NCBI RefSeq assembly: GCF_004364865.1
Contig: NZ_SOAU01000001.1
Span: forward strand, 124,001-188,000
Length of the DNA: 64,000 nucleotides
From: Ilumatobacter fluminis
GTDB lineage: Bacteria; Actinomycetota; Acidimicrobiia; Acidimicrobiales; Ilumatobacteraceae
Direction of reading: 5' to 3'
Shown: positions 1 through 64,000 of the stretch, in pieces
How the letters are laid out: each line of letters begins with the position of its first letter
Numbering within the stretch: position 1 is the stretch's first letter
Program-made: the position numbers and the translations under genes
The notes under the pieces: generated by a model
Databases searched by the model: none
Told to the model about the DNA's origin: nothing
What the model saw: the letters and a program-made list of their open reading frames with translations, nothing else

Positions 1-1158
1 CTCGACCCGGTAGCCGCCGCCGGCCCGTGGCCCGGTGACGAGGCGGCCACCCAACAACTCGACGCGTTCGCGCATCCCGATCAGTCCGCGGCCGCCGCCG
101 GTGGTGGCGGTGGATGCGGCGCCGCGACCGTCGTCGCGCACCTGCACCACGAGCTCACGCTCGTCGCACCGCAGGGCGACCTCGATGTGGGCCGGTCCGG
201 CGTGCTTGACGGCATTGGTGAGCGCCTCCTGCACGATGCGGTATGCGGTGGCGCCGGTCGTGCGTTCGACCGTCCGGTCGAGTTCGGCCGGGCACTCGTT
301 CAGGTAGTCGATGTCGGCGCCGGCGGAGCGCACCCCGTCGACGAGGCGGCCGATGTCGGCCAGGCCGTAGGCGGGTTCGAGCGGCGCGGCGTCGTCCGCT
401 TCGCGCAGCAGGCCCAGCATCCGGTCGAGGTCGGACAAGGCGAGTCGGCCGACCCGCTCGATCTCTCGCAGTGAGCCGACGGCGCGGTCGTCCTCGGTGG
501 CGAGGCGGGCGGCGCCGGCCTGCATCACCATCACGTTCACGCTGTGGCCGACGGCGTCGTGCAGCTCGCGTGCGATCCGGTTGCGTTCCTCTGCGACGGC
601 CTGGCGGGCGACGGCATCGACCGCCGCCTGGGTCGCGGCCGCGTGTTCGGCGAGGGCCGCCTGGCGTTCCTGCGCTGCACGCACCTGCGTCCCGAACGCC
701 CAGCCGACCAGGAAGAACATGGCGAAGACGAACCGGGCGCCGCCGTCGAACGAGTCGATCTCGCCGGGCCCGTAGAAGGTGATCGGCCACACGGCGACCA
801 ACGCGACCGCCAGGATCGTCGCCGACACCCGTGGCGGCCGGGTGAGCGCCACCGTGTACGAGAGCGGCACGAGCGCGAGCGTCCCGTTGCCCTCGCCGTA
901 CTCGAAGGCGGCGACGAGGTAGATACCGATCGCCGCCGCGAGCACGGTGAGCGGGGCGAGACGCCGGACGACGATCAGCGCTGCCGGCCCGAGGACGAGG
1001 AGCCAGCCGGGGAAGCCGACGGCGCCGAACTCGTCGACGGCGTCGGGCCGGGACATCTGGACGACCGTGACGAACACGAGTGTCAGCGCCCCGCAGGCGT
1101 CGGCGACGAACCAGATCGGGGCGCGATTCGGGGTGCGGTCGGGAGCGAACCACGTCAT
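1..1158 (-). CDS. Sensor histidine kinase, NarL/DesK type (3' end cut by window edge)
   Basis: A two-component sensor kinase of the HisKA_3 class that would autophosphorylate on His and pass phosphate to a LuxR-type regulator. The start is ATG at 1158. The N-terminal ~170 residues are hydrophobic and contain several membrane segments. The phosphoacceptor motif reads RIARELHDAVGH, with His at about residue 200. A HATPase_c domain follows (ALTNAVKHAG N-box, then DDGRG and GLIGMRERVELLGG). The protein is open to base 1, so the last residues and stop lie outside the window. The partner response regulator is probably just beyond the left edge. The gene is divergent from the S41 peptidase/ABC operon, which suggests that operon is its target; this is inference. 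Very Arg-rich frames over the same bases are shadows. Confidence 0.9.
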   Translation of the reverse strand, partial: MTWFAPDRTPNRAPIWFVADACGALTLVFVTVVQMSRPDAVDEFGAVGFPGWLLVLGPAALIVVRRLAPLTVLAAAIGIYLVAAFEYGEGNGTLALVPLSYTVALTRPPRVSATILAVALVAVWPITFYGPGEIDSFDGGARFVFAMFFLVGWAFGTQVRAAQERQAALAEHAAATQAAVDAVARQAVAEERNRIARELHDAVGHSVNVMVMQAGAARLATEDDRAVGSLREIERVGRLALSDLDRMLGLLREADDAAPLEPAYGLADIGRLVDGVRSAGADIDYLNECPAELDRTVERTTGATAYRIVQEALTNAVKHAGPAHIEVALRCDERELVVQVRDDGRGAASTATTGGGRGLIGMRERVELLGGRLVTGPRAGGGYRVE

Positions 1159-1196
1159 CACGTGCGTCGACAGTATCGGCCACTCGTCGGGCGGTC

Positions 1197-1214
1197 GTCC
1201 CCCTGTGGGGGGAC
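1197..1214. promoter_or_regulatory. Perfect palindrome in the divergent promoter region
   Basis: Bases 1197-1214 read GTCCCCCTGTGGGGGGAC, two 7-base arms around a 4-base centre. A shorter relative, GTCCAGGGGGAC, follows at about 1225-1237. Both lie in the 180-base gap between the divergent sensor kinase and S41 peptidase genes. They could be an operator for the cognate response regulator or for another dimeric repressor. No -35/-10 pair can be named with confidence. Confidence 0.4.
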
Positions 1215-1338
1215 ACGAGCACCGTCCAGGGGGACGGCTCGGAACCGCCCCGTGGAGGGACGACCGCGACGGGTCCCGACGTGGAGAGTGGTCATCGTTC
1301 GGGCAGCACGGCCCGTCCCCACCGCTCAGGAGCCATCG

Positions 1339-2724
1339 ATGTCTCTCCCCTCATCCACCCACAACCACCGCACGGCAGCGATCTCACTCGGGTTGTTCGC
1401 CATGGTGTGCGCCGCGTGTGGCAGCGACAGCAGCTTCACCGTCGGCGACGGCGGTGATGCGGTCGAACCGGCCGGTGTCGACGTCTCGGTGTCGGCCGGT
1501 GTGTCGATCGCCCGTGACGACAGCGACCTCCCCGATCTCGAGTCGCTGGAGGTCGTCGACGGCATGGTCACGTTGCCCGACGGCTGGTTCGAGATGGCCG
1601 GCTACGGCACCGTCCTTCACGTCGACGGCGACGACGTCGTGCCGTACTACGTGACGACGTCGACCTGCACGATGGGTGACACCGAGGACAACGAGTTCCC
1701 GGTCGACCGTGCCGAGGCCGTCGACGGCGTCCTCGTCGTCGACCTGGTCGGCACCACGACCGTCAACCGTCTCCTGCCCCTGTCGGGCGGTCTCGAGTGC
1801 GACAGCGACCCCGACGACGCACTCATCGCACTCGACGAGCTCTTCGCCACCCACTACCCGTTCTTCGACGAGCGCGGCCTCGACTGGAACGACGAGATGG
1901 ACCGCATCCGCACCGCCGCCGACGTCGGTGACGAGGCCCTCGCTGCCGAGGTGGAGGCGTTCGTCCAGCGGCTCGGCGACGGCCACACGACCTTCGGCGG
2001 CGACGTCGACGTCGACCCGGCCGACTTCGGCGTCGACGGTGTGACGACCGTCGAGCAGGTGAACGAGCTCTACGCCGACGAGGCCGCGGCGACGCTCGCA
2101 GCCATCGACGACCTCGACTTCGATCCGGCCGTGAGCGTCGGGTGGGGCACCCTCGCCGAGGGCGTCGGCTACCTCGTCGTGACCGACTTCCTCGCCGACG
2201 ATCACGAGGCGTTCGACGCCGCCCTGTCCGACGCCGTCGCCGCCCTCGACGAGCGGTTCGACCGGCTGGTCGTCGACATGCGCTTCAACCCCGGCGGCTA
2301 CGGCGACCTCGCGGTGCTGACGGCGGGCTTCTTCACCGACGAGCCGACCCAGGCCTACCGCAAGTGGGCGTACGCCGAGCCCGATCCGTTCGTGCAGACC
2401 GTCGAGATCGAGCCGGCCGACGAGCACTTCGACGGGACGATCGCCGTGCTGACCTCGCCCGTCACGGCGAGCGCAGCCGAGGAGTTCCTGCTCTCGATCC
2501 GTGCGGTCGCCGATCCGATCATGGTCGGCGCCCCGTCGTTCGGCGCCTTCTCCGACGCCATCGACTGGGTGCTGCCCGACGGCACCGAACTGACCCTGTC
2601 GATGGAGGTCTACACCGACCTCGACGGCGTCTCGTACGAGGGCACCGGCATCCCCGTCGACGTGCCCGCCCCCTTCGACCAGACGGTCGAGGCCGCGCTG
2701 ACCGAACTCACCTCGACCCCCTGA
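1339..2724 (+). CDS. S41 family peptidase, probable lipoprotein
   Basis: A 461-residue secreted serine protease of the C-terminal processing (Ctp/tricorn core) family. The start is ATG at 1339 because AGGAG lies 7 bases upstream and a signal peptide begins there; the longer upstream frame is not coding-like. The signal ends in LFAMVCAACGS, a lipobox-like site with Cys27. The S41 core shows LGDGHTTFGG near residue 213, DMRFNPGGYGD, and TSPVTASAAEEF near residue 371, where the nucleophile Ser is expected. No PDZ domain is evident. It is the first gene of a same-strand run with a membrane protein and a MacB-like ABC transporter, so it may act at the cell surface with that transporter. The substrate is unknown. 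Confidence 0.85.
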   Translation: MSLPSSTHNHRTAAISLGLFAMVCAACGSDSSFTVGDGGDAVEPAGVDVSVSAGVSIARDDSDLPDLESLEVVDGMVTLPDGWFEMAGYGTVLHVDGDDVVPYYVTTSTCTMGDTEDNEFPVDRAEAVDGVLVVDLVGTTTVNRLLPLSGGLECDSDPDDALIALDELFATHYPFFDERGLDWNDEMDRIRTAADVGDEALAAEVEAFVQRLGDGHTTFGGDVDVDPADFGVDGVTTVEQVNELYADEAAATLAAIDDLDFDPAVSVGWGTLAEGVGYLVVTDFLADDHEAFDAALSDAVAALDERFDRLVVDMRFNPGGYGDLAVLTAGFFTDEPTQAYRKWAYAEPDPFVQTVEIEPADEHFDGTIAVLTSPVTASAAEEFLLSIRAVADPIMVGAPSFGAFSDAIDWVLPDGTELTLSMEVYTDLDGVSYEGTGIPVDVPAPFDQTVEAALTELTSTP

Positions 2725-2788
2725 CCTCACCAGCCCTCCACCCAATCCCCAACCACCGATCACTCACCCACACAGAAAGCACCGAACC

Positions 2789-3484
2789 ATGAGCACCACC
2801 ACCCGTCAGCCCGTTCCGACCACCTCCACCGACGACCGGAGCAGCCGCATCGGTGGCGTCGCCGCCGTCGTCGCCGCCCTCACGTTCGTGTTCGGCATCG
2901 TCATGTTCGCCACGAGCATGACCGACTACACGACGGGCGATCCCAGCCCGGCCGAGTCGGTCGACTTCCTCGTCGCCCACCAGGGCTCGCTCCTGGTCTG
3001 GTACGTCGTCATCTACATCGTGTTCGGCATCGCCCTCGTGCCGCTCGCCCTCGCCCTCCACCGACGAGTGGCACCGGCCATGCCGATGCTGGCCAAGACG
3101 GCCACCGCCTTCGGGTTGATCTGGGCGGGCCTGATGTTCGCCACCGGGATGATCTCGAACATCGGGATCGAGGTCGTCGCCGACCTGGCCGGCTCGCACC
3201 CGGGCGACGCCCCGGCCGTGTGGTCGGCGATCGACGCCGTCACCGACGGCCTCGGCGGCGGCAACGAGTTGGTCGGCGCACTGTGGATCGGCCTGATCAG
3301 CGTCGCCGCCCTCGCCTCGGGCGCCCTCCCGAAGGCCCTCAACTGGTTCGGCGTGGTGACGGCTGTCGGCGGCCTGGCCACCCTCGTCCCCGGCTTCGAA
3401 GCCGCCGAGATGGTGTTCGGCCTCGGCTCGATCGCCTGGTTCGTCTGGATCGGCATCGCCCTTCTCCGCGACCGCACCGCCTGA
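2789..3484 (+). CDS. Integral membrane protein, DUF4386-like
   Basis: A 231-residue membrane protein with no recognised catalytic motif. The polar Thr/Ser-rich N-terminus (residues 1-22) is followed by about six hydrophobic segments, beginning with VAAVVAALTFVFGIVMFA and ending with a positively charged tail (LLRDRTA). The pattern resembles DUF4386-type proteins; that is a family impression, not proof. It lies 64 bases after the S41 peptidase and 60 bases before the ABC ATPase, so it is probably in the same operon. Confidence 0.7.
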   Translation: MSTTTRQPVPTTSTDDRSSRIGGVAAVVAALTFVFGIVMFATSMTDYTTGDPSPAESVDFLVAHQGSLLVWYVVIYIVFGIALVPLALALHRRVAPAMPMLAKTATAFGLIWAGLMFATGMISNIGIEVVADLAGSHPGDAPAVWSAIDAVTDGLGGGNELVGALWIGLISVAALASGALPKALNWFGVVTAVGGLATLVPGFEAAEMVFGLGSIAWFVWIGIALLRDRTA

Positions 3485-3544
3485 CCCGAGCCACCTCCCA
3501 CCAACGCACACCGACCTACCACGCACGACACACAGGAGTCCACC

Positions 3545-4339
3545 ATGACCATCACCACCGAACCCACCACCGAAACCTCGACCTTCGCACCGCCGCAGAC
3601 CGGTGCCCCCGCCGCCGGGTTCGCCGCCAGCGCCACCGATGCGGTCAAGACCTACGGCCGCGGCGACGCCGCCGTCCACGCGCTCGACGGTGTCACCGTC
3701 GGCTTCGAACGGAACCGCTTCACCGCCATCATGGGCCCGTCCGGGTCGGGCAAGTCGACGCTCATGCAGGCCGTTGCCGGCCTCGACACGCTGACGTCCG
3801 GCTCGGTCGCCATCGGCGGCGTCGAGCTCTCGTCGCTGAACGACAAGCAGCTCACCCGCATGCGTCGGGACAAGATCGGCTTCATCTTCCAGTCGTTCAA
3901 CCTGGTGCCGACCTTGACCGCCCGGGAGAACATCCTGCTGCCGCTCGATCTCGCCGGCCGCAAGGTCGACCGCGACTGGCTCGACCACGTTGTGTCGACC
4001 GTCGGCATGGGGGAGCGCCTCCGCCATCGCCCGACCGAGCTGTCGGGCGGCCAGCAGCAGCGCGTGGCCGTGGCCCGTGCGCTCGTCAGCCGCCCCGAGA
4101 TCGTCTTCGGTGACGAGCCGACCGGCAACCTCGACAGCCGCGCCGGCGCCGAGGTGCTGTCGTTCCTGCGCACCGCAGTGCGCGAACTCGACCAGACCGT
4201 CGTGATGGTCACCCACGATCCGATCGCCGCGTCGTACGCCGACCGGATCGTCTTCCTCGCCGACGGTCGCATCGTCGACGAGATGCTCTCGCCCACGCCC
4301 GACTCGGTGCTCGACCGCATGAAGCGGTTCGAGTACTGA
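3545..4339 (+). CDS. ABC transporter ATP-binding protein (MacB/LolD type)
   Basis: A 264-residue ATPase subunit that powers the adjacent permease. Walker A is GPSGSGKST (residues 64-72), the Q-loop region is FIFQSFNLVPTLTARENI, the signature is LSGGQQQR (about 165-172), Walker B is EIVFGDEPTGNLDSR and the switch His is in VTHD. FNLVPTLTARENI and the DEPTGNLDS string are typical of the MacB/LolD/FtsE group. An N-terminal extension of about 30 residues rich in Thr/Pro/Ala precedes the core. It is 28 bases from the permease, forming a two-gene exporter or lipoprotein/peptide-handling unit. Confidence 0.93.
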   Translation: MTITTEPTTETSTFAPPQTGAPAAGFAASATDAVKTYGRGDAAVHALDGVTVGFERNRFTAIMGPSGSGKSTLMQAVAGLDTLTSGSVAIGGVELSSLNDKQLTRMRRDKIGFIFQSFNLVPTLTARENILLPLDLAGRKVDRDWLDHVVSTVGMGERLRHRPTELSGGQQQRVAVARALVSRPEIVFGDEPTGNLDSRAGAEVLSFLRTAVRELDQTVVMVTHDPIAASYADRIVFLADGRIVDEMLSPTPDSVLDRMKRFEY

Positions 4340-4367
4340 TCCGGCGACCTCCACGAAGGGACACGCC

Positions 4368-6854
4368 ATGTTGCGCCTCTCCATCCGTTCGCTGCTCGCC
4401 AAGAAGCTGCGATTCATCACCACCGCGGTCGCCATCGTCCTCGGCGTCGCCTTCACGGCGGGGACGATGATCCTCGCCGACACCATGTCGGCGTCGTTCG
4501 GCACCGCGATCGAGGGCGTCGCCGACGGCGTCGACGTGGTCGCCCGCGGTCACCGCCTCGACCCCGACGACCCGCTCACCGCCCGCGCCGAGATCCCCTT
4601 CGACACGCTCGATACGATCGCCGACCTTCCGGGTGTGGCTGCCGCCGCTCCCTACTCGGAGGGCTACACGGAGGTGATCGGCGCCGACGGTTCGACGATC
4701 GACGTGATGCAGAGCGTCGGGTTGAACTGGATCGACGACGACGTCCTCGCGTTGTACGAGATCGTCGACGGTCGTGCCCCGTCGGCCTCCGGTGAGGTCG
4801 CACTCGGCGACAACACAGCGGAGCTGGCCGACGTCGCGATCGGTGACCCGGTCGACCTGCTCACGGTGCGCGGCCGCGAGACGTTTACCGTCGTCGGCTT
4901 CACCCAGCTCTCGGGTGGTTCGGCGTTCGGTAACACGGGGTTCGTCCACTTCACCGACGCCGACGCCGACGGCCGCATCACCGAGCCGGGTCAGACCGAC
5001 TGGGTGATCGCCCGCGGCGACGGTTCGGTCACGCCCGATGCGCTGGCCGCCAGCGCCTCGCTCGTGCTGCCCGATCAGAACATCGTCACCGGTCAGGGCA
5101 TGATCGACGAGCAACAGGCCGACGTCGACCGCGCCGTCGACCTCATCCGCACGATCCTGCTCGTGTTCGGGTTCATCGCCCTGTTCGTCGGAGCGTTCAC
5201 GATCGCCAACACCTTCACGGTGACGATCGCACAGCGGACGAAGGAGCTCGCCCTGGTGCGTGCGATCGGAGCCGGCCGCCGCCAGGTGCTCGGCTCGGTC
5301 GTAATCGAGGCGGCCGTGCTCGGTGTGGTCGCTGCCGCAGCGGGTGTCGTCGCCGGCATCGGCGTCGCGGCTGGGCTGATCCAGCTGTTCGCCACCTTCG
5401 GTCTCGAGTTCCCAGACTCCGACCTCGTCATCGCCACCCGGACGATCGTCTGGTCGATGGCGACCGGCGTCGGTGTGACGATCGGGTCGGCCCTGCTGCC
5501 CGCCCGCCGTGGCGCCTCGGTCGCTCCGGTCGAGGCGATGCGCGAAGCCTCGACCGAGGCACCGGGTGTCCCCATCCGGCGCACGGTCGTCGGCCTGGTC
5601 GCCGCCGTCGCCGGTGTCGCCTTCCTCATCGTCGGTGGTTCCGACGGGAACGCCAAGACCGTCGGTTACGGCATCGCCCTCGCCTTCGTCGGTGCACTGG
5701 CGCTCGGCCCCGTGCTCGTCCGCCCGGTCGTCGCGGCCCTCGCCGTGCCGCTCGGCTGGTTCGGTGCGAGCGGTCGTCTCGCCGCTGCGAACGCCCGCCG
5801 CAACTCGAAGCGGTCGGCCGCAACGGCGTCGGCGCTCACGATCGGCGTGATGCTGGTCGCCGGTGCCGCCATGTTCGCGAGCACCGCATCGGAGACGGTG
5901 CGCGGCGACGTGGAAGAGGTGTTCGTCGCCGACCGGATCGTGCGTTCGCTCGGGATGAGCCCGGGCATGCCGACCGAACTCGCCGTCGCCCTCGCCGACA
6001 TCGACGGCGTCGACGTCCTCCCGATGCAGACGGCCGACGTCTCGATCGACGGTGACATCGCCACCGTGTCGGGTCTCGACCTGGCCGACGCCGACGGCTT
6101 CCTCGACGTCGAGGTACTCGACGGTGCGATCGACGCCACCTCGTTGGCGGTCGGCGACCAGCTCGCCGCCGACCAGGGCTGGTCCGTCGGTGACTCGGTC
6201 GACATCACCTTCACCGACGGCACGTCGGAGCAACTCCCGATCGGTGCGATCCTCGACGAGGGCGCCGCCCTCGAACCGATCGTCGCCCCGTACGACCTCG
6301 TCGCCGCTCACGGCATCGGCCTCGACCGGCTCCTCTTCATCGACGCCGGCGACGACGCCGCGATCGCAGCGGTCGAGGCGGTCACCGACCAGATGCCGAC
6401 CGCCACGGTCGAGACGGTGTCGGAGCTCTCCGCCGCCATCGCCGGCACGTTCGACACCCTGCTGACGATCGTGCTCGGCTTCCTCGGCTTGGCGATCGTG
6501 ATCGCCGTGCTCGGCATCGCCACCACGATCGGCCTGTCGGTGCACGAGCGCACCCGTGAGCTCGGCGTGTTGCGAGCGGTCGGCATGAGCCGCAGCCAGC
6601 TGCGCCGGTCGATCCGGTTGGAGGCGATCGTCATCGCCCTGTTCGGTACAGCGGTCGGCGCCGCCCTCGGCATCGGCGGGACGTGGGCCCTGCTCACGAC
6701 CCTCGGCGACGACGGCTTCGCCTCGCCCGTCCTCCCGATCGGGCCGCTCGTCGGCACTGCAATCGGCGCCATCCTCGCCGGCACCGCCGCCGCGGCACTC
6801 CCCGCCCACCGAGCCGCCCGCCGCCCCGTCCTCGACGCCATCCGCGCCGACTGA
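4368..6854 (+). CDS. ABC transporter permease, FtsX/MacB family, duplicated core
   Basis: An 828-residue permease. TM1 is at about residues 12-35. It is followed by an extracytoplasmic domain of ~220 residues, then a first FtsX block (about 260-390, including AQRTKELALVRAIGAGRRQVLG). A second N-terminal-like TM and extracytoplasmic domain follow, then a second FtsX block (about 690-825, including HERTRELGVLRAVGMSRSQLRR). The duplicated arrangement with eight or more membrane segments is typical of actinobacterial FtsX-like permeases that act with a single ATPase. It is the last gene of the operon. Its stop is directly followed by a strong inverted repeat. Confidence 0.92.
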   Translation: MLRLSIRSLLAKKLRFITTAVAIVLGVAFTAGTMILADTMSASFGTAIEGVADGVDVVARGHRLDPDDPLTARAEIPFDTLDTIADLPGVAAAAPYSEGYTEVIGADGSTIDVMQSVGLNWIDDDVLALYEIVDGRAPSASGEVALGDNTAELADVAIGDPVDLLTVRGRETFTVVGFTQLSGGSAFGNTGFVHFTDADADGRITEPGQTDWVIARGDGSVTPDALAASASLVLPDQNIVTGQGMIDEQQADVDRAVDLIRTILLVFGFIALFVGAFTIANTFTVTIAQRTKELALVRAIGAGRRQVLGSVVIEAAVLGVVAAAAGVVAGIGVAAGLIQLFATFGLEFPDSDLVIATRTIVWSMATGVGVTIGSALLPARRGASVAPVEAMREASTEAPGVPIRRTVVGLVAAVAGVAFLIVGGSDGNAKTVGYGIALAFVGALALGPVLVRPVVAALAVPLGWFGASGRLAAANARRNSKRSAATASALTIGVMLVAGAAMFASTASETVRGDVEEVFVADRIVRSLGMSPGMPTELAVALADIDGVDVLPMQTADVSIDGDIATVSGLDLADADGFLDVEVLDGAIDATSLAVGDQLAADQGWSVGDSVDITFTDGTSEQLPIGAILDEGAALEPIVAPYDLVAAHGIGLDRLLFIDAGDDAAIAAVEAVTDQMPTATVETVSELSAAIAGTFDTLLTIVLGFLGLAIVIAVLGIATTIGLSVHERTRELGVLRAVGMSRSQLRRSIRLEAIVIALFGTAVGAALGIGGTWALLTTLGDDGFASPVLPIGPLVGTAIGAILAGTAAAALPAHRAARRPVLDAIRAD

Positions 6855-6861
6855 CGCCCCC

Positions 6862-6929
6862 AACGGGTCGGGTGTCGTACGGAACGCTGAGGCGCAGCCG
6901 AAGCGTTTCGGGAGATCACCCGACCCGTT
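6862..6929. repeat. Structured inverted repeat, copy A (possible bidirectional terminator)
   Basis: Perfect 13-base arms AACGGGTCGGGTG and CACCCGACCCGTT enclose 42 bases. Those contain a second imperfect palindrome, GGAACGCT...AGCGTTTC around GGCGCAGCC. It lies between convergent genes. Related elements with the same outer arms and different inner hairpins occur at 13917-13976 and, without a right arm, at 19059-19108. There is no T-run, so it may be a dispersed structured repeat instead of a simple terminator. Confidence 0.75.
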
Positions 6930-7028
6930 CGACGACCAGCCCACGCTCGACGGTGCCGTGCCCGTTCCTCCCGGAACGGCTGCGGCACCGTCGTCCCGTT
7001 CCAGAGGCGACCTCGACGCGCCTGACGG

Positions 7029-7508
7029 TCAGGGCATGAGCTGCACGGCGGCGAGGAGGAGGGTGCTCCAGCCGGCCATGAAGGTGACGATCCAGCGCAG
7101 CTGACGGCTGTTCTGGTCGTGCATCTCCGAGCGGAGATCGGCCGTCGACACCTGCATCTCGGCCCGCAGCTGGGTCGCCAGTGTCTGCATGTTCGTCTCG
7201 ACGGAGCGGATGCCGGTCTCCACGTCGCTCCGGACGCCGGTCTCCATCGCCTTCATGTCGCCGCGGATACCGGCTTCCATCGCTCGCATGCCCGCTTCGG
7301 ATGCCTTGATCTCGGCACGAAGGTCGCCGGCCATCGCATCGAGGTCGGCGCGCAGCAGGACCCGTGTGGCGCTGAGGTCGTCCTTGGTGGCGACCTGATC
7401 CCAGGTGACCGGTGGTAGGTGTGCCATGAGTGCGTCGGTCGACTTGCGGCCGATGGAGGTTTCGAGTTGTCGATGCAGTTCGAGTCGGGTGCGGTCGTCG
7501 ACCGGCAT
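7029..7508 (-). CDS. Small coiled-coil protein with C-terminal membrane anchor
   Basis: A 159-residue protein of unknown function. Residues ~45-125 are a regular heptad-like segment (repeats of DLRAEIKASEAGMRAMEAGIRGDM type), predicted to be a long coiled coil. A single hydrophobic helix at the very C-terminus (WIVTFMAGWSTLLLAAVQL) makes it a tail-anchored or bitopic protein. The layout resembles the CCDC90/DUF1640 group, but homology is not established. The start is ATG at 7508. It is 93 bases downstream of a larger coiled-coil gene on the same strand and convergent with the ABC permease. Confidence 0.7.
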   Translation of the reverse strand: MPVDDRTRLELHRQLETSIGRKSTDALMAHLPPVTWDQVATKDDLSATRVLLRADLDAMAGDLRAEIKASEAGMRAMEAGIRGDMKAMETGVRSDVETGIRSVETNMQTLATQLRAEMQVSTADLRSEMHDQNSRQLRWIVTFMAGWSTLLLAAVQLMP

Positions 7509-7601
7509 GTGGTTCTCCTCGTTCGATGGGAGCGAGGGGAAGTCGGTACCGCAACCGCACCAGTGGGGTGTGCGCCCGCCAGTGGGGCGGAGCCGGTGCG
7601 G

Positions 7602-9077
7602 TCAGTTGGAGCCGGCCCAATCCTCGACGGTCACCGACGACACCGACAGCGACGATCCGATCGTGCCGTCCGCCTTGCTCACGCCCGTCTTCACGCCGGC
7701 GCTCTTCACGACGCCGTGGGTGTCGATCAGCATGTACGTGATGTTGGCGGTGGCGATCACGCTGAACTTGTCGTCGAACCACAGGGGTTTGTCGTCGGTG
7801 ACCTGATCGAGCGAAGCGGTCGCCGCCGACACGTAGGCGACGTGCGTGAACGGCGAACCGCCACCGTGGAGCTGTTCGTAGAGCGCGGCGGTCACGAACA
7901 ACGACCGCGCTCGGCCGTCGGCCGTTGCGTGGATCGCCGTGATGAACTCGTCGATGCCGGCGACGAGTTCGTCGATCATGCCGACCTGCCCGGATGCGAT
8001 CTCGAACCGTTTCGACAACAGGGCCACCGCTCGGAGTGCGTTCTCGAGGTTGTCGAGGCGTTGTCGGCGATCGTCGTCGTTCGGCTTCGACTCGTCGAAC
8101 AGCTGCTGCGCGCGAGCCGCGGTCGCCGTCGCCTGCGTCAGCTCGATCTGCGTCGTGGTGCGCTTGGCCTCGAGGCCGATCTTCGACGTGTGCAGCTGCG
8201 ATCGGCGCTCGCGCAGGGTCCGATCGGCGTCGGCGATGCTGCCGTTCGGGACGGGGCGGAAGTCGTCGACGCGGACGGTGCGTTGCTGCCCGAGCAGGCG
8301 GCCGGCCACGTCGGCGACGGCGGCACGCTGATCGAGTTCGAGGGTGCCGCTCGTCGTGGCCCGCTTCGCCGTGAGCAGCGACAGGATCCCGGGAATGGCG
8401 GCAGCGACCGCCCCGGCGACCATCTCCATCCCTCCGATGGACTTGGTGGTGATCTCCTCGTCGGTCGTGTTGTCGATCTCAACGTCGGTAGTGGGCCGGC
8501 CACCGAGTTCGGCGAGGAGATCGTCGGCGGCCTTGCTCAGGCCCGCGAGTCCCTGACTGACCTCGAGGCGGATGCCGTCCGCCGTCGCCAGGTCGGGGTC
8601 CGACGTCACGAGGATCGAGACGGTTTGGCCCGCGATCTGCCGCTCGATCGCCCGTGAGACCTTCTCGGCTGCTTGGCCGAGCGCGAGGCGGGCCATTCCG
8701 CCGCTGAGGAGGGGGCGGTCGCCTCCGACGTTCAGCTCGCCGGGCTTCACGTCTGCGAGGTTCGGGACCAGTGCGGCGATGCGCTTGCGTCGGGACTCGG
8801 CGGCGGCCGACTCGGCCTCGGTCGCCGTCTTGCGGAGCTCGGCTTCTTTCTGGCGGCGGACGAGGCCGGGGTCGACGACCACATCGGCGGTGCGTCGTGC
8901 CTGCTCCGCTTCGGCGGTGTTCTTGGCGTGTGCGGCGGCCCGTGCCGCCGCTGCCGCCTCGGATTCGTAGTCGGCGAGTTCTCGTTCGGCCTTGGCGGCT
9001 TCGGCGAGGGCTTTGCGAGCTTTGGCGTCTGCTTCGACGTCGGCGGGGTCGGTCGCGTTGTCGGCTGGTTCGGTCAT
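7602..9077 (-). CDS. Large coiled-coil protein of unknown function
   Basis: A 491-residue protein that I do not recognise. The start is ATG at 9077, with GGAGG six bases upstream; the longer frame upstream is Arg/Pro-rich shadow sequence. Residues ~10-110 are very rich in Ala, Glu and Lys and predicted to be coiled coil. A middle segment contains an Ala/Ile-rich hydrophobic stretch (VAGAVAAAIPGILSLL). A second coiled coil lies around residues 290-370. The C-terminal ~130 residues look globular. No signal peptide is seen. It starts 15 bases after the subtilase-like gene stops, so the two are probably co-transcribed and may act together. Confidence 0.65.
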   Translation of the reverse strand: MTEPADNATDPADVEADAKARKALAEAAKAERELADYESEAAAAARAAAHAKNTAEAEQARRTADVVVDPGLVRRQKEAELRKTATEAESAAAESRRKRIAALVPNLADVKPGELNVGGDRPLLSGGMARLALGQAAEKVSRAIERQIAGQTVSILVTSDPDLATADGIRLEVSQGLAGLSKAADDLLAELGGRPTTDVEIDNTTDEEITTKSIGGMEMVAGAVAAAIPGILSLLTAKRATTSGTLELDQRAAVADVAGRLLGQQRTVRVDDFRPVPNGSIADADRTLRERRSQLHTSKIGLEAKRTTTQIELTQATATAARAQQLFDESKPNDDDRRQRLDNLENALRAVALLSKRFEIASGQVGMIDELVAGIDEFITAIHATADGRARSLFVTAALYEQLHGGGSPFTHVAYVSAATASLDQVTDDKPLWFDDKFSVIATANITYMLIDTHGVVKSAGVKTGVSKADGTIGSSLSVSSVTVEDWAGSN

Positions 9078-9091
9078 GGTTCCTCCGGGTG

Positions 9092-10309
9092 TCACGTCGG
9101 TCGGTCGGTGATGAGGTCGTGTCGCATGCGGCCGCGGGCGCTCGGGATCTCCCATTCCCAGATCGCCATCGCACCGCGGACCCACCGGTTGATCTGGACG
9201 GCGATGCCCGGATCGAACAGAGGCTGCTCCACGCCGGCCGGCGGTGCGTCGCCGTCGATCGCTGCGGCGATGTCGTGTGCGGTCGCATGCTCGAGCCACG
9301 CCAGCAGTCGCGGTTCGGAGATGAACGGCGACGGTGACGACGGGCTGTCGGTTGCCGCGGCTGCGGTGAGCACGGCTCGGCTCGCGAGCGGGGTGTCGAG
9401 CCGCCCGTCGAGCGGCCGGAGTGCTTCGACGGCGCCTGGTCGAGTTGCGACCAGCGGGATCGCCGGGAACGGATCGGGAACGGCGTAGGGGCGTGGCGCC
9501 CCGATGAACTCCTTGTCGATCACGAACACGCCGGGCAGCGGCACGCCGGTGCCATCACCGCTGAGGTTCGCCTGCAGCATCGAGAGCCAGGTGCGAACGA
9601 CGGCGATCAGTCCGCTGACGCGAGCCGCCGCGAACGAGGTGCCGCGATCTCGCTCGCTCGTCGCCAGGGCGCTGCGGCCCCAGGCGACGACGTCGGGGTC
9701 GAGGTCGGGTCGTCGCTCGCCGCCGCGCGCCGAGTAGTGGGCGACGGTCGTCCCGGCTTCGTCGTCGGTCGCACCGACCGCCAGCACGTCGTCGGACTCG
9801 GCCCACGGCGACAGGGTCTCGAAGCGGTAGGTCGGGTCGTGCCCGTTGCCGGCCGCGACGACGCACACGGTGAGGCCCGACACGTGGTGGAGGGCGTGAA
9901 TCACGCTGTCGTCGGGTGAGGTGGGAACGAGGGCGTCGTGTCGGTCGCCGAGCGACAGGTTGATCGCCGCACAGATGGCCGGGGGTGCCGCGACACCGAT
10001 CGGCTGTCCTTCGACGTACGGGTACGGGCGACCGGGCTCGACACCGCCGACCGTCCACTGGTGGCGTCGGCCACCGATGATGGCCGCGGCCCGATCGAGC
10101 CCGTGCAGGATGCCCCGTCGATCCGCGGTCAGCGGTTCGATGCCCACCACGCACGACAGATCTCGGAGTGCGCCTTCGTCGGCGCCGTCACCGGGGACGA
10201 CGGCGATCGGGATGTGCTCGTACACCTGGATCGCCGAGGTCACCGTCGCCAGCTCGCCGATCGCGTCCGCGGTCCGGTCCCGGTCGATCAGCACGCTCAG
10301 GTCGGCCAT
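9092..10309 (-). CDS. Subtilase-like (S8 family) protein lacking recognisable Asp and His motifs
   Basis: A 405-residue protein with two S8-family landmarks: the oxyanion-hole region VCVVAAGNG and the catalytic Ser region GTSFAAARVSGLIAV. INLSLGD before the first is also typical. I cannot find a DTG-type Asp motif or an HGT-type His motif in the N-terminal half, so it may be an inactive or unusual subtilase. No signal peptide is visible, which suggests a cytoplasmic role. The start is ATG at 10309 with GAGGAG upstream. The coiled-coil gene follows after 15 bases. Such pairs can be sensors or scaffolds, but nothing here proves a role. Confidence 0.7.
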   Translation of the reverse strand: MADLSVLIDRDRTADAIGELATVTSAIQVYEHIPIAVVPGDGADEGALRDLSCVVGIEPLTADRRGILHGLDRAAAIIGGRRHQWTVGGVEPGRPYPYVEGQPIGVAAPPAICAAINLSLGDRHDALVPTSPDDSVIHALHHVSGLTVCVVAAGNGHDPTYRFETLSPWAESDDVLAVGATDDEAGTTVAHYSARGGERRPDLDPDVVAWGRSALATSERDRGTSFAAARVSGLIAVVRTWLSMLQANLSGDGTGVPLPGVFVIDKEFIGAPRPYAVPDPFPAIPLVATRPGAVEALRPLDGRLDTPLASRAVLTAAAATDSPSSPSPFISEPRLLAWLEHATAHDIAAAIDGDAPPAGVEQPLFDPGIAVQINRWVRGAMAIWEWEIPSARGRMRHDLITDRPT

Positions 10310-10415
10310 CTCCTCGCCTTTCGAATCGGCCCCGCCACGAGGCGATCACGACGTTACGGAACGGTTCGGCGGCTGTCCAGACCCCGTCGGGCACCTGGGG
10401 TCGTCGCGTGAGCGG

Positions 10416-11687
10416 TCAGGAGATCTGGCTCGGTTCGCGCTCGGTGGCGCGGCGGTTGTCGGCGACCGAGTGGAGCGGTGACGTCGCCGGATGGGTGCGA
10501 GCCCACCGACGTTCGCGTCGGCGCTTCACCACATACCGGCGGCGGGCGACGACCGCGCCGACGAGCGCAGCGAGCAGCCCGAGCGCGATCACGACGGCAG
10601 TCGGGATCGACGAGCCGGCGTCGACACCGGACGACTCGGTCGCGACCGTGGTCGGTGCGGCGGTGGCCGGTGCAGCGACGACCGGCTCGGTCGTGGGCAC
10701 CGTCGTCGGTGACGGTTCCTCCGTCGACTCGCCGTACACGCCGAGGGCGCGGGCGGTCGCCTCGTCGACGGCACCGGTGACCTGCAGGTCACCCGCCTCG
10801 CGCTGGTAAGCGGCGACGGCGGCCATCGTGTCGTTGCCGTACACGCCGTCGGCGCCGCCCGGCACGTCGATCCCGGCGTCGATCAACGCCGCCTGGGTCT
10901 CGGCGACCGCGTCGCCTTCGGCGCCGGGCACGAGGATCGTCCACGGCGCAGCGGCGGGGCTGACGTCTTCGCCGGCGAGCACCCGCTGGAGGACGCCGCT
11001 GATGTAGGTGGTGACGGCGTCGACGCCGCTCGGCGACAGGTGGACGCCGTCGTACTCGAACCAGTCGCCGGCGCCGGTCGAGTAGGCGGCCCAGTCGGCC
11101 ACTTGGAGGAAACCGCCCGATTCCGCCGCCGCCTCGATCAGGCGCTCGTTGTACTGGCGGAAGGTGTCCGTGCTCGACTGTTCCTGCGGGTCGGAGTAGT
11201 CGACGTCGGCACCCGACCGCAGCGTGAGCCACACCACGTGCTCGACGTCGTACGTGCGGGCCGCATCGGTGACGGCGGTGATCGCATCGTCGATCGAATC
11301 CGCCGGATCGTTGTAGCCCGACATCACCACGAGCACGTCACCCAGCTCGCCACCGAGGGAGTGGATCGTCTCCACGACCGTCGCCGATCGGTAGCCCTCC
11401 CGACTGATGCACGAGGTGACGAGGGTGCGTCGGCACGACTCGGCGTTGAGCGCGAAGTCGAACGACCGCAGCGACCCGTAATCGGCGTACCAGCGCACCC
11501 CGGCCAGCGTCGAGTCGCCGATCAGACTGACGTCGCCGATCTCACCCGCAGCGTCGTAGCGAATCGTCTCGTCCGCCCCGACCGACCCGGCCGTGCCGGC
11601 GATGGCGCCGGCCGTCAGCGCCATCGACGCGGCGAAACCACGCCAACCGCGGCCGAGCCGCCGAGCGGGGTGCGAGGAAGCGTCCAT
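10416..11687 (-). CDS. Secreted SGNH/GDSL hydrolase with peptidoglycan-binding domain and C-terminal anchor
   Basis: A 423-residue cell-surface esterase/lipase-like hydrolase. The N-terminus has a signal peptide (RRLGRGWRGFAASMALTAGAIAGTAG). SGNH blocks are LIGDSTLAG (nucleophile Ser), MSGYND and DGVHLSPSG (catalytic Asp and His). A PG_binding_1 repeat follows (AVAETQAALIDAGIDVPGGADGVYGNDTMAAVAAYQ). A Thr/Pro/Ala-rich linker leads to a C-terminal TM (IPTAVVIALGLLAALVGAVVA) and a basic tail. The order is enzyme, wall-binding, stalk, anchor, consistent with tethering at the envelope. A natural substrate could be an O-acylated wall polymer; that is inference. Confidence 0.87.
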   Translation of the reverse strand: MDASSHPARRLGRGWRGFAASMALTAGAIAGTAGSVGADETIRYDAAGEIGDVSLIGDSTLAGVRWYADYGSLRSFDFALNAESCRRTLVTSCISREGYRSATVVETIHSLGGELGDVLVVMSGYNDPADSIDDAITAVTDAARTYDVEHVVWLTLRSGADVDYSDPQEQSSTDTFRQYNERLIEAAAESGGFLQVADWAAYSTGAGDWFEYDGVHLSPSGVDAVTTYISGVLQRVLAGEDVSPAAAPWTILVPGAEGDAVAETQAALIDAGIDVPGGADGVYGNDTMAAVAAYQREAGDLQVTGAVDEATARALGVYGESTEEPSPTTVPTTEPVVAAPATAAPTTVATESSGVDAGSSIPTAVVIALGLLAALVGAVVARRRYVVKRRRERRWARTHPATSPLHSVADNRRATEREPSQIS

Positions 11688-11770
11688 CGAGACGAGACAC
11701 GGTATCCGCCGATGCCGACGGCCAGAGATCGGGCCCGCCGGCCCGCCCTGCTCGACCCGCCCGCCGAAGG

Positions 11771-11809
11771 CGTGAACAAACTGCGGAACTATTCCGCATT
11801 TTGTTCATG
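11771..11809. repeat. Near-palindromic intergenic repeat, copy 1
   Basis: An 18-base left arm CGTGAACAAACTGCGGAA, a CTA loop, and a right arm with two mismatches. Flanks CCGCCGAAGGCG and GCGTTCGCCG are shared with the second copy at 12689-12727. The two copies bracket the DinB-like gene at 11835-12617. The repeat is AT-richer than its surroundings. Confidence 0.85.
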
Positions 11810-11834
11810 CGTTCGCCGTACCGGCCCGGCCCGG

Positions 11835-12617
11835 TCAGAGGCTGGCGGCGATGTCGCGCAGTTGGTGGGCGAGGGTCTCGTCGCCGTGCACCGTCAGTGA
11901 GGCCAGGTCGCCTCGGCCGTTGAGCCAGAGGTGGAGGTCGGCCGCGGTGCCTTCGACGGTGGCGTCCGGCGGTTCGTCGACCGGGTCGAGCGCGTCGAGG
12001 TCGTGCTCGGTGCCCGACTCGGGCGCGGTGCCGATCATTCGCCCGAAGGCGAGCGTCCAGGAGTCGTCGGTGTCGCCGGGCTGCAGCCGGATGACGCCGT
12101 TCCCGCGTTCGAACCGGCCCCACTCGGGCACGCCCGTGAGCATCACCTCGATCACCTCGGCGATGCCGTCCGCGGCGAACGCGGGCGAGAACGCAGGCAG
12201 GTCGGTGCCGGCGGCCAGACATCCGTCGACGTGGTGGACGGCGGCCTCGTGCGACTGCCGCCGGAGGGTGAATCCGACTGTCTGCTCGTCGCCCCAGCTC
12301 CACGCCGGCTCGGCGGGGTCGACGCCGGCGAGCGCGTCGAGCAGGCCGGTGGCGGCCCGTTCGAGTCCGTCGATCAACTCGTCGTCGGCAGGCCGTGCCG
12401 GCTCGACGTACTCACCGGGCCCTGTCGGCCGGTTCGCGACCACGCCGGTCCAGAACAGTTCGACTTCGGTGAGGTGCCAGACGAGGTCGGCCATGGTCCA
12501 GTCGGGGCAGGAGGGAACGGGCGTGTCGAGCGGAACCCGGCGAGCCACCTCGGCCAGCCCGAAGGCATGCTCCCGGATGACTTCGGTCCCCACGACATCG
12601 AGCGAGCGGCGACTCAT
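11835..12617 (-). CDS. Maleylpyruvate isomerase family (DinB-like, mycothiol-dependent) protein
   Basis: A 260-residue protein of the actinobacterial TIGR03083/MDMPI family, four-helix-bundle proteins related to DinB that often use mycothiol as thiol. PSCPDWTMADLVWHL in the N-terminus and RRQSHEAAVHHVD in the middle carry the His residues expected to bind metal. The C-terminal third (GTAADLHLWLNGR) matches the SCP-like tail found in many members. The start is ATG at 12617. The reaction is unknown; family members range from maleylpyruvate isomerase to detoxification enzymes. It is a single gene flanked on both sides by copies of the same palindrome. Confidence 0.85.
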   Translation of the reverse strand: MSRRSLDVVGTEVIREHAFGLAEVARRVPLDTPVPSCPDWTMADLVWHLTEVELFWTGVVANRPTGPGEYVEPARPADDELIDGLERAATGLLDALAGVDPAEPAWSWGDEQTVGFTLRRQSHEAAVHHVDGCLAAGTDLPAFSPAFAADGIAEVIEVMLTGVPEWGRFERGNGVIRLQPGDTDDSWTLAFGRMIGTAPESGTEHDLDALDPVDEPPDATVEGTAADLHLWLNGRGDLASLTVHGDETLAHQLRDIAASL

Positions 12618-12688
12618 CGCCGCATCATGACACGCCCCACCGCCCGACCGACGCCCGATTCCTGCGGACCGACCGCGTCCGCCGAAGG

Positions 12689-12727
12689 CGTGAACAAACT
12701 GCGGAACTATTCCGCAGTTTGTTCACG
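12689..12727. repeat. Perfect palindrome, copy 2, between divergent genes
   Basis: Arms CGTGAACAAACTGCGGAA and TTCCGCAGTTTGTTCACG are perfect reverse complements of 18 bases around CTA. The element sits 72 bases before the DinB-like start and 67 bases before the M48 protease start, where an operator could act on both. It could equally be a mobile palindromic repeat, because the flanks are conserved with copy 1. Confidence 0.9.
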
Positions 12728-12793
12728 CGTTCGCCGGGTGCGAGCCCGGTGGTGCTGCGGGGTCCGACTGCTCGTGCCTCTACTGTGTCGGTG

Positions 12794-13909
12794 ATGGAGG
12801 AGCGGTTGGCGGCGCCTGCGTATCACCGGGAGTTGCGGGCGCATCTCGAGTCGACCGAACCCGAGCTGTGGCGCTGGTTCTCCGAGTCGGCCCACCCGAC
12901 GCAGGAGCAGATCGACCAGGCCGAGCTCTCTCTCCTGAAGACGTGCTACCGACTCGACGGTGACGTGCACTCTGCGCTGGCCGGGATCGCCCAGGTCGTC
13001 GCCGGCAAGCTCGGCCTCGACCGCGAGATCGTGCTGTACCAGGAGTTGAACAGCGACGTCCGCAACGCCCGGGTGCTCCGCCTCGGCGACCGCATCCACA
13101 TCGTGTTCGCCGGCGACCTGCTCGACCTCCTGTCGGTGGCGGAGCAGGAGGCGGTCCTCGCCCACGAACTCGCCCACGCCCACCTCCACGAGCGCGACGA
13201 CCGTGCGTTCTGGGTGCTCGACCACATGGTCCACCGCATGGACGAGGAGGCGAACGCCGCCGACGCGATCGGTGAGACCGCCCGCCGCCTCCGCCTCCAC
13301 ACCGAGGTCTACGCCGACGCCATCTCGCTCGAGATCCTGGGCGATCAGCGGGCCGTGGTGTCGGCGATGGTGAAGGTGAGCACGGGTCTGCGCAACGTCG
13401 ACCCCGACGCCTACCTGCGCCAGGCGCGCCAGATCGTCGAGTCGGAACAGGTGGCGAGTGCGGGCTGGACGCACCCCGAGCTGCACGTGCGCATCGCCTG
13501 TCTCGCCGCCCGCTCGACCGAGGCGGAGGACGAGATCGTCCGCCAACTCATCGACGGCCCGGACGACCTCGACCACCTCGACCTGCTGGCCCAGCTCCGC
13601 CTCCAACAACTCACCCGACGCGTGCTCGCCTCCGGCGCCCGCGTCTCGGCCGAGACCGCCCAGTACCTGAGGAACGTCCCCGAGCTCGATGTGTCCACGG
13701 CGAACCTCGACACGATCGAACGCCTGGCCGACGACGAACTGACCGCAGCGACCCCGTCCGTCCGCCACCTGAGCGGAGCCCTCCTGGTCGACCTCGCCCT
13801 GAGCGGCGACGACCTCGAAGGCGTGCGGCAGTTCGAAGAAGAAGCCAAGCGCCTCGGCGTCGCAGAAGAGTTCACCAAGATCCTGACCAAAGCAACGGCC
13901 CGATCATGA
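12794..13909 (+). CDS. M48-family zinc metalloprotease
   Basis: A 371-residue protein with the zinc-binding motif HELAHAH (HExxH) at about residues 124-130. ADAISLEILGD later in the chain resembles the third-ligand helix of M48 peptidases (E-x3-D type). No membrane segment or signal peptide is visible, so it appears cytoplasmic, unlike HtpX. The start ATG at 12794 is chosen because the upstream part of the frame covers the palindrome and is not coding-like; no good ribosome site is seen. The C-terminal half is helical with no known domain. The substrate is unknown. Confidence 0.8.
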   Translation: MEERLAAPAYHRELRAHLESTEPELWRWFSESAHPTQEQIDQAELSLLKTCYRLDGDVHSALAGIAQVVAGKLGLDREIVLYQELNSDVRNARVLRLGDRIHIVFAGDLLDLLSVAEQEAVLAHELAHAHLHERDDRAFWVLDHMVHRMDEEANAADAIGETARRLRLHTEVYADAISLEILGDQRAVVSAMVKVSTGLRNVDPDAYLRQARQIVESEQVASAGWTHPELHVRIACLAARSTEAEDEIVRQLIDGPDDLDHLDLLAQLRLQQLTRRVLASGARVSAETAQYLRNVPELDVSTANLDTIERLADDELTAATPSVRHLSGALLVDLALSGDDLEGVRQFEEEAKRLGVAEEFTKILTKATARS

Positions 13910-13916
13910 ACCGAAG

Positions 13917-13976
13917 GGGGTCAGGTGTCAGAGGTGACGGCGAGGAACGAGCCGTTACCGGCGATCACCCGACCCC
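13917..13976. repeat. Structured inverted repeat, copy B
   Basis: Outer arms GGGGTCAGGTG and CACCCGACCCC (one mismatch) match those of the element at 6862-6929. The interior differs and forms its own hairpin, GTGACGGC...GCCGTTAC. It fills the 85-base gap between the M48 protease and the helicase start, so it may contribute to termination or to the helicase leader. Confidence 0.7.
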
Positions 13977-13994
13977 GGACAGGTGCGCGACGCG

Positions 13995-16900
13995 ATGACC
14001 TACGCACGGCTCCTCTCCGAAGCCACCGCGGCCGAGCAGCTCCCGTCGACCGGCGATGTGCTGGCCGTCGGCCTGCCGTTCCTGCGGCAGCTCGACGACC
14101 TGCACCGCCAGGGCCAGGTGTCCCGCATCAACGGCACCGATGCGGTCACCTACGACGGCACCTCCCTTCAGCTCGCTACCGGCCACACCCAGTCCCCGAA
14201 GCGCGACGAGCGCCTCACCCGCCGCCTCGATCCACCCGACCGGGCCCAGGCCATCACCGTCCAGCAGCGTGTCGCGATCGACGACCGCCAGGCCACGAGC
14301 CTCGACGTCCACGACGACGCCACCACGCTCCCGGATCGCCCAGTGTTCGAGATCGGCTACCGGGCGTGGGAGCAATCGCACGGTGTCCACGACGAGTTGA
14401 CCGACACGTACCTCGCCGGCCTCCTGCTCGCAGGCTACGCGTTCGGGCTCGACCTCGACCGGCCCGACGATGTGCACGAGCTCGCCCTCCGCCACCGCCA
14501 CCTGACGACCCTGAACCCGAACCTGCACCCGGTCGTCGCCGGCGTGCTGACCGATCTCACCCAGCCGAGCCGTCACCGTCGCCCCGCCCAACTCTCGGCG
14601 GTGATCGCCCAGCTCGAACACCACCGTGAGGTGCCGCCCGATCTCGACCTCGCCGACGCCTACGCGGCGGAGGAGGGATGGCGGAAGGCCGTCCTCGCCA
14701 CCTTGCGCGAGCGCGTGTTCGACGTATCTCGCCGCAACCGTGCCCTCTACTTCAAGCCGACGTCGGCGAACGTCTCGCTGACCGAGGCGTCGGTGCCGCT
14801 GCTGCTCGACGTGAACCGGATCCGCCCCGATGACCTCCTCACGTGGACGGGCAAGGCGGGTGCGGCGTTCCGGTCGGGGAAGGCGGTCGACCTCGAGCAG
14901 TGGTGTCGGTTCGAGGAGGCGCCGCACCTGGCGCCGGCGCTCGACACGATGATCAGCAACGAGCGCAAGCTGCGCGCCGAGCACGGCCACGGCCGCCTCC
15001 AGCTCATCGCTGCGTTCCTCCGCTGGGTCGATCCGGAGACGGACGAGCACGTCAACTCGCCGCTGTTCGTGACCCCGGCCGAGCTGACCCGCAAGAAGGG
15101 GGTGCGCAACCGGTATCGGGTGCAGACCGAGGAGGGGCTCGACGTGAACCCGGTGCTGCGGCACGTGTTCCGCTCCCGCTTCGGGGTGACCCTGCCGGAA
15201 CGGATCGACGGCGACGCCCAGTCGATCCTCACCTTCGTCGCCGACTTCCAGGCCGCGGTGCGGGCGACCGAACCATCCCTCACGATCGACCTGGTCGACA
15301 CGCCCCGCATCCACCTGATCCGCCGCCGGGCACAGCTCCGCGTCGACGCCTACCGTCGCCGCAAGGCGCGGGCGATGGCGAGCCAAGGCAGGTGGCGTCG
15401 ACAGGACCACAGCTACGACCACGACGACTGGCGCCCGCTCGGCCTCGCCCTCTACCGGCGCTTCGTCCGCTCCGCCGAACTGCCGCTCCGATCGATGACC
15501 GACGCAGCGCCACGTCCGCCACAACCGAACGCGATGGCCCCGTCGCTCCCGCCACCGTCCGGCCGAGCAGCGGCCACGCTCGAGCCGCCCGGTGCCCGTG
15601 AGCAGACGAACTATGCGGTGAGCACCGGCGACGTGAGCCGGCACCGATGGGAGGTCGACCTGTGTGCGGTCACCCTCGCCTCGCTCGGGTCGCGTCGCAC
15701 GAACCTGGCCCGCGACTACGACACGGTCCTCGCCGCCGGCGCCGAACCGTCCGGCTTCGCCGACGACGCGACCGCCCCGGCCTTCGAGTCGTTCGAGTCG
15801 ATCTTCGCCCCGGTCCCGCGCCGAACCGACCAGGCGCCGCCCGACCCGTTCACGGTCGATCAGCCGCTGGTCCTCCCGGCCGACGACGCGCAGGCGCGGG
15901 CGGTGCGGAAGGCGTCGGCGGGCGAGTCGTTCATCATCCAGGGGCCGCCGGGCACCGGCAAGAGCCAGACGATCACCAACCTGTTGGCGACCCTCGTGGC
16001 GGACGGGAAGCGGGTGCTGTTCGTGTGCGAGAAGCGGGCGGCGATCGACGTGGTGGCGCACCGCCTCCGCCAGGCGGGGCTGGGCGAGATCGTGGCGACG
16101 GTGCACGATTCGCAGCTCGACCGCAAGGAGGTGATCGCCGACCTCGGCGCCACCTACGAGTCGTGGCTCGCCGACGGCACCGACGACCGCGAAACCGCCC
16201 GGACGGCGGCACTGGCCGCGGTGCACGAGGTGCTCGATCCGCTCGAGCGACTCTTCGCCGAGGTGACGGACGAGCGCGGCGACCGGGCGAGCCTCGCCTC
16301 GATCGTCGAGCGTCTGGTCGGTCTGCGGGTGCGCCGGGTGGAACCGGCCGATCACCTGCCCGACGGTTTGGAGGAACCGGCGTGGCGCGCCGCCCGCCCG
16401 GCGATCGACCGGGTCGTCGCCGCAGCCGCGGCCGGCGGACGAACCGGCCCGCTCGGAGAGGTGGCCGCACTCCACGTTCAGCCGAATCAGCTGACCGACG
16501 GCGACCCGGTCGTGACCGCCCGCGAGGTCGGCTCGCAACTGGCGGCCGCCGTCCCGCCCTTCCTCGACGCGACCGCCGCCGCCGGCACGCCCGACCAGCC
16601 GGTCACCGTCGGCTCCGTCCGTCGTGTCGCCCCGGTCGCCGGCTGGCTCACCGCCTTCCACGAGCGCGGCGTGATCGGCGTGCTCGACCGCAGCCATCCC
16701 GCCCACCTCGACCTGCGCGCTGCCCAGGCCGCGCTCGACGCGGCGCAGGCCGAGGCCGACCAGAAAGGCACCGCGCGGGAACGGTGGACGACGGTGCTCG
16801 ACGCCGCCGACGCGCGTGCCGCCCTGTCGGTGGCGCAGTCGAAGGAGGGGTCGGCGTTCAAGTTCCTGTCGGGGTCGTGGCGGAAGGTGAAGTCGCTCGT

Positions 16901-19076
16901 CCACGGGTCGTATCGGTTCGCCGATCACCAGGTGGAGCCGTCGGTGACCCAGGTGCTGACCGAGCTCGTCGCCTGGCACGACGCCAACGACGCCGTCGCT
17001 GCGCAGCGAGCGGCGCTCACCACCCGCTACGGCACCGACGATCTGCCCGCCGTCATCTCGATGATCGACGGCCTGGCCGGCGACCCGCTCGTCGCCGCCT
17101 GCGCCGCCGGTTCGGTCGACGTGCCCCGCCTCGTCCCCGCCCTCCAACAACTCGGCGAGGTGACCGCCCGCATCGTCGCCGACGACACCACCCCCGACGC
17201 CGACCTCACCCCGCTCGCCGCCGGGCTGGAGGCCACCTCCGTCGTCGACGAACCGCTCCTCCTCGCCTGGCGCGACTTGGCCGAAGCGCCGGCGCCCGTC
17301 ATCGCAGCGGTGTTGCAGCCGGGCTCGACACCCGACGCGATCGAGCGGGCCGTGCTCGACGATGTCCTCCGTCGCGCCGGTGGTGCGAGTGCGTCGATGA
17401 GCGGTGCCCGGCTCGACGAGGTGGTCGATCAGGTGCTCGCCCGCTATCGCACCCTGCTCGACGCGAACGCCGGCATGGTCGCCGCCCGCGCCAAGCGTCG
17501 CTTCCTCGATCACGTCGAACACTCAGAGGCGTCGATGGCCGGCCGGTCCGACGAGGACAAGGAGCTGAAGCGCACCTACAACGCCGGCCGGCGCGTGCTC
17601 GAGCGGGAATTCCAGAAGAAGATGCGATTCCGGTCGATCCGTGAGCTGGCCGCCGGCGACTCGGGTGCCGTGGTGCGCGACCTCAAGCCGATCTGGTTGA
17701 TGAGCCCGCTGTCGGTGTCGGACACCCTGCCGCTCGACGGCACCTGGTTCGACGCCGTGGTGTTCGACGAGGCGAGCCAGATCCCGGTGGAGGACGCGGT
17801 GCCGAGCCTGTTCCGGGCGCCGCAGGTGATCGTGGTGGGCGACCGGATGCAGCTCCCGCCGACCCGGTTCTTCGCCGCCGAGACCGATGACGACGACGGT
17901 GAGGTCGACGTGGTCGACGACGACGGTCATCGGGTGACGGTCACCCTCGACGCTGACAGCTTCCTCACCCAGGCCGACCTGTCGCTGCCGTCGTCGACGC
18001 TGACGTGGCACTACCGGTCGCGGTCGGAGTCGCTGATCGCCTACAGCAACCACGCCTTCTACGACGCCCGTCTCGCCACGGTGCCCGACCGCCTGTTCGA
18101 CGGCGACGAGCGCCCCGACATCGTCGTGTCGGGCCCCGACGACGCCCGGGAGAACCTGGCCGAGGTGCTGGCCCGGCCGATCTCGTTCCATCGGGTGCCC
18201 CACGGTGTGTACGAGCACCGCCGCAACACCGCCGAGGCCGACTACGTCGCCGAGCTGGTGCGGGCCGTGCTGGTGTCGGGGTGCGGGCTGACGATCGGTG
18301 TGGTGGCGTTCTCGGAGGCGCAGCAGACGGCGATCGAGTCGTCCCTCGCCGATCTGGCGGCGGTCGATCAGCACTTCGCCGAGTTGTACGAGGCGGAGCA
18401 GAACCGTGTCGACGACGGTGAGTACGTCGGGCTGTTCGTGAAGAACCTGGAGAACGTGCAGGGCGACGAGCGGGAGCTGATCATCATGAGCGTCTGCTAC
18501 GGCCCCGACCCGAACGGCAAGATGCGCATGAACTTCGGACCGGTCAACCAGGCCGGCGGCGAGCGCCGCTTGAACGTGATCTTCAGTCGGGCCAAGCAGC
18601 ACATGGCGATCGTCAGCACGATCGAGGCCCCGGCCATCACCAACCTCCACAACGACGGCGCCGCCCACCTCGCCCGGTTCCTCGCCTATGCGCAGGCCGA
18701 GAGTGCGGGCGGCGACGGGGGAGAAGCGGTGCTGCGTTCGTTGCGGGTCGGCGACGAGTCACCCGGTGCAGGAGCCAGGTCGGCCGTCGCGGCGGAGCTG
18801 GCCGAGCGCCTGAGGCAGGAAGGCTTCGAGGTCGACACCGACGTCGGCCGCAGCCAGTTCACCATCGACGTCGCCATCCGAGGAGACGACGGCTACCGCC
18901 TGGGTGTGCTCATCGACCCAGGCGACGACGACACGTCGGCAGAAGCAAGGTTGGTGTCAGAAGCCGCAGTCCTCAACGCCTTCGGCTGGCCCGTGACTCG
19001 AGTGATGGTGACCGAATGGTGGACGAACCCCGACGACGTCATCGCCCACGTAACCACCACGGGTCGGGTGTCGTAG
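13995..19076 (+). CDS. Very large SF1 helicase with DUF4011 and C-terminal nuclease-like domain
   Basis: A 1693-1694-residue ATPase/helicase. The N-terminal ~450 residues carry a DUF4011-type region (RERVFDVSRRNRALYFKPTS onward). Walker A is QGPPGTGKSQT near residue 655, and motif II is VVFDEASQIP near residue 1255, followed by VVGDRMQLPPT. C-terminal SF1 motifs include NVQGDERELIIMS and RRLNVIFSRAKQ. The last ~110 residues (ELAERLRQEGFEVDTDVGRSQFTIDVAI) resemble the Vsr-like/REase_MTES_1575 domain often fused to these helicases. Such proteins are common in anti-phage and DNA-repair settings. The start is ATG at 13995, with AGGTG nine bases upstream; GTG at 13983 is the alternative. It is convergent with another large helicase at 51919, with the Dpd island between them. 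Confidence 0.88.
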   Translation: MTYARLLSEATAAEQLPSTGDVLAVGLPFLRQLDDLHRQGQVSRINGTDAVTYDGTSLQLATGHTQSPKRDERLTRRLDPPDRAQAITVQQRVAIDDRQATSLDVHDDATTLPDRPVFEIGYRAWEQSHGVHDELTDTYLAGLLLAGYAFGLDLDRPDDVHELALRHRHLTTLNPNLHPVVAGVLTDLTQPSRHRRPAQLSAVIAQLEHHREVPPDLDLADAYAAEEGWRKAVLATLRERVFDVSRRNRALYFKPTSANVSLTEASVPLLLDVNRIRPDDLLTWTGKAGAAFRSGKAVDLEQWCRFEEAPHLAPALDTMISNERKLRAEHGHGRLQLIAAFLRWVDPETDEHVNSPLFVTPAELTRKKGVRNRYRVQTEEGLDVNPVLRHVFRSRFGVTLPERIDGDAQSILTFVADFQAAVRATEPSLTIDLVDTPRIHLIRRRAQLRVDAYRRRKARAMASQGRWRRQDHSYDHDDWRPLGLALYRRFVRSAELPLRSMTDAAPRPPQPNAMAPSLPPPSGRAAATLEPPGAREQTNYAVSTGDVSRHRWEVDLCAVTLASLGSRRTNLARDYDTVLAAGAEPSGFADDATAPAFESFESIFAPVPRRTDQAPPDPFTVDQPLVLPADDAQARAVRKASAGESFIIQGPPGTGKSQTITNLLATLVADGKRVLFVCEKRAAIDVVAHRLRQAGLGEIVATVHDSQLDRKEVIADLGATYESWLADGTDDRETARTAALAAVHEVLDPLERLFAEVTDERGDRASLASIVERLVGLRVRRVEPADHLPDGLEEPAWRAARPAIDRVVAAAAAGGRTGPLGEVAALHVQPNQLTDGDPVVTAREVGSQLAAAVPPFLDATAAAGTPDQPVTVGSVRRVAPVAGWLTAFHERGVIGVLDRSHPAHLDLRAAQAALDAAQAEADQKGTARERWTTVLDAADARAALSVAQSKEGSAFKFLSGSWRKVKSLVHGSYRFADHQVEPSVTQVLTELVAWHDANDAVAAQRAALTTRYGTDDLPAVISMIDGLAGDPLVAACAAGSVDVPRLVPALQQLGEVTARIVADDTTPDADLTPLAAGLEATSVVDEPLLLAWRDLAEAPAPVIAAVLQPGSTPDAIERAVLDDVLRRAGGASASMSGARLDEVVDQVLARYRTLLDANAGMVAARAKRRFLDHVEHSEASMAGRSDEDKELKRTYNAGRRVLEREFQKKMRFRSIRELAAGDSGAVVRDLKPIWLMSPLSVSDTLPLDGTWFDAVVFDEASQIPVEDAVPSLFRAPQVIVVGDRMQLPPTRFFAAETDDDDGEVDVVDDDGHRVTVTLDADSFLTQADLSLPSSTLTWHYRSRSESLIAYSNHAFYDARLATVPDRLFDGDERPDIVVSGPDDARENLAEVLARPISFHRVPHGVYEHRRNTAEADYVAELVRAVLVSGCGLTIGVVAFSEAQQTAIESSLADLAAVDQHFAELYEAEQNRVDDGEYVGLFVKNLENVQGDERELIIMSVCYGPDPNGKMRMNFGPVNQAGGERRLNVIFSRAKQHMAIVSTIEAPAITNLHNDGAAHLARFLAYAQAESAGGDGGEAVLRSLRVGDESPGAGARSAVAAELAERLRQEGFEVDTDVGRSQFTIDVAIRGDDGYRLGVLIDPGDDDTSAEARLVSEAAVLNAFGWPVTRVMVTEWWTNPDDVIAHVTTTGRVS

Positions 19077-19108
19077 GGCACGACGACGAAGTCGGCGTTT
19101 CCGACGGC
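19059..19108. repeat. Structured repeat, copy C, right arm missing (island boundary candidate)
   Basis: ACGGGTCGGGTGTCGTA at 19059-19075 matches the left arm of the element at 6862, and an inner hairpin GTCGG...CCGAC follows (19091-19105). The expected right arm (GATCACCCGACCC) is absent. The helicase stop codon lies inside the element. Loss of the right half here would fit insertion of the island near 19110. Confidence 0.5.
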
Positions 19109-19269
19109 CTCGCACAAGAGGCGCAACGGCGGCGCATGTCGGACGTTGGCCTGATCCGGCGCCGCGCCGCCGGTGGGACGCCTCGTCGGTTGCGGGCGGG
19201 CACTCCCGGCCGAACCGCCAGCAAGTCACAGAGAACGAGCCGTAGGCGAACCCGTGGTGCCTTAGGTGG

Positions 19270-19554
19270 CTACTTGGAGGGGCAGTTGCGTTTGTCGTGC
19301 CCCCGGTACCCACACACGCTGCAGGTCCCGGCATTGGCGGATACGTCGCAGGATCTGCGGTCGTGTCCCTGTTCCCCACAAATCGAACACGTCCTTGTTC
19401 CGCTTGCACTCACTGGGGCTCCAATCTTCGCTCGTTGCGCTCGGGATATGTCTATCGATCGGACCGTGACTCGTTCGCGACACGGTCTTGCGTACGGAAC
19501 TCGTGTTACATTCTCACGGCCGGCTGCAGGTCCAGACCGTAGCGCCCGCGACAT
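19270..19554 (-). CDS. Small protein with two CCHC zinc knuckles
   Basis: A 94-residue basic protein. The C-terminus has two exact CX2CX4HX4C motifs, CSICGEQGHDRRSC (residues 56-69) and CSVCGYRGHDKRNC (78-91). This is the retroviral-nucleocapsid type of zinc knuckle that binds single-stranded nucleic acid, and it is uncommon in bacteria. The first ~50 residues are Arg-rich and unrecognised. An internal GTG (residue 48) could start a 47-residue form made of little but the two knuckles. The frame stays open for ~25 codons upstream without a start, so a frameshift or older, longer gene is possible. It lies at the left end of the island. Confidence 0.6.
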   Translation of the reverse strand: MSRALRSGPAAGRENVTRVPYARPCRERVTVRSIDISRAQRAKIGAPVSASGTRTCSICGEQGHDRRSCDVSANAGTCSVCGYRGHDKRNCPSK

Positions 19555-19625
19555 AGGGTCAACCGTTCCAGATGACCTTTGGTTCGCCGGAGCGCTCTTG
19601 CCGGTCTTCTTGTGGCCTGAAGCGA

Positions 19626-19726
19626 CTACTTGCTGTTCAGCGTGCCGTCAGAGCCAACTTCAATGAGCTCTTTGTCAGCCGCACGTAGCTTCGCAAATAC
19701 TTGCCGCGTTGAACGTCAAGATCCAT
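19626..19726 (-). pseudogene. Possible remnant of a small gene
   Basis: An open stretch on the minus strand reads RQVFAKLRAADKELIEVGSD before its stop at 19626. It looks like real protein but has no start codon in frame: an in-frame TGA lies just upstream at 19716-19718. An ATG at 19726 with GGGG upstream begins a different frame (MDLDVQRGKYLRSY). One frameshift near 19705 would join them into a ~35-residue protein. It could be decay at the island edge or chance. Confidence 0.25.
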
Positions 19727-19750
19727 GGTGTCCCCAACTTCGTTGAGTTG

Positions 19751-20227
19751 CTAGCGGGCGAACCGACCTTTGACTTTGCTCAGCCGGCCCCTGGCACCGT
19801 CGCCTTCGTTGCGGAGGAACTGGGCGACGGGCGCGCGGCGCTTCGGGAAGATGAGCGTCATCGGTTCTGTCGAGCCGCGACCGTCCTTGACCGTGAACGT
19901 CATGGCGTTGTTTTCGTCGTGGACGAGGCTGAGCGATCCGAGCGGGATGTCGGTGATCGCCTCTCCGTCAGCGATGACGAGGCGCAGCCGCGACGTGGTT
20001 GCCACGACGATGCCGAACTTCGGCTCCGACTTCTTCAGGCTCCAGCGGCTGGATTGCTGTCCACGACTGACGCCGACGTAGTCGTCGTCGACCAGGTCCT
20101 CCTTGTGGCCGAGATCGACTGCCATCTGGTTCCGCATCCGCACGGCGAGGTCCGTCGACTTCGCCCGCCGGATGGCAGCGCTCAGCGATTGTGGCCGGCG
20201 TTGAAAGGTGACCTGATCGCCGCTCAT
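19751..20227 (-). CDS. Hypothetical protein, island left flank
   Basis: A 158-residue protein that I do not recognise. The N-terminus is basic (FQRRPQSLSAAIRRAKSTDLAVRMRNQ). The middle reads like a small beta-rich domain (FGIVVATTSRLRLVIADGEAITDIPLGSLSLV...MTFTVKD), similar in rhythm to PH/GRAM-like folds, and the tail is basic. No signal or membrane segment is seen. The ATG at 20227 lies 22 bases after the upstream gene stops, so it is probably the last gene of a three-gene minus-strand unit. Confidence 0.6.
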   Translation of the reverse strand: MSGDQVTFQRRPQSLSAAIRRAKSTDLAVRMRNQMAVDLGHKEDLVDDDYVGVSRGQQSSRWSLKKSEPKFGIVVATTSRLRLVIADGEAITDIPLGSLSLVHDENNAMTFTVKDGRGSTEPMTLIFPKRRAPVAQFLRNEGDGARGRLSKVKGRFAR

Positions 20228-20249
20228 CGCTTACCGGCTCCCGGATCGG

Positions 20250-20894
20250 TCACTTCCAGCCCTTCCGTGCCTGCGGGAACGTCGCGTGAATGTGGAGGCT
20301 GGTGGCGCCGCTCTTCTGCATCATGCCGCCGAGATCGAAGCCGAGCCCGCCCAGCTGCACCCCGAGCGAACCGTTCACCGAGTAGTTCCTGCTGCTCTTG
20401 ATGTTGAGCTCGACCTCGGCCGAACCGTTCTCGAGCACGCTCATCACGGCGGCGGCGAACCCCGGCTCGTCCGGCCAGTTGAGCGGGTTCGGATCACGGG
20501 GCGCGTTGCCCGACCCTTCATGACGAAAGTCGAAACCGCTGTTCTCGTCCCGTTGCTGTTGAAGACCACCACCCTTTCCATTGATCCTGGCGCGGAGGCC
20601 GCCGGCCTGTGAGACCTCTCGAAACGTCTCGCACACAATTGTCGAAGCACCAAGGACGTTCATGATGCGGATCGCCTCGTTGTAGCGGTCGCGAAGCGAC
20701 CAGTCGTCGTACTCGCCGAACGGGACCAGCAGGGTTTCGGCCGGTCGGTGGACCACGACGTAGACGAGGTGGGTGCGCACAGCGCCCTCGACCGACCGAG
20801 CTGCCCCCACGGCGGAGATGTGGTCTTGGCGAATCTCGACCTTGTTGTCGACCTCAACGGGTTCCTCGTCGTAGTACGCGACCAACTGGCTCAT
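20250..20894 (-). CDS. Hypothetical protein, island left flank
   Basis: A 214-residue protein with no recognised domain. Start ATG at 20894 is chosen because the protein becomes acidic and coding-like there (MSQLVAYYDEEPVEVDNKVEI), while upstream residues are shadow-like. It contains THLVYVVVHRPAETLLVPFGEYDDW, a Gly-rich charged middle, and a C-terminal Gly-rich segment (NYSVNGSLGVQLGGLGFDLGGMM). It is downstream of a zinc-ribbon protein and upstream of a basic hypothetical on the same strand. No function can be inferred from context. Confidence 0.6.
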   Translation of the reverse strand: MSQLVAYYDEEPVEVDNKVEIRQDHISAVGAARSVEGAVRTHLVYVVVHRPAETLLVPFGEYDDWSLRDRYNEAIRIMNVLGASTIVCETFREVSQAGGLRARINGKGGGLQQQRDENSGFDFRHEGSGNAPRDPNPLNWPDEPGFAAAVMSVLENGSAEVELNIKSSRNYSVNGSLGVQLGGLGFDLGGMMQKSGATSLHIHATFPQARKGWK

Positions 20895-21052
20895 GGTTCT
20901 CCTGCTCTCTCGATCGACTCGTGATGAGGCGGAGCCGAACCACACGTCTCGCAGCTGACACCCGCGAACTGCTGCAGATCGTGACCCGCCGCCGAGCAAC
21001 CGGTTCGCCAACCGGAGCTCGACATCTGGGACCGTATCGCCTCGGGCCTCGC

Positions 21053-21478
21053 TCAGTTGTCACCGCAGAAGGGACAGCTGCCTCCGACGGGGTGGGAGAT
21101 GAAGCAGTTCGGGCACAGCTGGGTGTCGGCAGCGTCGTCCTGGCCGATCGAGCGACTCTTGGAGCGGGTCGGGAGGAGGTACGAGCGGCCGTTGTTGTCC
21201 AACGGTTCGAACTCGAACTCGTCGGTGTGCGCCAGCCCGCCTGGGGCCCAGACTCTGGTCGGGCTGACCCAGATGTTCCCGAGCGGCGTGTGGACCCTGA
21301 CCTCTCGGCTCGACCCGGGGTTGCCTTCGTCGTAGTGGTCGATCGTGGTACCCGACAGCTCGACAAGTCGGTCGACGATCCGCTCAGCGGTCGCCTGATT
21401 CGACGCATCAAACGTGGGATGAAGCTCCGCCATGAACCGCCAGGCTGCTGCTCGATTCGGAAAGTGCTCGCGACCCAT
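21053..21478 (-). CDS. Hypothetical protein with C-terminal zinc ribbon
   Basis: A 141-residue protein. Start ATG at 21478 opens MGREHFPNRAAAWRFMAELHP; the upstream extension is low-complexity shadow. The C-terminus carries CPNCFISHPVGGSCPFCG, a CX2C...CX2C zinc ribbon. The middle (VRVHTPLGNIWVSPTRVW) looks like a small beta domain. It is the first gene of the minus-strand trio, 158 bases before the next. Zinc ribbons of this type often mediate protein or nucleic-acid contacts; its role is unknown. Confidence 0.6.
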   Translation of the reverse strand: MGREHFPNRAAAWRFMAELHPTFDASNQATAERIVDRLVELSGTTIDHYDEGNPGSSREVRVHTPLGNIWVSPTRVWAPGGLAHTDEFEFEPLDNNGRSYLLPTRSKSRSIGQDDAADTQLCPNCFISHPVGGSCPFCGDN

Positions 21479-21981
21479 GCCATCCGAGCGTGTCACATCC
21501 GACCGGTCGTGACCGACGCCGGCAGGCGGGTTGTTCCGGCACGGCTGAAGCGTCCGACCAGGTACCGCTGTGGCCGGGTCGTCATGGCTCAATGCGTCGG
21601 AGGCCAGCAGACAGTTGTCTGATGCTGCGATCGACGTCGACGGTTGGGGGGTGACCCGATCTGTAGGCATTGGCCCGCGTCAGCATTGAGCGCGAGAGCG
21701 CAACCGCCGCTACCCGGCGACACTGGCCGAGGTGGGCGCCGAGCCATCGAGGCCCGCCTGGCAGAGCCAGCGCAACGCCCATGCTTCTGTGGGAGTCGAC
21801 AGCCACTGCGCAACGTCGTGGTGGCGCCGGGTAGTCGTACCCATTGCCACTCGCTGTGTCGGCTGGTCACATGTCGGATGACGACGGTGATGCGATTCCG
21901 TCGTCGGTGTAGTTACATACGTGTAGTCTGAACGGAAACTGCGCTCAATTGTGCGGTACTCGCTGACAGAAAGGCACGAGC
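21479..21981. other. Intergenic region between divergent island units
   Basis: This 503-base gap separates the minus-strand trio from queC. Frames through it are short and Arg/Cys-rich with no coding look. The last ~100 bases are AT-richer (GTAGTTACATACGTGTAG near 21908-21925), and AAAGG lies about 9 bases before the queC ATG. The promoter for the whole Dpd operon should be here, but I cannot name the boxes. No riboswitch fold was recognised by eye. Confidence 0.4.
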
Positions 21982-22677
21982 ATGAAGACGAAACCACGAG
22001 CAGTCGTGCTGCTCAGCGGAGGACTCGACTCGACGACGGTCCTCGCCGCTGCCCAGAACGAGGGGTACGAATGCTATGCCTTGAGCTTTGACTACGGGCA
22101 ACGACACGACGTCGAACTCGAAGCCGCGCGGAAGGTGGCAGAGGCGATGGGTGCGGCCGACCACGTCATTGCCAAGATCGACCTGCGGTCTTTCGGTGGT
22201 TCGGCTCTGACCGCCGACCTGGAGGTCCCCAAGGGACGCGCCATCGACGAGATGGAGTCTGGAATCCCGATCACGTACGTGCCGGCGCGCAACACGATCT
22301 TCTTGTCCTTCGCCATGGCCTGGGCTGAGACGCTCGAGGCTTCGGACATCTTCGTCGGGGTCAACGCCCTGGACTACTCGGGTTATCCCGACTGCCGGCC
22401 CGAGTTCATCGAAGCCTTCGAGCGGATGGCCAATCTGGCGACCAAGGGTGGGGTTGAAGGCACAACAAAGACTGTGATCCACGCACCGCTCATGGAGTTG
22501 ACGAAGGCAGGCATCATCGAGTTGGGCCAGACCCTCGGGGTCGACTACGGGCTGACGCATAGTTGCTACGACCCCGACGATGCTGGTCGGCCCTGCGGAC
22601 AGTGCGACTCCTGTCTGCTCCGCGCCAAAGGTTTTGCGGAGGCCGGATTATCTGATCCAGCGCTCAACGTGGCATGA
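21982..22677 (+). CDS. queC: 7-cyano-7-deazaguanine (preQ0) synthase QueC
   Basis: A 231-residue ATP-dependent enzyme that converts 7-carboxy-7-deazaguanine to preQ0. The PP-loop is SGGLDSTT (residues 12-19). [14 protein letters not shown] and [17 protein letters not shown] are QueC signatures. The C-terminal zinc site is [19 protein letters not shown]. The length is normal for the family. It opens the long island operon and overlaps queE by four bases (ATGA). Here preQ0 is very probably made for DNA modification by the dpd genes downstream rather than only for tRNA. Confidence 0.97.
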
Positions 22678-23309
22678 GCTATCGAGTCAAGGAGATCTTC
22701 TACACGCTGCAAGGGGAGGGCGCCCGCGCTGGCCGTGCTGCTGTCTTCTGTCGCTTTGCCGGCTGCAATCTCTGGAGCGGCCAGGAGCGCCACCGCCCGA
22801 CAGCCATCTGCCAGTTCTGTGACACCGACTTCGTCGGCACCGACGGGCCCGGAGGCGGCAAGTTCTCGACGGCTGACGAACTCGCCGCGGCCGTGGAAAC
22901 AGCGTGGGCCGGCAACTCGACGGATCGGCGGTACGTGGTTTGCACGGGAGGCGAACCACTCCTCCAGTTGGACGAGCAGGCCTGCGCCGCATTGCGGGAG
23001 CGTGGTTTCGAGATCGCGATCGAGACGAACGGCACGATCGAGGTGCCGAGCGGCGTGGACTGGATCTGCGTGAGCCCGAAGGACGGTGCCGCACTCGTTG
23101 TGCATTCAGGAGACGAACTCAAACTGGTCTTCCCGCAAGCGGGCCTTCAGCCCGCAGAGGTGTCGGAGCTTGACTTCGAGCACTTCTACCTTCAGCCGAT
23201 GGACGGCGAACATCGAGCGGAGGCAACTGAACAGGCGGTGGCGTACTGCCTTGAGCACCCTTCTTGGCAGTTGTCGTTGCAGACCCACAAGCTGATCGGA
23301 ATCCCGTGA
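22674..23309 (+). CDS. queE: 7-carboxy-7-deazaguanine synthase QueE (radical SAM)
   Basis: A 211-residue radical-SAM enzyme that contracts 6-carboxytetrahydropterin to 7-carboxy-7-deazaguanine. [18 protein letters not shown] is the QueE N-terminus. The cluster-binding cysteines are C31, C46 and C49 in the CX14CX2C spacing seen in many QueE proteins, instead of the classical CX3CX2[12 protein letters not shown] is the SAM-binding GGEP region. The gene shares four bases with queC and one base with queD, so translation is coupled. Confidence 0.96.
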
Positions 23310-23668
23310 TGGAGATCTTTCGCGAGTTCACCTTCGAGGCCGCTCACCGACTGCCCAACGTCAGCGAAGGACACAAGTGCGGTCGTCTCCACGGCCACTC
23401 CTATCGAATCGAACTGCATGTTGACGGGGAACCAGATGAACGAACCGGCTGGGTGATGGACTTCGCAGAGATCAAGCAGGCGTTCGCACCCATCCTTGAT
23501 CGGCTGGATCATCACTACCTCAACGATGTGCCGGGGCTGGAGAACCCGACGAGTGAGACGCTCGCTGCTTGGCTCTGGAGCCAACTCGATGGCGACCTGC
23601 CGCTATCCAAGGTTGTCGTACGCGAGACCTGCACGTCAGGTTGCGTCTATCGAGGGCCGGCATCGTGA
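23309..23668 (+). CDS. queD: 6-carboxytetrahydropterin synthase QueD
   Basis: A 119-residue enzyme that turns dihydroneopterin triphosphate into 6-carboxytetrahydropterin. The zinc His ligands are H13 (EAAHRLP), H28 and H30 (CGRLHGHSY), with catalytic Cys24. MDFAEIK and LDHHYLND are standard QueD motifs, and [11 protein letters not shown] closes the fold. The start is ATG at 23309, overlapping the queE stop by one base (TGATG). The folE2 GTG overlaps its stop. Confidence 0.96.
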
Positions 23669-24486
23669 ATGTCTCGCTTGAGGACGTGCAGGGTCGCCCC
23701 GACGAGCGTGCGATCTGTCTGCAGCGGGCAGGCGTTGAAGCCCTGCGCTATCCCGTGGATGTTGCGGACACGACAGGAGATGCCCAGTCATCAGTTGCCA
23801 ACTTCGACCTCTCGGTCGAGTTGCCGGGCCACATCAAGGGCACTCACATGAGCCGGTTCGTTGAAGCGGTGGCGGCTCTTTCCGACCCGTTGTCGCCGAC
23901 GAGCATCGGCGGACTAGCCGAGGACGTTCGGGCGAGGCTCAAAGCCGAGTCGGCGACGATTCGAACGAGCTTCCCGCTGTTTCTCGATCGTGCAGCCCCG
24001 GCAACTGGGGCTACCGCCAAGCTTGAGTACTCGTGCGCGCTGACCGCCGTGGCTGCATCGAGTGCCCGACGAACCGTGGTGAGTGTGCGTGTTCCAGTGA
24101 CGAGTTTGTGCCCGTGCAGCAAGGCGATCAGCGACTACGGCGCCCACAACCAACGAGGACAGGTGACGATCGCCGTTGACATTGGCGACTCGTCGAGCGT
24201 TGGTCTCATCGATCTCATTGGGATTGCGGAGGCGTGTGCGTCCTCGCCGGTGTACCCGTTGGTTAAGCGACCCGACGAGCGCGTGATGACCATGACGGCC
24301 TACGACAAGCCGGTGTTTGTCGAGGACATGGTTCGCGACTCGGTTGCGATGGTCGCTGGCAAGTGGCCAGGCCTCGAGTTCAGCGTGCTTGCACAAAATG
24401 AAGAGAGCATCCACCACCATGCCGCCTTCGCAGAGACGTGGTCGCCGGGCTTCGACCACAGACTGGCGCCCACGCACCGTGACTAG
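23665..24486 (+). CDS. folE2: GTP cyclohydrolase FolE2 (type IB)
   Basis: A 273-residue enzyme that makes dihydroneopterin triphosphate from GTP, the first step to preQ0. The family is recognised by [36 protein letters not shown] (conserved Cys of the metal site) and the C-terminal [13 protein letters not shown]. It is the IB type, which can use metals other than zinc; most described dpd islands use the zinc-dependent IA type (folE). The start is GTG at 23665, overlapping the queD stop by four bases. It overlaps the next gene by eight bases. Confidence 0.95.
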
Positions 24487-25420
24487 GTCAACGACGACGC
24501 GACTGGTTGTCTCCTGCTCGAACCGCAAGTCGGCAACGACTCCAGATGGCCTGATGGCGAGACATTTGGATCCGTCCATAGCTGTTGCGAAGCGGTGCCA
24601 ACAGTGGGTCGAATGCCTGAGCGATTCTGACGCGATGGTCGTACCAGCTGAGAGCTTGTATCAGGGTGAGCACTGGACGGTGTCGACGTCGATCCCCGCC
24701 CTCGCGCCGCGAGGGCGGCAGGTGGAGTTGTGGGTTGCGTCGGCGGGCTACGGCCTTATCCGAAGTACGGCCCCGCTTCGGTCGTACTCGGCAGCGTTCA
24801 GCGACGGTGCTGATCGTGTCGCGGTTGGAGGCGACAGGAGTGCTTGGTGGTCAGAACTCGCAAACTGGGAAGGGCCTGAACCCGGCCAACCTCGGACGCT
24901 CGCCAGCCTCGCAAAGTCCCACCCCAAAGACAGCCTGCTCGTAGCCCTGTCGCCGCCGTATCTTCGCGCCTGCGTCGATGATCTCCTGGCGGCACGTTCC
25001 ACTCTCGCTGATCCATCGCAGATGACGGTTGTCTGCCTCGGTGGCCAAGCCCCTCCTGGGCTGCGCGATTCGGCGCCGCCAGTAGATGCCCGGGTGCAGG
25101 CGGAACTCGGCGGGTCGCGTCAGGCACTCAACGCTCGAGTAGCGCGCTACCTGGTGACTGAGCGAGCCGACTCGAGTCTGCTGGAGGCGACAAAGGCGCT
25201 CGAGATGCTCGTGTCCAGGCAACCCGAACTTCGGCGCTTCGATCGGACCCCGACGAGCGATGACCGTGTCTCCGCGTTCATCCGACGCCGTGTGGATGAA
25301 GACAGTTCCGCCACGAAGACAGCGTTGCTTCGGGAATACCGAGCCTCCGGCTTTGCCTGTGAGCAGCATCGGTTTGGCAGATTGTTCAAGGAGGTGCTGG
25401 CGAACAATGGGCCGCAGTGA
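24479..25420 (+). CDS. Candidate DpdC; DUF6884/YaaA-like protein
   Basis: A 313-residue protein. GTG at 24479 overlaps folE2, and its end overlaps dpdB. The N-terminus LVVSCSNRKS, the AESLYQGEHW segment and WVASAGYGLIRSTAPLRSYSAAF resemble the DUF6884/YaaA-type fold, often found with TGT-like and archaeosine enzymes. The C-terminal ~60 residues are helical (SAFIRRRVDEDSSATKTALLREYRASG). In the studied Salmonella Montevideo island, DpdC turns the inserted preQ0 base into its amide (ADG). All other dpd letters are accounted for here and this gene adjoins dpdB-dpdA, so it is the best dpdC candidate. That assignment is by position and elimination, not by a recognised catalytic motif. Confidence 0.5.
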   Translation: MTRSTTTRLVVSCSNRKSATTPDGLMARHLDPSIAVAKRCQQWVECLSDSDAMVVPAESLYQGEHWTVSTSIPALAPRGRQVELWVASAGYGLIRSTAPLRSYSAAFSDGADRVAVGGDRSAWWSELANWEGPEPGQPRTLASLAKSHPKDSLLVALSPPYLRACVDDLLAARSTLADPSQMTVVCLGGQAPPGLRDSAPPVDARVQAELGGSRQALNARVARYLVTERADSSLLEATKALEMLVSRQPELRRFDRTPTSDDRVSAFIRRRVDEDSSATKTALLREYRASGFACEQHRFGRLFKEVLANNGPQ

Positions 25421-26555
25421 TTCCGCAAGGGAGTACTTCGTCAGACGGGCGCTCCAACTGCATCAGTCGGAGCAGACCGCCCTCTACTTCTTCTCGCTTA
25501 CGCCGGGAGAGATTCTGAAGATCGCAGACATCTCTCGCATCGCGAGGGATGATGCGGGCGACTTGATCGGCTACCAACGACCGTCGGTACGTCAGCACAT
25601 CAAAGAGATCACTGAGTACCTTGACGGCGACGAGGTGTTGTTCCCGAATCCGATCATCCTGGCACTCTCGCCGTCAGCGCGGTTCATCGGCAGTCGTGGT
25701 CCACACGTTTCGGACGGGTTGGCCTCTTCGGGGTCGATTGAGATTCCGGTTCCGCTGGACGGCGAACGGAAACCAGGGTGGATCGTCGATGGGCAGCAGC
25801 GCGCCCTTGCTCTCAGCCGGTCGCAGCGCACCGACCTCGCTGTCCCCGTCAGCGCGTTCGTGACGCATTCGGTCGATCTTCAGCGCGACCAGTTCTTGCG
25901 AATCAACAACACGAAACCGTTGCCACGCGGACTGGTGACCGAACTGCTGCCGGCTGTGAGCGGTTCCTTGCCGCCTCGACTCTCCATGAGGAAGACGCCC
26001 TCGGCTGTATGCGACGTTCTCAATCAAGACGCCAACTCACCGTTCGTCGGATTGATCCGTCGTCCTTCGACGCCGGTGGAGCAGCGCAGAGCTGCGATCG
26101 TCACCGACACCAGCATCGTGAATATGGTCAAAGAGAGTTTTCAACCGACCGGATGTCTCTTCGTCTATCGGGATGCGGCTTCCGGGGAGACCGACTTCGA
26201 CCAGGCACTGGCCGCTCTCAACCTCTACTGGGCCGCAGTGAGGGACACCTTTCCTGACGCTTGGGGGAAAGACCCGAGACACAGCCGTCTCATGCACGGC
26301 GCCGGAATCAGAGCGATGGGTCGTCTGATGGACCGGATGCTGACCGCGGTCAATCCGCGTCGGGAGGGAGCGGCAGATGAGGTTCGGCGCCAACTGTCGG
26401 CCATCGCGCCGCAGTGCCACTGGACCAGCGGTAGGTGGGAGACACTCGGACTGGAGTGGAATGAGATCCAGAACGTTCCGCGCCATATCAACGAACTGTC
26501 CAACCACCTGTTGCGACTGCATGCGGCACTTGACGACGTGGGGGCACACGCATGA
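25407..26555 (+). CDS. dpdB: DpdB, DGQHR-motif protein, first copy
   Basis: A 382-residue protein of the DGQHR/DndB-like family with the signature WIVDGQQRALAL (DGQQR at residues 128-132). RINNTKPLPRGLVTELLP and MHGAGIRAMGRLMDRM are further family blocks. In the known system DpdB is an ATPase needed with DpdA to put preQ0 into DNA. The start is ATG at 25407, inside the end of the previous gene; its end overlaps dpdA by four bases. A paralogue follows dpdA at 27808 with the same block order (LVNSTKPLPRSLIYELIPG, VHGAGIVAMGFLMDAM) but clear divergence. The two may form a heteromer around DpdA. Confidence 0.9.
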   Translation: MGRSDSAREYFVRRALQLHQSEQTALYFFSLTPGEILKIADISRIARDDAGDLIGYQRPSVRQHIKEITEYLDGDEVLFPNPIILALSPSARFIGSRGPHVSDGLASSGSIEIPVPLDGERKPGWIVDGQQRALALSRSQRTDLAVPVSAFVTHSVDLQRDQFLRINNTKPLPRGLVTELLPAVSGSLPPRLSMRKTPSAVCDVLNQDANSPFVGLIRRPSTPVEQRRAAIVTDTSIVNMVKESFQPTGCLFVYRDAASGETDFDQALAALNLYWAAVRDTFPDAWGKDPRHSRLMHGAGIRAMGRLMDRMLTAVNPRREGAADEVRRQLSAIAPQCHWTSGRWETLGLEWNEIQNVPRHINELSNHLLRLHAALDDVGAHA

Positions 26556-27811
26556 GGTTCTTCTTCCCGGACAGTCAGGATCAGGTCGATCCGATGTTCG
26601 ACTTCGTCACGGAGGAGCATCCCGTCCATCGAATTCGGCAGCGCGACGACCGCTACGCACACGAGGTTCTGCAGCACCGACCGTTCGATGGCTTGCTCAT
26701 TTCGAAGTCGATCGTCGATGGTCACGGCGCACGGACCAGTGCCCGGTACACCGCCGGTGCTCGGAATCGTCTGTACCGTGAGCGCGCCCGGCGGTTCTTT
26801 CGACTCGACGAGGTCCATCGCGACGTCCTGATCATGGGCGACTGCGGCGCGTTCACCTACTTCAACGAAGAAGAGCCTCCATACTCGGTCGCTGAGGTGC
26901 TGGACTTCTACGAGTACTGCGGACTCGATTGGGGGGTCGCTCCGGACCACATTGTCTTCGGGTTTGTCCGAGACGGCGACCCGATCCCGGACGAGATGAT
27001 CTCTGAATGGGAACGGCGTCTCGACATCACGCTCAACAACGCCAGGTTGTTTCTTGACGAGGTCTCCCGGCGAAACTGCGACATCGTCCCGATCGGGGTC
27101 GCGCACGGATGGAGCGCCGACTCCTACGCCCAATCGGTGAGTGATCTTCAAGACCTCGGATACGTCAAGATCGCCATGGGCGGCATGGTTCCTCTTCGCA
27201 GCAATGACATCGTCAGCAGCCTTGAAGCCTCGAGCGGTGTGAGGAAGCCCGAGACCGAACTCCATCTACTGGGCATCACCCGAGTGGACGAGATGCGCCG
27301 CTTTGCTCAGCACGGCGTGACGTCGTTCGATAGCACCTCGCCGTTTCGACAAGCGTTCAAGGACGACACCGACAACTACTACACGCTCGACTCAACCTAC
27401 GTGGCCATCAAGGTTCCGCAGGTCGACGGAAACGCCTCGCTCAAGCGGCAGATCAAGGCCGGCAAGGTGGACCAGCGCGCCGCGATCCTCGCCGAGCGAA
27501 GTTGCCTCGAAGGACTCCGTGCGTACGACGCCGGCGAGTTGCCCGTCGAACAGGCGCTGCAACGCGTCCTCGACTACGAAGACCTGGTCGGCGTGAAGAA
27601 GACACGCGAAGCCGAGTACCTCCGTACGCTTTCGGCGCGTCCGTGGAAGGACTGCGGCTGTGGAATCTGCGAGGAAGCCGGTATTGAGGTGATCATGTTT
27701 CGAGGCTCTGAGCGCAACAAGCGACGTGGCTTCCACAACCTGGCCGTCTTCCGAGACCGCATCTCGCGAAACGGCTTTCACTCTCTGCAAACGACTGGAG
27801 AACACACGTGA
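26552..27811 (+). CDS. dpdA: DpdA, TGT-like DNA guanine transglycosylase
   Basis: A 419-residue base-exchange enzyme that replaces guanine in DNA by preQ0, related to tRNA-guanine transglycosylase. The active-site Asp residues are recognisable as D97 (MGDCGAFTY) and D260 (SFDSTSPFRQAF). GVAHGW and IAMGGMVPLRSNDI match TGT substrate-binding regions. The C-terminus has a Cys cluster, CGCGIC...H (about residues 368-392), for zinc. It differs from bacterial Tgt in the FDSTSP block and in its C-terminal domain, both typical of DpdA. It is overlapped by four bases on both sides by the two dpdB copies. It is the hallmark gene of the island. Confidence 0.96.
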   Translation: MRFFFPDSQDQVDPMFDFVTEEHPVHRIRQRDDRYAHEVLQHRPFDGLLISKSIVDGHGARTSARYTAGARNRLYRERARRFFRLDEVHRDVLIMGDCGAFTYFNEEEPPYSVAEVLDFYEYCGLDWGVAPDHIVFGFVRDGDPIPDEMISEWERRLDITLNNARLFLDEVSRRNCDIVPIGVAHGWSADSYAQSVSDLQDLGYVKIAMGGMVPLRSNDIVSSLEASSGVRKPETELHLLGITRVDEMRRFAQHGVTSFDSTSPFRQAFKDDTDNYYTLDSTYVAIKVPQVDGNASLKRQIKAGKVDQRAAILAERSCLEGLRAYDAGELPVEQALQRVLDYEDLVGVKKTREAEYLRTLSARPWKDCGCGICEEAGIEVIMFRGSERNKRRGFHNLAVFRDRISRNGFHSLQTTGEHT

Positions 27812-28932
27812 CCGTCTCCGACCAAGCTGTCGAGTTGCGCTTGCCGGCGCTTGCGATTACCCAATCGCCCGGCAGGGTGCTGTATCAGTTCGCCGTCGAT
27901 GGCAAACTCCTCGACGACTTCGCAACCGTGTCGCGGATACGCCGCGACGACGAATCGGCGGTGCAGGGCTATCAACGACCCGAATCGCTTCAGCACATCA
28001 CAGCGATTCGAAAGTACATCGAGTCCGACGCTCCGATGATCCCGAACGGAATTGTCATCGCCTTCGACGACCGCGTGCGTTTCGAACCGTCGGTTAAGTC
28101 CGACACCTACTCGGTTCCGGGCGAGATCGTCATCCCAGTCGATGTCAGCGAGGCGCCCGAACTGCGACCAGGTTGGATCGTCGATGGCCAGCAGAGAACG
28201 GCGGCGATTCGCGACGCCAATGTCTCACAGTTTCCGATTCCCGTCACGGCCTTCATCACAGCGAACGAAGAGGAACAGCGAGAGCAGTTCATCCTCGTCA
28301 ACTCCACGAAGCCCCTGCCACGCAGCCTGATCTACGAGCTCATCCCTGGCACCACCGGCATGCTCCCGCCGAGTCTTGCGCGGAGGAAGATCTCTGCCGA
28401 ACTGCTCGATCTTCTGAACTGGGACAGCGAGTCGCCGTTCCACTGGCGGATCCAAACGCCGACGAACCCTGAGGGAGTGATCAAGGACAACAGCATTCTC
28501 CGCATGCTCGACAACTCGATCATCGAGGGATACCTCTACAACTTCAGAGATCCAGTCGATGGAACTGGCGACCTCGAGGCCATGGCCACCGTCGTGAACG
28601 ACTACTGGACGGCAGTAAGCCTGGTCTTCCCGGGCGATTGGAACTCGACGCCACGAAAGTCCCGGCTCGTGCACGGCGCCGGCATCGTCGCAATGGGATT
28701 TCTCATGGACGCAATGTGCGACCGACTTCGCGACGAGAATCGTCTGAACGTCGATGGGTTCCTGGCTGAGGTGAGCCTGATCGCCGACTCCTGTGCCTGG
28801 TCGTCAGGCGAGTGGGAGCTCGCTTCCGGCACGAAACGGAAGTGGAACGACTTCCAGAACACCTCGAAAGACATCCAGATCCTCGCAAACCACGTGCTGG
28901 CGGCGTACCGAAACTCTCGTCGGACACGGTAG
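27808..28932 (+). CDS. dpdB: DpdB paralogue, second DGQHR-motif protein
   Basis: A 374-residue paralogue of the protein at 25407, with WIVDGQQRTAAI (DGQQR at residues 126-130), NSTKPLPRSLIYELIPG and RLVHGAGIVAMGFLMD. It starts four bases inside the dpdA end (GTGACC). Known minimal systems are described with one DpdB, so two copies flanking dpdA may reflect subunit specialisation or different target preference. Both copies keep the motif and full length; neither looks degraded. A 79-base gap to dpdE follows, the largest inside the core operon, so dpdE could have its own promoter. Confidence 0.88.
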   Translation: MTVSDQAVELRLPALAITQSPGRVLYQFAVDGKLLDDFATVSRIRRDDESAVQGYQRPESLQHITAIRKYIESDAPMIPNGIVIAFDDRVRFEPSVKSDTYSVPGEIVIPVDVSEAPELRPGWIVDGQQRTAAIRDANVSQFPIPVTAFITANEEEQREQFILVNSTKPLPRSLIYELIPGTTGMLPPSLARRKISAELLDLLNWDSESPFHWRIQTPTNPEGVIKDNSILRMLDNSIIEGYLYNFRDPVDGTGDLEAMATVVNDYWTAVSLVFPGDWNSTPRKSRLVHGAGIVAMGFLMDAMCDRLRDENRLNVDGFLAEVSLIADSCAWSSGEWELASGTKRKWNDFQNTSKDIQILANHVLAAYRNSRRTR

Positions 28933-29011
28933 GTACCACCACTGGACATGAGATACCGAGTGGTTCAGCAGCACCAACCCAAGTTTGCGGAGGCGGTCAC
29001 CGCCTGACACA

Positions 29012-32000
29012 ATGCCGGCCACTGTGCGGGACAGTGTGGAGTTGAGAACGGCCACGGTGGGCCATCTTGTAGCAACCCCTTTGGGGGTTGGTCGGTTGCT
29101 GAGCATGCAAGAGGGGGTGGCGCGTGTCCGCTACTTCAAGGGTCCGTCAACCGACCCTTACGTCGTGCGAGAGGTTGTCGACGAGGATGTGTCGACGGCG
29201 AGGCTCCGCCGCCACACGCGTGTCTACTTCCATGACGGGAACCGATGGAGAATCGGGCGGATCGACGCCGAGCAAGCGGATGAAGACGGTCGATTCGTTG
29301 TGGCTATGCCGAACGGGTACGGCCAGGTCCTCGGCGCAGAGAGCTTCGATGTCAGGTGGAACTTGCCTATCTCCGACCCGTTTGAGTTGTTGGCCGTGGG
29401 CGGCGGAGATAGCCCGGTGGTCTACGAGCCGCGAGTCGATTTGATCTCGAGTTGGTACGAGCAGCGTGCTGCTGCCGCCGGAGTCGAGGGTCTCCTGCTC
29501 GCCTCGGTCGAGTTGCATGCCCACCAGTTGAGTGTCGTGCGCTCGGTCTCAAACGACGCCGTCCGCCGCTACCTCCTCGCCGACGAGGTCGGACTTGGCA
29601 AGACAATTGAGGCCGGCGCACTGGTGTGGCAGGAACTCAGGGCGAACTCATCTGCCAGCGTCCTCGTACTTGCACCTGAGCACTTGCGGCAACAGTGGGC
29701 CGAGGAACTCGTTGACAAGTTCCATCTCGGTGAGTTCAACGATGCGCAGATCCGAGTCCGGTCCCATGGGGACCACGACTCCTGGCCGACTGAACCAGTG
29801 GATGTACTTGTCGTAGACGAGGCTCATCACCTGACCCGGGCGGGTCGATCGCAAGAGCACGTGCTCCGGCAACTGGCGTCATTGGCGCACTCGTCGTCGC
29901 AGGTGTTCCTGCTAACTGCTACCCCAGTTCGTTCCAACGAAGCTGCGTTCCTTGACCTGTTGCACTTGCTTGACCCGACCAACTATCGCTTGGACGACTT
30001 GGAGTCCTTTGCGAGGCGGGTGGAGTTGCGCGACGAACTGGCTCTGGTGCACATCGGCCTGTCCCCCGATCTCGACGAGTTCGATCTCTCGCTGTTCTCC
30101 GAGCAGTTGCGATCGATGTTCCCCGAGGACGAACAACTCCTCGCGCACCTGGAACGAGCGGCCAACAGCAGCAACGGCGAACGGCCGGGTCAGATCGAGT
30201 TGGTGAAGAACCACCTGTCTGAGACATACCGACTTCATCATCGGTTGCTTCGAACGCGCCGTACGGCCGAGACACACGAGTCTTTCGGTGTCCGCGGGCG
30301 TCGGCGCGGCCGGCCTTTCACAGTCGAACTCGCCGATGCAAGTGACGAACTCAGAGAGGATCTGATCGAGAGTTTCCGTCTTCATCTCGCCGAGCGGATC
30401 GAATCGGGCGAACTTGAGGTGGGAAGTGCCGTTGCCGCGTTCCGCACCATGTGCGAGTGGTGCTGCTCGCTCCCAACCGCACTGTTGACTGTCGATGGGC
30501 TTGGCGGAGGCCAAGGCTCGGGTGGTGATGAGGCGGCCCGTTGGCTGCAGTCGTTGGGTGGCGGTTGGCGGCGTGACCTGGAGGCGCTGGAACCCGTGCA
30601 GATGGACGCGGCTGTGCGACAGGTAGGCGAGATGGCTATCTCCCGAAACCTTGGCAAGGTGATCGTGTCGACTGGCTACACCAGCGTCGCGAAGGACTTC
30701 GCAGATGCAGTGGAGGCTAAGTACGGGGCCCATCGCGTCGCCCGGCATCTAGACGGTCAGACCTCTGATCAGAACTCCACGAACGCCGAACATTGGAGAT
30801 CTCAGGAAGAGTGCCGGCTCTTCGTGTGCGACGCGAGCGCCGAAGAAGGAGTCAACCTTCAAGACGCTGACGCAATCGTCCATCTCGACCTTCCCTGGGA
30901 GGTCTTCCGGTTGGAGCAACGCATCGGTCGTGCCGACCGGCACGCCCGTGGTGAACGGCGTCCTGTTGCCTCGATGGTGTTTGTGTACGGAGAACAGTCA
31001 TATGGAATGGGGTGGTTCCTCTTCGCAGCGGACTCGTGCGGCGTGTTTGACCGCTCGGTCTCGTCATTGCAGTACGTGCTCGCCGACGTTGAGTCAGAAC
31101 TGCTCGCGAAGGTGATCGTCGAAGGCGTCGCAGTCTTCGATTCCGACGTCGAGGTGCGACATGACCAACTTGCTGCTGAGGGTCATCGCATCGCCGCCCA
31201 TGACTCGCTTGATTCTGCGAAGGGTGAGCATGAACGTCTGAACCAACGCTTGCTCGAACTGGAGTCCCATTCGACGAACGACGGCGCCCTCGTCGATTGG
31301 TTGCGCGGCGTTGGAGCCAAGATCGCACGCCCCTCAAGAGGGTCGATACGGATCGCTGGTCGGCCGCGTCTTCAGGTCCCATTCGAACTCGAAGCCGCAA
31401 TGGCGCCGTGGATGAACCAGGAGTTGACGGTCGACCGGTCGGCCGCTGTTGAACGTCAGTTGCCGCTGGTCCGGGCGGGTCATGGCCTGTTCGACGAGAT
31501 TGTTCGGCACCTGGAGTCTGATGACCGTGGCGTGGCCTTCGCGTTCTCTCGACACGTGAAGAACCATTGGCCACCGACAGTCGTGCTTCGTACGGACTTC
31601 GTCGTCCGAGTCGAGGTGCCACAGAGTGCCAGTTCAGTTGCGGAGAGTGTTGGGCTCGGACATTGGCTGGTGTCGGAGTGCCGGTCGTACGCACCTCCGC
31701 TTCTTGAGACCGTTTTCATGTCCGTTGGCGGCGAGGAAATCGACAGTCGCTCGGTGCTTGCGTACGACCGATCACTTGGTGATCAGAACCTGGGGTCCCG
31801 TCCGGAACTGTTCGAATCGCTGATCCGTCACCTCAACTGGGAGGAGGTCTGCCAGGATGGACTGGCACGGGCCCAACGGATCTTGGAGCGCCGGGCGTCG
31901 GTCGCTTCGAGTCGTCGCGTCGCGGACCATATTCGGGCTTCAACCGGCAGACGCCTGTCGGTCTTGAGTGCACGGCAAAGCAGCGGGGTGGAAGGTGTTG

Positions 32001-32134
32001 AAGAGCAGGTCGCTGCTCTGGGAGCGGTACGGGCCGCTCTCACCCGTGACTTTGATCTTGACATCGATGTAGTCGGATGCGGAGCCGTCATCTTCGCGGA
32101 CATCGACGTCGCTTCGGCAGGCAAGTCCGAATGA
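29012..32134 (+). CDS. dpdE: DpdE, SNF2-family helicase
   Basis: A 1040-residue SF2/SNF2-type ATPase. Walker A is ADEVGLGKTIEAG (about residues 191-203) and motif II is VVDEAHHLTR (DEAH at about 269-272). LLTATPVRSNE is motif III. FVCDASAEEGVNLQDADAIVHLDLP and RLEQRIGRADRHAR are motifs V and VI. An SH3-like N-terminal region (GHLVATPLGVGRLLSMQ) precedes the core. DpdE belongs to the restriction arm, which is needed to attack unmodified DNA but not for modification. The start ATG at 29012 is preferred to TTG 28985; no strong ribosome site is close. The end overlaps dpdF by four bases. Confidence 0.9.
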   Translation: MPATVRDSVELRTATVGHLVATPLGVGRLLSMQEGVARVRYFKGPSTDPYVVREVVDEDVSTARLRRHTRVYFHDGNRWRIGRIDAEQADEDGRFVVAMPNGYGQVLGAESFDVRWNLPISDPFELLAVGGGDSPVVYEPRVDLISSWYEQRAAAAGVEGLLLASVELHAHQLSVVRSVSNDAVRRYLLADEVGLGKTIEAGALVWQELRANSSASVLVLAPEHLRQQWAEELVDKFHLGEFNDAQIRVRSHGDHDSWPTEPVDVLVVDEAHHLTRAGRSQEHVLRQLASLAHSSSQVFLLTATPVRSNEAAFLDLLHLLDPTNYRLDDLESFARRVELRDELALVHIGLSPDLDEFDLSLFSEQLRSMFPEDEQLLAHLERAANSSNGERPGQIELVKNHLSETYRLHHRLLRTRRTAETHESFGVRGRRRGRPFTVELADASDELREDLIESFRLHLAERIESGELEVGSAVAAFRTMCEWCCSLPTALLTVDGLGGGQGSGGDEAARWLQSLGGGWRRDLEALEPVQMDAAVRQVGEMAISRNLGKVIVSTGYTSVAKDFADAVEAKYGAHRVARHLDGQTSDQNSTNAEHWRSQEECRLFVCDASAEEGVNLQDADAIVHLDLPWEVFRLEQRIGRADRHARGERRPVASMVFVYGEQSYGMGWFLFAADSCGVFDRSVSSLQYVLADVESELLAKVIVEGVAVFDSDVEVRHDQLAAEGHRIAAHDSLDSAKGEHERLNQRLLELESHSTNDGALVDWLRGVGAKIARPSRGSIRIAGRPRLQVPFELEAAMAPWMNQELTVDRSAAVERQLPLVRAGHGLFDEIVRHLESDDRGVAFAFSRHVKNHWPPTVVLRTDFVVRVEVPQSASSVAESVGLGHWLVSECRSYAPPLLETVFMSVGGEEIDSRSVLAYDRSLGDQNLGSRPELFESLIRHLNWEEVCQDGLARAQRILERRASVASSRRVADHIRASTGRRLSVLSARQSSGVEGVEEQVAALGAVRAALTRDFDLDIDVVGCGAVIFADIDVASAGKSE

Positions 32135-34689
32135 GTTCGGTGCCAAACATTCAGGCGTTCTTGAATCGGATGTCGAACGGTCACGACGCGCCGGCGGCCG
32201 ATCGAGTCTGTTTGGCGCTGCAAAGCGCAATGCTGGGCCAGGGGCTCTCTGACGCTGCCGTGCTCATTCGTCAGGCGCTACGAGTCGACGATGTCCGGCG
32301 AGGTGTGTCAGGACCGTCAAGTGAAGGCGAACACACTCGAGCTTGGCTCGATGTCCCCCGGGGTGCGGGGGCATTGGACAGGGTCCCTTGGCACCTGTTT
32401 GGCTTGGAGGTCGGCGACCAGGGAACCCACGTTCGGGTTCGTGCTCGGCCCTGGGTGCCGGACTGGATTGACCTCGGTCGAGAGTCCGCCGTCGACCGCG
32501 ACGTTTCCGACACGCGTGTCGTGCGGCGCGAGGAATCTGTCCGGGGTGACCCTTTCCTGAGCATGATCGACGAGGAGTTCAGGACGTATCGGACCCCGGG
32601 GCAGCGGACGGCTGTTAGGAGTGCGCTGTTGGCGGAACCCGGGAGCACGCTCGTTGTGAATCTTCCGACAGGCGGCGGAAAGACACTTGCCATGCTCGCC
32701 CCCGCAGTTCTTCAGCCCGCCGACGGTTCGACATCGATTGTGGTCGTCCCAACTGTTGCACTCGCCCTCGATCAGGAGAGACGCTACGCGAACCAGCATC
32801 CGGGTTCGCCCCCAACGGCCTACCACGGCGAACTCTCGCCAAGTGAAAAGTCCGAGTTCGTGCGACGGATCTCGATCGGCGCACAACCGGTGGTCTTCAC
32901 GAACCCCGAGGCAGTTGTCACGGCTCTCTCCCGGCCGCTCACGGATGTGGCAGCGGGAGGAAGATTGAGGCTTCTGGCCGTCGACGAAGCTCACGTGGTG
33001 AGTAGTTGGGGTGACGGATTCCGTCCGAACTTCCATGCACTCGCAGGGTTTCGGACCCATCTACTTCGCGAGAGTGTGCGAGCCGGGCATGAGCCGTTCA
33101 GAACGATTCTCGCAAGTGCAACCTTGACAGAAGACACGCTCAAGCTCCTACAGGCTCTCTTTGGGGCACCGGGCCCTTTCGACCATATCGGTGCTCCGAT
33201 GGTGCGACCGGAGCCGACGTTCTGGGCTACTCCTGTCGCCAGCAGCGACGTACGTGACGAGCGACTCTTGGAGACGCTGCGCCATTTGCCGAGGCCCGCC
33301 ATTGTGTACACGACACTTCGCGATGAACGTACTGCTCGACCCGACACGTTGACTCCGGATCGTCTCAGTCGCCTTGCGGCGACGGGTGGATTTAGACGGT
33401 TCGCAGTGGTTGATGGAGCCTCTTCAACCAGCAAGAGGGAACATGTGCTGGGCGCGCTCCGAGACACGCCAGATGCTCCGGCGTCGGTGGATCTGGTGTT
33501 TGCCACCTCGGCCTTCGGACTTGGCATCGATGTGCCGGACATCAAGACGGTCGTCCACGCCTGTGTTCCAGAGGGGCTCGACCGCTACTACCAGGAAGTT
33601 GGAAGGGCCGGTCGTGACGGAAGGCCTTCCATCTCCATCGTGCTCCCGACGAGCGGTGACATGGACGTGGCGTCGAGTCTGGCGTCCCCCCGCTACATCA
33701 CGGCGGATCGCGCACGGGATCGCTGGAATGCGATGATTCGAAGCGCAGAGTTCCTAGAGGGAGGTTTGGTGCGCTTGCCCCTGACGGCGGTGCCCACTGA
33801 CCTCGACGCCCACACGGACTACAACGAACGATGGAACCTCTTCACAGTAAGCCTATTGGCTCGCGCTGGAGCGCTCTCCTGGGACTTCAGCCTTGCTGGG
33901 CATTCGGCGGAGCCAGAACAGATGCGTGACGATCGCGGCTGGCTCACGGTGCGACTCCTACGTGGCGACCATCAAGCCGAGTCCTTCTGGAGTGGGGTCG
34001 TCGAACCTGTGCGCTCGGCCTCGGCCGAGCGAGGTGGCGAGGGCCTGCAAGCGCTGAAATCGGCCATGTCCGGCCGAGACTGTGCAGGTGCGCTCATCGC
34101 TCAGCACTACACGCTGCAGAGTCCGGACTTTGCGACCGTGTGCCTCCCGAGTTGCGGCGGTTGCGGATACTGCCGAGCGTCCGGTCGAGGCCGCTGGTCG
34201 TCGCCGTCGCCGCGCCCAAAGGGAATCGAGCTTCATCGAGATATGCAGGCCTCAAAGCTCTACGGCCTTGCGACGAAAGGTCGGTGGGGGCCGAGGTTGA
34301 TCGTTGGATTGCGATCCGAGGACTGCCACTCTCAGCGCCGTATGCGGCGGGTGGTACGCACGCTGCTAGCGGCAGGCCAGATTCGCCTACTGGTCGTTCC
34401 GCAGTCGGTCGCTGATGCGGCGATGGACTGGCTGCCTGGGCCGAGCGGCAACGAAGCGCCGACCATGCTGATGGAGTTGGAGGATTTCGATCCTGTCAGC
34501 GAGGTTGGGGTGCCAACGCTCGCGTTCATCCCGGAAGGGGTCGACCCAAGTCTGCTGCTCGAGGGCAGTTCGCGCTCAAGCCTGGTTGTCGTTCTTGTAC
34601 CCGACGAGTTGTGCTCCGGAAAGGACGAGCGACCCGTGATGGACATGGACGCGGCCTACCGCATTGAAGACCTCGAGCAAGTTCTGTAG
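32131..34689 (+). CDS. dpdF: DpdF, RecQ-like DEAH helicase
   Basis: An 852-residue SF2 helicase with a RecQ-like core. Walker A is PTGGGKT (about residues 179-185), motif II is AVDEAHVVSSWG (about 284-295), motif III is ILASATL, and VFATSAFGLGIDVPDIKTVVHACVPEGLDRYYQEVGRAGRDGRPS covers motifs IV-VI. A Cys cluster CLPSCGGCGYC near residue 671 resembles the RecQ zinc domain. It starts at the ATG of ATGA that overlaps the dpdE stop. Together with DpdE and DpdJ it gives three helicases in the restriction arm. Confidence 0.87.
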   Translation: MSSVPNIQAFLNRMSNGHDAPAADRVCLALQSAMLGQGLSDAAVLIRQALRVDDVRRGVSGPSSEGEHTRAWLDVPRGAGALDRVPWHLFGLEVGDQGTHVRVRARPWVPDWIDLGRESAVDRDVSDTRVVRREESVRGDPFLSMIDEEFRTYRTPGQRTAVRSALLAEPGSTLVVNLPTGGGKTLAMLAPAVLQPADGSTSIVVVPTVALALDQERRYANQHPGSPPTAYHGELSPSEKSEFVRRISIGAQPVVFTNPEAVVTALSRPLTDVAAGGRLRLLAVDEAHVVSSWGDGFRPNFHALAGFRTHLLRESVRAGHEPFRTILASATLTEDTLKLLQALFGAPGPFDHIGAPMVRPEPTFWATPVASSDVRDERLLETLRHLPRPAIVYTTLRDERTARPDTLTPDRLSRLAATGGFRRFAVVDGASSTSKREHVLGALRDTPDAPASVDLVFATSAFGLGIDVPDIKTVVHACVPEGLDRYYQEVGRAGRDGRPSISIVLPTSGDMDVASSLASPRYITADRARDRWNAMIRSAEFLEGGLVRLPLTAVPTDLDAHTDYNERWNLFTVSLLARAGALSWDFSLAGHSAEPEQMRDDRGWLTVRLLRGDHQAESFWSGVVEPVRSASAERGGEGLQALKSAMSGRDCAGALIAQHYTLQSPDFATVCLPSCGGCGYCRASGRGRWSSPSPRPKGIELHRDMQASKLYGLATKGRWGPRLIVGLRSEDCHSQRRMRRVVRTLLAAGQIRLLVVPQSVADAAMDWLPGPSGNEAPTMLMELEDFDPVSEVGVPTLAFIPEGVDPSLLLEGSSRSSLVVVLVPDELCSGKDERPVMDMDAAYRIEDLEQVL

Positions 34690-34701
34690 GAGCCCGAAGA
34701 A

Positions 34702-35607
34702 ATGGCACTTCTCAACCCCCCGGAACTCCGGGCGAGCATGATGGCTGTTCTTGCGCTGTACCTCGCGCAGAGCCCAGGGCACAACGACGAGTTTCAGCGC
34801 ACGATTGACGCCGTGTCACCACCGAGTCTTAGCGATGCCCCCGATAAACATCAACTCGACGCTGTCAAGAACCTCACGAGCATGATCGAACTAGGCCTAG
34901 CCAGTCGTGACGGCGACCGTGTCCATTTGTCGCCAGAGGCGACGAAGGCAGCACGAAAGGGGCACGCAGCGATCGGCCGTGTGATTCGAGGGAGAGTGCT
35001 CGCACCCGAGTTGAATAGCGCCCCCTGGGGGAGCCAGGAAGGCGCTCGAGATTTGACCAACGCATTGGCATGGTTTCTGAGTTTCGGTCCCGCTGCTGCG
35101 CCCGCCCGAATGGAGGGGGAGACGCCGAACGCGAGGGATCTGCAGGAGGCCGACTTCGGACGTCGCCAAGGGAGTGGCGACGATGGTGGAAGTTGGCCGA
35201 TCTCGAACGGGACGAGGTGGACAGCGTTTCAGCGCTGGGCGTGTTCGCTTGGCTTTGCCTGGCGTTCCCCGTCGGGCCGACTCATCCCAGATCCGACGCC
35301 GGCTTTGCGCGACTCGCTGAATGATGTCTTCGGTAGCTCGAGCCATCTTGAGGCCCGTGCATTTGTTGAAAGAGTCGCCGCTCATCTGCCGGTGCTGGAG
35401 ACCGGGAGTTGCCGTCTACTCGTCGAAGAGAACTGGAATCGTGCAGAGGACCAATCTGGCGACCTGAGCGTGCCAACCTCGGACGCGCTTCGACGACTTG
35501 AGGCGAGCGGTGCACTCGTGTTCGAGGACCGTGACGACTCCCCGAGAGTCCTCCGAGACGACGGCACAACTTTCTCGCACGTGGCTCGGGGACGGCAGGT
35601 CCGATGA
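34702..35607 (+). CDS. dpdG: DpdG family protein
   Basis: A 301-residue protein with no catalytic motif. The N-terminal ~90 residues look like winged-helix units (LKNLTSMIELGLASRDGD-type pattern), as do later segments (DALRRLEASGALVFEDRDDSPRVLRDDG). The name rests on size, position between dpdF and dpdH, and overall look, as is standard in dpd islands. It starts 12 bases after dpdF, with AGGAG in front of the ATG, and overlaps dpdH by four bases. It is likely a structural or DNA-contacting subunit of the restriction complex. Confidence 0.75.
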   Translation: MALLNPPELRASMMAVLALYLAQSPGHNDEFQRTIDAVSPPSLSDAPDKHQLDAVKNLTSMIELGLASRDGDRVHLSPEATKAARKGHAAIGRVIRGRVLAPELNSAPWGSQEGARDLTNALAWFLSFGPAAAPARMEGETPNARDLQEADFGRRQGSGDDGGSWPISNGTRWTAFQRWACSLGFAWRSPSGRLIPDPTPALRDSLNDVFGSSSHLEARAFVERVAAHLPVLETGSCRLLVEENWNRAEDQSGDLSVPTSDALRRLEASGALVFEDRDDSPRVLRDDGTTFSHVARGRQVR

Positions 35608-38603
35608 TGGAGATGAGGCGGTACGTCTGCTGGCAAGACGAGGCGGTGTTGGCTGCGACCCCCCGTGACGCGGCGTCGCTCGACCCAGAGCATTTTCAGG
35701 CGGTTCACCACCCGTTGCGGCTCCGACGCCGCCCACTCGGTACTCGAAGTGGCGGGCGTTGGGTTGAAGAACGCGAGATCGTGGAGGTGCTGTCTGGGGC
35801 GCTTAGGCCAGACGGCTACTTGCTTGTGCCGGTGGTCGGTGGGTCGGGTACCGGAAAGTCGCACCTCGTCCGCTGGGTCTTCGAACACACGAGAGCCCGC
35901 GACGGATGGGAGACCCGCTATCTAGCGAAGAACCGGACGAGTCTTCGTCGAGTTATCGAGATCGTGATCGAGGGGCTCGAAGGCCACGCCATCGACGACG
36001 CCCGCGAGGCCTTGACTGCTGCGCCGGCCCAAAACGAATCCGAGCAAGTTCTTGGACAGCGCTTGCTCGACGAGTTGGCCATCATCACCTCTGAAGAGTC
36101 GCGGGAAGACAACACCGGCGATGAACGGTCAGGAATGATGCTGGCCAAACTCGAGCGTGAACTGCCCGACATCCTGCGAGATCCGGTCGTGCGTCGTCGG
36201 CTCACCCGGGAAGGGGCTGTGATCCCGCGGCTCGTTGGCCTTGCACATCGCGGCCGGCGAGACGGTGACGGCCTCGACGACGACGCGATGCGTGTCGTGG
36301 AGAGCGACTTGCCGCTTGCGTTCGAAGAGATCGGACAAGCAAGCGGCGGGGCTCAGAGGCTGCTGACTCAGATGGCATCCCATGGTGAACTGAGGAAGAC
36401 CGCCGTCCGACTAATCAACGAAGCGCTACCAGTTGCGGTGAAGCGTGTCTTCGTCAGCGGTCAGGTCGATCTCATCGAGGTCTTTCGCGAGGTCCGTCGT
36501 GCCTTGCTCGCCGAAGGCAAGGAACTCGTGCTCTTCATCGAGGACCTCACCGTGTTGCACGGGGTCGAACGCGAGTTCCTTGACGCAATCGTGGAACCGG
36601 CGCGATCACCAGATGGTGAGCTGTGTCCTCTGCGCGTCCTGTTCGCGGTGACGGAAGGCCACTTCGACGGACTCGACACGGTGAGAACAAGATGCGACGA
36701 TGCCTATTGGCTCGACGCTACGTACGGTGCTGGCGGGGTTGACGAGGCCGAAGCGAGGTCGTTCGTCGCCCGGTACCTGAATGCAACACGTCTTCAGCCC
36801 GAGTTCCTGCAGGATCGGTGGGTGTCGCGATCTGGAGCCACATGGCTACCCAATGCGTGCGACGGCTGCCACCATCAAACGGAGTGCCACGCCACCTTTG
36901 GTGCCAGTACTGAGGGGTACGGCCTGTATCCGTTCAACGAAGCCGCCGTTGACCGCTTTACGGCGGCCCTCTCCTCTGATCGCTTTGATCCTCGGGAAGT
37001 TGTACGGGAACTTATTAATCGCTTCTTATTGATCGCTGGCGCAGAGGTCCAGCGGGATGCGTTCCCGTCTGATGAGCTTGTCGCGCCGTTCAACCACCGC
37101 AGCGAGTCGATCGACCCAGTCGTCGAGACCGACATACGCGCGAAGCGCCCAGTGGATGCAAGCCGCACGGTGAACACGATGCGGTACTGGTCTCCCTGGC
37201 CGCAGTTGGTGTCAGACGACGTGCTCGGGGCTTTCGGGATCTCTGCCCTAGAGGGACTCGCCAACCAGCACCCCATCTCCACACCATCGAAGCCCCGGGC
37301 CGGCCGCCCGAACGAGGAGCCACCTGGTTCGTCGCCGAGCGACAACGTTGCCGAGCGACTGAGCGCGCCCTGGTCGGCGGTGTTTGTGGAGCTAGCTCAA
37401 TGGGTGGGCAGCAATCGCGATCTCAGTATGAAGGCGACCAATGAGGTGAGGAAACTCGTCCACAAGATCGTGATGCAGAATCTCGACTGGAGCGTCCTTC
37501 CTGTCAGCCTCGGCGCCGCGTTCGACGATCAAAAACGCTTCGACCGTGAGCGTCACATACGGGTTGAGGGCTCAGTGACAGACCAGACACACGGCGACGC
37601 TCTGATCTCTATTCGACGTAGTGCGGAAGCGGCAACAGCCCTACAGGGGCTCATCCTGCTCCAAGAACTGCCTGGCGACAGTGGCTACGCGCGAGCGGGG
37701 AACTATCGGTGGCTGGCCGCCCAATTCACCGAACGCTGGACGCAGTCTGTCGCGGATAGGTTGAGTGAGAGCGCTAGTCCGGGTGCTCAGCGAGCGGTTG
37801 AAGGCCTCCTCGTCAGCGCCATGGCTTGCGGCGCTTGCGAGAGCGCCAAGCGGCCAGTTGATTACCTTCTTGGTCTGTTTGAGGTTCGACCGGCCTCCGC
37901 AGCCGACGGTCGGTCAGACGAGTGGCGTCGACTTGTTGAACAGGCCGAGACGACCCATCGAAGGCTTCGACCGATCGTCGAAGCCCATTTTGCTGAAGCA
38001 CGCGGCTCCGGCGGGGCAAGGGCGGTCCGGGCTGACCAACTGCTCGTTATCATTCAGCAGTTCGTCGCTCGATGGTCGATGGAATCGGAAGATGCCGCCA
38101 TCGACCGTTTCATGCGACAGGTCCAGCCAGCCGTGAACCGTGAGTGGATGCTGCTTTCCGACTCAACGTCTCGCGCTACTGACGCAATCGATCTAGGCAG
38201 GCCTTGGGCCGAGCAGTTCGACCGAGTCCTCGATTTGGTCGAGACGGCGCACAAGGCGGGACGCCTGACGGACTATGACGCCGTTCGTGACCTTCGAGCG
38301 TTCGCCGATCTGTTCGATGAAGACACTCGCCAATCGATCAAGACAGCCGAGCGCCTTACCCGTGACGATGAAGGCCTCGACCACCAACTCCGAGCGGTGG
38401 CCAGCGCCCTCCCCGAGACGATGTACCTCGTCGGACGATATGTCGAGAGGGCGGAACGAGCGCTCGAATCCATCGCGGAGGACTTGGGTGAACGGCCCGC
38501 CGGCGGAGTCGCTGGAGAAGATGAGAGTCTGCAGACGGTTGCGGCCGACGTTCTTGAGGGTCTGAACAACCTGACTGCAGCGATCGAGGCGGCAACAACA
38601 TGA
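35604..38603 (+). CDS. dpdH: DpdH, large P-loop ATPase
   Basis: A 999-residue ATPase. Walker A is VVGGSGTGKSHL (GGSGTGKS at residues 79-86) and Walker B is LVLFIEDLTVLHG (near residue 309), followed by ILFAVTEGHFDGLD-like sensor sequence. A Cys/His cluster CDGCHHQTEC lies near residue 420. The C-terminal ~400 residues are helical. The layout is that of large STAND/AAA-like ATPases found in defence systems. Neighbours dpdG and dpdI overlap it by four bases each. It probably uses ATP to control or assemble the restriction complex; the exact activity is unknown. Confidence 0.85.
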   Translation: MMEMRRYVCWQDEAVLAATPRDAASLDPEHFQAVHHPLRLRRRPLGTRSGGRWVEEREIVEVLSGALRPDGYLLVPVVGGSGTGKSHLVRWVFEHTRARDGWETRYLAKNRTSLRRVIEIVIEGLEGHAIDDAREALTAAPAQNESEQVLGQRLLDELAIITSEESREDNTGDERSGMMLAKLERELPDILRDPVVRRRLTREGAVIPRLVGLAHRGRRDGDGLDDDAMRVVESDLPLAFEEIGQASGGAQRLLTQMASHGELRKTAVRLINEALPVAVKRVFVSGQVDLIEVFREVRRALLAEGKELVLFIEDLTVLHGVEREFLDAIVEPARSPDGELCPLRVLFAVTEGHFDGLDTVRTRCDDAYWLDATYGAGGVDEAEARSFVARYLNATRLQPEFLQDRWVSRSGATWLPNACDGCHHQTECHATFGASTEGYGLYPFNEAAVDRFTAALSSDRFDPREVVRELINRFLLIAGAEVQRDAFPSDELVAPFNHRSESIDPVVETDIRAKRPVDASRTVNTMRYWSPWPQLVSDDVLGAFGISALEGLANQHPISTPSKPRAGRPNEEPPGSSPSDNVAERLSAPWSAVFVELAQWVGSNRDLSMKATNEVRKLVHKIVMQNLDWSVLPVSLGAAFDDQKRFDRERHIRVEGSVTDQTHGDALISIRRSAEAATALQGLILLQELPGDSGYARAGNYRWLAAQFTERWTQSVADRLSESASPGAQRAVEGLLVSAMACGACESAKRPVDYLLGLFEVRPASAADGRSDEWRRLVEQAETTHRRLRPIVEAHFAEARGSGGARAVRADQLLVIIQQFVARWSMESEDAAIDRFMRQVQPAVNREWMLLSDSTSRATDAIDLGRPWAEQFDRVLDLVETAHKAGRLTDYDAVRDLRAFADLFDEDTRQSIKTAERLTRDDEGLDHQLRAVASALPETMYLVGRYVERAERALESIAEDLGERPAGGVAGEDESLQTVAADVLEGLNNLTAAIEAATT

Positions 38604-39337
38604 CGCTGTACGACAGAGCGACGGAGCTTCGAGTTCGCTTGGACGCTGCCAACGAAGCTGACGTCGGCGACGAGTTGCTCACCCGAGGGAAGAGCATCCG
38701 GGACCAGCTTTCTGCCGCATCTGAGTACCTTGCTGAAGTGAAGGCATACCGTGAGACCGTCGGCCAAGCGGGTGCTCCGAAGATTGATCCGAAGCGTCTG
38801 CGACAGTCGATCGGCGGATTTCGCGGGGCGCTCGCGAAGAGCGGCCCCCGCGCGTTTCAACAGCAATCAGCTACGACCTTGCTTGAGGTCATCGGGGCGG
38901 AGACGAAACGACTCGACCGGTTTGTTGCCTCAAGCTGGAACGCGCAGTTTGATCAAGCCAAGGCTTCCCTAGAGCGCGTGAAGGAAGGTCAGTTGAATGG
39001 ATCCATCGATCTTCGCACCAGAGCGAGGATGTGCGCCGCGCGGATCTCGACCCTACGCAGCCTCGATCCGATTCGTGAGCGCGCCGAACTCGAAAACCGT
39101 CTCGGCGGCAAGGGCTTAGCTGCTTGTCTCGAGCGTGTCGAGCAACTGATCCATGAACTGAACGAAGCGATTAAGGCAATCGACGATGAGCAGGCAGCTA
39201 TGACCCCGGAGGTTCGGCAAGTGTTGAACCGCTCATCTTCAGCAGCGGGGCTCCCGCTCGCCGAAATCACGGCAGATGATTTGGCCGCCCTTCGGGCCGC
39301 AGGTGTCATCGATGACCTTGTGGTGCGCCGATCGTGA
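38600..39337 (+). CDS. dpdI: DpdI, helical small subunit (by position)
   Basis: A 245-residue, mostly helical protein with no enzyme motif. Heptad-like stretches run through residues 25-100 and 150-205 (LEVIGAETKRLDRF, ACLERVEQLIHELNEAIKAIDDEQAAM). The C-terminus (LPLAEITADDLAALRAAGVIDDLVVRRS) looks like a small capping domain. It is assigned as DpdI because it lies between the DpdH ATPase and the DpdJ helicase, overlapping both by four bases. It may tie the two together. Confidence 0.65.
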   Translation: MTLYDRATELRVRLDAANEADVGDELLTRGKSIRDQLSAASEYLAEVKAYRETVGQAGAPKIDPKRLRQSIGGFRGALAKSGPRAFQQQSATTLLEVIGAETKRLDRFVASSWNAQFDQAKASLERVKEGQLNGSIDLRTRARMCAARISTLRSLDPIRERAELENRLGGKGLAACLERVEQLIHELNEAIKAIDDEQAAMTPEVRQVLNRSSSAAGLPLAEITADDLAALRAAGVIDDLVVRRS

Positions 39338-42300
39338 GGGACGACGATCTCTTTAGCCTGCTTGGTCAACTCGAGGCACGTGAGCTGCCGCTTCTCAGCT
39401 GGGGCGTGACAAACGGCTCTTTCGGCGAGGATGAGATCATCGAAGTGCTGGAGTCGCTTCAGCCTGGCGATGACCCAGAGATGCTGCTCGACGAACTGGT
39501 CGCTGCAGGGCTGGTGCACGAACGGGGTCTGCGCGGCAGCGAGTTCCGGACTCGCATGGCCGAAACGGTACGTCTCGCTCGTCATCTGCGCCAATGGTTC
39601 CACGGGCCCCGGAGCGACTGGCGTACAGCCAAGACGCTCGTGTCTGATATGCGCTTCTTGGCGCGGCATCGCAGCGTGCCTGAGCGCAATGTTACGTCGG
39701 GCGACTTGAGCGAGCGGCTCGGTGCGTTGCTCGGTGACGATTGGACGTCGGCTCATCAAAGCTCGATCGAAGCGGTCCTACGTGGACGATCCGTGTCGCA
39801 GTTCCAGGCCAGGGCGTCAGAACAGCTTCTGGGATCGGTGGGTGCCGGGGGCGGCACATGCGTGACGGCCGGTACCGGGGCGGGCAAGACGTTGGCCTTC
39901 TATCTGCCGGCTTTGGTGCATACTCTGAGCGTCCCGGGTAGTCCTGGAGTGCCGAGGATCGTGGCGATCTACCCGCGGGTCGAACTGCTTCGCGATCAAC
40001 TTGCGTCCCTGTTGACGACGCTCCAAGACTTGGCGAGCCGTGGGGTCGCCTCGCCATCCGTTGGGGTGCTGTACGGAGCCAGCCCGCGAGACCGTGAGGA
40101 TGCCGAAAGGAACCGCCGCCGGGGTTGGCGCCGCTCGCCAAACGGATTGGTCAGTCCAATTGTCTCGTGTCTGAACGAGGACTGCGGTGGCTCCCTCGTT
40201 TGGCCGGACGGGGAACCTGCTGGACGACTGCTGCGCTGCGAGTCGTGTGGTTCTGACGTGACCTCCTTGGTCTTCGATCGCAAGTCCCTGCTGTCGGCGC
40301 CACCCGAGATCGTCTTCACGACGACGGAAATGATCAACCGCAGCCTCGGTGCGCCCCGCATGCGTCGGGTTCTCGTGGGTACACCCTCGGCGGCTCCAGA
40401 CTTCATTCTGCTTGATGAGATCCACACCTACTCGGGTACTCATGGAGCGCAGGTCGCAAATCTTCTTCGAAGGTGGAGAGCCGAGATGTCGGCGCCAAGC
40501 CACGTCGTCGGGCTGTCGGCAACGTTGGCCGACCCGGTCGGCTTCTTCTCTGAGCTGATCGGCGCTGACGCCGGCAACGTCTCAGTTGTCGCACCTGCGG
40601 CCGCAGAGATGCGTCAGACGGGTCGCGAGTATTTCATGGCGCTTCGAGGCGACCCGGCCTCACAAACGTCGTTGTTGTCGACCACGATCCAGACGGCGAT
40701 GCTGATGCGTCGCATGCTTGACCGAGAACCGGGCGTTCCAAGTCGCGGTGCATTTGGGACCAGAGTTTTTGCATTCACCGACAAGTTGGACGTTGCGAAT
40801 CGTCTCCACTCGCAGTTGCAGGACGCCGAGGGTTGGAAGCAGGGCGGCGTAGATCGCAAGCCAGAAGGAAGCCTTGCGTTGCTGCGTGCATCCGGGGACG
40901 AGAACCGCCTTCGCGACGACGTTGGCCAGTTGTGGGACGCGTCCGAGGACATTGGAACTCTGAGTCGCAAAGTCGTCGTCGACCGGACAACGTCGCAAGA
41001 CACGGGGGTGAACCCGAGTAGCGATGTCGTGGTGGCCACAGCGTCGTTGGAGGTTGGCTTTGACGACCCGAATGTGGGCGCAGTGATTCAGCACAAGGCC
41101 CCGCGAGATGCAGCACAGTTCCTGCAGCGGCGAGGGCGCGCTGGTCGTGACCCAAGGATGCGGCCATGGACGACTGTCGTCCTTTCGGACTACGGACGTG
41201 ACCGCCTGTCGTTCCAGTCGTATGAGACTCTCTTCGATCCTCAGATCCCGGCATCTCATCTTCCGGTGAAGAATCGCGTCATTCTGAAGATGCAGGCCAC
41301 TTGGTGGCTGGTTGATCAGTTGACGTATGCCTCAGGAGGCACCCCGCTTCGATCGGTCCTGGAATCGAGTTGGGGCCGCTACCCGGAGCGGCAAGTGGCC
41401 GCAGCGACGGCAGCGCTTGCCGCGGCGACGGACTTCTTGACCGACGAAGGGCTAGGCCGCCTTGAGTCGGGCTTGAAGCGGTCGCTAGCCCTGAGCGACC
41501 TGGACGCCAAAGCAGTCCTCTTTGACCCCCCACGCGCAGTTGTTACATCCGTCCTGCCGACGATCATCCGCCGCCTCGAGGCGGTACTCGGGCGCGACCG
41601 ACTGGGGCGTGAGTTCGTCTGGAACGACCCCCTGACCGACTTCGTGCCGAGTTCGCTGTTCGCCCCGCTTCAGACACCGGAGGTTCGCATTGACCTTCCG
41701 TCGGTTGGGCAGTTTCAGCCCGACCCAGAGGTAGGGCCGATCTCGCAGACCATGCGAGAGTTCGCGCCCGGCCGCGTGAGCTACCGGTTTGCACTTCGGG
41801 GGAAGCGGGAGCGAATGTGGGTGGAACCCCCGGAGTCGAGCGATGCAAAATTCGACCTCGACTCATTCTGCACCGACTTTCTTGTGCTGGAAGCGCCCGA
41901 AGGTGTTGAAGGCGCGGTGTTGCAGCCACGTTCGCTTTCGCTAACGCGCCCAAACGGTCGTGTTCCTGACTCCTCCTACGGTCGGTGGAAGTGGGACTTC
42001 TTCTGGCGGCTGAATGGGACCCCAGTCGAACTGGACGTTCCTGCTCGAAGCCCGTGGGCCACTCGCGTGAGCACGTTGCGGGTGATGACCCACCGGGCAC
42101 TGTCGCCTCTGACTGTTTGGCGAGTTGCACAAGCGGTAGAGATCGAGCGAAACATGGCGGATGAGCCCCAGCGCACTGTCCACCAAGTCCAGTTCGGCGG
42201 ACGCAACGCCGCCGTCGGCTTCAACATGGACGTCGACGCACTCGGGTTCGATCTAGTTCTACCTACCGAGTTGCCAACTGACGGCTCGCCCGCACTGCTC

Positions 42301-43695
42301 CGTGCTCTACGAACGGCCTATTTCGAGCATCTGGTGCAAACCGACGAACTCATCGCTATGCGGGTCGGGTCCCCGTTCCTCCGGAAGTGGATAGCTGAAC
42401 TGGCCCTCAGTGCTTTCACGACGCTTGCCTCGGAAGAAGGCGGCGAGGCCACAACACTTCCCGAGCAGCGCATGGCGTCTGAGATGGTACGGGCGGCCCG
42501 CGTCGTATTCGGGTCTGAGGGACAGTTGGACGATACGGACGAAGGGGGGCGCGCTCCAGCCCTCGTTGAGGACGTCGAGTCGGCGCTCAGCGACACGGAC
42601 GTCGTCGAGTCTCTGGCGAGGTGCGTGCTGGTCTTGAGCGGACCCCTCAACACGGTGGCACTGGGTTGGCTGCATGAGCGCTACGCAGCAACTTTGGCCG
42701 CTGGTGTCGTGGATGCCATACAGGCTCTTTGCCCCGAGTGCGATGTGGAAGAACTCCGACCGGACTTCGTTGTGGTCGAAGAGGAGTCAGGGCCGATCGC
42801 GCGGATCATCATCTCCGAAGATCAACCGGGAGGCACCGGAGTGATCGAGGCTGCAGCCGACAGGATCATGGAGGACGCCCGAGCCTTCTGGGACCTTGTG
42901 GGAAGCGCGCTTGGGCCGAGCGACGGAGAGAGAGTTGATCGGGCGATACGCGAGTTTCTTTGCCTCTGTGACCAAGGTGAGCAGTTGTCGGCCCGGGCGA
43001 GCCGAGTGCGGTCGGCCACCTCCTTGAGCGAAGCCACCGCAGCGTGGGCAACCCTTCGAGAGGCGATGTTCCAAGCAGGGCTCCCGGCCGATCCAACGGT
43101 GGTGAGCGCGCTGTCGACTCGGTTACTGCGACCGGGCAGTGATGCCAGGATCGAGGCGCTTTGCACCGAACTGCTTCAGCAGTGGGACTCACTTGAGGAG
43201 TCGCTCGAGCTCGAGGTCGATCTTCGTGTGTTCGCCTATCTGGCTGCAGGAAGCGGTGAGGTACGGCAGGCCCTGTCCGATCTTGCGGTCACAGTCGATC
43301 AGTCTCCTGAGTGGTCCGTTGGGCAGGTGGCGGGCCTTCTCTGGGCCCGAGGTGGCAACCTTCGCGCGGCAAGCCTGCAGTCGTACAACCCCTACTGCGA
43401 ACTCCCAGCGACCGAACGTTTGCTGTTCGAAGACGTGATAGAGGCGGCAGTGCCCGCCGTGGTGTTCCGGTCTGACTCGCAGCGTTGGCGCGAGGAACTC
43501 GATCGATCGCTTGCTATGCACGCCTCCGCCGAGATCGATTGCGCCGACGAGTTAGCGGCAGCAGTCGCACTGCGTCAGCTAATGACGCAGCCGACAAGCG
43601 TGGGAGTGCTTGAGTTCTATCCTCGCGTCATCGGAGTTCGTCGAAACGGAACCGGACTCCGCTTGAGAGTTGACATCCGCGAGGCGCAGCAATGA
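39334..43695 (+). CDS. dpdJ: DpdJ, very large DEAD/DEAH-type helicase
   Basis: A 1453-residue SF2 helicase. Walker A is AGTGAGKTLAF (GTGAGKT at residues 180-186). A zinc-finger insert CLNEDCGG...LRCESCG lies near residues 280-310. Motif II is ILLDEIHTYSG (near residue 360) and motif III is GLSATLADP. VVVATASLEVGFDDPNVGAVIQHKAPRDAAQFLQRRGRAGRDPRM covers motifs V and VI. A second Cys pair (LCPECDVEEL) is near residue 1134. The start is GTG at 39334, sharing four bases with dpdI. It is typical of the DpdJ subunit of the restriction arm. Confidence 0.87.
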   Translation: MRDDDLFSLLGQLEARELPLLSWGVTNGSFGEDEIIEVLESLQPGDDPEMLLDELVAAGLVHERGLRGSEFRTRMAETVRLARHLRQWFHGPRSDWRTAKTLVSDMRFLARHRSVPERNVTSGDLSERLGALLGDDWTSAHQSSIEAVLRGRSVSQFQARASEQLLGSVGAGGGTCVTAGTGAGKTLAFYLPALVHTLSVPGSPGVPRIVAIYPRVELLRDQLASLLTTLQDLASRGVASPSVGVLYGASPRDREDAERNRRRGWRRSPNGLVSPIVSCLNEDCGGSLVWPDGEPAGRLLRCESCGSDVTSLVFDRKSLLSAPPEIVFTTTEMINRSLGAPRMRRVLVGTPSAAPDFILLDEIHTYSGTHGAQVANLLRRWRAEMSAPSHVVGLSATLADPVGFFSELIGADAGNVSVVAPAAAEMRQTGREYFMALRGDPASQTSLLSTTIQTAMLMRRMLDREPGVPSRGAFGTRVFAFTDKLDVANRLHSQLQDAEGWKQGGVDRKPEGSLALLRASGDENRLRDDVGQLWDASEDIGTLSRKVVVDRTTSQDTGVNPSSDVVVATASLEVGFDDPNVGAVIQHKAPRDAAQFLQRRGRAGRDPRMRPWTTVVLSDYGRDRLSFQSYETLFDPQIPASHLPVKNRVILKMQATWWLVDQLTYASGGTPLRSVLESSWGRYPERQVAAATAALAAATDFLTDEGLGRLESGLKRSLALSDLDAKAVLFDPPRAVVTSVLPTIIRRLEAVLGRDRLGREFVWNDPLTDFVPSSLFAPLQTPEVRIDLPSVGQFQPDPEVGPISQTMREFAPGRVSYRFALRGKRERMWVEPPESSDAKFDLDSFCTDFLVLEAPEGVEGAVLQPRSLSLTRPNGRVPDSSYGRWKWDFFWRLNGTPVELDVPARSPWATRVSTLRVMTHRALSPLTVWRVAQAVEIERNMADEPQRTVHQVQFGGRNAAVGFNMDVDALGFDLVLPTELPTDGSPALLRALRTAYFEHLVQTDELIAMRVGSPFLRKWIAELALSAFTTLASEEGGEATTLPEQRMASEMVRAARVVFGSEGQLDDTDEGGRAPALVEDVESALSDTDVVESLARCVLVLSGPLNTVALGWLHERYAATLAAGVVDAIQALCPECDVEELRPDFVVVEEESGPIARIIISEDQPGGTGVIEAAADRIMEDARAFWDLVGSALGPSDGERVDRAIREFLCLCDQGEQLSARASRVRSATSLSEATAAWATLREAMFQAGLPADPTVVSALSTRLLRPGSDARIEALCTELLQQWDSLEESLELEVDLRVFAYLAAGSGEVRQALSDLAVTVDQSPEWSVGQVAGLLWARGGNLRAASLQSYNPYCELPATERLLFEDVIEAAVPAVVFRSDSQRWREELDRSLAMHASAEIDCADELAAAVALRQLMTQPTSVGVLEFYPRVIGVRRNGTGLRLRVDIREAQQ

Positions 43696-44219
43696 GTGCT
43701 CGAAGCCTGCGAACGACGGCGTACTCGTCCCGTGAGGAACTCGCCGACGTGCTTCAGAGCATTTTCGTGTCAGAGTTGCTCGTTCCAAGCAAACCCCTAT
43801 GGATTGTGAGCCCCTGGATCTCCGACGTACAGGTGATCGACAATCGGACAGGAAACTTCTCGGGCCTCCTCACCGCAATGCCTCAGAGATGGATTCGCCT
43901 CGGGGAAGTGATCGAGCAGCACCTCGGGCGCGGTGGCTCACTCACGCTCGCCACGAGGCCCGACGATCACAATCGGGTCTTCACGGAGTTTCTCAAACGA
44001 CGGACTCGCGAGATCGGCCGGGAACGGAGTCTCCGTGTCGTGATGTCCGCAGACCTTCATGAGAAGGGAATTCTCACCCAGGGCGTGCTCCTCAGCGGTT
44101 CGATGAACTTGACCTACAACGGTCTGCGTCGTCTCGAAGAGGCAGTCCATCTGACCGACGAGGACGACGCGTTGGCACGCGCCCGATCTGCATACCGGGA
44201 TAGGTGGGGTGAGCCATGA
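43692..44219 (+). CDS. dpdK: DpdK, phospholipase D-like protein
   Basis: A 175-residue PLD-fold protein, a single-domain size. The catalytic H-x-K is LHEKGILT (H123, K125), followed by GVLLSGSMNLTYNGLRR, the usual S/N part of the HKD box. PLWIVSPWISDV near residue 37 is the N-terminal strand of the fold. Single HKD proteins dimerise to form one active site, as in Nuc and BfiI nucleases. This makes DpdK the best candidate for a DNA-cutting or phosphodiester-cleaving subunit in the core; that role is inference. Four-base overlaps join it to dpdJ and dpdD. Confidence 0.87.
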   Translation: MSARSLRTTAYSSREELADVLQSIFVSELLVPSKPLWIVSPWISDVQVIDNRTGNFSGLLTAMPQRWIRLGEVIEQHLGRGGSLTLATRPDDHNRVFTEFLKRRTREIGRERSLRVVMSADLHEKGILTQGVLLSGSMNLTYNGLRRLEEAVHLTDEDDALARARSAYRDRWGEP

Positions 44220-46381
44220 CGAGCCTCGAACCCAATGTCGCAGAGTTCTACACGGCGCCCAATGAGATCGACATCGAGAACCTCGGTAGCGATTCGAGGT
44301 CGCTTCTCGATGCGCTCACCACACGTTTGGCTCGCGGTGAGAGAACACTCTTGCCAGCCTCGTTCAACAGCCAGACGCGGTGGTATGGCTTCGCAGCGAG
44401 TGATCGTGACCTCCGTAGGCTCCTCGAAGAACTGTCGGGGTGGCTGGGGCCGCCTCTGTGCGATCGGCCGATAGTCCTGCACAACCCAGAGGACGAGATC
44501 GACAGCCGCGCGTTGCGACTCCTGGCGAATCGGGCCGCAGTTCGAGTCGACATCAACTCGCAATGGCGACGAGAGGCACGGAAGAACGTGCGGTCGCTCG
44601 TCGATATCTGGAGCCTTACGCCGACTCGCCCGACGGGATCTCTGCGGCACGTCGGGCGAGTTCTGCGCGAGTTCTACGAGTCCCTTGCGGTCGGTGACCG
44701 GGTGACCGCTGCAAGCCTGCTGGACGAGATCCGTTCCGGAGGCCTGCTATCGCCCACCAACGTCAGGTTCCTTCGGGTGGAACTCCTCGGGCGCCTCGGT
44801 AGTCCCGAGGAACTTCGGGATGACCCGCTTCTGGCTGAGGTCGCGCTGTTGCGCCGGCCACCTGCGGTTACCGACCACCTCGCCCGTGCCGCCGATCGAC
44901 TGTTCATCCCTGAAGGCGCGGAGGCGTTGGGTGTTGACGACTGGGCCGATCTCGCAACACTTATTGAATCCACGTGGCCGGGGCTGATCCAGCATCCCAG
45001 CCAGGTGCGTTCAGTGGCGGGCGCGAGGTGTCTCGCATTGGCGGAGCATGCTGCCGATGCCCCCCGCCAGAGCACAATCGATGCGCTGCGGTCCGACTGG
45101 TCGGAGGATCCTCTCGTTCGCAGCGTGGTCGAGGCTTTCGATCAGACCTTGGGCTCGGACGGAACGGAAGACTCGAGATCACAAGGTCCTGAAGCGGTTC
45201 TTGATCACTTTCGGTGTGGCGACTTCGAGCGGGTGCTCGATGCAGCCGCTGCCGAGGAAGAAGTGAACAACGGTGTCGCCGTTGCTGCAATGCACGCAGC
45301 CCTCAATCTGGGCGATGCTCGATCTGCGGCTACGGCATTGGAGATCGTCGACCGACTCTGCGCAGACGACAAGCGAGCCCTTCTCGCCCAAACGGTGGAA
45401 GGCACGTTCTACACCCAGTTGCTTGAGCGGAACCAGGGCGAGCGAATCCCTGATGGGTGGATGGAGTGGCTCGTCGATGAGTGGCCGGACCGCCCCGATC
45501 TGCTCGCTGAGTGGTGTTCCGCCTGGGATTCCGGACAGATCAGTGATTGGCGGCTAGCCGACGAGTTGGCAGTGGAGTTGCTCGGTGCGCTCAACGACGA
45601 TCGCCGGGGCCGAGTTAGGAACGGACTGCCGACGTTTGTGGAATGGATGGTGGGCGATGAGGGCCTCAGTCCGTCGGGTGTCGCTCTCGCCGTTCTCACG
45701 GTGGAGGTGTTGCTCGGAAGTGATCCCGGGCGGGCGGAACGACGTATTGCGCTCGATCTGGTCGGTGAGATCCTTGCAACGGGTTGCTCGGCCGACCAGT
45801 ACCGAGAACTGATGGCGAGCCTCCGAGCGCAGTATCAAGTGCTCGGTCCGCGCGAAGTCGGCTGGCTCGTCAGCATGCTTGACCTCATCTTCGTGAGTTC
45901 GGCTCCGGACGAATCAGTTCGACTGCAACTGGCGAGCGAGGCACTCGGCCTGGGTAAGGCGTGGATGGGGCGAGTCGACCTCACCGAGTTGCGGTTGCTG
46001 GCGAGGATCCTTGAGGACGCTGGCCTTGTGCTTGAGGTAGGCGACGTACGCTCCGATGCGTCTGAGCCCGCTCCGCGAAGACCGTTGCACTGCATCGGTA
46101 TCTACTCCCTCTCGGAAACGGCGGCCCGCAACGCCACCCGTTGGATTCAAGAGGAGTGGCCAGACGCCACAATCGAGTTTTCGAGCGCACATCAGAACAA
46201 CCAGGAGTTGCAGGGGTTGGCGGGCAGATCCGACGTCGTGCTGATGCAAACCAGTCATGCGAAGCATGCCGCGACGCAGGCGCTTGAGCGTGCTGTAGAC
46301 GAGACCCGATTGGTTCGAGTCAATGGACGCGGCGCCACAAGCATTTATAGGTGCCTGCTCGACTGGGCTGGCCAACAGTAG
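44216..46381 (+). CDS. dpdD: DpdD family protein
   Basis: A 721-residue protein with no known catalytic motif. The first ~150 residues resemble a regulatory or PLD-like partner domain (GERTLLPASFNSQTRWYGFA). The middle 400 residues are helical, TPR-like in rhythm (alternating Ala/Leu-rich helices). The last ~110 residues form an alpha/beta unit (RRPLHCIGIYSLSETAARNATRWIQEEWPDATIEFSS...DVVLMQTSHAKHAATQALERAV) with a Rossmann-like pattern. The name is by position, size and context at the end of the dpdE-K run. It overlaps dpdK by four bases and ends the tightly coupled core operon. Confidence 0.72.
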   Translation: MTSLEPNVAEFYTAPNEIDIENLGSDSRSLLDALTTRLARGERTLLPASFNSQTRWYGFAASDRDLRRLLEELSGWLGPPLCDRPIVLHNPEDEIDSRALRLLANRAAVRVDINSQWRREARKNVRSLVDIWSLTPTRPTGSLRHVGRVLREFYESLAVGDRVTAASLLDEIRSGGLLSPTNVRFLRVELLGRLGSPEELRDDPLLAEVALLRRPPAVTDHLARAADRLFIPEGAEALGVDDWADLATLIESTWPGLIQHPSQVRSVAGARCLALAEHAADAPRQSTIDALRSDWSEDPLVRSVVEAFDQTLGSDGTEDSRSQGPEAVLDHFRCGDFERVLDAAAAEEEVNNGVAVAAMHAALNLGDARSAATALEIVDRLCADDKRALLAQTVEGTFYTQLLERNQGERIPDGWMEWLVDEWPDRPDLLAEWCSAWDSGQISDWRLADELAVELLGALNDDRRGRVRNGLPTFVEWMVGDEGLSPSGVALAVLTVEVLLGSDPGRAERRIALDLVGEILATGCSADQYRELMASLRAQYQVLGPREVGWLVSMLDLIFVSSAPDESVRLQLASEALGLGKAWMGRVDLTELRLLARILEDAGLVLEVGDVRSDASEPAPRRPLHCIGIYSLSETAARNATRWIQEEWPDATIEFSSAHQNNQELQGLAGRSDVVLMQTSHAKHAATQALERAVDETRLVRVNGRGATSIYRCLLDWAGQQ

Positions 46382-46520
46382 AGGGTACGAGTCGTGGGGC
46401 GTGTCCTACGCATACAGACCTCGAGGAGTCCTTGTTGGAACCGGATGATCGCTCTCAGGTGACCTACGATCCGTATCGGTCGTCGGCGCCTCATTCAGAT
46501 TGCACGGCGGGCCAACTCCA

Positions 46521-47318
46521 GTGACTAGCGCGTACGTCTATGAGACCAACGGTCAACACCTTGCTCGCTACCTGCTCGAGCACCACCTCGAGGGGCGAGG
46601 CGAGCATTGGAACCAGTTGAGGCGAGCACTCCTAGCGTCCAACAGAAGTGAGGAGTGGGCTGAGGCGATGCAGGAGATGGTCAGCCTACAACTAGCGAGA
46701 CGACTGATTTCAGCGGGGACGGTGTTGTTGGGGCGCCATGGGCCGGTCGCTGCCGAGGCGGAGATCAAGCAGGCGATCATCGACACGATGCTGATCCACT
46801 GGGATAGCGCCGGAGACGTCTTCGAGCGTCTTATGCCTGCCGTGCGCTCAGCCACTGAACCGCTTCGCGACTCGGTGCGAAGGACGGTAGAGGCCTACTC
46901 GCGACGTGAGGCGCCGAACTGCTATCTCTGTGGCGTTGAGGTCGACTTTGGTGGCGCTGACCACCTGCAGTTCACTATCGACCACGTGTGGCCCCGAGCA
47001 TATGGTGGCAACTCAGACTTTGAGAACCTCCTTGCAGCGTGCAAAGGCTGCAACGAGGCGAAGGGGAGCGCCGCGTCATGGGCTATGTACCCCGTCCAAG
47101 CGTTAGTCGTCGGGCACGACCTGGACGACTTGTCAGCTCTACCAAAGGTGATGCGCTTTGCGGTCCAGGCACGTGCGGCCAAGCAAGTCGCCAGGAGCCG
47201 TGATCTGAGTCTTCGCGATGCCTACCTCGCTATCGGGCGACCGGGACAACCGCTCGTATTGAGCGCATCGACTGCAGTCGATGTCTTCAATCTAGAGTTC
47301 ACCGCAGCAAAGGAATAG
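46521..47318 (+). CDS. HNH endonuclease
   Basis: A 265-residue protein with a C-terminal HNH domain: CYLCG, then FTIDHVWPRAYGGNSDFENLLAACKGCNEAKG. The DH pair, the central Asn and two CX2C zinc ligand pairs are all present, so it should be an active metal-dependent nuclease. The N-terminal ~140 residues are helical and unrecognised. The start is GTG at 46521 (TTG 46500 is the alternative). A 139-base gap separates it from dpdD, and the DGQHR gene follows 5 bases later. It is not part of the standard dpd set. It may be an accessory nuclease for unmodified DNA, or an independent defence pair. Confidence 0.82.
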   Translation: MTSAYVYETNGQHLARYLLEHHLEGRGEHWNQLRRALLASNRSEEWAEAMQEMVSLQLARRLISAGTVLLGRHGPVAAEAEIKQAIIDTMLIHWDSAGDVFERLMPAVRSATEPLRDSVRRTVEAYSRREAPNCYLCGVEVDFGGADHLQFTIDHVWPRAYGGNSDFENLLAACKGCNEAKGSAASWAMYPVQALVVGHDLDDLSALPKVMRFAVQARAAKQVARSRDLSLRDAYLAIGRPGQPLVLSASTAVDVFNLEFTAAKE

Positions 47319-47323
47319 GAAGC

Positions 47324-48436
47324 ATGACCTACGAGTATCCAGCCATCTTCACCTGTCAGCGAGGTGACTCCGGGCCCCTCACCGCATCTTTCGTCGCCCC
47401 TGCGGGTGAGGTGGCCAAGTGGGCTGAGGTCGAGCGACTCAGCCACGGCGGTGGCGGCCATCAGCGACTTCGAAGCGAGTCGCGAGTGAGGGCGATCGCT
47501 CGGTTCCTGGAACAGGACAATCGAAACACAATCCCCACGGCCCTTGTCGTTTCACTCCGACTGCCAGACATTGGTACACCTCAGATTGGATCCTGTGGCA
47601 CAATCCGCATCCCAGACGATGTCGATCCGCGACCCGGTCTTGTCATCGATGGCCAACACCGGATGTACGGGGCGGAATCGTTCGACTCGAGTACTCCACT
47701 CAATGTTGTAGCTCTTGTGAACGCTGAGGACGAAGAGGTTGCGTTCCAGTTTCTCGTCATCAACAGCAAGGCATCGAAGGTGCCCACTGATCATGTGAAA
47801 CTCTTGGCGCTGCACTATGCCGAGGATGCTCTGGCCGAACGATTGAGATCAGCCCGTATGGTGCTTGGCCGGCACACGTTCGTTGGAGTCGCTGACAGTT
47901 CTCCAGAATCGCCCTTTTTCCAGGCGGTCGAGTGGCCTACCGAGCCCAGCCAGGCAGATGCGGATCGTTCGAACTTGGTTCGTCCGGCCTCTATCGAGCA
48001 GGCATTTGCGGCGATTGACAAGAAGAAGATTCCAGATCTAGCTGACGATGACTCGCTGATTGAGTTCTTCTTCACGTTGTGGAGGACGATCAAGGAGCGC
48101 TGGCCCGAACTCTGGACTGCCGAGTCGAAACTGTTGCAGAAGGTTGGACTCGTCGCGATGACAACCTTCGTCATCGATGATTTGATCCCTCTTGTCGACA
48201 GAGGTGATGTCAATCTCGCCGATCCGGACGCCACAAGGGTCGAGATTGAGGCCAACATCCTCGACTACCTCGATCCGGGATTCTGGCAGCGAGAATGGAC
48301 CGCGAAGAGCCTCGACACGTCGGCCGGTCGGCAACTGGTTGTCGACGCCCTGACCACGGTTAGGCGTAACATGCGACGAGAAGTTGACTGGGATACCGGG
48401 GTCGGACTGCTCGCTGGAGGCGACGATGACGGTTGA
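47324..48436 (+). CDS. DGQHR domain protein, third copy in the island
   Basis: A 370-residue protein with the classical motif LVIDGQHRMYGAESF (DGQHR at residues 109-113), FLVINSKASKVPTDHVK and LVAMTTFVIDD. It is nearer to the general DGQHR/DndB family than the two DpdB copies (DGQQR) in this island. AGGAAG precedes its ATG, five bases after the HNH gene. DndB-type proteins are regulators or DNA-binding partners in phosphorothioation systems, but no dndACDE genes are seen here. Pairing with an HNH nuclease suggests a small restriction-like or regulatory unit appended to the Dpd core. Confidence 0.8.
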   Translation: MTYEYPAIFTCQRGDSGPLTASFVAPAGEVAKWAEVERLSHGGGGHQRLRSESRVRAIARFLEQDNRNTIPTALVVSLRLPDIGTPQIGSCGTIRIPDDVDPRPGLVIDGQHRMYGAESFDSSTPLNVVALVNAEDEEVAFQFLVINSKASKVPTDHVKLLALHYAEDALAERLRSARMVLGRHTFVGVADSSPESPFFQAVEWPTEPSQADADRSNLVRPASIEQAFAAIDKKKIPDLADDDSLIEFFFTLWRTIKERWPELWTAESKLLQKVGLVAMTTFVIDDLIPLVDRGDVNLADPDATRVEIEANILDYLDPGFWQREWTAKSLDTSAGRQLVVDALTTVRRNMRREVDWDTGVGLLAGGDDDG

Positions 48437-48551
48437 GCGCCCTCAGTCGATGTTTCCGCCTTCAATCGCGGAGTTGACGGACGACGTTCTCGAGACTGCC
48501 GGAACCCAGTCGATCGAACTGCCGCAACCACGACGACTCGGGAGCGTCTGA
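48426..48551 (+). CDS. Tiny coupled ORF at the island end
   Basis: A 41-residue reading frame that starts at ATG 48426 inside the last codons of the DGQHR gene (11-base overlap) and stops 11 bases before the convergent nuclease/helicase stop. It reads MTVERPQSMFPPSIAELTDD onward, acidic then Pro/Arg-rich. It has no known motif. Overlap with the upstream gene suggests coupled translation, as elsewhere in the island. It could also be the 5' part of a longer gene cut at the island edge. Confidence 0.4.
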   Translation: MTVERPQSMFPPSIAELTDDVLETAGTQSIELPQPRRLGSV

Positions 48552-48562
48552 CAGTTCCTGCC

Positions 48563-51500
48563 CTAGGACGAGGTCCTGCGGGCCCGCTCCACCAATGAGC
48601 ATAAGGCCCCGATCAGTTCCATCTCTTCGACGTCTCGAGCCCGAGTGTTGAGCAGTTCGTCGGTGCAGATCAGGTAGGCGAGGCACCTGGCTCGGCTGAT
48701 GGCGACGTTGAGGCGGTTCTTGCTGAAGAGGAAGTCGGCTTGGCGTGGCATGAACTCGGCTGACGAGGTGGCCATCGAGAACACGACCACGGCGGCCTCC
48801 CGGCCCTGGAACTTGTCGACGGTGCCGACCTCGATGCCGGCGGTCGTCGAGTCGCTGTTCAGCGTTGCCTCGATCAGTCGACGCTGGTCGTTGTACGGCG
48901 TGACCACGATGACGTCGCCGATGCTGATGGGACTGGTCGCTCCGTGCTGGTCGATCCAGTCCGTGCCCATCAGCGGGCGGACGATCTGGGCGACGAGCTC
49001 GGCTTCTTCGGCCGACTCCGTGGCGTTGCCGGCGTGCTCGGCCTGGATCCACCTCAGGCCAGTGCCCTCAACTGTCGTCTGGCCGCCACACGACCCGTGA
49101 CTCGTGAGCTTGCCGTCGTACATCACGTCGGAGATGAAGCCGCACACGTCGGGGTGCATCCGTCTCGTCACATCGAGCAGCACGCCGCGCTCAGGCGGGA
49201 ACGTCCGGGTTCCCTCGCCCAGAAGATGCTCGAGGGCGCTCACACCGGAACGATTCGGGTGACTCGCCTGCGCGACCTGGGGCAGCTGTTGCGGATCGCC
49301 GAGCAGGATCACGTTCTTCGCCGACACGGTCGCCGCCAGGGTGTCGGCCAGGCCGAGCTGGCCGGCCTCGTCGACGACTAACACGTCGACCGGGTCGTCG
49401 CACATGTCGGGCGAGGCGAAGAGCCACGGCGTTCCGCCGATCACGTCGTAGCCGACGCACTGACCGTTGTTCCAGGCCGGGTCGACGCCGTCGATACCGG
49501 CCCCTCCCCGCCGCACGGCTCGGAGCGTCGACAGGTCTCCCTGCTGCTTGTAGAGGTCGATCACGGCTTCCATCAGGTTGTCGATGGCGGCGTGGCTCAT
49601 CGCCGTGATGCCGACCCGCTTGCCGAGTTGCTGCAGCGTGCGGACGACGTGAGCGCCCGTGAACGTCTTGCCGGTCCCCGGCGGGCCCTGCACCGGCACG
49701 TAGCTGCCGTCGAGGTGCGGCGCCCACCGGCAGATCTTCGTGTAGTCCGGATCGAACTGTTGCTCGGCCGGTCCGTGGCCAGCGGTGAAACGAGGTGCTT
49801 CCCGGCGGAGGATCCGGTGGCCGACCCTGTCGTCTTCGCCGGCGAGCATCTGGTCGGCGAGTGCGCAGAGCGCCGTCAGCTTGTGGCCCTCGTCGTACCA
49901 GACGTAGTGGACGAGCGAGGTCGGCACCCACCCGGCCTCGACCTGATCGGGGTGCCATTCGATACGGAGTTCGCCGGCATCGACGTCGATGTCGAGCACC
50001 GTGAAGAAGCCCCACTCCTGTTCGTTGATCGCCTGGATCAGCTTCGAACCGGCTTCGATGTCGGGGCTGATGTTCTGCGGTGGGAAGGTGAAGAGTGCCT
50101 CGTCGGCAGTGAGCTTCTTCCCGCTCTTGCCGAACCGCTCGCTGACACCGGCGAGCTTCAGTTGGCCGATCGAGCCGAACGCTTCGAGTTGATCGGGTTC
50201 GGGTGCCATCGAGAGGCGGAGGCAGTCGGCGGCGACCACCGACCGCTCGCGCCGCCAGTAGCCGAGCAGGTCGCCCATCAGGTGCTCGGGTGTGCCCGGC
50301 TCGAACTCGTGGAGGCGCTCGATGCGATCGTCGAGTTCCCGGTCGTCGGCCTTCGGCTCGGTGACCGCCGGCCGCGAGGCGAGGTCGGCCGGACGGTGGT
50401 CGACGAGCCAGTCGCGCACGGCCCGGGTCGCCCGAACGTCGTCCTCGTTGTAGCGGGCGATCCGATCGAGCCGCTGCTGCTCACCGTCGGCCATGAACCG
50501 CTCGTACTCGACGACGGCGCCGGCGCCACGGTCGATGTCGTGGCCGCGCTCGTAGTCGGTGAGCCGCTCGATGTGCTTCAGCCCGTACGACTCCACACCG
50601 ACCTGCATCGCCCCCATCACGACCGGGAACAGGTCGACGAACATGCCGGTCGCGATCTGCCGTTCGAGTTCGAGCTCGGCGACGCCGTGGTGCTCCGTCA
50701 GCCGGACGAGCGCCGATCGTTCGGTGTGGTTGTAGTGGTAGACGTGCATGCCCGGATGACGCTTCCGCCGTTCCGAGAGATAGGCGATGAGGTCTGCGAC
50801 CGCCTGCGCTTCCTCTGTCTCGTCGTGTGCCCAGAACGCCTTGAACCGCCAGTCGCCGTCGTCGAACTCGATCAGGCCGAACAGGAAGAAAAGCTCGGTG
50901 TCGGCACGCCAGAACGGGTGGCCCTCGAAGTCGAGGAAGACGTCGCCGTCGTCGGGGCGGGGGAGTGCAGCGAAGCCGCGCAGCTCCGAGGGCTCGAGCG
51001 GCTGGTCGGGGTCGTCGGCGGCGACGAGCAGTTCGAACGGGGGAGGGTCGTCTTCCGGCGCTTCACGCGCCTCGACTTGGAGGCTCGCCTGGCGGATGAA
51101 GCGCTTGAGTCGCTCCGGGTCGAGCTCGTCGACCGGACGATCGAGCGTGGCGAGCGAGGCGATGGTCGCCACGCCGTCGGCTTCGAGGATCTCCCGGTGG
51201 GCGGTGTGCACACCCGCCACGTGGATGAGCGAGTCGGCTTCGCGCCACTCGGCGTCGCACACCTGCTCGAACTCGCAGAACGGACAGTGGTCGCACTTGT
51301 CGGGCTTCGTCTCACCGGCCGGCTCGTTAACGACGCGGGCGAGCTGGCCACGGAGACGCCGCCAGTAAGCCGACACGTCGGCCACACGGATCGTCTCTCG
51401 CCGGCCCGAACCGAGTTCGATGTGGAGCTGCTCGGGTGCGTGGCCGGTGGTGGTGGTGATGGCCTCGGCGTAGAAGCAGAGCTGCAGGACGTGGCCGGAC

Positions 51501-51919
51501 TTGGCCGCCTTGCGGGCGAGCTTGGCGTCGACCGGTTCGTAGGTGAAGGAGCCGTCGGCCAGGTCGACCCGTTCGAGGAAGTCGGCCACGCCTTGGATGC
51601 CGTCGTGCACGAACGGCATCTGGAAGATCACGTCGTGGCCTTCCGGCAAGACGTCGCCGACGCGATCGACCCACCGGGCGAACGACTCGTCGTCGCAGCG
51701 CTCCGGCACGGTGTGGACGGGGCGACCCTTCTGCGCGTAGCGGGCGAGCACCTCCTGCTCGTGGGTGAGCCCCTTGTCGACGAGCATCTGCGCCATCTCG
51801 CCGAACATGCTCGGCGGCTTGTCTCGTACCCCGCTCTCCACCTCGTGCTTCAACGTGAGGTAATGAGCGCAGTCGAGCCACGCCGTGATCTTCGAAGGTG
51901 TCAACAACCGTTCCCGCAC
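48563..51919 (-). CDS. TM0106-type RecB-like nuclease/helicase
   Basis: A 1118-residue three-part DNA enzyme. Residues ~1-290 form a RecB-like PD-(D/E)XK nuclease region (EPVDAKLARKA, and the CPFCEFEQVC cysteines typical of Fe-S RecB nucleases). Residues ~330-520 are an RNase H-like exonuclease domain (DVFLDFEGHPFW; YNEDDVRATRAVRDWL). The C-terminal ~480 residues are a Upf1-like SF1 helicase (VQGPPGTGKTFTG, VVDEAGQLGLADTL, LLGDPQQLPQ, VDKFQGREAAVVVFSM, RLNVAISRAR). The start is GTG at 51919; the upstream frame overlaps the next gene's promoter and is shadow-like. It is convergent with the island and marks the right flank. A repair or defence role is likely. Confidence 0.87.
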   Translation of the reverse strand: MRERLLTPSKITAWLDCAHYLTLKHEVESGVRDKPPSMFGEMAQMLVDKGLTHEQEVLARYAQKGRPVHTVPERCDDESFARWVDRVGDVLPEGHDVIFQMPFVHDGIQGVADFLERVDLADGSFTYEPVDAKLARKAAKSGHVLQLCFYAEAITTTTGHAPEQLHIELGSGRRETIRVADVSAYWRRLRGQLARVVNEPAGETKPDKCDHCPFCEFEQVCDAEWREADSLIHVAGVHTAHREILEADGVATIASLATLDRPVDELDPERLKRFIRQASLQVEAREAPEDDPPPFELLVAADDPDQPLEPSELRGFAALPRPDDGDVFLDFEGHPFWRADTELFFLFGLIEFDDGDWRFKAFWAHDETEEAQAVADLIAYLSERRKRHPGMHVYHYNHTERSALVRLTEHHGVAELELERQIATGMFVDLFPVVMGAMQVGVESYGLKHIERLTDYERGHDIDRGAGAVVEYERFMADGEQQRLDRIARYNEDDVRATRAVRDWLVDHRPADLASRPAVTEPKADDRELDDRIERLHEFEPGTPEHLMGDLLGYWRRERSVVAADCLRLSMAPEPDQLEAFGSIGQLKLAGVSERFGKSGKKLTADEALFTFPPQNISPDIEAGSKLIQAINEQEWGFFTVLDIDVDAGELRIEWHPDQVEAGWVPTSLVHYVWYDEGHKLTALCALADQMLAGEDDRVGHRILRREAPRFTAGHGPAEQQFDPDYTKICRWAPHLDGSYVPVQGPPGTGKTFTGAHVVRTLQQLGKRVGITAMSHAAIDNLMEAVIDLYKQQGDLSTLRAVRRGGAGIDGVDPAWNNGQCVGYDVIGGTPWLFASPDMCDDPVDVLVVDEAGQLGLADTLAATVSAKNVILLGDPQQLPQVAQASHPNRSGVSALEHLLGEGTRTFPPERGVLLDVTRRMHPDVCGFISDVMYDGKLTSHGSCGGQTTVEGTGLRWIQAEHAGNATESAEEAELVAQIVRPLMGTDWIDQHGATSPISIGDVIVVTPYNDQRRLIEATLNSDSTTAGIEVGTVDKFQGREAAVVVFSMATSSAEFMPRQADFLFSKNRLNVAISRARCLAYLICTDELLNTRARDVEEMELIGALCSLVERARRTSS

Positions 51920-52020
51920 CGTGCCCACTATGGCACCGGGGTGCCACACAGATCCGTGCCGTCGGGTACCCCTGGAGCGGGCCGGCGACGTGTCATGCTG
52001 GGCGGCAGAAAGGCGGGGTG

Positions 52021-52728
52021 ATGGCGAGGTCACACAAGGACAAGATCGTTCGCGCGCTCAAGAAGGAGCCGCACGAGAAGGCGAGCTACGCAAAGCTCGC
52101 ACGGGCGCTCGGGGACGACTGGACGGTCGAGAAGGTCCAGGCAAAGGTGCGCGAGCTGGAGGCGGATGACGACACACCGATCTGCGTGGTGAGGGGCGGC
52201 GTCCAGTACTTCGGTTGCGAGACCGGCAAGAAGCCCGGTCTCTACAAGGAGGTACGCCGGGGCGTCGAACGTCGCTGGGGCAAAGACAACAGCATGCGGA
52301 ACATCGCGGTGGAGCACACGTCTCGAACGTCGGCCAAGGGCAGCGGGAAGTGGACGCAGCCAGACCTCGTCGCCCGTGTCAATCGACGAGCGGACGCCAA
52401 ACCGGAGATCGTGTTCCTCGCGATCGAGGTCGAGCAACCTGGTGGGTTCGACGTGGTGTCGGTCTACCAGGCGTACGAGTTCGGACGCGGTGCCGACTTC
52501 TCGTGGGTCTTCTACACCGGACCGAAGTGCACCGGTCCGACCTGGCGTCAGGTGGAGGTCGCCGCACGAGATCTGGGCGTGGGCATCGTCCACGCTGCCC
52601 GACCGACTGCGCCGGCTGCCTGGGACACGGTGATCGACGCCAAGATCCGCGATCGGACGTCGGACGAGCAGGCCGACTTCTTCCACCGGAGCGGTCTCAG
52701 TGCGGCCTCGTTCGCCGGTGGGTCATGA
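52021..52728 (+). CDS. Winged-helix plus nuclease-like domain protein
   Basis: A 235-residue protein. Residues 1-60 (MARSHKDKIVRALKKEPHEK...ARALGDDWTVEKVQAKVREL) look like a winged-helix DNA-binding unit. The rest (TQPDLVARVNRR...EIVFLAIEVEQPGGFDVVSVYQAYEF) has the beta-rich layout of PD-(D/E)XK-like folds, but with ExE where ExK is expected, so activity is doubtful. It is divergent from the nuclease/helicase gene, 101 bases apart, and overlaps the next gene by four bases. The function is unknown; position among nucleases hints at DNA metabolism or defence. Confidence 0.65.
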   Translation: MARSHKDKIVRALKKEPHEKASYAKLARALGDDWTVEKVQAKVRELEADDDTPICVVRGGVQYFGCETGKKPGLYKEVRRGVERRWGKDNSMRNIAVEHTSRTSAKGSGKWTQPDLVARVNRRADAKPEIVFLAIEVEQPGGFDVVSVYQAYEFGRGADFSWVFYTGPKCTGPTWRQVEVAARDLGVGIVHAARPTAPAAWDTVIDAKIRDRTSDEQADFFHRSGLSAASFAGGS

Positions 52729-53108
52729 GCCTCAGGATCATCGCGGTCGGCTCCGAGACGGACGAAGGCGCGATTCGACGCCTCGCTGCGAATGGTGCCG
52801 TGGTTGCTCTCGACGACTGGTCCTCGCTGTTCGTTCACAATGAGGTGAGCGGGGCCGTCGACGAGATCAGCCCGGACGAACACGAGCAGTACGTCGAGAT
52901 CGGCACGATCCACGGTCGACCAGCGGACGGCGACGAGGAAGACCTCGACGGGGACGGCTTCCTTGAGGGCTGGGTCGGACGCCTCGGCTCGCACTACTTC
53001 CAGAAGAGCAAGGATCCGATGGGGTGGGAGTACCTGGGCGAACTTGAATCTGATGACGACGCTTTCGACATGGCGTGTGGCGCTGAGTTCGACTTCGAGA
53101 GGTACTGA
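52725..53108 (+). CDS. Small very acidic protein
   Basis: A 127-residue protein that I do not recognise. It is rich in Asp and Glu (DGDEEDLDGDGFLEGW, ESDDDAFDMACGAEFDFERY), with no signal or membrane segment. Extreme acidity can suggest a nucleic-acid mimic or an inhibitor that neutralises a basic partner, but this is speculation. It overlaps the upstream winged-helix gene by four bases (ATGA) and the following gene by one base, so the three are co-translated. Confidence 0.65.
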   Translation: MSLRIIAVGSETDEGAIRRLAANGAVVALDDWSSLFVHNEVSGAVDEISPDEHEQYVEIGTIHGRPADGDEEDLDGDGFLEGWVGRLGSHYFQKSKDPMGWEYLGELESDDDAFDMACGAEFDFERY

Positions 53109-53521
53109 TGATCTTCCAGACGTCCATCCAACCCGCCGTCGACACACCGCCTGACGACTGGCCGAAGTACAGCTGGTTCGCCGTGTGGGACCAGATGGTC
53201 GGTGCCCCGTGCGACCTCGCAGTCGGCAGCGAGGTGATCCTCGTGAACATGTCGGGCAACGCGACGTGGCGAACCGAGGTGACCGATCTCGCGTTGCTGC
53301 CGTTCGAACACCTCGATGCGGCTCTCGACGAACTGCGTCGCCGCTGGAACATCCGGCCCGAGTGGTCCGGCCCGGCGATCTCACCCGGAATGCTCGTCGC
53401 ATGGCGAGCCCGCCCACTCGGCTGGGTCGGGCAAGCGGCGCCGAAGAGCGAGATCGAATCACCGTTCCGATGCGGCAGCTGCGCCGGACCCGCCATTGAT
53501 GAGTGGCTGCGAGCGCTGTAG
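53108..53521 (+). CDS. Small hypothetical protein with terminal Cys pair
   Basis: A 137-residue protein of unknown function. It has a Trp-rich N-terminus (DDWPKYSWFAVWDQMVGAPCDL), a central beta-like stretch (GSEVILVNMSGNATWRTEV), and FRCGSCAGPAIDEWLRAL at the end, where CX2C could be half a zinc site. It starts at the last base of the preceding stop codon. It is the third gene of a coupled trio. Confidence 0.6.
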   Translation: MIFQTSIQPAVDTPPDDWPKYSWFAVWDQMVGAPCDLAVGSEVILVNMSGNATWRTEVTDLALLPFEHLDAALDELRRRWNIRPEWSGPAISPGMLVAWRARPLGWVGQAAPKSEIESPFRCGSCAGPAIDEWLRAL

Positions 53522-53554
53522 GCCCGGGACTTTCGAACGAGCTGCGGGGCAACG

Positions 53555-54271
53555 ATGCGGGTAGCAACCTGGAATCTCGAGTGGGCCGTGCCCGGTACCG
53601 AGCGGCACGGGGGAGCGCTTCGCCAGCTCGAGTCCGTCGACGCCGACATCGTCGTCACGACCGAGGACTCGCTCCACGACTGGGAGCCGTATCCGCACCG
53701 GGTCGACGGAGGAGCGGATTGGGGCTACCGATTCGTGGACGGGCGCCGCAAGGTCATCGCCTGGTCCCGCTCGCCGTGGTCCGACGTCGAGGTCGTCGAA
53801 CGGGGCGCTTGCCGGGGTCGGTTCGTCCGGGCACGCACCGTCGCCCATGGCGTCGACGTGCAGGTGCTGGCGGTCTGCATCCCCTGGCGAGATGCGCACG
53901 TGAGATCGGGTCGACGCGACCGGACCGGATGGGACGAGCACCTCGAGTTCTGCGAGGAACTCGGCAACCAGATCGATGCCACTACCGCCGAGGGACCGAC
54001 CATCGTCGCCGGCGACTTCAACCAGCGCATCCCGCGAGGCAGCCAGCCGCTCCGAGTCGCTGAAGCGCTCGCCGACTGCCTGGGGCAGGTCACCGTCGCG
54101 ACCTCGGGGGAGCAACAGGCAGGCCGGCTCATCGACCACATCGCGGTGAGCCGGCACTTCGCTGTCGAGGCGGTCCAGAGCTGGCCTAACCAGATCGACG
54201 GACACCGTCTGACCGACCACAGCGGTGCGGCCGTCGAGATCGTCGCCGACCGGCCGAGCGCAGCGAGCTAA
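53555..54271 (+). CDS. Endonuclease/exonuclease/phosphatase (EEP) family protein, first copy
   Basis: A 238-residue metal-dependent phosphohydrolase of the DNase I/ExoIII fold. Motifs in order are VATWNLEW (metal Asn/Glu), TIVAGDFNQR, RLIDHIAVS and RLTDHSGAAV (catalytic His). It lacks a signal peptide, so it acts in the cytoplasm, perhaps on nucleic acid or nucleotides. Start is ATG at 53555 after a GGGG ribosome site. Its last four bases overlap the convergent PGN_0703-type nuclease. A second EEP protein is at 56997. Confidence 0.88.
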   Translation: MRVATWNLEWAVPGTERHGGALRQLESVDADIVVTTEDSLHDWEPYPHRVDGGADWGYRFVDGRRKVIAWSRSPWSDVEVVERGACRGRFVRARTVAHGVDVQVLAVCIPWRDAHVRSGRRDRTGWDEHLEFCEELGNQIDATTAEGPTIVAGDFNQRIPRGSQPLRVAEALADCLGQVTVATSGEQQAGRLIDHIAVSRHFAVEAVQSWPNQIDGHRLTDHSGAAVEIVADRPSAAS

Positions 54272-55194
54272 TCAGGTAGCTCGATGTAGCGACGCCGGAG
54301 GTCTGCAGCCCAGTCTCCCAACCCTGGAAGATCGGCGGCGCGCTCGACGATGTGTTCGAGCGACACCATCCGGCAGAGGTCGGGGTCGAGCATGTGTCTG
54401 CGAACACCGTCCAGCGCCTTCGAAGCCCCAGGGTCGTCCTCCAGCGCGACCACGATGACTTCCGCCGAGTCGAACTCGCCCGACGTCACAGCGTTCGCAG
54501 CGAGGAGGCAGTTGCGCCAGAGCTGATTCGTCGACGGCGCGGTCAGGTCGTCGTACGAGCCGGGCGTGAACCAGCCCGTCGAGCCGTACACGGCCCGGTA
54601 GCGGCCGGCATCGTGGTCGCGGGCGCCGTAGCGAGTGCGGCTGAACGGCTCGGTGTACTTGGTCTCGACCGCGGCCAGATGACGGGCACCGGTGGTCGAG
54701 CGGACGACGACCGCAGCGTCGAACGCTGTCCGATCTCCGATCGACGAGTCGGGATCGCGAGGGGTCCACTCGCACTCCACGAGCTCGACCGCGCTCAACT
54801 CGATCCCGAGCACATCGTGCACGAAGCGCTCGGCCAGTGCTCGGTCGCTGCGGACGGCGCCGAAGATGTTGAAGCACATCGGCATGCTCGAGAGCATGTT
54901 GTGGAACAGCCGGTGCTGTTCCAGCGTTCCGCCCTCACCTACGACGATGTCGGCTCGATCGACGGCGTAGCGGGTGATCTCGTCTGAGAGGAAGTTGAGG
55001 CCGGGTCGCTCGTGCACCCGGTCGTCCGGCAGCAGGCTGCCGAGCGGACGGACGACACCGTTGCGGTCGCGGTAGCGGCCGGCCTCGACGCCGAGGACGT
55101 TCTGCCGGTACCAGGACTGCAGCCGTCGGTACCGCGCCGTACGGGCGTCGTCCGACGCGACGGTGAGTTCGACGGAGTCCCAGGACGGTGTCAC
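54268..55194 (-). CDS. PGN_0703-type putative restriction endonuclease
   Basis: A 308-residue protein of the PD-(D/E)XK superfamily. TAFDAAVVVRS...HLAAVETKYTEPF gives the D...ExK catalytic pattern at the centre. The N-terminal SWYRQNVLG...LGSLLPDDRVHERPGLNFLSDE and the C-terminal NQLWRNCLLAANAV...VIVVALEDD agree with the PGN_0703 family of predicted restriction endonucleases. Start is GTG at 55194. It is convergent with the EEP gene and close to other nuclease genes. No methyltransferase partner is nearby, so whether it restricts DNA is unknown. Confidence 0.8.
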   Translation of the reverse strand: MTPSWDSVELTVASDDARTARYRRLQSWYRQNVLGVEAGRYRDRNGVVRPLGSLLPDDRVHERPGLNFLSDEITRYAVDRADIVVGEGGTLEQHRLFHNMLSSMPMCFNIFGAVRSDRALAERFVHDVLGIELSAVELVECEWTPRDPDSSIGDRTAFDAAVVVRSTTGARHLAAVETKYTEPFSRTRYGARDHDAGRYRAVYGSTGWFTPGSYDDLTAPSTNQLWRNCLLAANAVTSGEFDSAEVIVVALEDDPGASKALDGVRRHMLDPDLCRMVSLEHIVERAADLPGLGDWAADLRRRYIELPD

Positions 55195-55334
55195 GATCCC
55201 CGACCGTACTCATGTCAACCTGCCGTCGATCGGACGTTGCCAGTCGACGAGGTCCGCTGGCATGTGCGAAACAACGACGCACGTCAGGGCGACACGGTGG
55301 CCGCCCTCCGGTCATTGGCCCGGTGGTGGGCAGG

Positions 55335-56312
55335 TCAGGTCGTCACGAAGTGATCGTCGACGAGCACTTCCTCGCCGCACCACCGGTAAGCAGCCAGCGG
55401 GCCGCCCTTCCCGGCGCTGTAGTCGACGCAGGCGACTCGGTCGTTGAGGGTCTTCGGCCGCCCCGAGTTCCAATAATGGCCCACCACTACGGGTACCGTC
55501 CCCGTGTAGCGCGGGACTGCTGCCTTGACGGGGTCGGCCGGCAGGCGCTTGACCTTTCTGCCCTTCTTGTCGAAGAGCTGCGTCCGCTCGGGAACCATCG
55601 CAAGCTTGTCGAGGGTCGTCGCCTTGGCCTTCCACCACTTCACCCGTGCCTTGTCACGCCGGTGGCCGCCCTTGTCCATGTAGTGATGATCGGCCATCTC
55701 GACCTCCGGGCCCTTCAGCACGTTCTCGATCGCCTTGTAGGTCGGGGTCTCTTTCGTCGAACCCTCTCGGATGACGAACTCATTGAGGGTCCGGCCGTCG
55801 TCGAGCACCGATCGGAGGTGCTCGATGTCGGATTCGCTCCAGCATGCATGGACGACCCGGAGCCGCCCGTCGAGCTCCCACCAGAGCGGGAGTGAGCGGA
55901 ACCAGTCGATGATCGTGTGGTGGAGCGGTGAGCCGAACCCGACCTCCTCGAGAAACTCGCGGTGCTGCTTGGTGTTCTTGACCGTGTGCGGACGGCAGTA
56001 GTCGAGCCTCACCGGATTCGGGGTCGCATAGGCGACGGCGTTGAACTCGTGGTTGCCGAGCACCACCACCGCTGTGCCGGCATCGTGCATCGCCTTGACG
56101 ACTCGTAGCGTGGCGAGCTGGTCGTCGCGCTTGTAGTCGATCAGGTCGCCGACGAACACGACCTGTCGGGTCGGGTGGCGATAGACGCCGTCCTTCCCCT
56201 CCGTGTAGCCGAGCTTCGTCAGCAGCTTCTCGAGTTGTTCGACGTGGCCGTGGACGTCACCGACGATGTCGTAGCCCGGCCCCTCGAACGATGATCCCGC
56301 ATCGTCGTTCAT
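55335..56312 (-). CDS. Metallophosphoesterase (PrpE/ApaH-like)
   Basis: A 325-residue calcineurin-like phosphoesterase. Metal-binding motifs are YDIVGDVHGH (DVHGH at residues 19-23), FVGDLIDYKRD and LGNHEFNAVAY, with later HACW and VVGHYW His residues. The pattern is near Ser/Thr phosphatases and diadenosine tetraphosphate hydrolases. An insert of ~80 charged residues (TPTYKAIENVLKGPEVEMADHHYMDKGGHRRDKARVKWWKAK) is longer than in minimal members. Start is ATG at 56312. The substrate is unknown. Confidence 0.87.
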   Translation of the reverse strand: MNDDAGSSFEGPGYDIVGDVHGHVEQLEKLLTKLGYTEGKDGVYRHPTRQVVFVGDLIDYKRDDQLATLRVVKAMHDAGTAVVVLGNHEFNAVAYATPNPVRLDYCRPHTVKNTKQHREFLEEVGFGSPLHHTIIDWFRSLPLWWELDGRLRVVHACWSESDIEHLRSVLDDGRTLNEFVIREGSTKETPTYKAIENVLKGPEVEMADHHYMDKGGHRRDKARVKWWKAKATTLDKLAMVPERTQLFDKKGRKVKRLPADPVKAAVPRYTGTVPVVVGHYWNSGRPKTLNDRVACVDYSAGKGGPLAAYRWCGEEVLVDDHFVTT

Positions 56313-56362
56313 CTCGCGAGTCTCGCACGCGCAGCCGACGTGGCGGACCTCTCCGAGAAACC

Positions 56363-56920
56363 ATGCGACACCCCTTCGTCACAATGGACCGCGTGATCGA
56401 CTCTCCCGACCTCGCCTGCTCATGCGCCGTTGATCGTGAGCGAACCAGGTACGAGCAGTTTCGGGTGGCGCCCAGCCGAGGCGGCGGCTGGGCGACATGG
56501 GCCGAAGCGTTTGCACGGCTGGTCGACCGCCTCGTAGCCCTGCCGGCGCACTGCCTGATCGTGCAGCAGGAGCCCAACCAGCGCTACGTGCAGATGATGG
56601 TCGGGCACGGACACGCCCACATCGAGGTCTCGAGTAACCACTACCTGATCGGTGACTTCCGGCTCGACGCTCGCGAGGAATCGGCTCTCGCAGCACTCGG
56701 CTTCGCGAAGCCCGACTCGGCCGGCGAGAGCGAGTGGCCCCTCAACTGGTGGCGCAACGACGAACACGCCGACGGTGAGGCAATCGCCGGACGTGTGCTT
56801 GCCGTGCTGACCACAGCCGTCGGCTTCGACGAGCGAGCGCCAGTGAACGTCGACGTGTTCGGCGCCGACAACCCCTGCGTGGTGTGCTTGTGCGGTCGTC
56901 GGGATGAGGCCTCGGTGTGA
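56363..56920 (+). CDS. TY-Chap domain protein
   Basis: A ~185-residue protein dominated by a TY-Chap-like domain, an actinobacterial domain related to type III secretion chaperone folds. WATWAEAFARLVDRLVALPAHCLIVQQEPNQRYVQMM is the N-terminal part, HIEVSSNHYLI and PLNWWRNDEHADGEAIAGRVLAVLTTAVGF the later part. Start ATG at 56363 (GAGA upstream) is chosen; ATG at 56384 is possible. Family members are usually small cytoplasmic proteins with unknown partners. Confidence 0.7.
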   Translation: MRHPFVTMDRVIDSPDLACSCAVDRERTRYEQFRVAPSRGGGWATWAEAFARLVDRLVALPAHCLIVQQEPNQRYVQMMVGHGHAHIEVSSNHYLIGDFRLDAREESALAALGFAKPDSAGESEWPLNWWRNDEHADGEAIAGRVLAVLTTAVGFDERAPVNVDVFGADNPCVVCLCGRRDEASV

Positions 56921-56996
56921 ACCACGAACCCAGCGTGACTACGGTCGACGGAACTCGTGAGAGTCGCTCGACAGCGAGGACTGAAAGGCGGATCCT

Positions 56997-57758
56997 GTGA
57001 CACCAACGCTCAACGTCGGCACCTGGAACATCCGCGGTGCAGCACCCGATCGACTCGAGACGGTCGTCGCGGCTGCTGCAACGCTGGACGCCGATGTGTT
57101 GGTGCTGACAGAATCCACCCGGCAACACCTTGCTCTTCACGACCTGTTCGCCGGACACGGATGGGACATCCATGCGACCCTGCCCCCCGCTCGATATCGG
57201 GGCGTTGCCATCGCCGTACGTTCGGGAGTCACGACCGAGCGTGTCGAGGTCGCCGACCCGTGCAGCCCCTGGGCTGGGGTAGCGGCCCTGCGTGTCGAGG
57301 GTGTCACCCTGATCGGTCTCTACGGGCCCGGAAGCGACTCGGTCGTCGATGGGCGCAAGATCAAGGAGGAGTGGTGGCGAGGACTCCATCGCATCGCCGA
57401 CGACCACCGTCAACTTCCGGCGATCATGATCGGTGACCTCAACAACGGAGTCCGCGGCGTTGATGAGTGGTCGAGAACGTTCCATCGCTCAGAACTCTTC
57501 GAGCAGCTCGCCGACCATGGTTTCGACGACGGATGGCGGTCACGTCACGGTTCCGCGGCGAGAGCTGCGTCGTGGTGGAGCCGGACCGGTCACCCGTTCC
57601 GGCTCGATCACATCCACACCACGCGTTCTCTGGCCGTCCTCGAGGCCGACTACGTGCTGCGGTCCGGCGGCCATCAACTGGTGTCGCCGCCAGGCGAGGG
57701 TCGGTCGGGCGTCTCTGATCACGCCGCTCTCGTGGCGACGATCGGGCTGCTCGGATAG
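56997..57758 (+). CDS. Endonuclease/exonuclease/phosphatase (EEP) family protein, second copy
   Basis: A 253-residue EEP-fold hydrolase. Motifs are VGTWNIRG, DVLVLTES, AIMIGDLNNG, FRLDHIHTT and GVSDHAALVA. Motif order matches the protein at 53555, but the sequences are only distantly alike, so this is a divergent relative, not a recent duplicate. Start is GTG at 56997 with GGCGG upstream. It is likely a cytoplasmic phosphohydrolase with unknown substrate. Its end is three bases from the convergent amidase gene. Confidence 0.88.
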   Translation: MTPTLNVGTWNIRGAAPDRLETVVAAAATLDADVLVLTESTRQHLALHDLFAGHGWDIHATLPPARYRGVAIAVRSGVTTERVEVADPCSPWAGVAALRVEGVTLIGLYGPGSDSVVDGRKIKEEWWRGLHRIADDHRQLPAIMIGDLNNGVRGVDEWSRTFHRSELFEQLADHGFDDGWRSRHGSAARAASWWSRTGHPFRLDHIHTTRSLAVLEADYVLRSGGHQLVSPPGEGRSGVSDHAALVATIGLLG

Positions 57759-57761
57759 TCG

Positions 57762-58829
57762 TCAGTCGCCAGGCGGCTCGGGTCGGTCGGCGCCCGACTG
57801 CCCGTCGGAGGCGCGGCGCGAGCGCCGCAGCCCGACGATCGCGGCGGCGCCCGCAGCGGCCCCGCCGAGTGCGATCGCCGCTCCGGTTTCGCCGGCTCCC
57901 CAGCCGCTGGAGCCTGATTGCTCCTGTGCCACGGTGCTGCTGGGCGGGGGCGATGTCGTGGTGGCCGCCACCGGGTCCGGTTGGGTCGTCGTCGGCGCCG
58001 TTGTGGTCGTCGTCGGATTCGTTGTCGTCGTCGTGGTCTGGTCGGCGCTGGTCGGCGGTGTCGAGGTGGCAGGAACGGGCGGCTCGGTCGGCGTCGTTTC
58101 CGGGAGGAATTGCGGGGGTGATCGGAGCGTCGTGACACTCGCGGGAACGTCCACGTGGAGCAATGGGTAGACGAAATCACCAGGGCACACGGTCTGCGAC
58201 ATGTCCCGGTGCCCGGCGATCGTCGGTGCCACGACATCGGTACCGGCGGGCCAGAGGTTCGAACCTCTGGACGTGAACGTCACCGTCGAACCGGGTTCGG
58301 TCGCGATGTCGTACCGGTCGGCGAGCAAGGCGAGCAGACCGACCAGCGCACCCATCATCTCGGGTGTCGGAGCGTGCTCATGGAAGTTGCCCAAGAGACA
58401 AACCAGCTGGGCGAACCCCTGACTGCCACCGGTCGCGTCGGCCACGATCGGACCGTCGAGACTTCCCTGCCGTCCCTCCCACACACCGCCGTACCGGTCC
58501 ACGAAGAAGTTGTAGGCGACGTCGGGCCAACCCTTCTCGGGCCCGGTGTGGAACCGATACACCTGACGCATTTGATCGACGACCTCCGACTCGGCATAGT
58601 CGGTTCGCCCGGCGGTGTGGTGAACGAGAAGGAACCGGACGTCCTCTGCGATGAGGGGACCCGTCGGTGGCAGGCCGTCACCCCATACAGACCGCGGTCG
58701 GATGACGATCGGACCGTCGAGGGGGCTCGCCCTCACCGACGTGGTGGGACCGAACGCCATCGCGGCCAATCCGCCGCCTGCGAGCCCGAGTAGCTCGCGG
58801 CGAGTGAAACGGGAGGCGCTACCGCACAT
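57762..58829 (-). CDS. Tat-exported N-acetylmuramoyl-L-alanine amidase (PGRP type), membrane tethered
   Basis: A 355-residue peptidoglycan amidase. The N-terminus has a twin-arginine signal (RFTRRELLGLAGGGLAAMAFG). The PGRP/Amidase_2 domain (about residues 45-225) shows LLVHHTAG (zinc His70 or His71), YNFFVDRYGGVWEGR, and AGHRDMSQTVCPG (H207, C215), the full zinc set of an active enzyme. A Thr/Pro-rich stalk (about 245-300) leads to a C-terminal TM and basic tail (GLRRSRR). It would cut the bond between muramic acid and the stem peptide in the wall. It is the last gene of a four-gene minus-strand envelope cluster. Confidence 0.92.
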   Translation of the reverse strand: MCGSASRFTRRELLGLAGGGLAAMAFGPTTSVRASPLDGPIVIRPRSVWGDGLPPTGPLIAEDVRFLLVHHTAGRTDYAESEVVDQMRQVYRFHTGPEKGWPDVAYNFFVDRYGGVWEGRQGSLDGPIVADATGGSQGFAQLVCLLGNFHEHAPTPEMMGALVGLLALLADRYDIATEPGSTVTFTSRGSNLWPAGTDVVAPTIAGHRDMSQTVCPGDFVYPLLHVDVPASVTTLRSPPQFLPETTPTEPPVPATSTPPTSADQTTTTTTNPTTTTTAPTTTQPDPVAATTTSPPPSSTVAQEQSGSSGWGAGETGAAIALGGAAAGAAAIVGLRRSRRASDGQSGADRPEPPGD

Positions 58830-58833
58830 GCGC

Positions 58834-60273
58834 TCAGTCGAACGGTCCGTAGCGGACGGACCGGTCGGCGACGCTGTTCGTCAGTGGCGCCGAATAGCAC
58901 GTGTTCGCCGAGACGTGTCCGAGGTTGATGCACGTCTGCTGTGCATCGCCCAGCGAGATGAAGGGGCCGTAGTAGACGACCCAGATCGGCAGCCCAGCGT
59001 TTGCCCCTGTCGAGAACCTCGGATTGAGTGATGCGCAGGTCTCCTCGTTCTCGAGCGCCCGTGCTCCCGGATTGTTCGCGAGCGACCCGCCGACTTGGTT
59101 GCCTGGCAGGCTGGCGATCACGGCGATCCACGAACCGTCACATGCCACGCCGCTGCCGCCGGTCGACGGTCCGCTGCCGCCGGCGGAGCCACCGGTGTCG
59201 GGTGCGATCGTCGCCGGTGCTTGCGTCGTCGTTGGCACCGGGGGTCCCGAGAAGCTCCCGACGTTCGTCCACGGCGCCGGCGTCCCGGAAGCGGTGGCAT
59301 CGTCGGCTGCCGAGCGACCGAGAACTTCACGTACGCCCACCCAGCCGTCGGGTACGGGGTGAATGGTGGTCAACAAGACGTCTTCGTTGCCCGGCCGGTC
59401 ACTCGCAACGAGGATGAGACCGTCGTCGACGGCGACATCGGTCGGCCCTTCCTCGATCACGCCGATGACCTCGGCCCCGTCCCCGGCCGGTCGGAGGAAC
59501 GTCGCCCAACCGGTGACCCGGTCGTCGGCGTCTCGCTCCGACGCACGCACGACGAACGCACCGCCGGACGGGGTGCTGATCTGCGCGACATCAACTTCCG
59601 ACTCGGCGCCGGCGGGGAGCTCGCCCGCCAAGGGATCGCCGGTCAGCACCTCGGTTGCGATGATGCGTTCCTCGGTCGTCGCGAGTCTGAAGACTCGCAG
59701 CAGCGTGGTTCCCTCCCCCGGAGTTCCCGACAGAGCGAAGACGGCATCATCGGTCTCCAGCTCGATGCAGGAGTCGGCATCGATCTCGGCGAGCAGGCCC
59801 GGGCACGACATCGTCGAAACGTCCAGTGTGGTGGGCTCGGACGGAACGGCAAAGCGGCCGCTTTCGTCGGCCGGGAGGGGACGTGCCCCCACCGGAGCAT
59901 CGAATGCAGGATCGACGGTGGTCGGCGTGGTCGTGGCCGCAGTGGTCGACGGCGGCGGTGTCGGGAGCGTCTCGTCGTCATCGTCGTCGTCAGCCGCGGC
60001 AACCGGCTGGGTCCGGAGCTCTTGATCGTCTCCTCCGGACCGCGACGTCCACCAGACGACCCCGCCGATGATCACTGCCAGCGCGCCGAGCACCGCCACT
60101 CCGATCAGAGCTTTCGAGCCGCCCGACGAACCCGCCACGACCGATCCGGCGGTCGGCGCAGCGGCGCCGCCTCCAGCAGGAGGTAGCTCTGCGCCGCAGC
60201 GTCCGCAGAACGGGCGAGGCGGCACCTGTTCGCCGCACGCTGCGCAGCGCACTGCTTCGGATTGTTCACTCAT
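58834..60273 (-). CDS. Zinc-ribbon, single-TM protein with C-terminal SPOR-like domain
   Basis: A 479-residue bitopic protein. The cytoplasmic N-terminus has a zinc ribbon CAACGEQVPPRPFCGRCG (residues 10-27). A TM follows at about 55-75 (ALIGVAVLGALAVIIGGVVWW), then an acidic and Thr/Pro linker, an extracytoplasmic domain, and a C-terminal domain ending WIVYYGPF-like (GLPIWVVYYGPFISLGDAQQTC), with the look of a SPOR domain that binds denuded glycans. Start is ATG at 60273. It lies 4 bases upstream of the amidase, so a joint role at the wall is likely. Confidence 0.75.
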   Translation of the reverse strand: MSEQSEAVRCAACGEQVPPRPFCGRCGAELPPAGGGAAAPTAGSVVAGSSGGSKALIGVAVLGALAVIIGGVVWWTSRSGGDDQELRTQPVAAADDDDDDETLPTPPPSTTAATTTPTTVDPAFDAPVGARPLPADESGRFAVPSEPTTLDVSTMSCPGLLAEIDADSCIELETDDAVFALSGTPGEGTTLLRVFRLATTEERIIATEVLTGDPLAGELPAGAESEVDVAQISTPSGGAFVVRASERDADDRVTGWATFLRPAGDGAEVIGVIEEGPTDVAVDDGLILVASDRPGNEDVLLTTIHPVPDGWVGVREVLGRSAADDATASGTPAPWTNVGSFSGPPVPTTTQAPATIAPDTGGSAGGSGPSTGGSGVACDGSWIAVIASLPGNQVGGSLANNPGARALENEETCASLNPRFSTGANAGLPIWVVYYGPFISLGDAQQTCINLGHVSANTCYSAPLTNSVADRSVRYGPFD

Positions 60274-60333
60274 CGATGCGTCCTTCCCTGCACGTGTTCA
60301 CCGATCAGCCGGCAGCCCCCGATGGCTCGGTTC

Positions 60334-62418
60334 TCAGCTGTCGCCATCGATGGCCCCCGGATCGATGTCGACGCAGTCGAGCATCGACGTTGCGATCTCC
60401 TCGGCGTCGGTACTCAGACCCTCCGGATCGTCGTCTGGTCCTGCGGCGAGGATCAGCTGAGCGTCCTCGTCGCTCAAGCCGCCCAGCACCCGTCGGACGC
60501 ACGCCTCATCGATCGCGACGCCGTCCAACTCTCCGTCGGCCATGCTCTCTTCGAGAGCGCTCATCATCATGTCGGCGACGGCGTCCTGTGGCGTTCTCTC
60601 CGCAGCCTCGTCATCGGAAGAGGAGAGGGTCGAGAGCTCGTCGACCGAGCGCGGTGCGTTGACGATGTCCCAACCCGCCCATGCGATGCTGGCGTCGCGA
60701 TAGACGATTTGGGGTTGTGTTCGCGAGCCGATCTCGTAGGCGAGGGAGTCGACGTCGCTGTCGTCGACCGTGAACGACACGGTGTCGCCATCTGCGGTGA
60801 ACCTGACGTCGTAGAATTCTGGGCCCTCGTCGATGAGCTCAACCGTGCCGGCGAGATCGACATGCGCGATGAGCTCGTCCGTCTGTTCGTCGTTCTCCAC
60901 CCCGACGATCAGCACGCCGCTGCCGTTCGGGTGCACGGCGTCGATCGACAGTTCGGTCCAGTCTTCGATCAGCCACCGGTACTCGGCGGTCTCGAGATCG
61001 ACGGCCAGCACCGACGCCTCGGCTCGGCCGTCGTCTTCGGTCAACACGCTCGCAAAGAGGATCTGTCCGTTCTGCGAGATGGAGACCGTCGTCACCGACA
61101 GAAGATCGTCGACGTCGATGGCGACCGGTCCCTCGTCGGTCTCGATCGACATGACCGCATCGAGCTCGTCGTCGAGTCCCGACACGGCGAGGTACTTGCC
61201 GTCGCGGTGGCCGAACTCTGGGACGTACGCAGTGACCCACTCCTCGGCGATCAACGTGTCGCTGCTCGACACGACGTCATCGTCCACCGAGACGATCCTG
61301 AGTTCGGTACGCCCGTCCGATGACGACAGCGACGCGATCGAGTTGCCATCCTCGGTCAGGAAACCGCCGCCGACCGCCTCGTCGGTCTCGTCGAGCCGTA
61401 CGACCGAACCGTCGATGCCCAGCCGCTCGAGAACGACATCGTCGTCGGTTCTCGTGGCGACGAGCACGTACCCGTTGTCGCTCTCGTCGAGGACACGGGC
61501 TTCGTCACCACGTCGGGACTCAGCGAGAATCCGTCCAGTCTCGATGTCGATCAGCGTGACGGAGTACCGGTCACGAGCGCCATCGTCCACGATCAGGGTT
61601 CCGTCGAACGCAGCGAAACGCGGCCAGCTCGGTGAGTCGCCGACCAGCAGCCGTTCTCCGTCCAGGTCGTACACCTCGTATGTGGTCTCGTCGCCATCAT
61701 CCACGAGCGTCATCACGTGGTTGCCGTCGCCGTCGAATCTGCAGACATCGCCCCGGGCGATTCGCCTCGGCTGCTCACCGGTCGATCCGACGTAGCACCG
61801 GTCACCGGAGGAACGAGTCTCTACGATCAGCACCAGATCGCCATCAGGGCGGTACATGACGTCGTATCGGTCGCCGCCACTGAGTAGCGTCTCGAAATCG
61901 TCGTCCCCCGAGGCGAAGTGGCGAACCTCGGCGTCGTCGCCGTAGGCACTGCCGATCACCGGCCCACCCGTCTCCGCCGAACTCAGGCCGCCCCCGGCGA
62001 CCAAGGCGGGGAGGAAGGCGAACGCGTCGTCGGTGATCTCGACGGGGCGATCATCCGAGTCGAACGGGACGAACGAGAACTCGACGACCTCTCCTCCGCC
62101 ATCGCGCTCGAGAAGGTACACGGTGTCATCGTTCGGGCCGACGTATTCGTCAGACCCACCGCCGACGATCAGGACTGCTGCGATGGCAGCGCCGGCGACG
62201 ACCAGCAGGGCGATGATGCCGACGAGTGCCTTCCGCCACTTCCGACCGGTCTTGGGACCTTCGGTCTCGGTGGGGTGCACATCGATCTCGACGGTTTCGG
62301 CGGCTCCGTGCCCGCCGGCGGTGGAGTGATCCGACCCGTCCGCAACCGGTGTTCCACAAGCGGTGCAGAACCGGTCGCCCGCGATCAGGGTCTCACCGCA
62401 CGAACGGCACGTCTGCAT
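60334..62418 (-). CDS. Zinc-ribbon, single-TM protein with large repeat-rich extracytoplasmic domain
   Basis: A 694-residue protein. The zinc ribbon CRSCGETLIAGDRFCTACG is at residues 4-22. The TM is at about 65-90 (ALVGIIALLVVAGAAIAAVLIVGG). The ~500-residue outer part is made of short beta-rich repeats (RILAESRRGDEARVLDESDNGYVLVATR type) that suggest a beta-propeller. It is very acidic. The C-terminal ~90 residues are helical (DAVADMMMSALEESMADGELDGV). Function is unknown; context is the envelope. Confidence 0.7.
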   Translation of the reverse strand: MQTCRSCGETLIAGDRFCTACGTPVADGSDHSTAGGHGAAETVEIDVHPTETEGPKTGRKWRKALVGIIALLVVAGAAIAAVLIVGGGSDEYVGPNDDTVYLLERDGGGEVVEFSFVPFDSDDRPVEITDDAFAFLPALVAGGGLSSAETGGPVIGSAYGDDAEVRHFASGDDDFETLLSGGDRYDVMYRPDGDLVLIVETRSSGDRCYVGSTGEQPRRIARGDVCRFDGDGNHVMTLVDDGDETTYEVYDLDGERLLVGDSPSWPRFAAFDGTLIVDDGARDRYSVTLIDIETGRILAESRRGDEARVLDESDNGYVLVATRTDDDVVLERLGIDGSVVRLDETDEAVGGGFLTEDGNSIASLSSSDGRTELRIVSVDDDVVSSSDTLIAEEWVTAYVPEFGHRDGKYLAVSGLDDELDAVMSIETDEGPVAIDVDDLLSVTTVSISQNGQILFASVLTEDDGRAEASVLAVDLETAEYRWLIEDWTELSIDAVHPNGSGVLIVGVENDEQTDELIAHVDLAGTVELIDEGPEFYDVRFTADGDTVSFTVDDSDVDSLAYEIGSRTQPQIVYRDASIAWAGWDIVNAPRSVDELSTLSSSDDEAAERTPQDAVADMMMSALEESMADGELDGVAIDEACVRRVLGGLSDEDAQLILAAGPDDDPEGLSTDAEEIATSMLDCVDIDPGAIDGDS

Positions 62419-62516
62419 CTCTTACCTCACAGTTCCTGGGGCCCGACGGGCCAGTAGGGATGGTGCGTGCAACCGGCGGACCGGGCAGTCGCACATGGTT
62501 CGGGCCGGCAACGTCG

Positions 62517-63791
62517 TCACCAATCGCCGCCGTACTCGGTCGCGCCCGTGGCGCTGCCGATCTCACGCGGCGTAGAGACGCCGTCGCCGTCGAAGTCGGG
62601 GAAGTACGGCCCACCGGGCGGGTGCATGCTCGTCCACGTCTGGTCATCGACGAGTCCATCGATCGGCAGACCACGGGACGCCTGGTACTGCAGTACGGCA
62701 AGTTGGGTGCCCGGCCCGTAGAAGCCGTCCGGGTCGACGTCGAACCCGCTTGCGAGCAGAGCCTCCTGCACCATCGAGACGGGCCAGCCCTCGGTGCACA
62801 CGAAGAGCGGGAGATCGAGTCGATTCTCGTAGTCGGGGCAGGTCGGTACCCCACCCATGGCCTCGGCCAGGAGGATCTCGTGCGCAGCGATCCACCGCAG
62901 GCTCACCGACTCCCGAACGGAGCAGCCGCCGGAGAAGCCGCTCCCGAACACTCCGCGTGGTGGATCGAGCGCAAGGCTCTCGTAGAGCTGATGGCTTCCA
63001 CAGCTGTCGACCGTCGGGATCCATCGCCACGAGCAGTCACCGTTGCCTGCGAACAGCACTCCGCCGAATGGTCTCATTGCGCCGTCGGCGTAGAACTGGA
63101 CGAGCACCTCGGGCTGGCCGTCTCCGGTCACATCCCACACCCATCGGTCCGTGATCTCGAGCGCGGCGGCTTCGGCAGCCATGGTCGACGTGACGACTTC
63201 CTCCCACTCCGACCCGGTCCACGCCAACAGGTGCGGTGGCCCGTTCCCACTCACGAACACGACGGATCCGCACGAGTGCTCCGCAATCGGGGTCTCGACC
63301 TGAAGACCCCGCTCCGCCGCCAACTGATTCAAGGAGTCGCCAGGGCCGAGTGTCGTCGGCGGAACGGTCTCGGTCGTTGCGGCGACGGTGGTTGGCGGGG
63401 CGACACCCGTCGTCGGTGAAGCCACATCAACGACGGCGATCTCGGTGGTCGGGGGTGGTGTCGTGGCGACCGGAACCGAGGTGCTTCCGAGTGGCACCTC
63501 CTCCTCATCGGCGGCGTCCGGTGGAGCTGCCGATCGCTCCTGGGTCGTCAACCGCACCGCATCCGTCGGATCGTCGCTCGTGTTCGACAGCGCCCACCAC
63601 GTGCCCGCACCGGCGACAACGAGAGCAACGGCGGCGCCCGCCATCCACCACTTCGAATGGGAGTCCGGTGGGGCCGCTACGAGTGCATCGGCATCGAGAT
63701 CGCGCCCGCACTTCCCGCAGAAGCGACCACTCGTGGGTCCGGCTCCGCAGGACGAACACCAGACGCCTGGATCGCCATCACCGTGCGACAC
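62517..63791 (-). CDS. Zinc-ribbon, single-TM protein with peptidoglycan-binding domain
   Basis: A 424-residue protein. The zinc ribbon CSSCGAGPTSGRFCGKCG is at residues 12-29. The TM is at about 48-68 (WWMAGAAVALVVAGAGTWWAL). A Thr/Pro-rich linker follows, then a domain with VWDVTGDGQPEVLVQFY (FG-GAP-like calcium loop). A PG_binding_1 unit (MVQEALLASGFDVDPDGFYGPGTQLAVLQYQ) and a short acidic tail (PDFDGDGVSTPREIG) end the chain. Start is GTG at 63791. With the next two genes it forms a family of zinc-ribbon, TM, exported-domain proteins that appear to be wall-associated. Confidence 0.78.
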   Translation of the reverse strand: MSHGDGDPGVWCSSCGAGPTSGRFCGKCGRDLDADALVAAPPDSHSKWWMAGAAVALVVAGAGTWWALSNTSDDPTDAVRLTTQERSAAPPDAADEEEVPLGSTSVPVATTPPPTTEIAVVDVASPTTGVAPPTTVAATTETVPPTTLGPGDSLNQLAAERGLQVETPIAEHSCGSVVFVSGNGPPHLLAWTGSEWEEVVTSTMAAEAAALEITDRWVWDVTGDGQPEVLVQFYADGAMRPFGGVLFAGNGDCSWRWIPTVDSCGSHQLYESLALDPPRGVFGSGFSGGCSVRESVSLRWIAAHEILLAEAMGGVPTCPDYENRLDLPLFVCTEGWPVSMVQEALLASGFDVDPDGFYGPGTQLAVLQYQASRGLPIDGLVDDQTWTSMHPPGGPYFPDFDGDGVSTPREIGSATGATEYGGDW

Positions 63792-64000
63792 GGCAAGCCC
63801 CCGCTCTCATGAATCGCAGAGGGGCAGGCGCGTCGAACGAGCGGCATCTCGCCGTGCCGTTCTGCCGTCGACAGACGAACGATGAACTCCCGCAATGGGT
63901 TCCCGCGCCCACGAGGGGCGATGGTACGCGCACCAGATATCCGCGTCGTGGACCGAGACCCATTCCACGCTCGGCCCTGAAGCCCGATGGGGTTGCGCAG

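Follow-up and report, generated by a model that had tools for sequence, protein, structure and literature searches.

The dpd locus of Ilumatobacter fluminis joins a set of genes predicted to mark DNA with 7-deazaguanine to a two-gene pair, encoding an HNH nuclease and a third protein with the DGQHR motif (hereafter DG3), which recurs in related islands and beside the Dnd genes of one plasmid. The core is one more Dpd system, and the added pair is what goes beyond it. By analogy with DndI and SspE, which serve phosphorothioate systems, HNH-DG3 is most likely a second, mark-controlled restriction arm. A fuller reading, to which we give somewhat less than an even chance, takes the pair as a split counterpart of DndI/SspE, a portable reader-nuclease of two genes that would be exchanged between chemically unrelated DNA-marking systems, reading 7-deazaguanine in the bases here and phosphorothioate in the backbone elsewhere, and giving Dpd hosts their second restriction arm.

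Within the window, the whole stretch of 64,000 nucleotides analysed, the core genes all lie on the + strand from 21982 to 46381 in the order queC-queE-queD-folE2-dpdC-dpdB-dpdA-dpdB-dpdE-F-G-H-I-J-K-D, and every one of them is intact. Frames overlap at 13 of the 15 junctions, mostly by 4 bases, the two exceptions being dpdB2/dpdE and dpdF/dpdG. The initial annotation, which had described intact and nearly all overlapping genes, is borne out in gene content, order, strand and coordinates, save for five likely starts, which differ from the earliest start codon in their frames (queD 23306, folE2 23665, dpdC 24479, dpdB1 25407 and dpdF 32131); the extent that it gave, 21982-46381, holds for the core but ended one module early, before the HNH-DGQHR genes at 46500-48436. 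NCBIfam models were judged against curated cut-offs, PADLOC supplies no curated cut-off, and the queD, folE2, dpdC, dpdB1 and dpdF queries were shortened forms, cut near the likely starts or a few codons behind them. The features are as follows.

queC, preQ0 synthase: 21982..22677, +; TIGR00364, 216.8 bits
queE, radical SAM CDG synthase of the Cx14CxxC type: 22674..23309, +; TIGR04508, 354.3 bits
queD: 23306..23668, +; TIGR03367, 112.2 bits; corrected start
folE2, GTP cyclohydrolase: 23665..24486, +; NF010200, 231.4 bits; corrected start
dpdC, predicted preQ0-to-ADG hydrolase: 24479..25420, +; PADLOC DpdC, E 1.5e-64; corrected start
dpdB1, upstream DpdB paralogue, DGQQR kept: 25407..26555, +; NF041060, 428.0 bits, with motif and clade; corrected start
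dpdA, predicted DNA-guanine transglycosylase: 26552..27811, +; NF041059, 561.4 bits, cut-off 200
dpdB2, downstream DpdB paralogue, DGQQR kept: 27808..28932, +; NF041060, 464.9 bits, with motif
dpdE, SNF2-type helicase, start uncertain: 28985..32134, +; NF041062, 738.0 bits
dpdF, DEAD/RecQ-like helicase: 32131..34689, +; NF041063, 683.2 bits; corrected start
dpdG: 34702..35607, +; NF041064, 166.2 bits
dpdH, P-loop ATPase: 35604..38603, +; NF041065, 611.3 bits
dpdI, diverged: 38600..39337, +; NF041066, 21.0 bits, cut-off 150; syntenic orthologues at 52% and 37%
dpdJ, YprA-type helicase: 39334..43695, +; NF041067, 1353.8 bits
dpdK, PLD-type nuclease: 43692..44219, +; NF041068, 195.9 bits
dpdD: 44216..46381, +; NF041061, 328.8 bits
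HNH nuclease, first gene of the accessory pair: 46500..47318, +; PF14279, 38.4 bits, and PF01844, 33.5 bits, both above cut-off
DG3, third DGQHR-motif protein, second gene of the pair: 47324..48436, +; TIGR03187, 86.2 bits, above cut-off; PF14072, 29.7 bits, cut-off 29.1

The unit probably extends past dpdD, across a gap of 118 bases, to 48436 and so takes in the HNH gene and the third DGQHR gene. The gene at 48563-52033, on the opposite strand and higher in third-position G+C, was rejected as a member of the island. At 0.620, the G+C content of 21982-46381 is lower than that of the left flank (0.705 in 1-18999) and of the right flank (0.668 in 48563-64000). Exact direct repeats shared by 18500-22000 and 48300-49200 reach 12 bases at most, so we do not claim an integration site, and the window holds no tRNA genes. 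The left flank of the island carries another defence-type gene.

The core is very probably a complete Dpd system, and probably a working one. The initial annotation had staked this assignment beforehand on a search with DpdA-E models, and these match the proteins: DpdA, DpdB, DpdD and DpdE by NCBIfam, DpdC, until then a candidate, by PADLOC. DpdA is of the DNA type and is adjoined by DpdC and by two DpdB proteins that exceed their cut-off; of the restriction genes, D, E, F, G, H, J and K lie above cut-off. Family models are matched by 15 of the 16 core genes, the exception being dpdI, which is assigned by its position and by orthologues flanked by dpdH and dpdJ in two related islands. A comparison of the DpdC sequence with solved structures gave no match at E <= 1. 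The Asp residues of TGT and its metal site are catalytic. The claim that DpdA retains both of these Asp residues and the zinc site stands, by alignment with the host's own TGT, for D260 and the metal-site residues C368, C370, C373 and H395, all of them invariant columns; D97 is invariant among six DpdAs, but the TGT alignment left it out of register with the corresponding Asp, and that match is made by eye (GDCGAF versus TDSGGF). Both DpdBs carry DGQQR, a motif found in 84 of 85 downstream and 70 of 70 upstream dpdB copies across loci. On the known chemistry (PMC11888242, PMC12839542), if the unit is expressed, FolE2, QueD, QueE and QueC would make preQ0, DpdA and the two DGQQR-type DpdB ATPases would exchange guanine for preQ0 in host DNA, DpdC would convert preQ0 to ADG by partial or complete hydrolysis, and DpdD-K would attack unmarked DNA. 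Given that the genes are intact, the host is predicted to carry dPreQ0/dADG and to restrict unmodified DNA.

As a Dpd system the island is ordinary; such gene sets are already known, 333 actinomycetotal dpd islands having been surveyed (PMC11888242). A second dpdB is not an unusual feature: of 80 named loci that have DpdA relatives, 66 share the dpdB-dpdA-dpdB core. Actinomycetota commonly have complete islands with two dpdB genes, and queC-queE-queD-folE2 is also present in many of these actinomycetotal loci. The nearest relatives differ between the synthesis half and the restriction half of the island, the latter being of the Acidimicrobiia kind, unlike that of other Actinomycetota islands; the taxonomic labels of relatives are those that we take from genus names. 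The earlier assignment of this DNA to an actinobacterium agrees with the nearest Dpd relatives and with the G+C content. The island on Enterobacter cloacae pPOL9A (NZ_CP086409.1) likewise has dpdA, dpdB and dpdD-K, with DpdA 48.7% identical, yet it has a single dpdB, its restriction genes are on the opposite strand, and no adjoining preQ0 genes are annotated. Synthesis by dpdA-C, restriction by dpdD-K and the preQ0 genes are also alike in Salmonella enterica Montevideo and Kineococcus radiotolerans (PMC11888242), islands compared by description; the features of the present island that may set it apart from them are the second dpdB, the linkage of preQ0 genes including folE2, and HNH-DG3.

DG3 is not merely a third DpdB, as the DpdB model gives it 75.7 bits (cut-off 300) and its motif is DGQHR, not DGQQR. 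In alignment A2 its QR, DGQHR and FxxxN motifs are invariant, the combination DGQxR/QR/FxxxN being that of GmrSD, SspE and DndI (in alignment A4 the QR motif falls outside the shorter A. vitis row), and the His, Asn and Cys residues of the HNH protein are invariant across six homologues. In DndBCDE-DndI and SspABCD-SspE, a DGQxR NTPase and an HNH nuclease are likewise encoded next to the genes that mark DNA, with a multi-gene arm (DndFGH) alongside; DndI and SspE, however, are single fused polypeptides with DUF262 and DUF1524, and their mark is in the backbone rather than on a base (PMC11662687). In DG3 we find no match to DUF262 (PF03235) at E <= 1, and no protein of the window matches the DUF1524 HNH domain, PF14279 and PF01844 being matched instead. 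The AlphaFold models are of low confidence (mean pLDDT 53.0 for DG3 and 54.8 for the HNH protein); with this DG3 model Foldseek returned no match at E <= 0.001, and a DG3 profile searched against solved structures returned peptidyl-prolyl isomerases only, at E >= 0.5; we base nothing on either model. Because the motifs and context of the pair resemble a split DndI/SspE/GmrSD, we propose that HNH-DG3 may form a second restriction arm, in which the NTPase would read the mark and hold back the nuclease on self DNA. The absent DUF262 and DUF1524 matches count against this proposal, to which the structure searches lend no support, and so do the partial arrangements given below. The literature searched yielded no description of a second restriction arm in Dpd hosts.

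The pair recurs in four further actinobacterial Dpd islands, where it occupies three different positions, and, with weaker matches, in two proteobacterial ones; the six close DG3 proteins group as a single clade, with a support of just 43. Within the stretches covered, the close pair is present in just 4 of 80 Dpd loci. A DG3 match at E <= 1e-10 occurs in 29 of 49 Dpd genomes, 25 of these being just 26-33% identical. On the P. aeruginosa plasmid NZ_CP133095.1, a record outside the 26 with a DpdA match, an HNH-DGQHR pair of like gene order and spacing (DG3 36%, HNH 26% identical) adjoins dndEDCB, the phosphorothioation genes standing in place of Dpd. It is possible, if on the unlikely side, that HNH-DG3 is instead an independent GmrSD-like type IV enzyme acting on foreign modified DNA, which merely shares a defence island with a Dpd core that works as described, as BrxU adjoins BREX (PMC10952713). 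DGQHR domains resemble GmrS (PMC4619093), the Dnd-linked DG3 homologue has a weak PF03235 GmrSD_N match (17.2 bits, under the cut-off of 33.2), and the defence-type gene to the left would fit such an island; yet close homologues came to light only within Dpd islands (in 4 of 79 Dpd genomes, and not in the 792 other genomes sampled), and the sole full pair found outside them, which is more distant, adjoins another DNA-marking operon.

The absence of close DG3 from 75 of those 79 Dpd genomes, together with the 118 bases that separate the pair from dpdD, would suit a passenger pair or a control pair, such as the brake on marking that has been put forward for DndB, DndB-type proteins being regulators of marking in Dnd systems (PMC12839542). 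We hold this to be rather unlikely, as the catalytic HNH residues and DGQHR are retained down to 25-36% identity and the pair moves jointly through different island positions. Partial arrangements occur as well and, like the low identity of most DG3 matches, tell against the importance of the pair: the Dpd loci L067, L072 and L132 encode a DGQHR protein (about 500 residues) beside which no HNH-like gene was flagged, L058 shows the converse, an HNH gene with no DGQHR partner recognised, and in L107 a DGQQR protein comes with a weak HNH match. At L038 the HNH gene matches across two frames and may therefore be broken; this genome (G452) has a dpdE fragment only, and dpdF-K and dpdD were not seen within the 60,000 bases covered. 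In IMG/VR, 59 pattern matches to DG3 relatives were found and none was confirmed by tblastn; five phage matches to DG3 are weak, at about 24% identity, and nothing in E. coli matched the P. aeruginosa pair at the DNA level.

The added pair is of interest on two counts: little work has gone into the restriction side of Dpd (PMC12707154), and two genes are far simpler to put to the test than the eight of dpdD-K. Should HNH-DG3 read 7-deazaguanine, it would serve as a small natural sensor of base modification, and would show restriction arms to be traded between base marks and backbone marks.

In the host genome, which also has tgt and queA, the search for QueC detected the queC of the island and no other. 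That the island is silent, or a source of preQ0 for tRNA queuosine more than a DNA-marking system, would accord with this gene content; we consider it improbable, as every gene is intact, the overlaps are kept, and DpdA is of the Dpd rather than the tRNA type (561.4 versus 16.6 bits for Q_tRNA_tgt). With the Dpd reading retained, this gene content suggests that a tRNA modification may draw its precursor from a defence island.

The core of the island is a known kind of system, and chance is no issue for its gene set. Here the first reading was right: the sixteen plus-strand genes of window 21982-46381 stand in the order given by the initial annotation, from queC to dpdD, they overlap at 13 of 15 junctions, in keeping with the "nearly all overlapping" claimed for them, and the view that all look intact agrees with frames open from start to stop in 16 of 16. 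Models from Pfam, PADLOC and NCBIfam cover fifteen of them: QueC, QueE, QueD, FolE2, DpdC, both DpdBs, DpdA, DpdE, F, G, H, J, K and D. DpdI is the only one of the sixteen to miss its model (21 bits, cut-off 150); two other islands carry dpdI orthologues of 52% and 37% identity flanked by dpdH and dpdJ.

A scan with an alignment of six DpdA sequences, run over named prokaryote genomes, yielded at least 499 stretches encoding relatives, of which the best 80 were kept. By their names we take 77 of these best 80 of at least 499 to be actinobacteria (exceptions L035, L090 and L098), and Acidimicrobiia MAGs are among the closest DpdA loci. In the same best 80 loci, tblastn searches using proteins of the window (up to 10 kb of flank) find dpdB-dpdA-dpdB in 66, dpdC-dpdA-dpdB in 12, dpdA-dpdB with no match on the upstream side in one and no dpdB in one. 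A DpdA-model match at E <= 0.001 occurs in 21 of 396 evenly drawn phylum-mates, the window's own genome alone passing the cut-off, and the window's DpdA is unmatched in 60 of 60 relatives searched. The GATOR-GC survey, in the portions available, counts 2,335 unique dpd islands, 333 from Actinomycetota, with intact operons the commonest form and 801 extra dpdB copies (PMC11888242). Given islands in print and so few matches among relatives, this is a known type of island with a patchy distribution.

By sequence comparison the island is a mosaic. On best-segment identity, queC, queE, queD, folE2, dpdC and the upstream dpdB are nearest to loci of Amycolatopsis, Asanoa, Dactylosporangium, Actinomadura, Lentzea, Micromonospora or Planosporangium, dpdA and the downstream dpdB to a short Actinomycetota MAG contig (L030), and dpdE through dpdD, with the two genes that follow, to Acidimicrobiia MAGs, a comparison limited by the absence of queC from the stretch examined in all ten loci labelled Acidimicrobiia. 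Trees are in accordance: the upstream dpdB groups with Planosporangium (support 92) within a 23-tip clade (93), and dpdE and dpdF each fall together with four Acidimicrobiia loci (supports 95 and 93), of which two belong to a single genome. Other parts of the comparison are thinner: in the queC tree the window joins L035 and L043 with support 86, but the next node has 28, five rows make up the dpdH tree, and dpdI to dpdD are visible in few loci. Upstream DpdBs, alphaproteobacterial ones included, form one clade of 70 tips (support 100); with the rooting applied, the downstream DpdBs do not group as a separate clade. Given that DGQQR is retained in 70/70 upstream copies (63 labelled "up", 7 labelled "dnfar" despite starting upstream of dpdA) and in 84/85 downstream copies, both DpdBs of the window are probably active.

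An HNH nuclease gene (46500-47318) starts 118 bases past dpdD, and a third DGQHR-motif gene, DG3 (47324-48436), follows 5 bases on. DG3 was rejected as a DpdB by model score (75.7 bits against a cut-off of 300). The two genes are adjacent, in the same order, in four other Dpd islands:
L038 and L051: HNH-DG3 pair before dpdC
L043: HNH-DG3 pair between the downstream dpdB and queC
L094 (Nocardioides): HNH-DG3 pair after folE2
HNH and DG3 identities (tblastn) run in parallel across these islands, at 63/73, 63/71, 50/57 and 48/60%. Weaker cases are Agrobacterium vitis, where the pair follows dpdD with another gene intervening and is split by an IS5 transposase, and Bradyrhizobium sp. 41S5, where the order is reversed near dpdA and the HNH match falls under its cut-offs.

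Close DG3 homologues (59-73% identity in the protein search) occur in 4 of 79 Dpd genomes (4/49 by protein query, E <= 1e-10; 0/30 by profile query, E <= 1e-20). None came from the 395 further phylum-mates searched with the protein, or from the 397 further genomes searched with the profile, which belong to the phylum of G514 (a Marinobacterium, to judge by its name). Among the 30 profile-searched genomes, G512 has a weaker 98-bit match, and the match in G514 is its DpdB. Since the Dpd set is biased to window-like islands, two loci being included knowingly, and queries differ between sets, the Fisher p (7e-4 against 395 genomes, 6e-5 against all 792) is outweighed as an argument by position: all four close homologues lie within a Dpd island.

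The QR, DGQHR and FxxxN motifs of DG3 are invariant in the alignment of its homologues (A2), and the Cys, His and Asn residues of the HNH protein are kept in six homologues. The three DG3 motifs are common to DGQHR domains and the GmrS NTPase, according to the accessible text of PMC4619093. DndI, as described in the available part of PMC11662687, is a DUF262-HNH nickase freed from self DNA by phosphorothioate-stimulated ATP hydrolysis, and occurs alongside DndFGH, a multi-gene arm. The window shows a similar layout, Dpd genes standing where the other has Dnd genes: an operon for marking, dpdD-K as the multi-gene arm, and a small NTPase-nuclease; from this parallel we propose that HNH-DG3 would be a second restriction arm that reads the mark. 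We do not assign the two proteins to the GmrSD/SspE/DndI family, because neither matches DUF262 or DUF1524. HNH genes are reported near dpd islands without a restriction operon in the portions seen of PMC11888242. No description of an HNH-DGQHR pair in Dpd islands was found in the literature searched, including the accessible text of PMC11888242, PMC12839542, PMC12458937 and PMC12707154, a coverage outside which most subscription papers fall, so that an earlier description is possible. The pair extends the known Dpd core to a variant worth testing.

Related genes occur elsewhere. On P. aeruginosa plasmid NZ_CP133095.1, which has no DpdA match, an HNH-DGQHR pair (L112 11175-18061; 26/36%) adjoins dndEDCB and may be the restriction partner of a Dnd system; dndFGH is not annotated in the 25 kb stretch around it in the incomplete PLSDB gene table. 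Longer DGQHR proteins of ~500 residues, with no HNH-like neighbour flagged, are encoded at L067 13177-14694, L072 13246-14811 and L132 799-2358, the first two less than 5 kb from dpdA. At L128 9929-11799 and L129 10004-11933, both on plasmids, the gene that begins 1-2 bases behind a DGQHR gene encodes an uncharacterised product of 294-299 residues that matches nothing in Pfam at E <= 0.01; the two genes may form a further DGQHR two-gene unit.

The host carries tgt and queA side by side (C1:2355674-2357880), and its only QueC match is that of the island. In nine same-genus genomes (three assemblies 79-83% complete, one 74%) QueC-model matches are short at most (<=29.5 bits, <80 residues). Five order-mates whose QueC match is long score 111-114 bits against the QueF model, but the remaining genomes with a QueF match score 74-82, among them the host (81 bits, C1:1234208-1234438), whose gene may thus be no true QueF. 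Supply of the tRNA queuosine pathway by the island is a suggestion only.

G+C is 0.620 in the island, 0.705 in the left flank and 0.668 in the right, with a lower-G+C stretch (19077-21981) between left flank and queC. Given its PDC-S37 and Hhe matches, the left neighbour makes the island adjoin another candidate defence gene. The flanking features are:
13983-19076, plus strand: DUF4011-helicase-nuclease protein, 1697 aa, left neighbour (PADLOC PDC-S37 617.7 bits, Hhe 302 bits)
19751-20227, 20250-21011 and 21053-21670, minus strand: three ORFs left of queC, no Pfam match at E <= 0.01
48563-52033, minus strand: TM0106-type RecB-like nuclease with AAA_11/AAA_12 helicase domains, right neighbour, partial MkoA match
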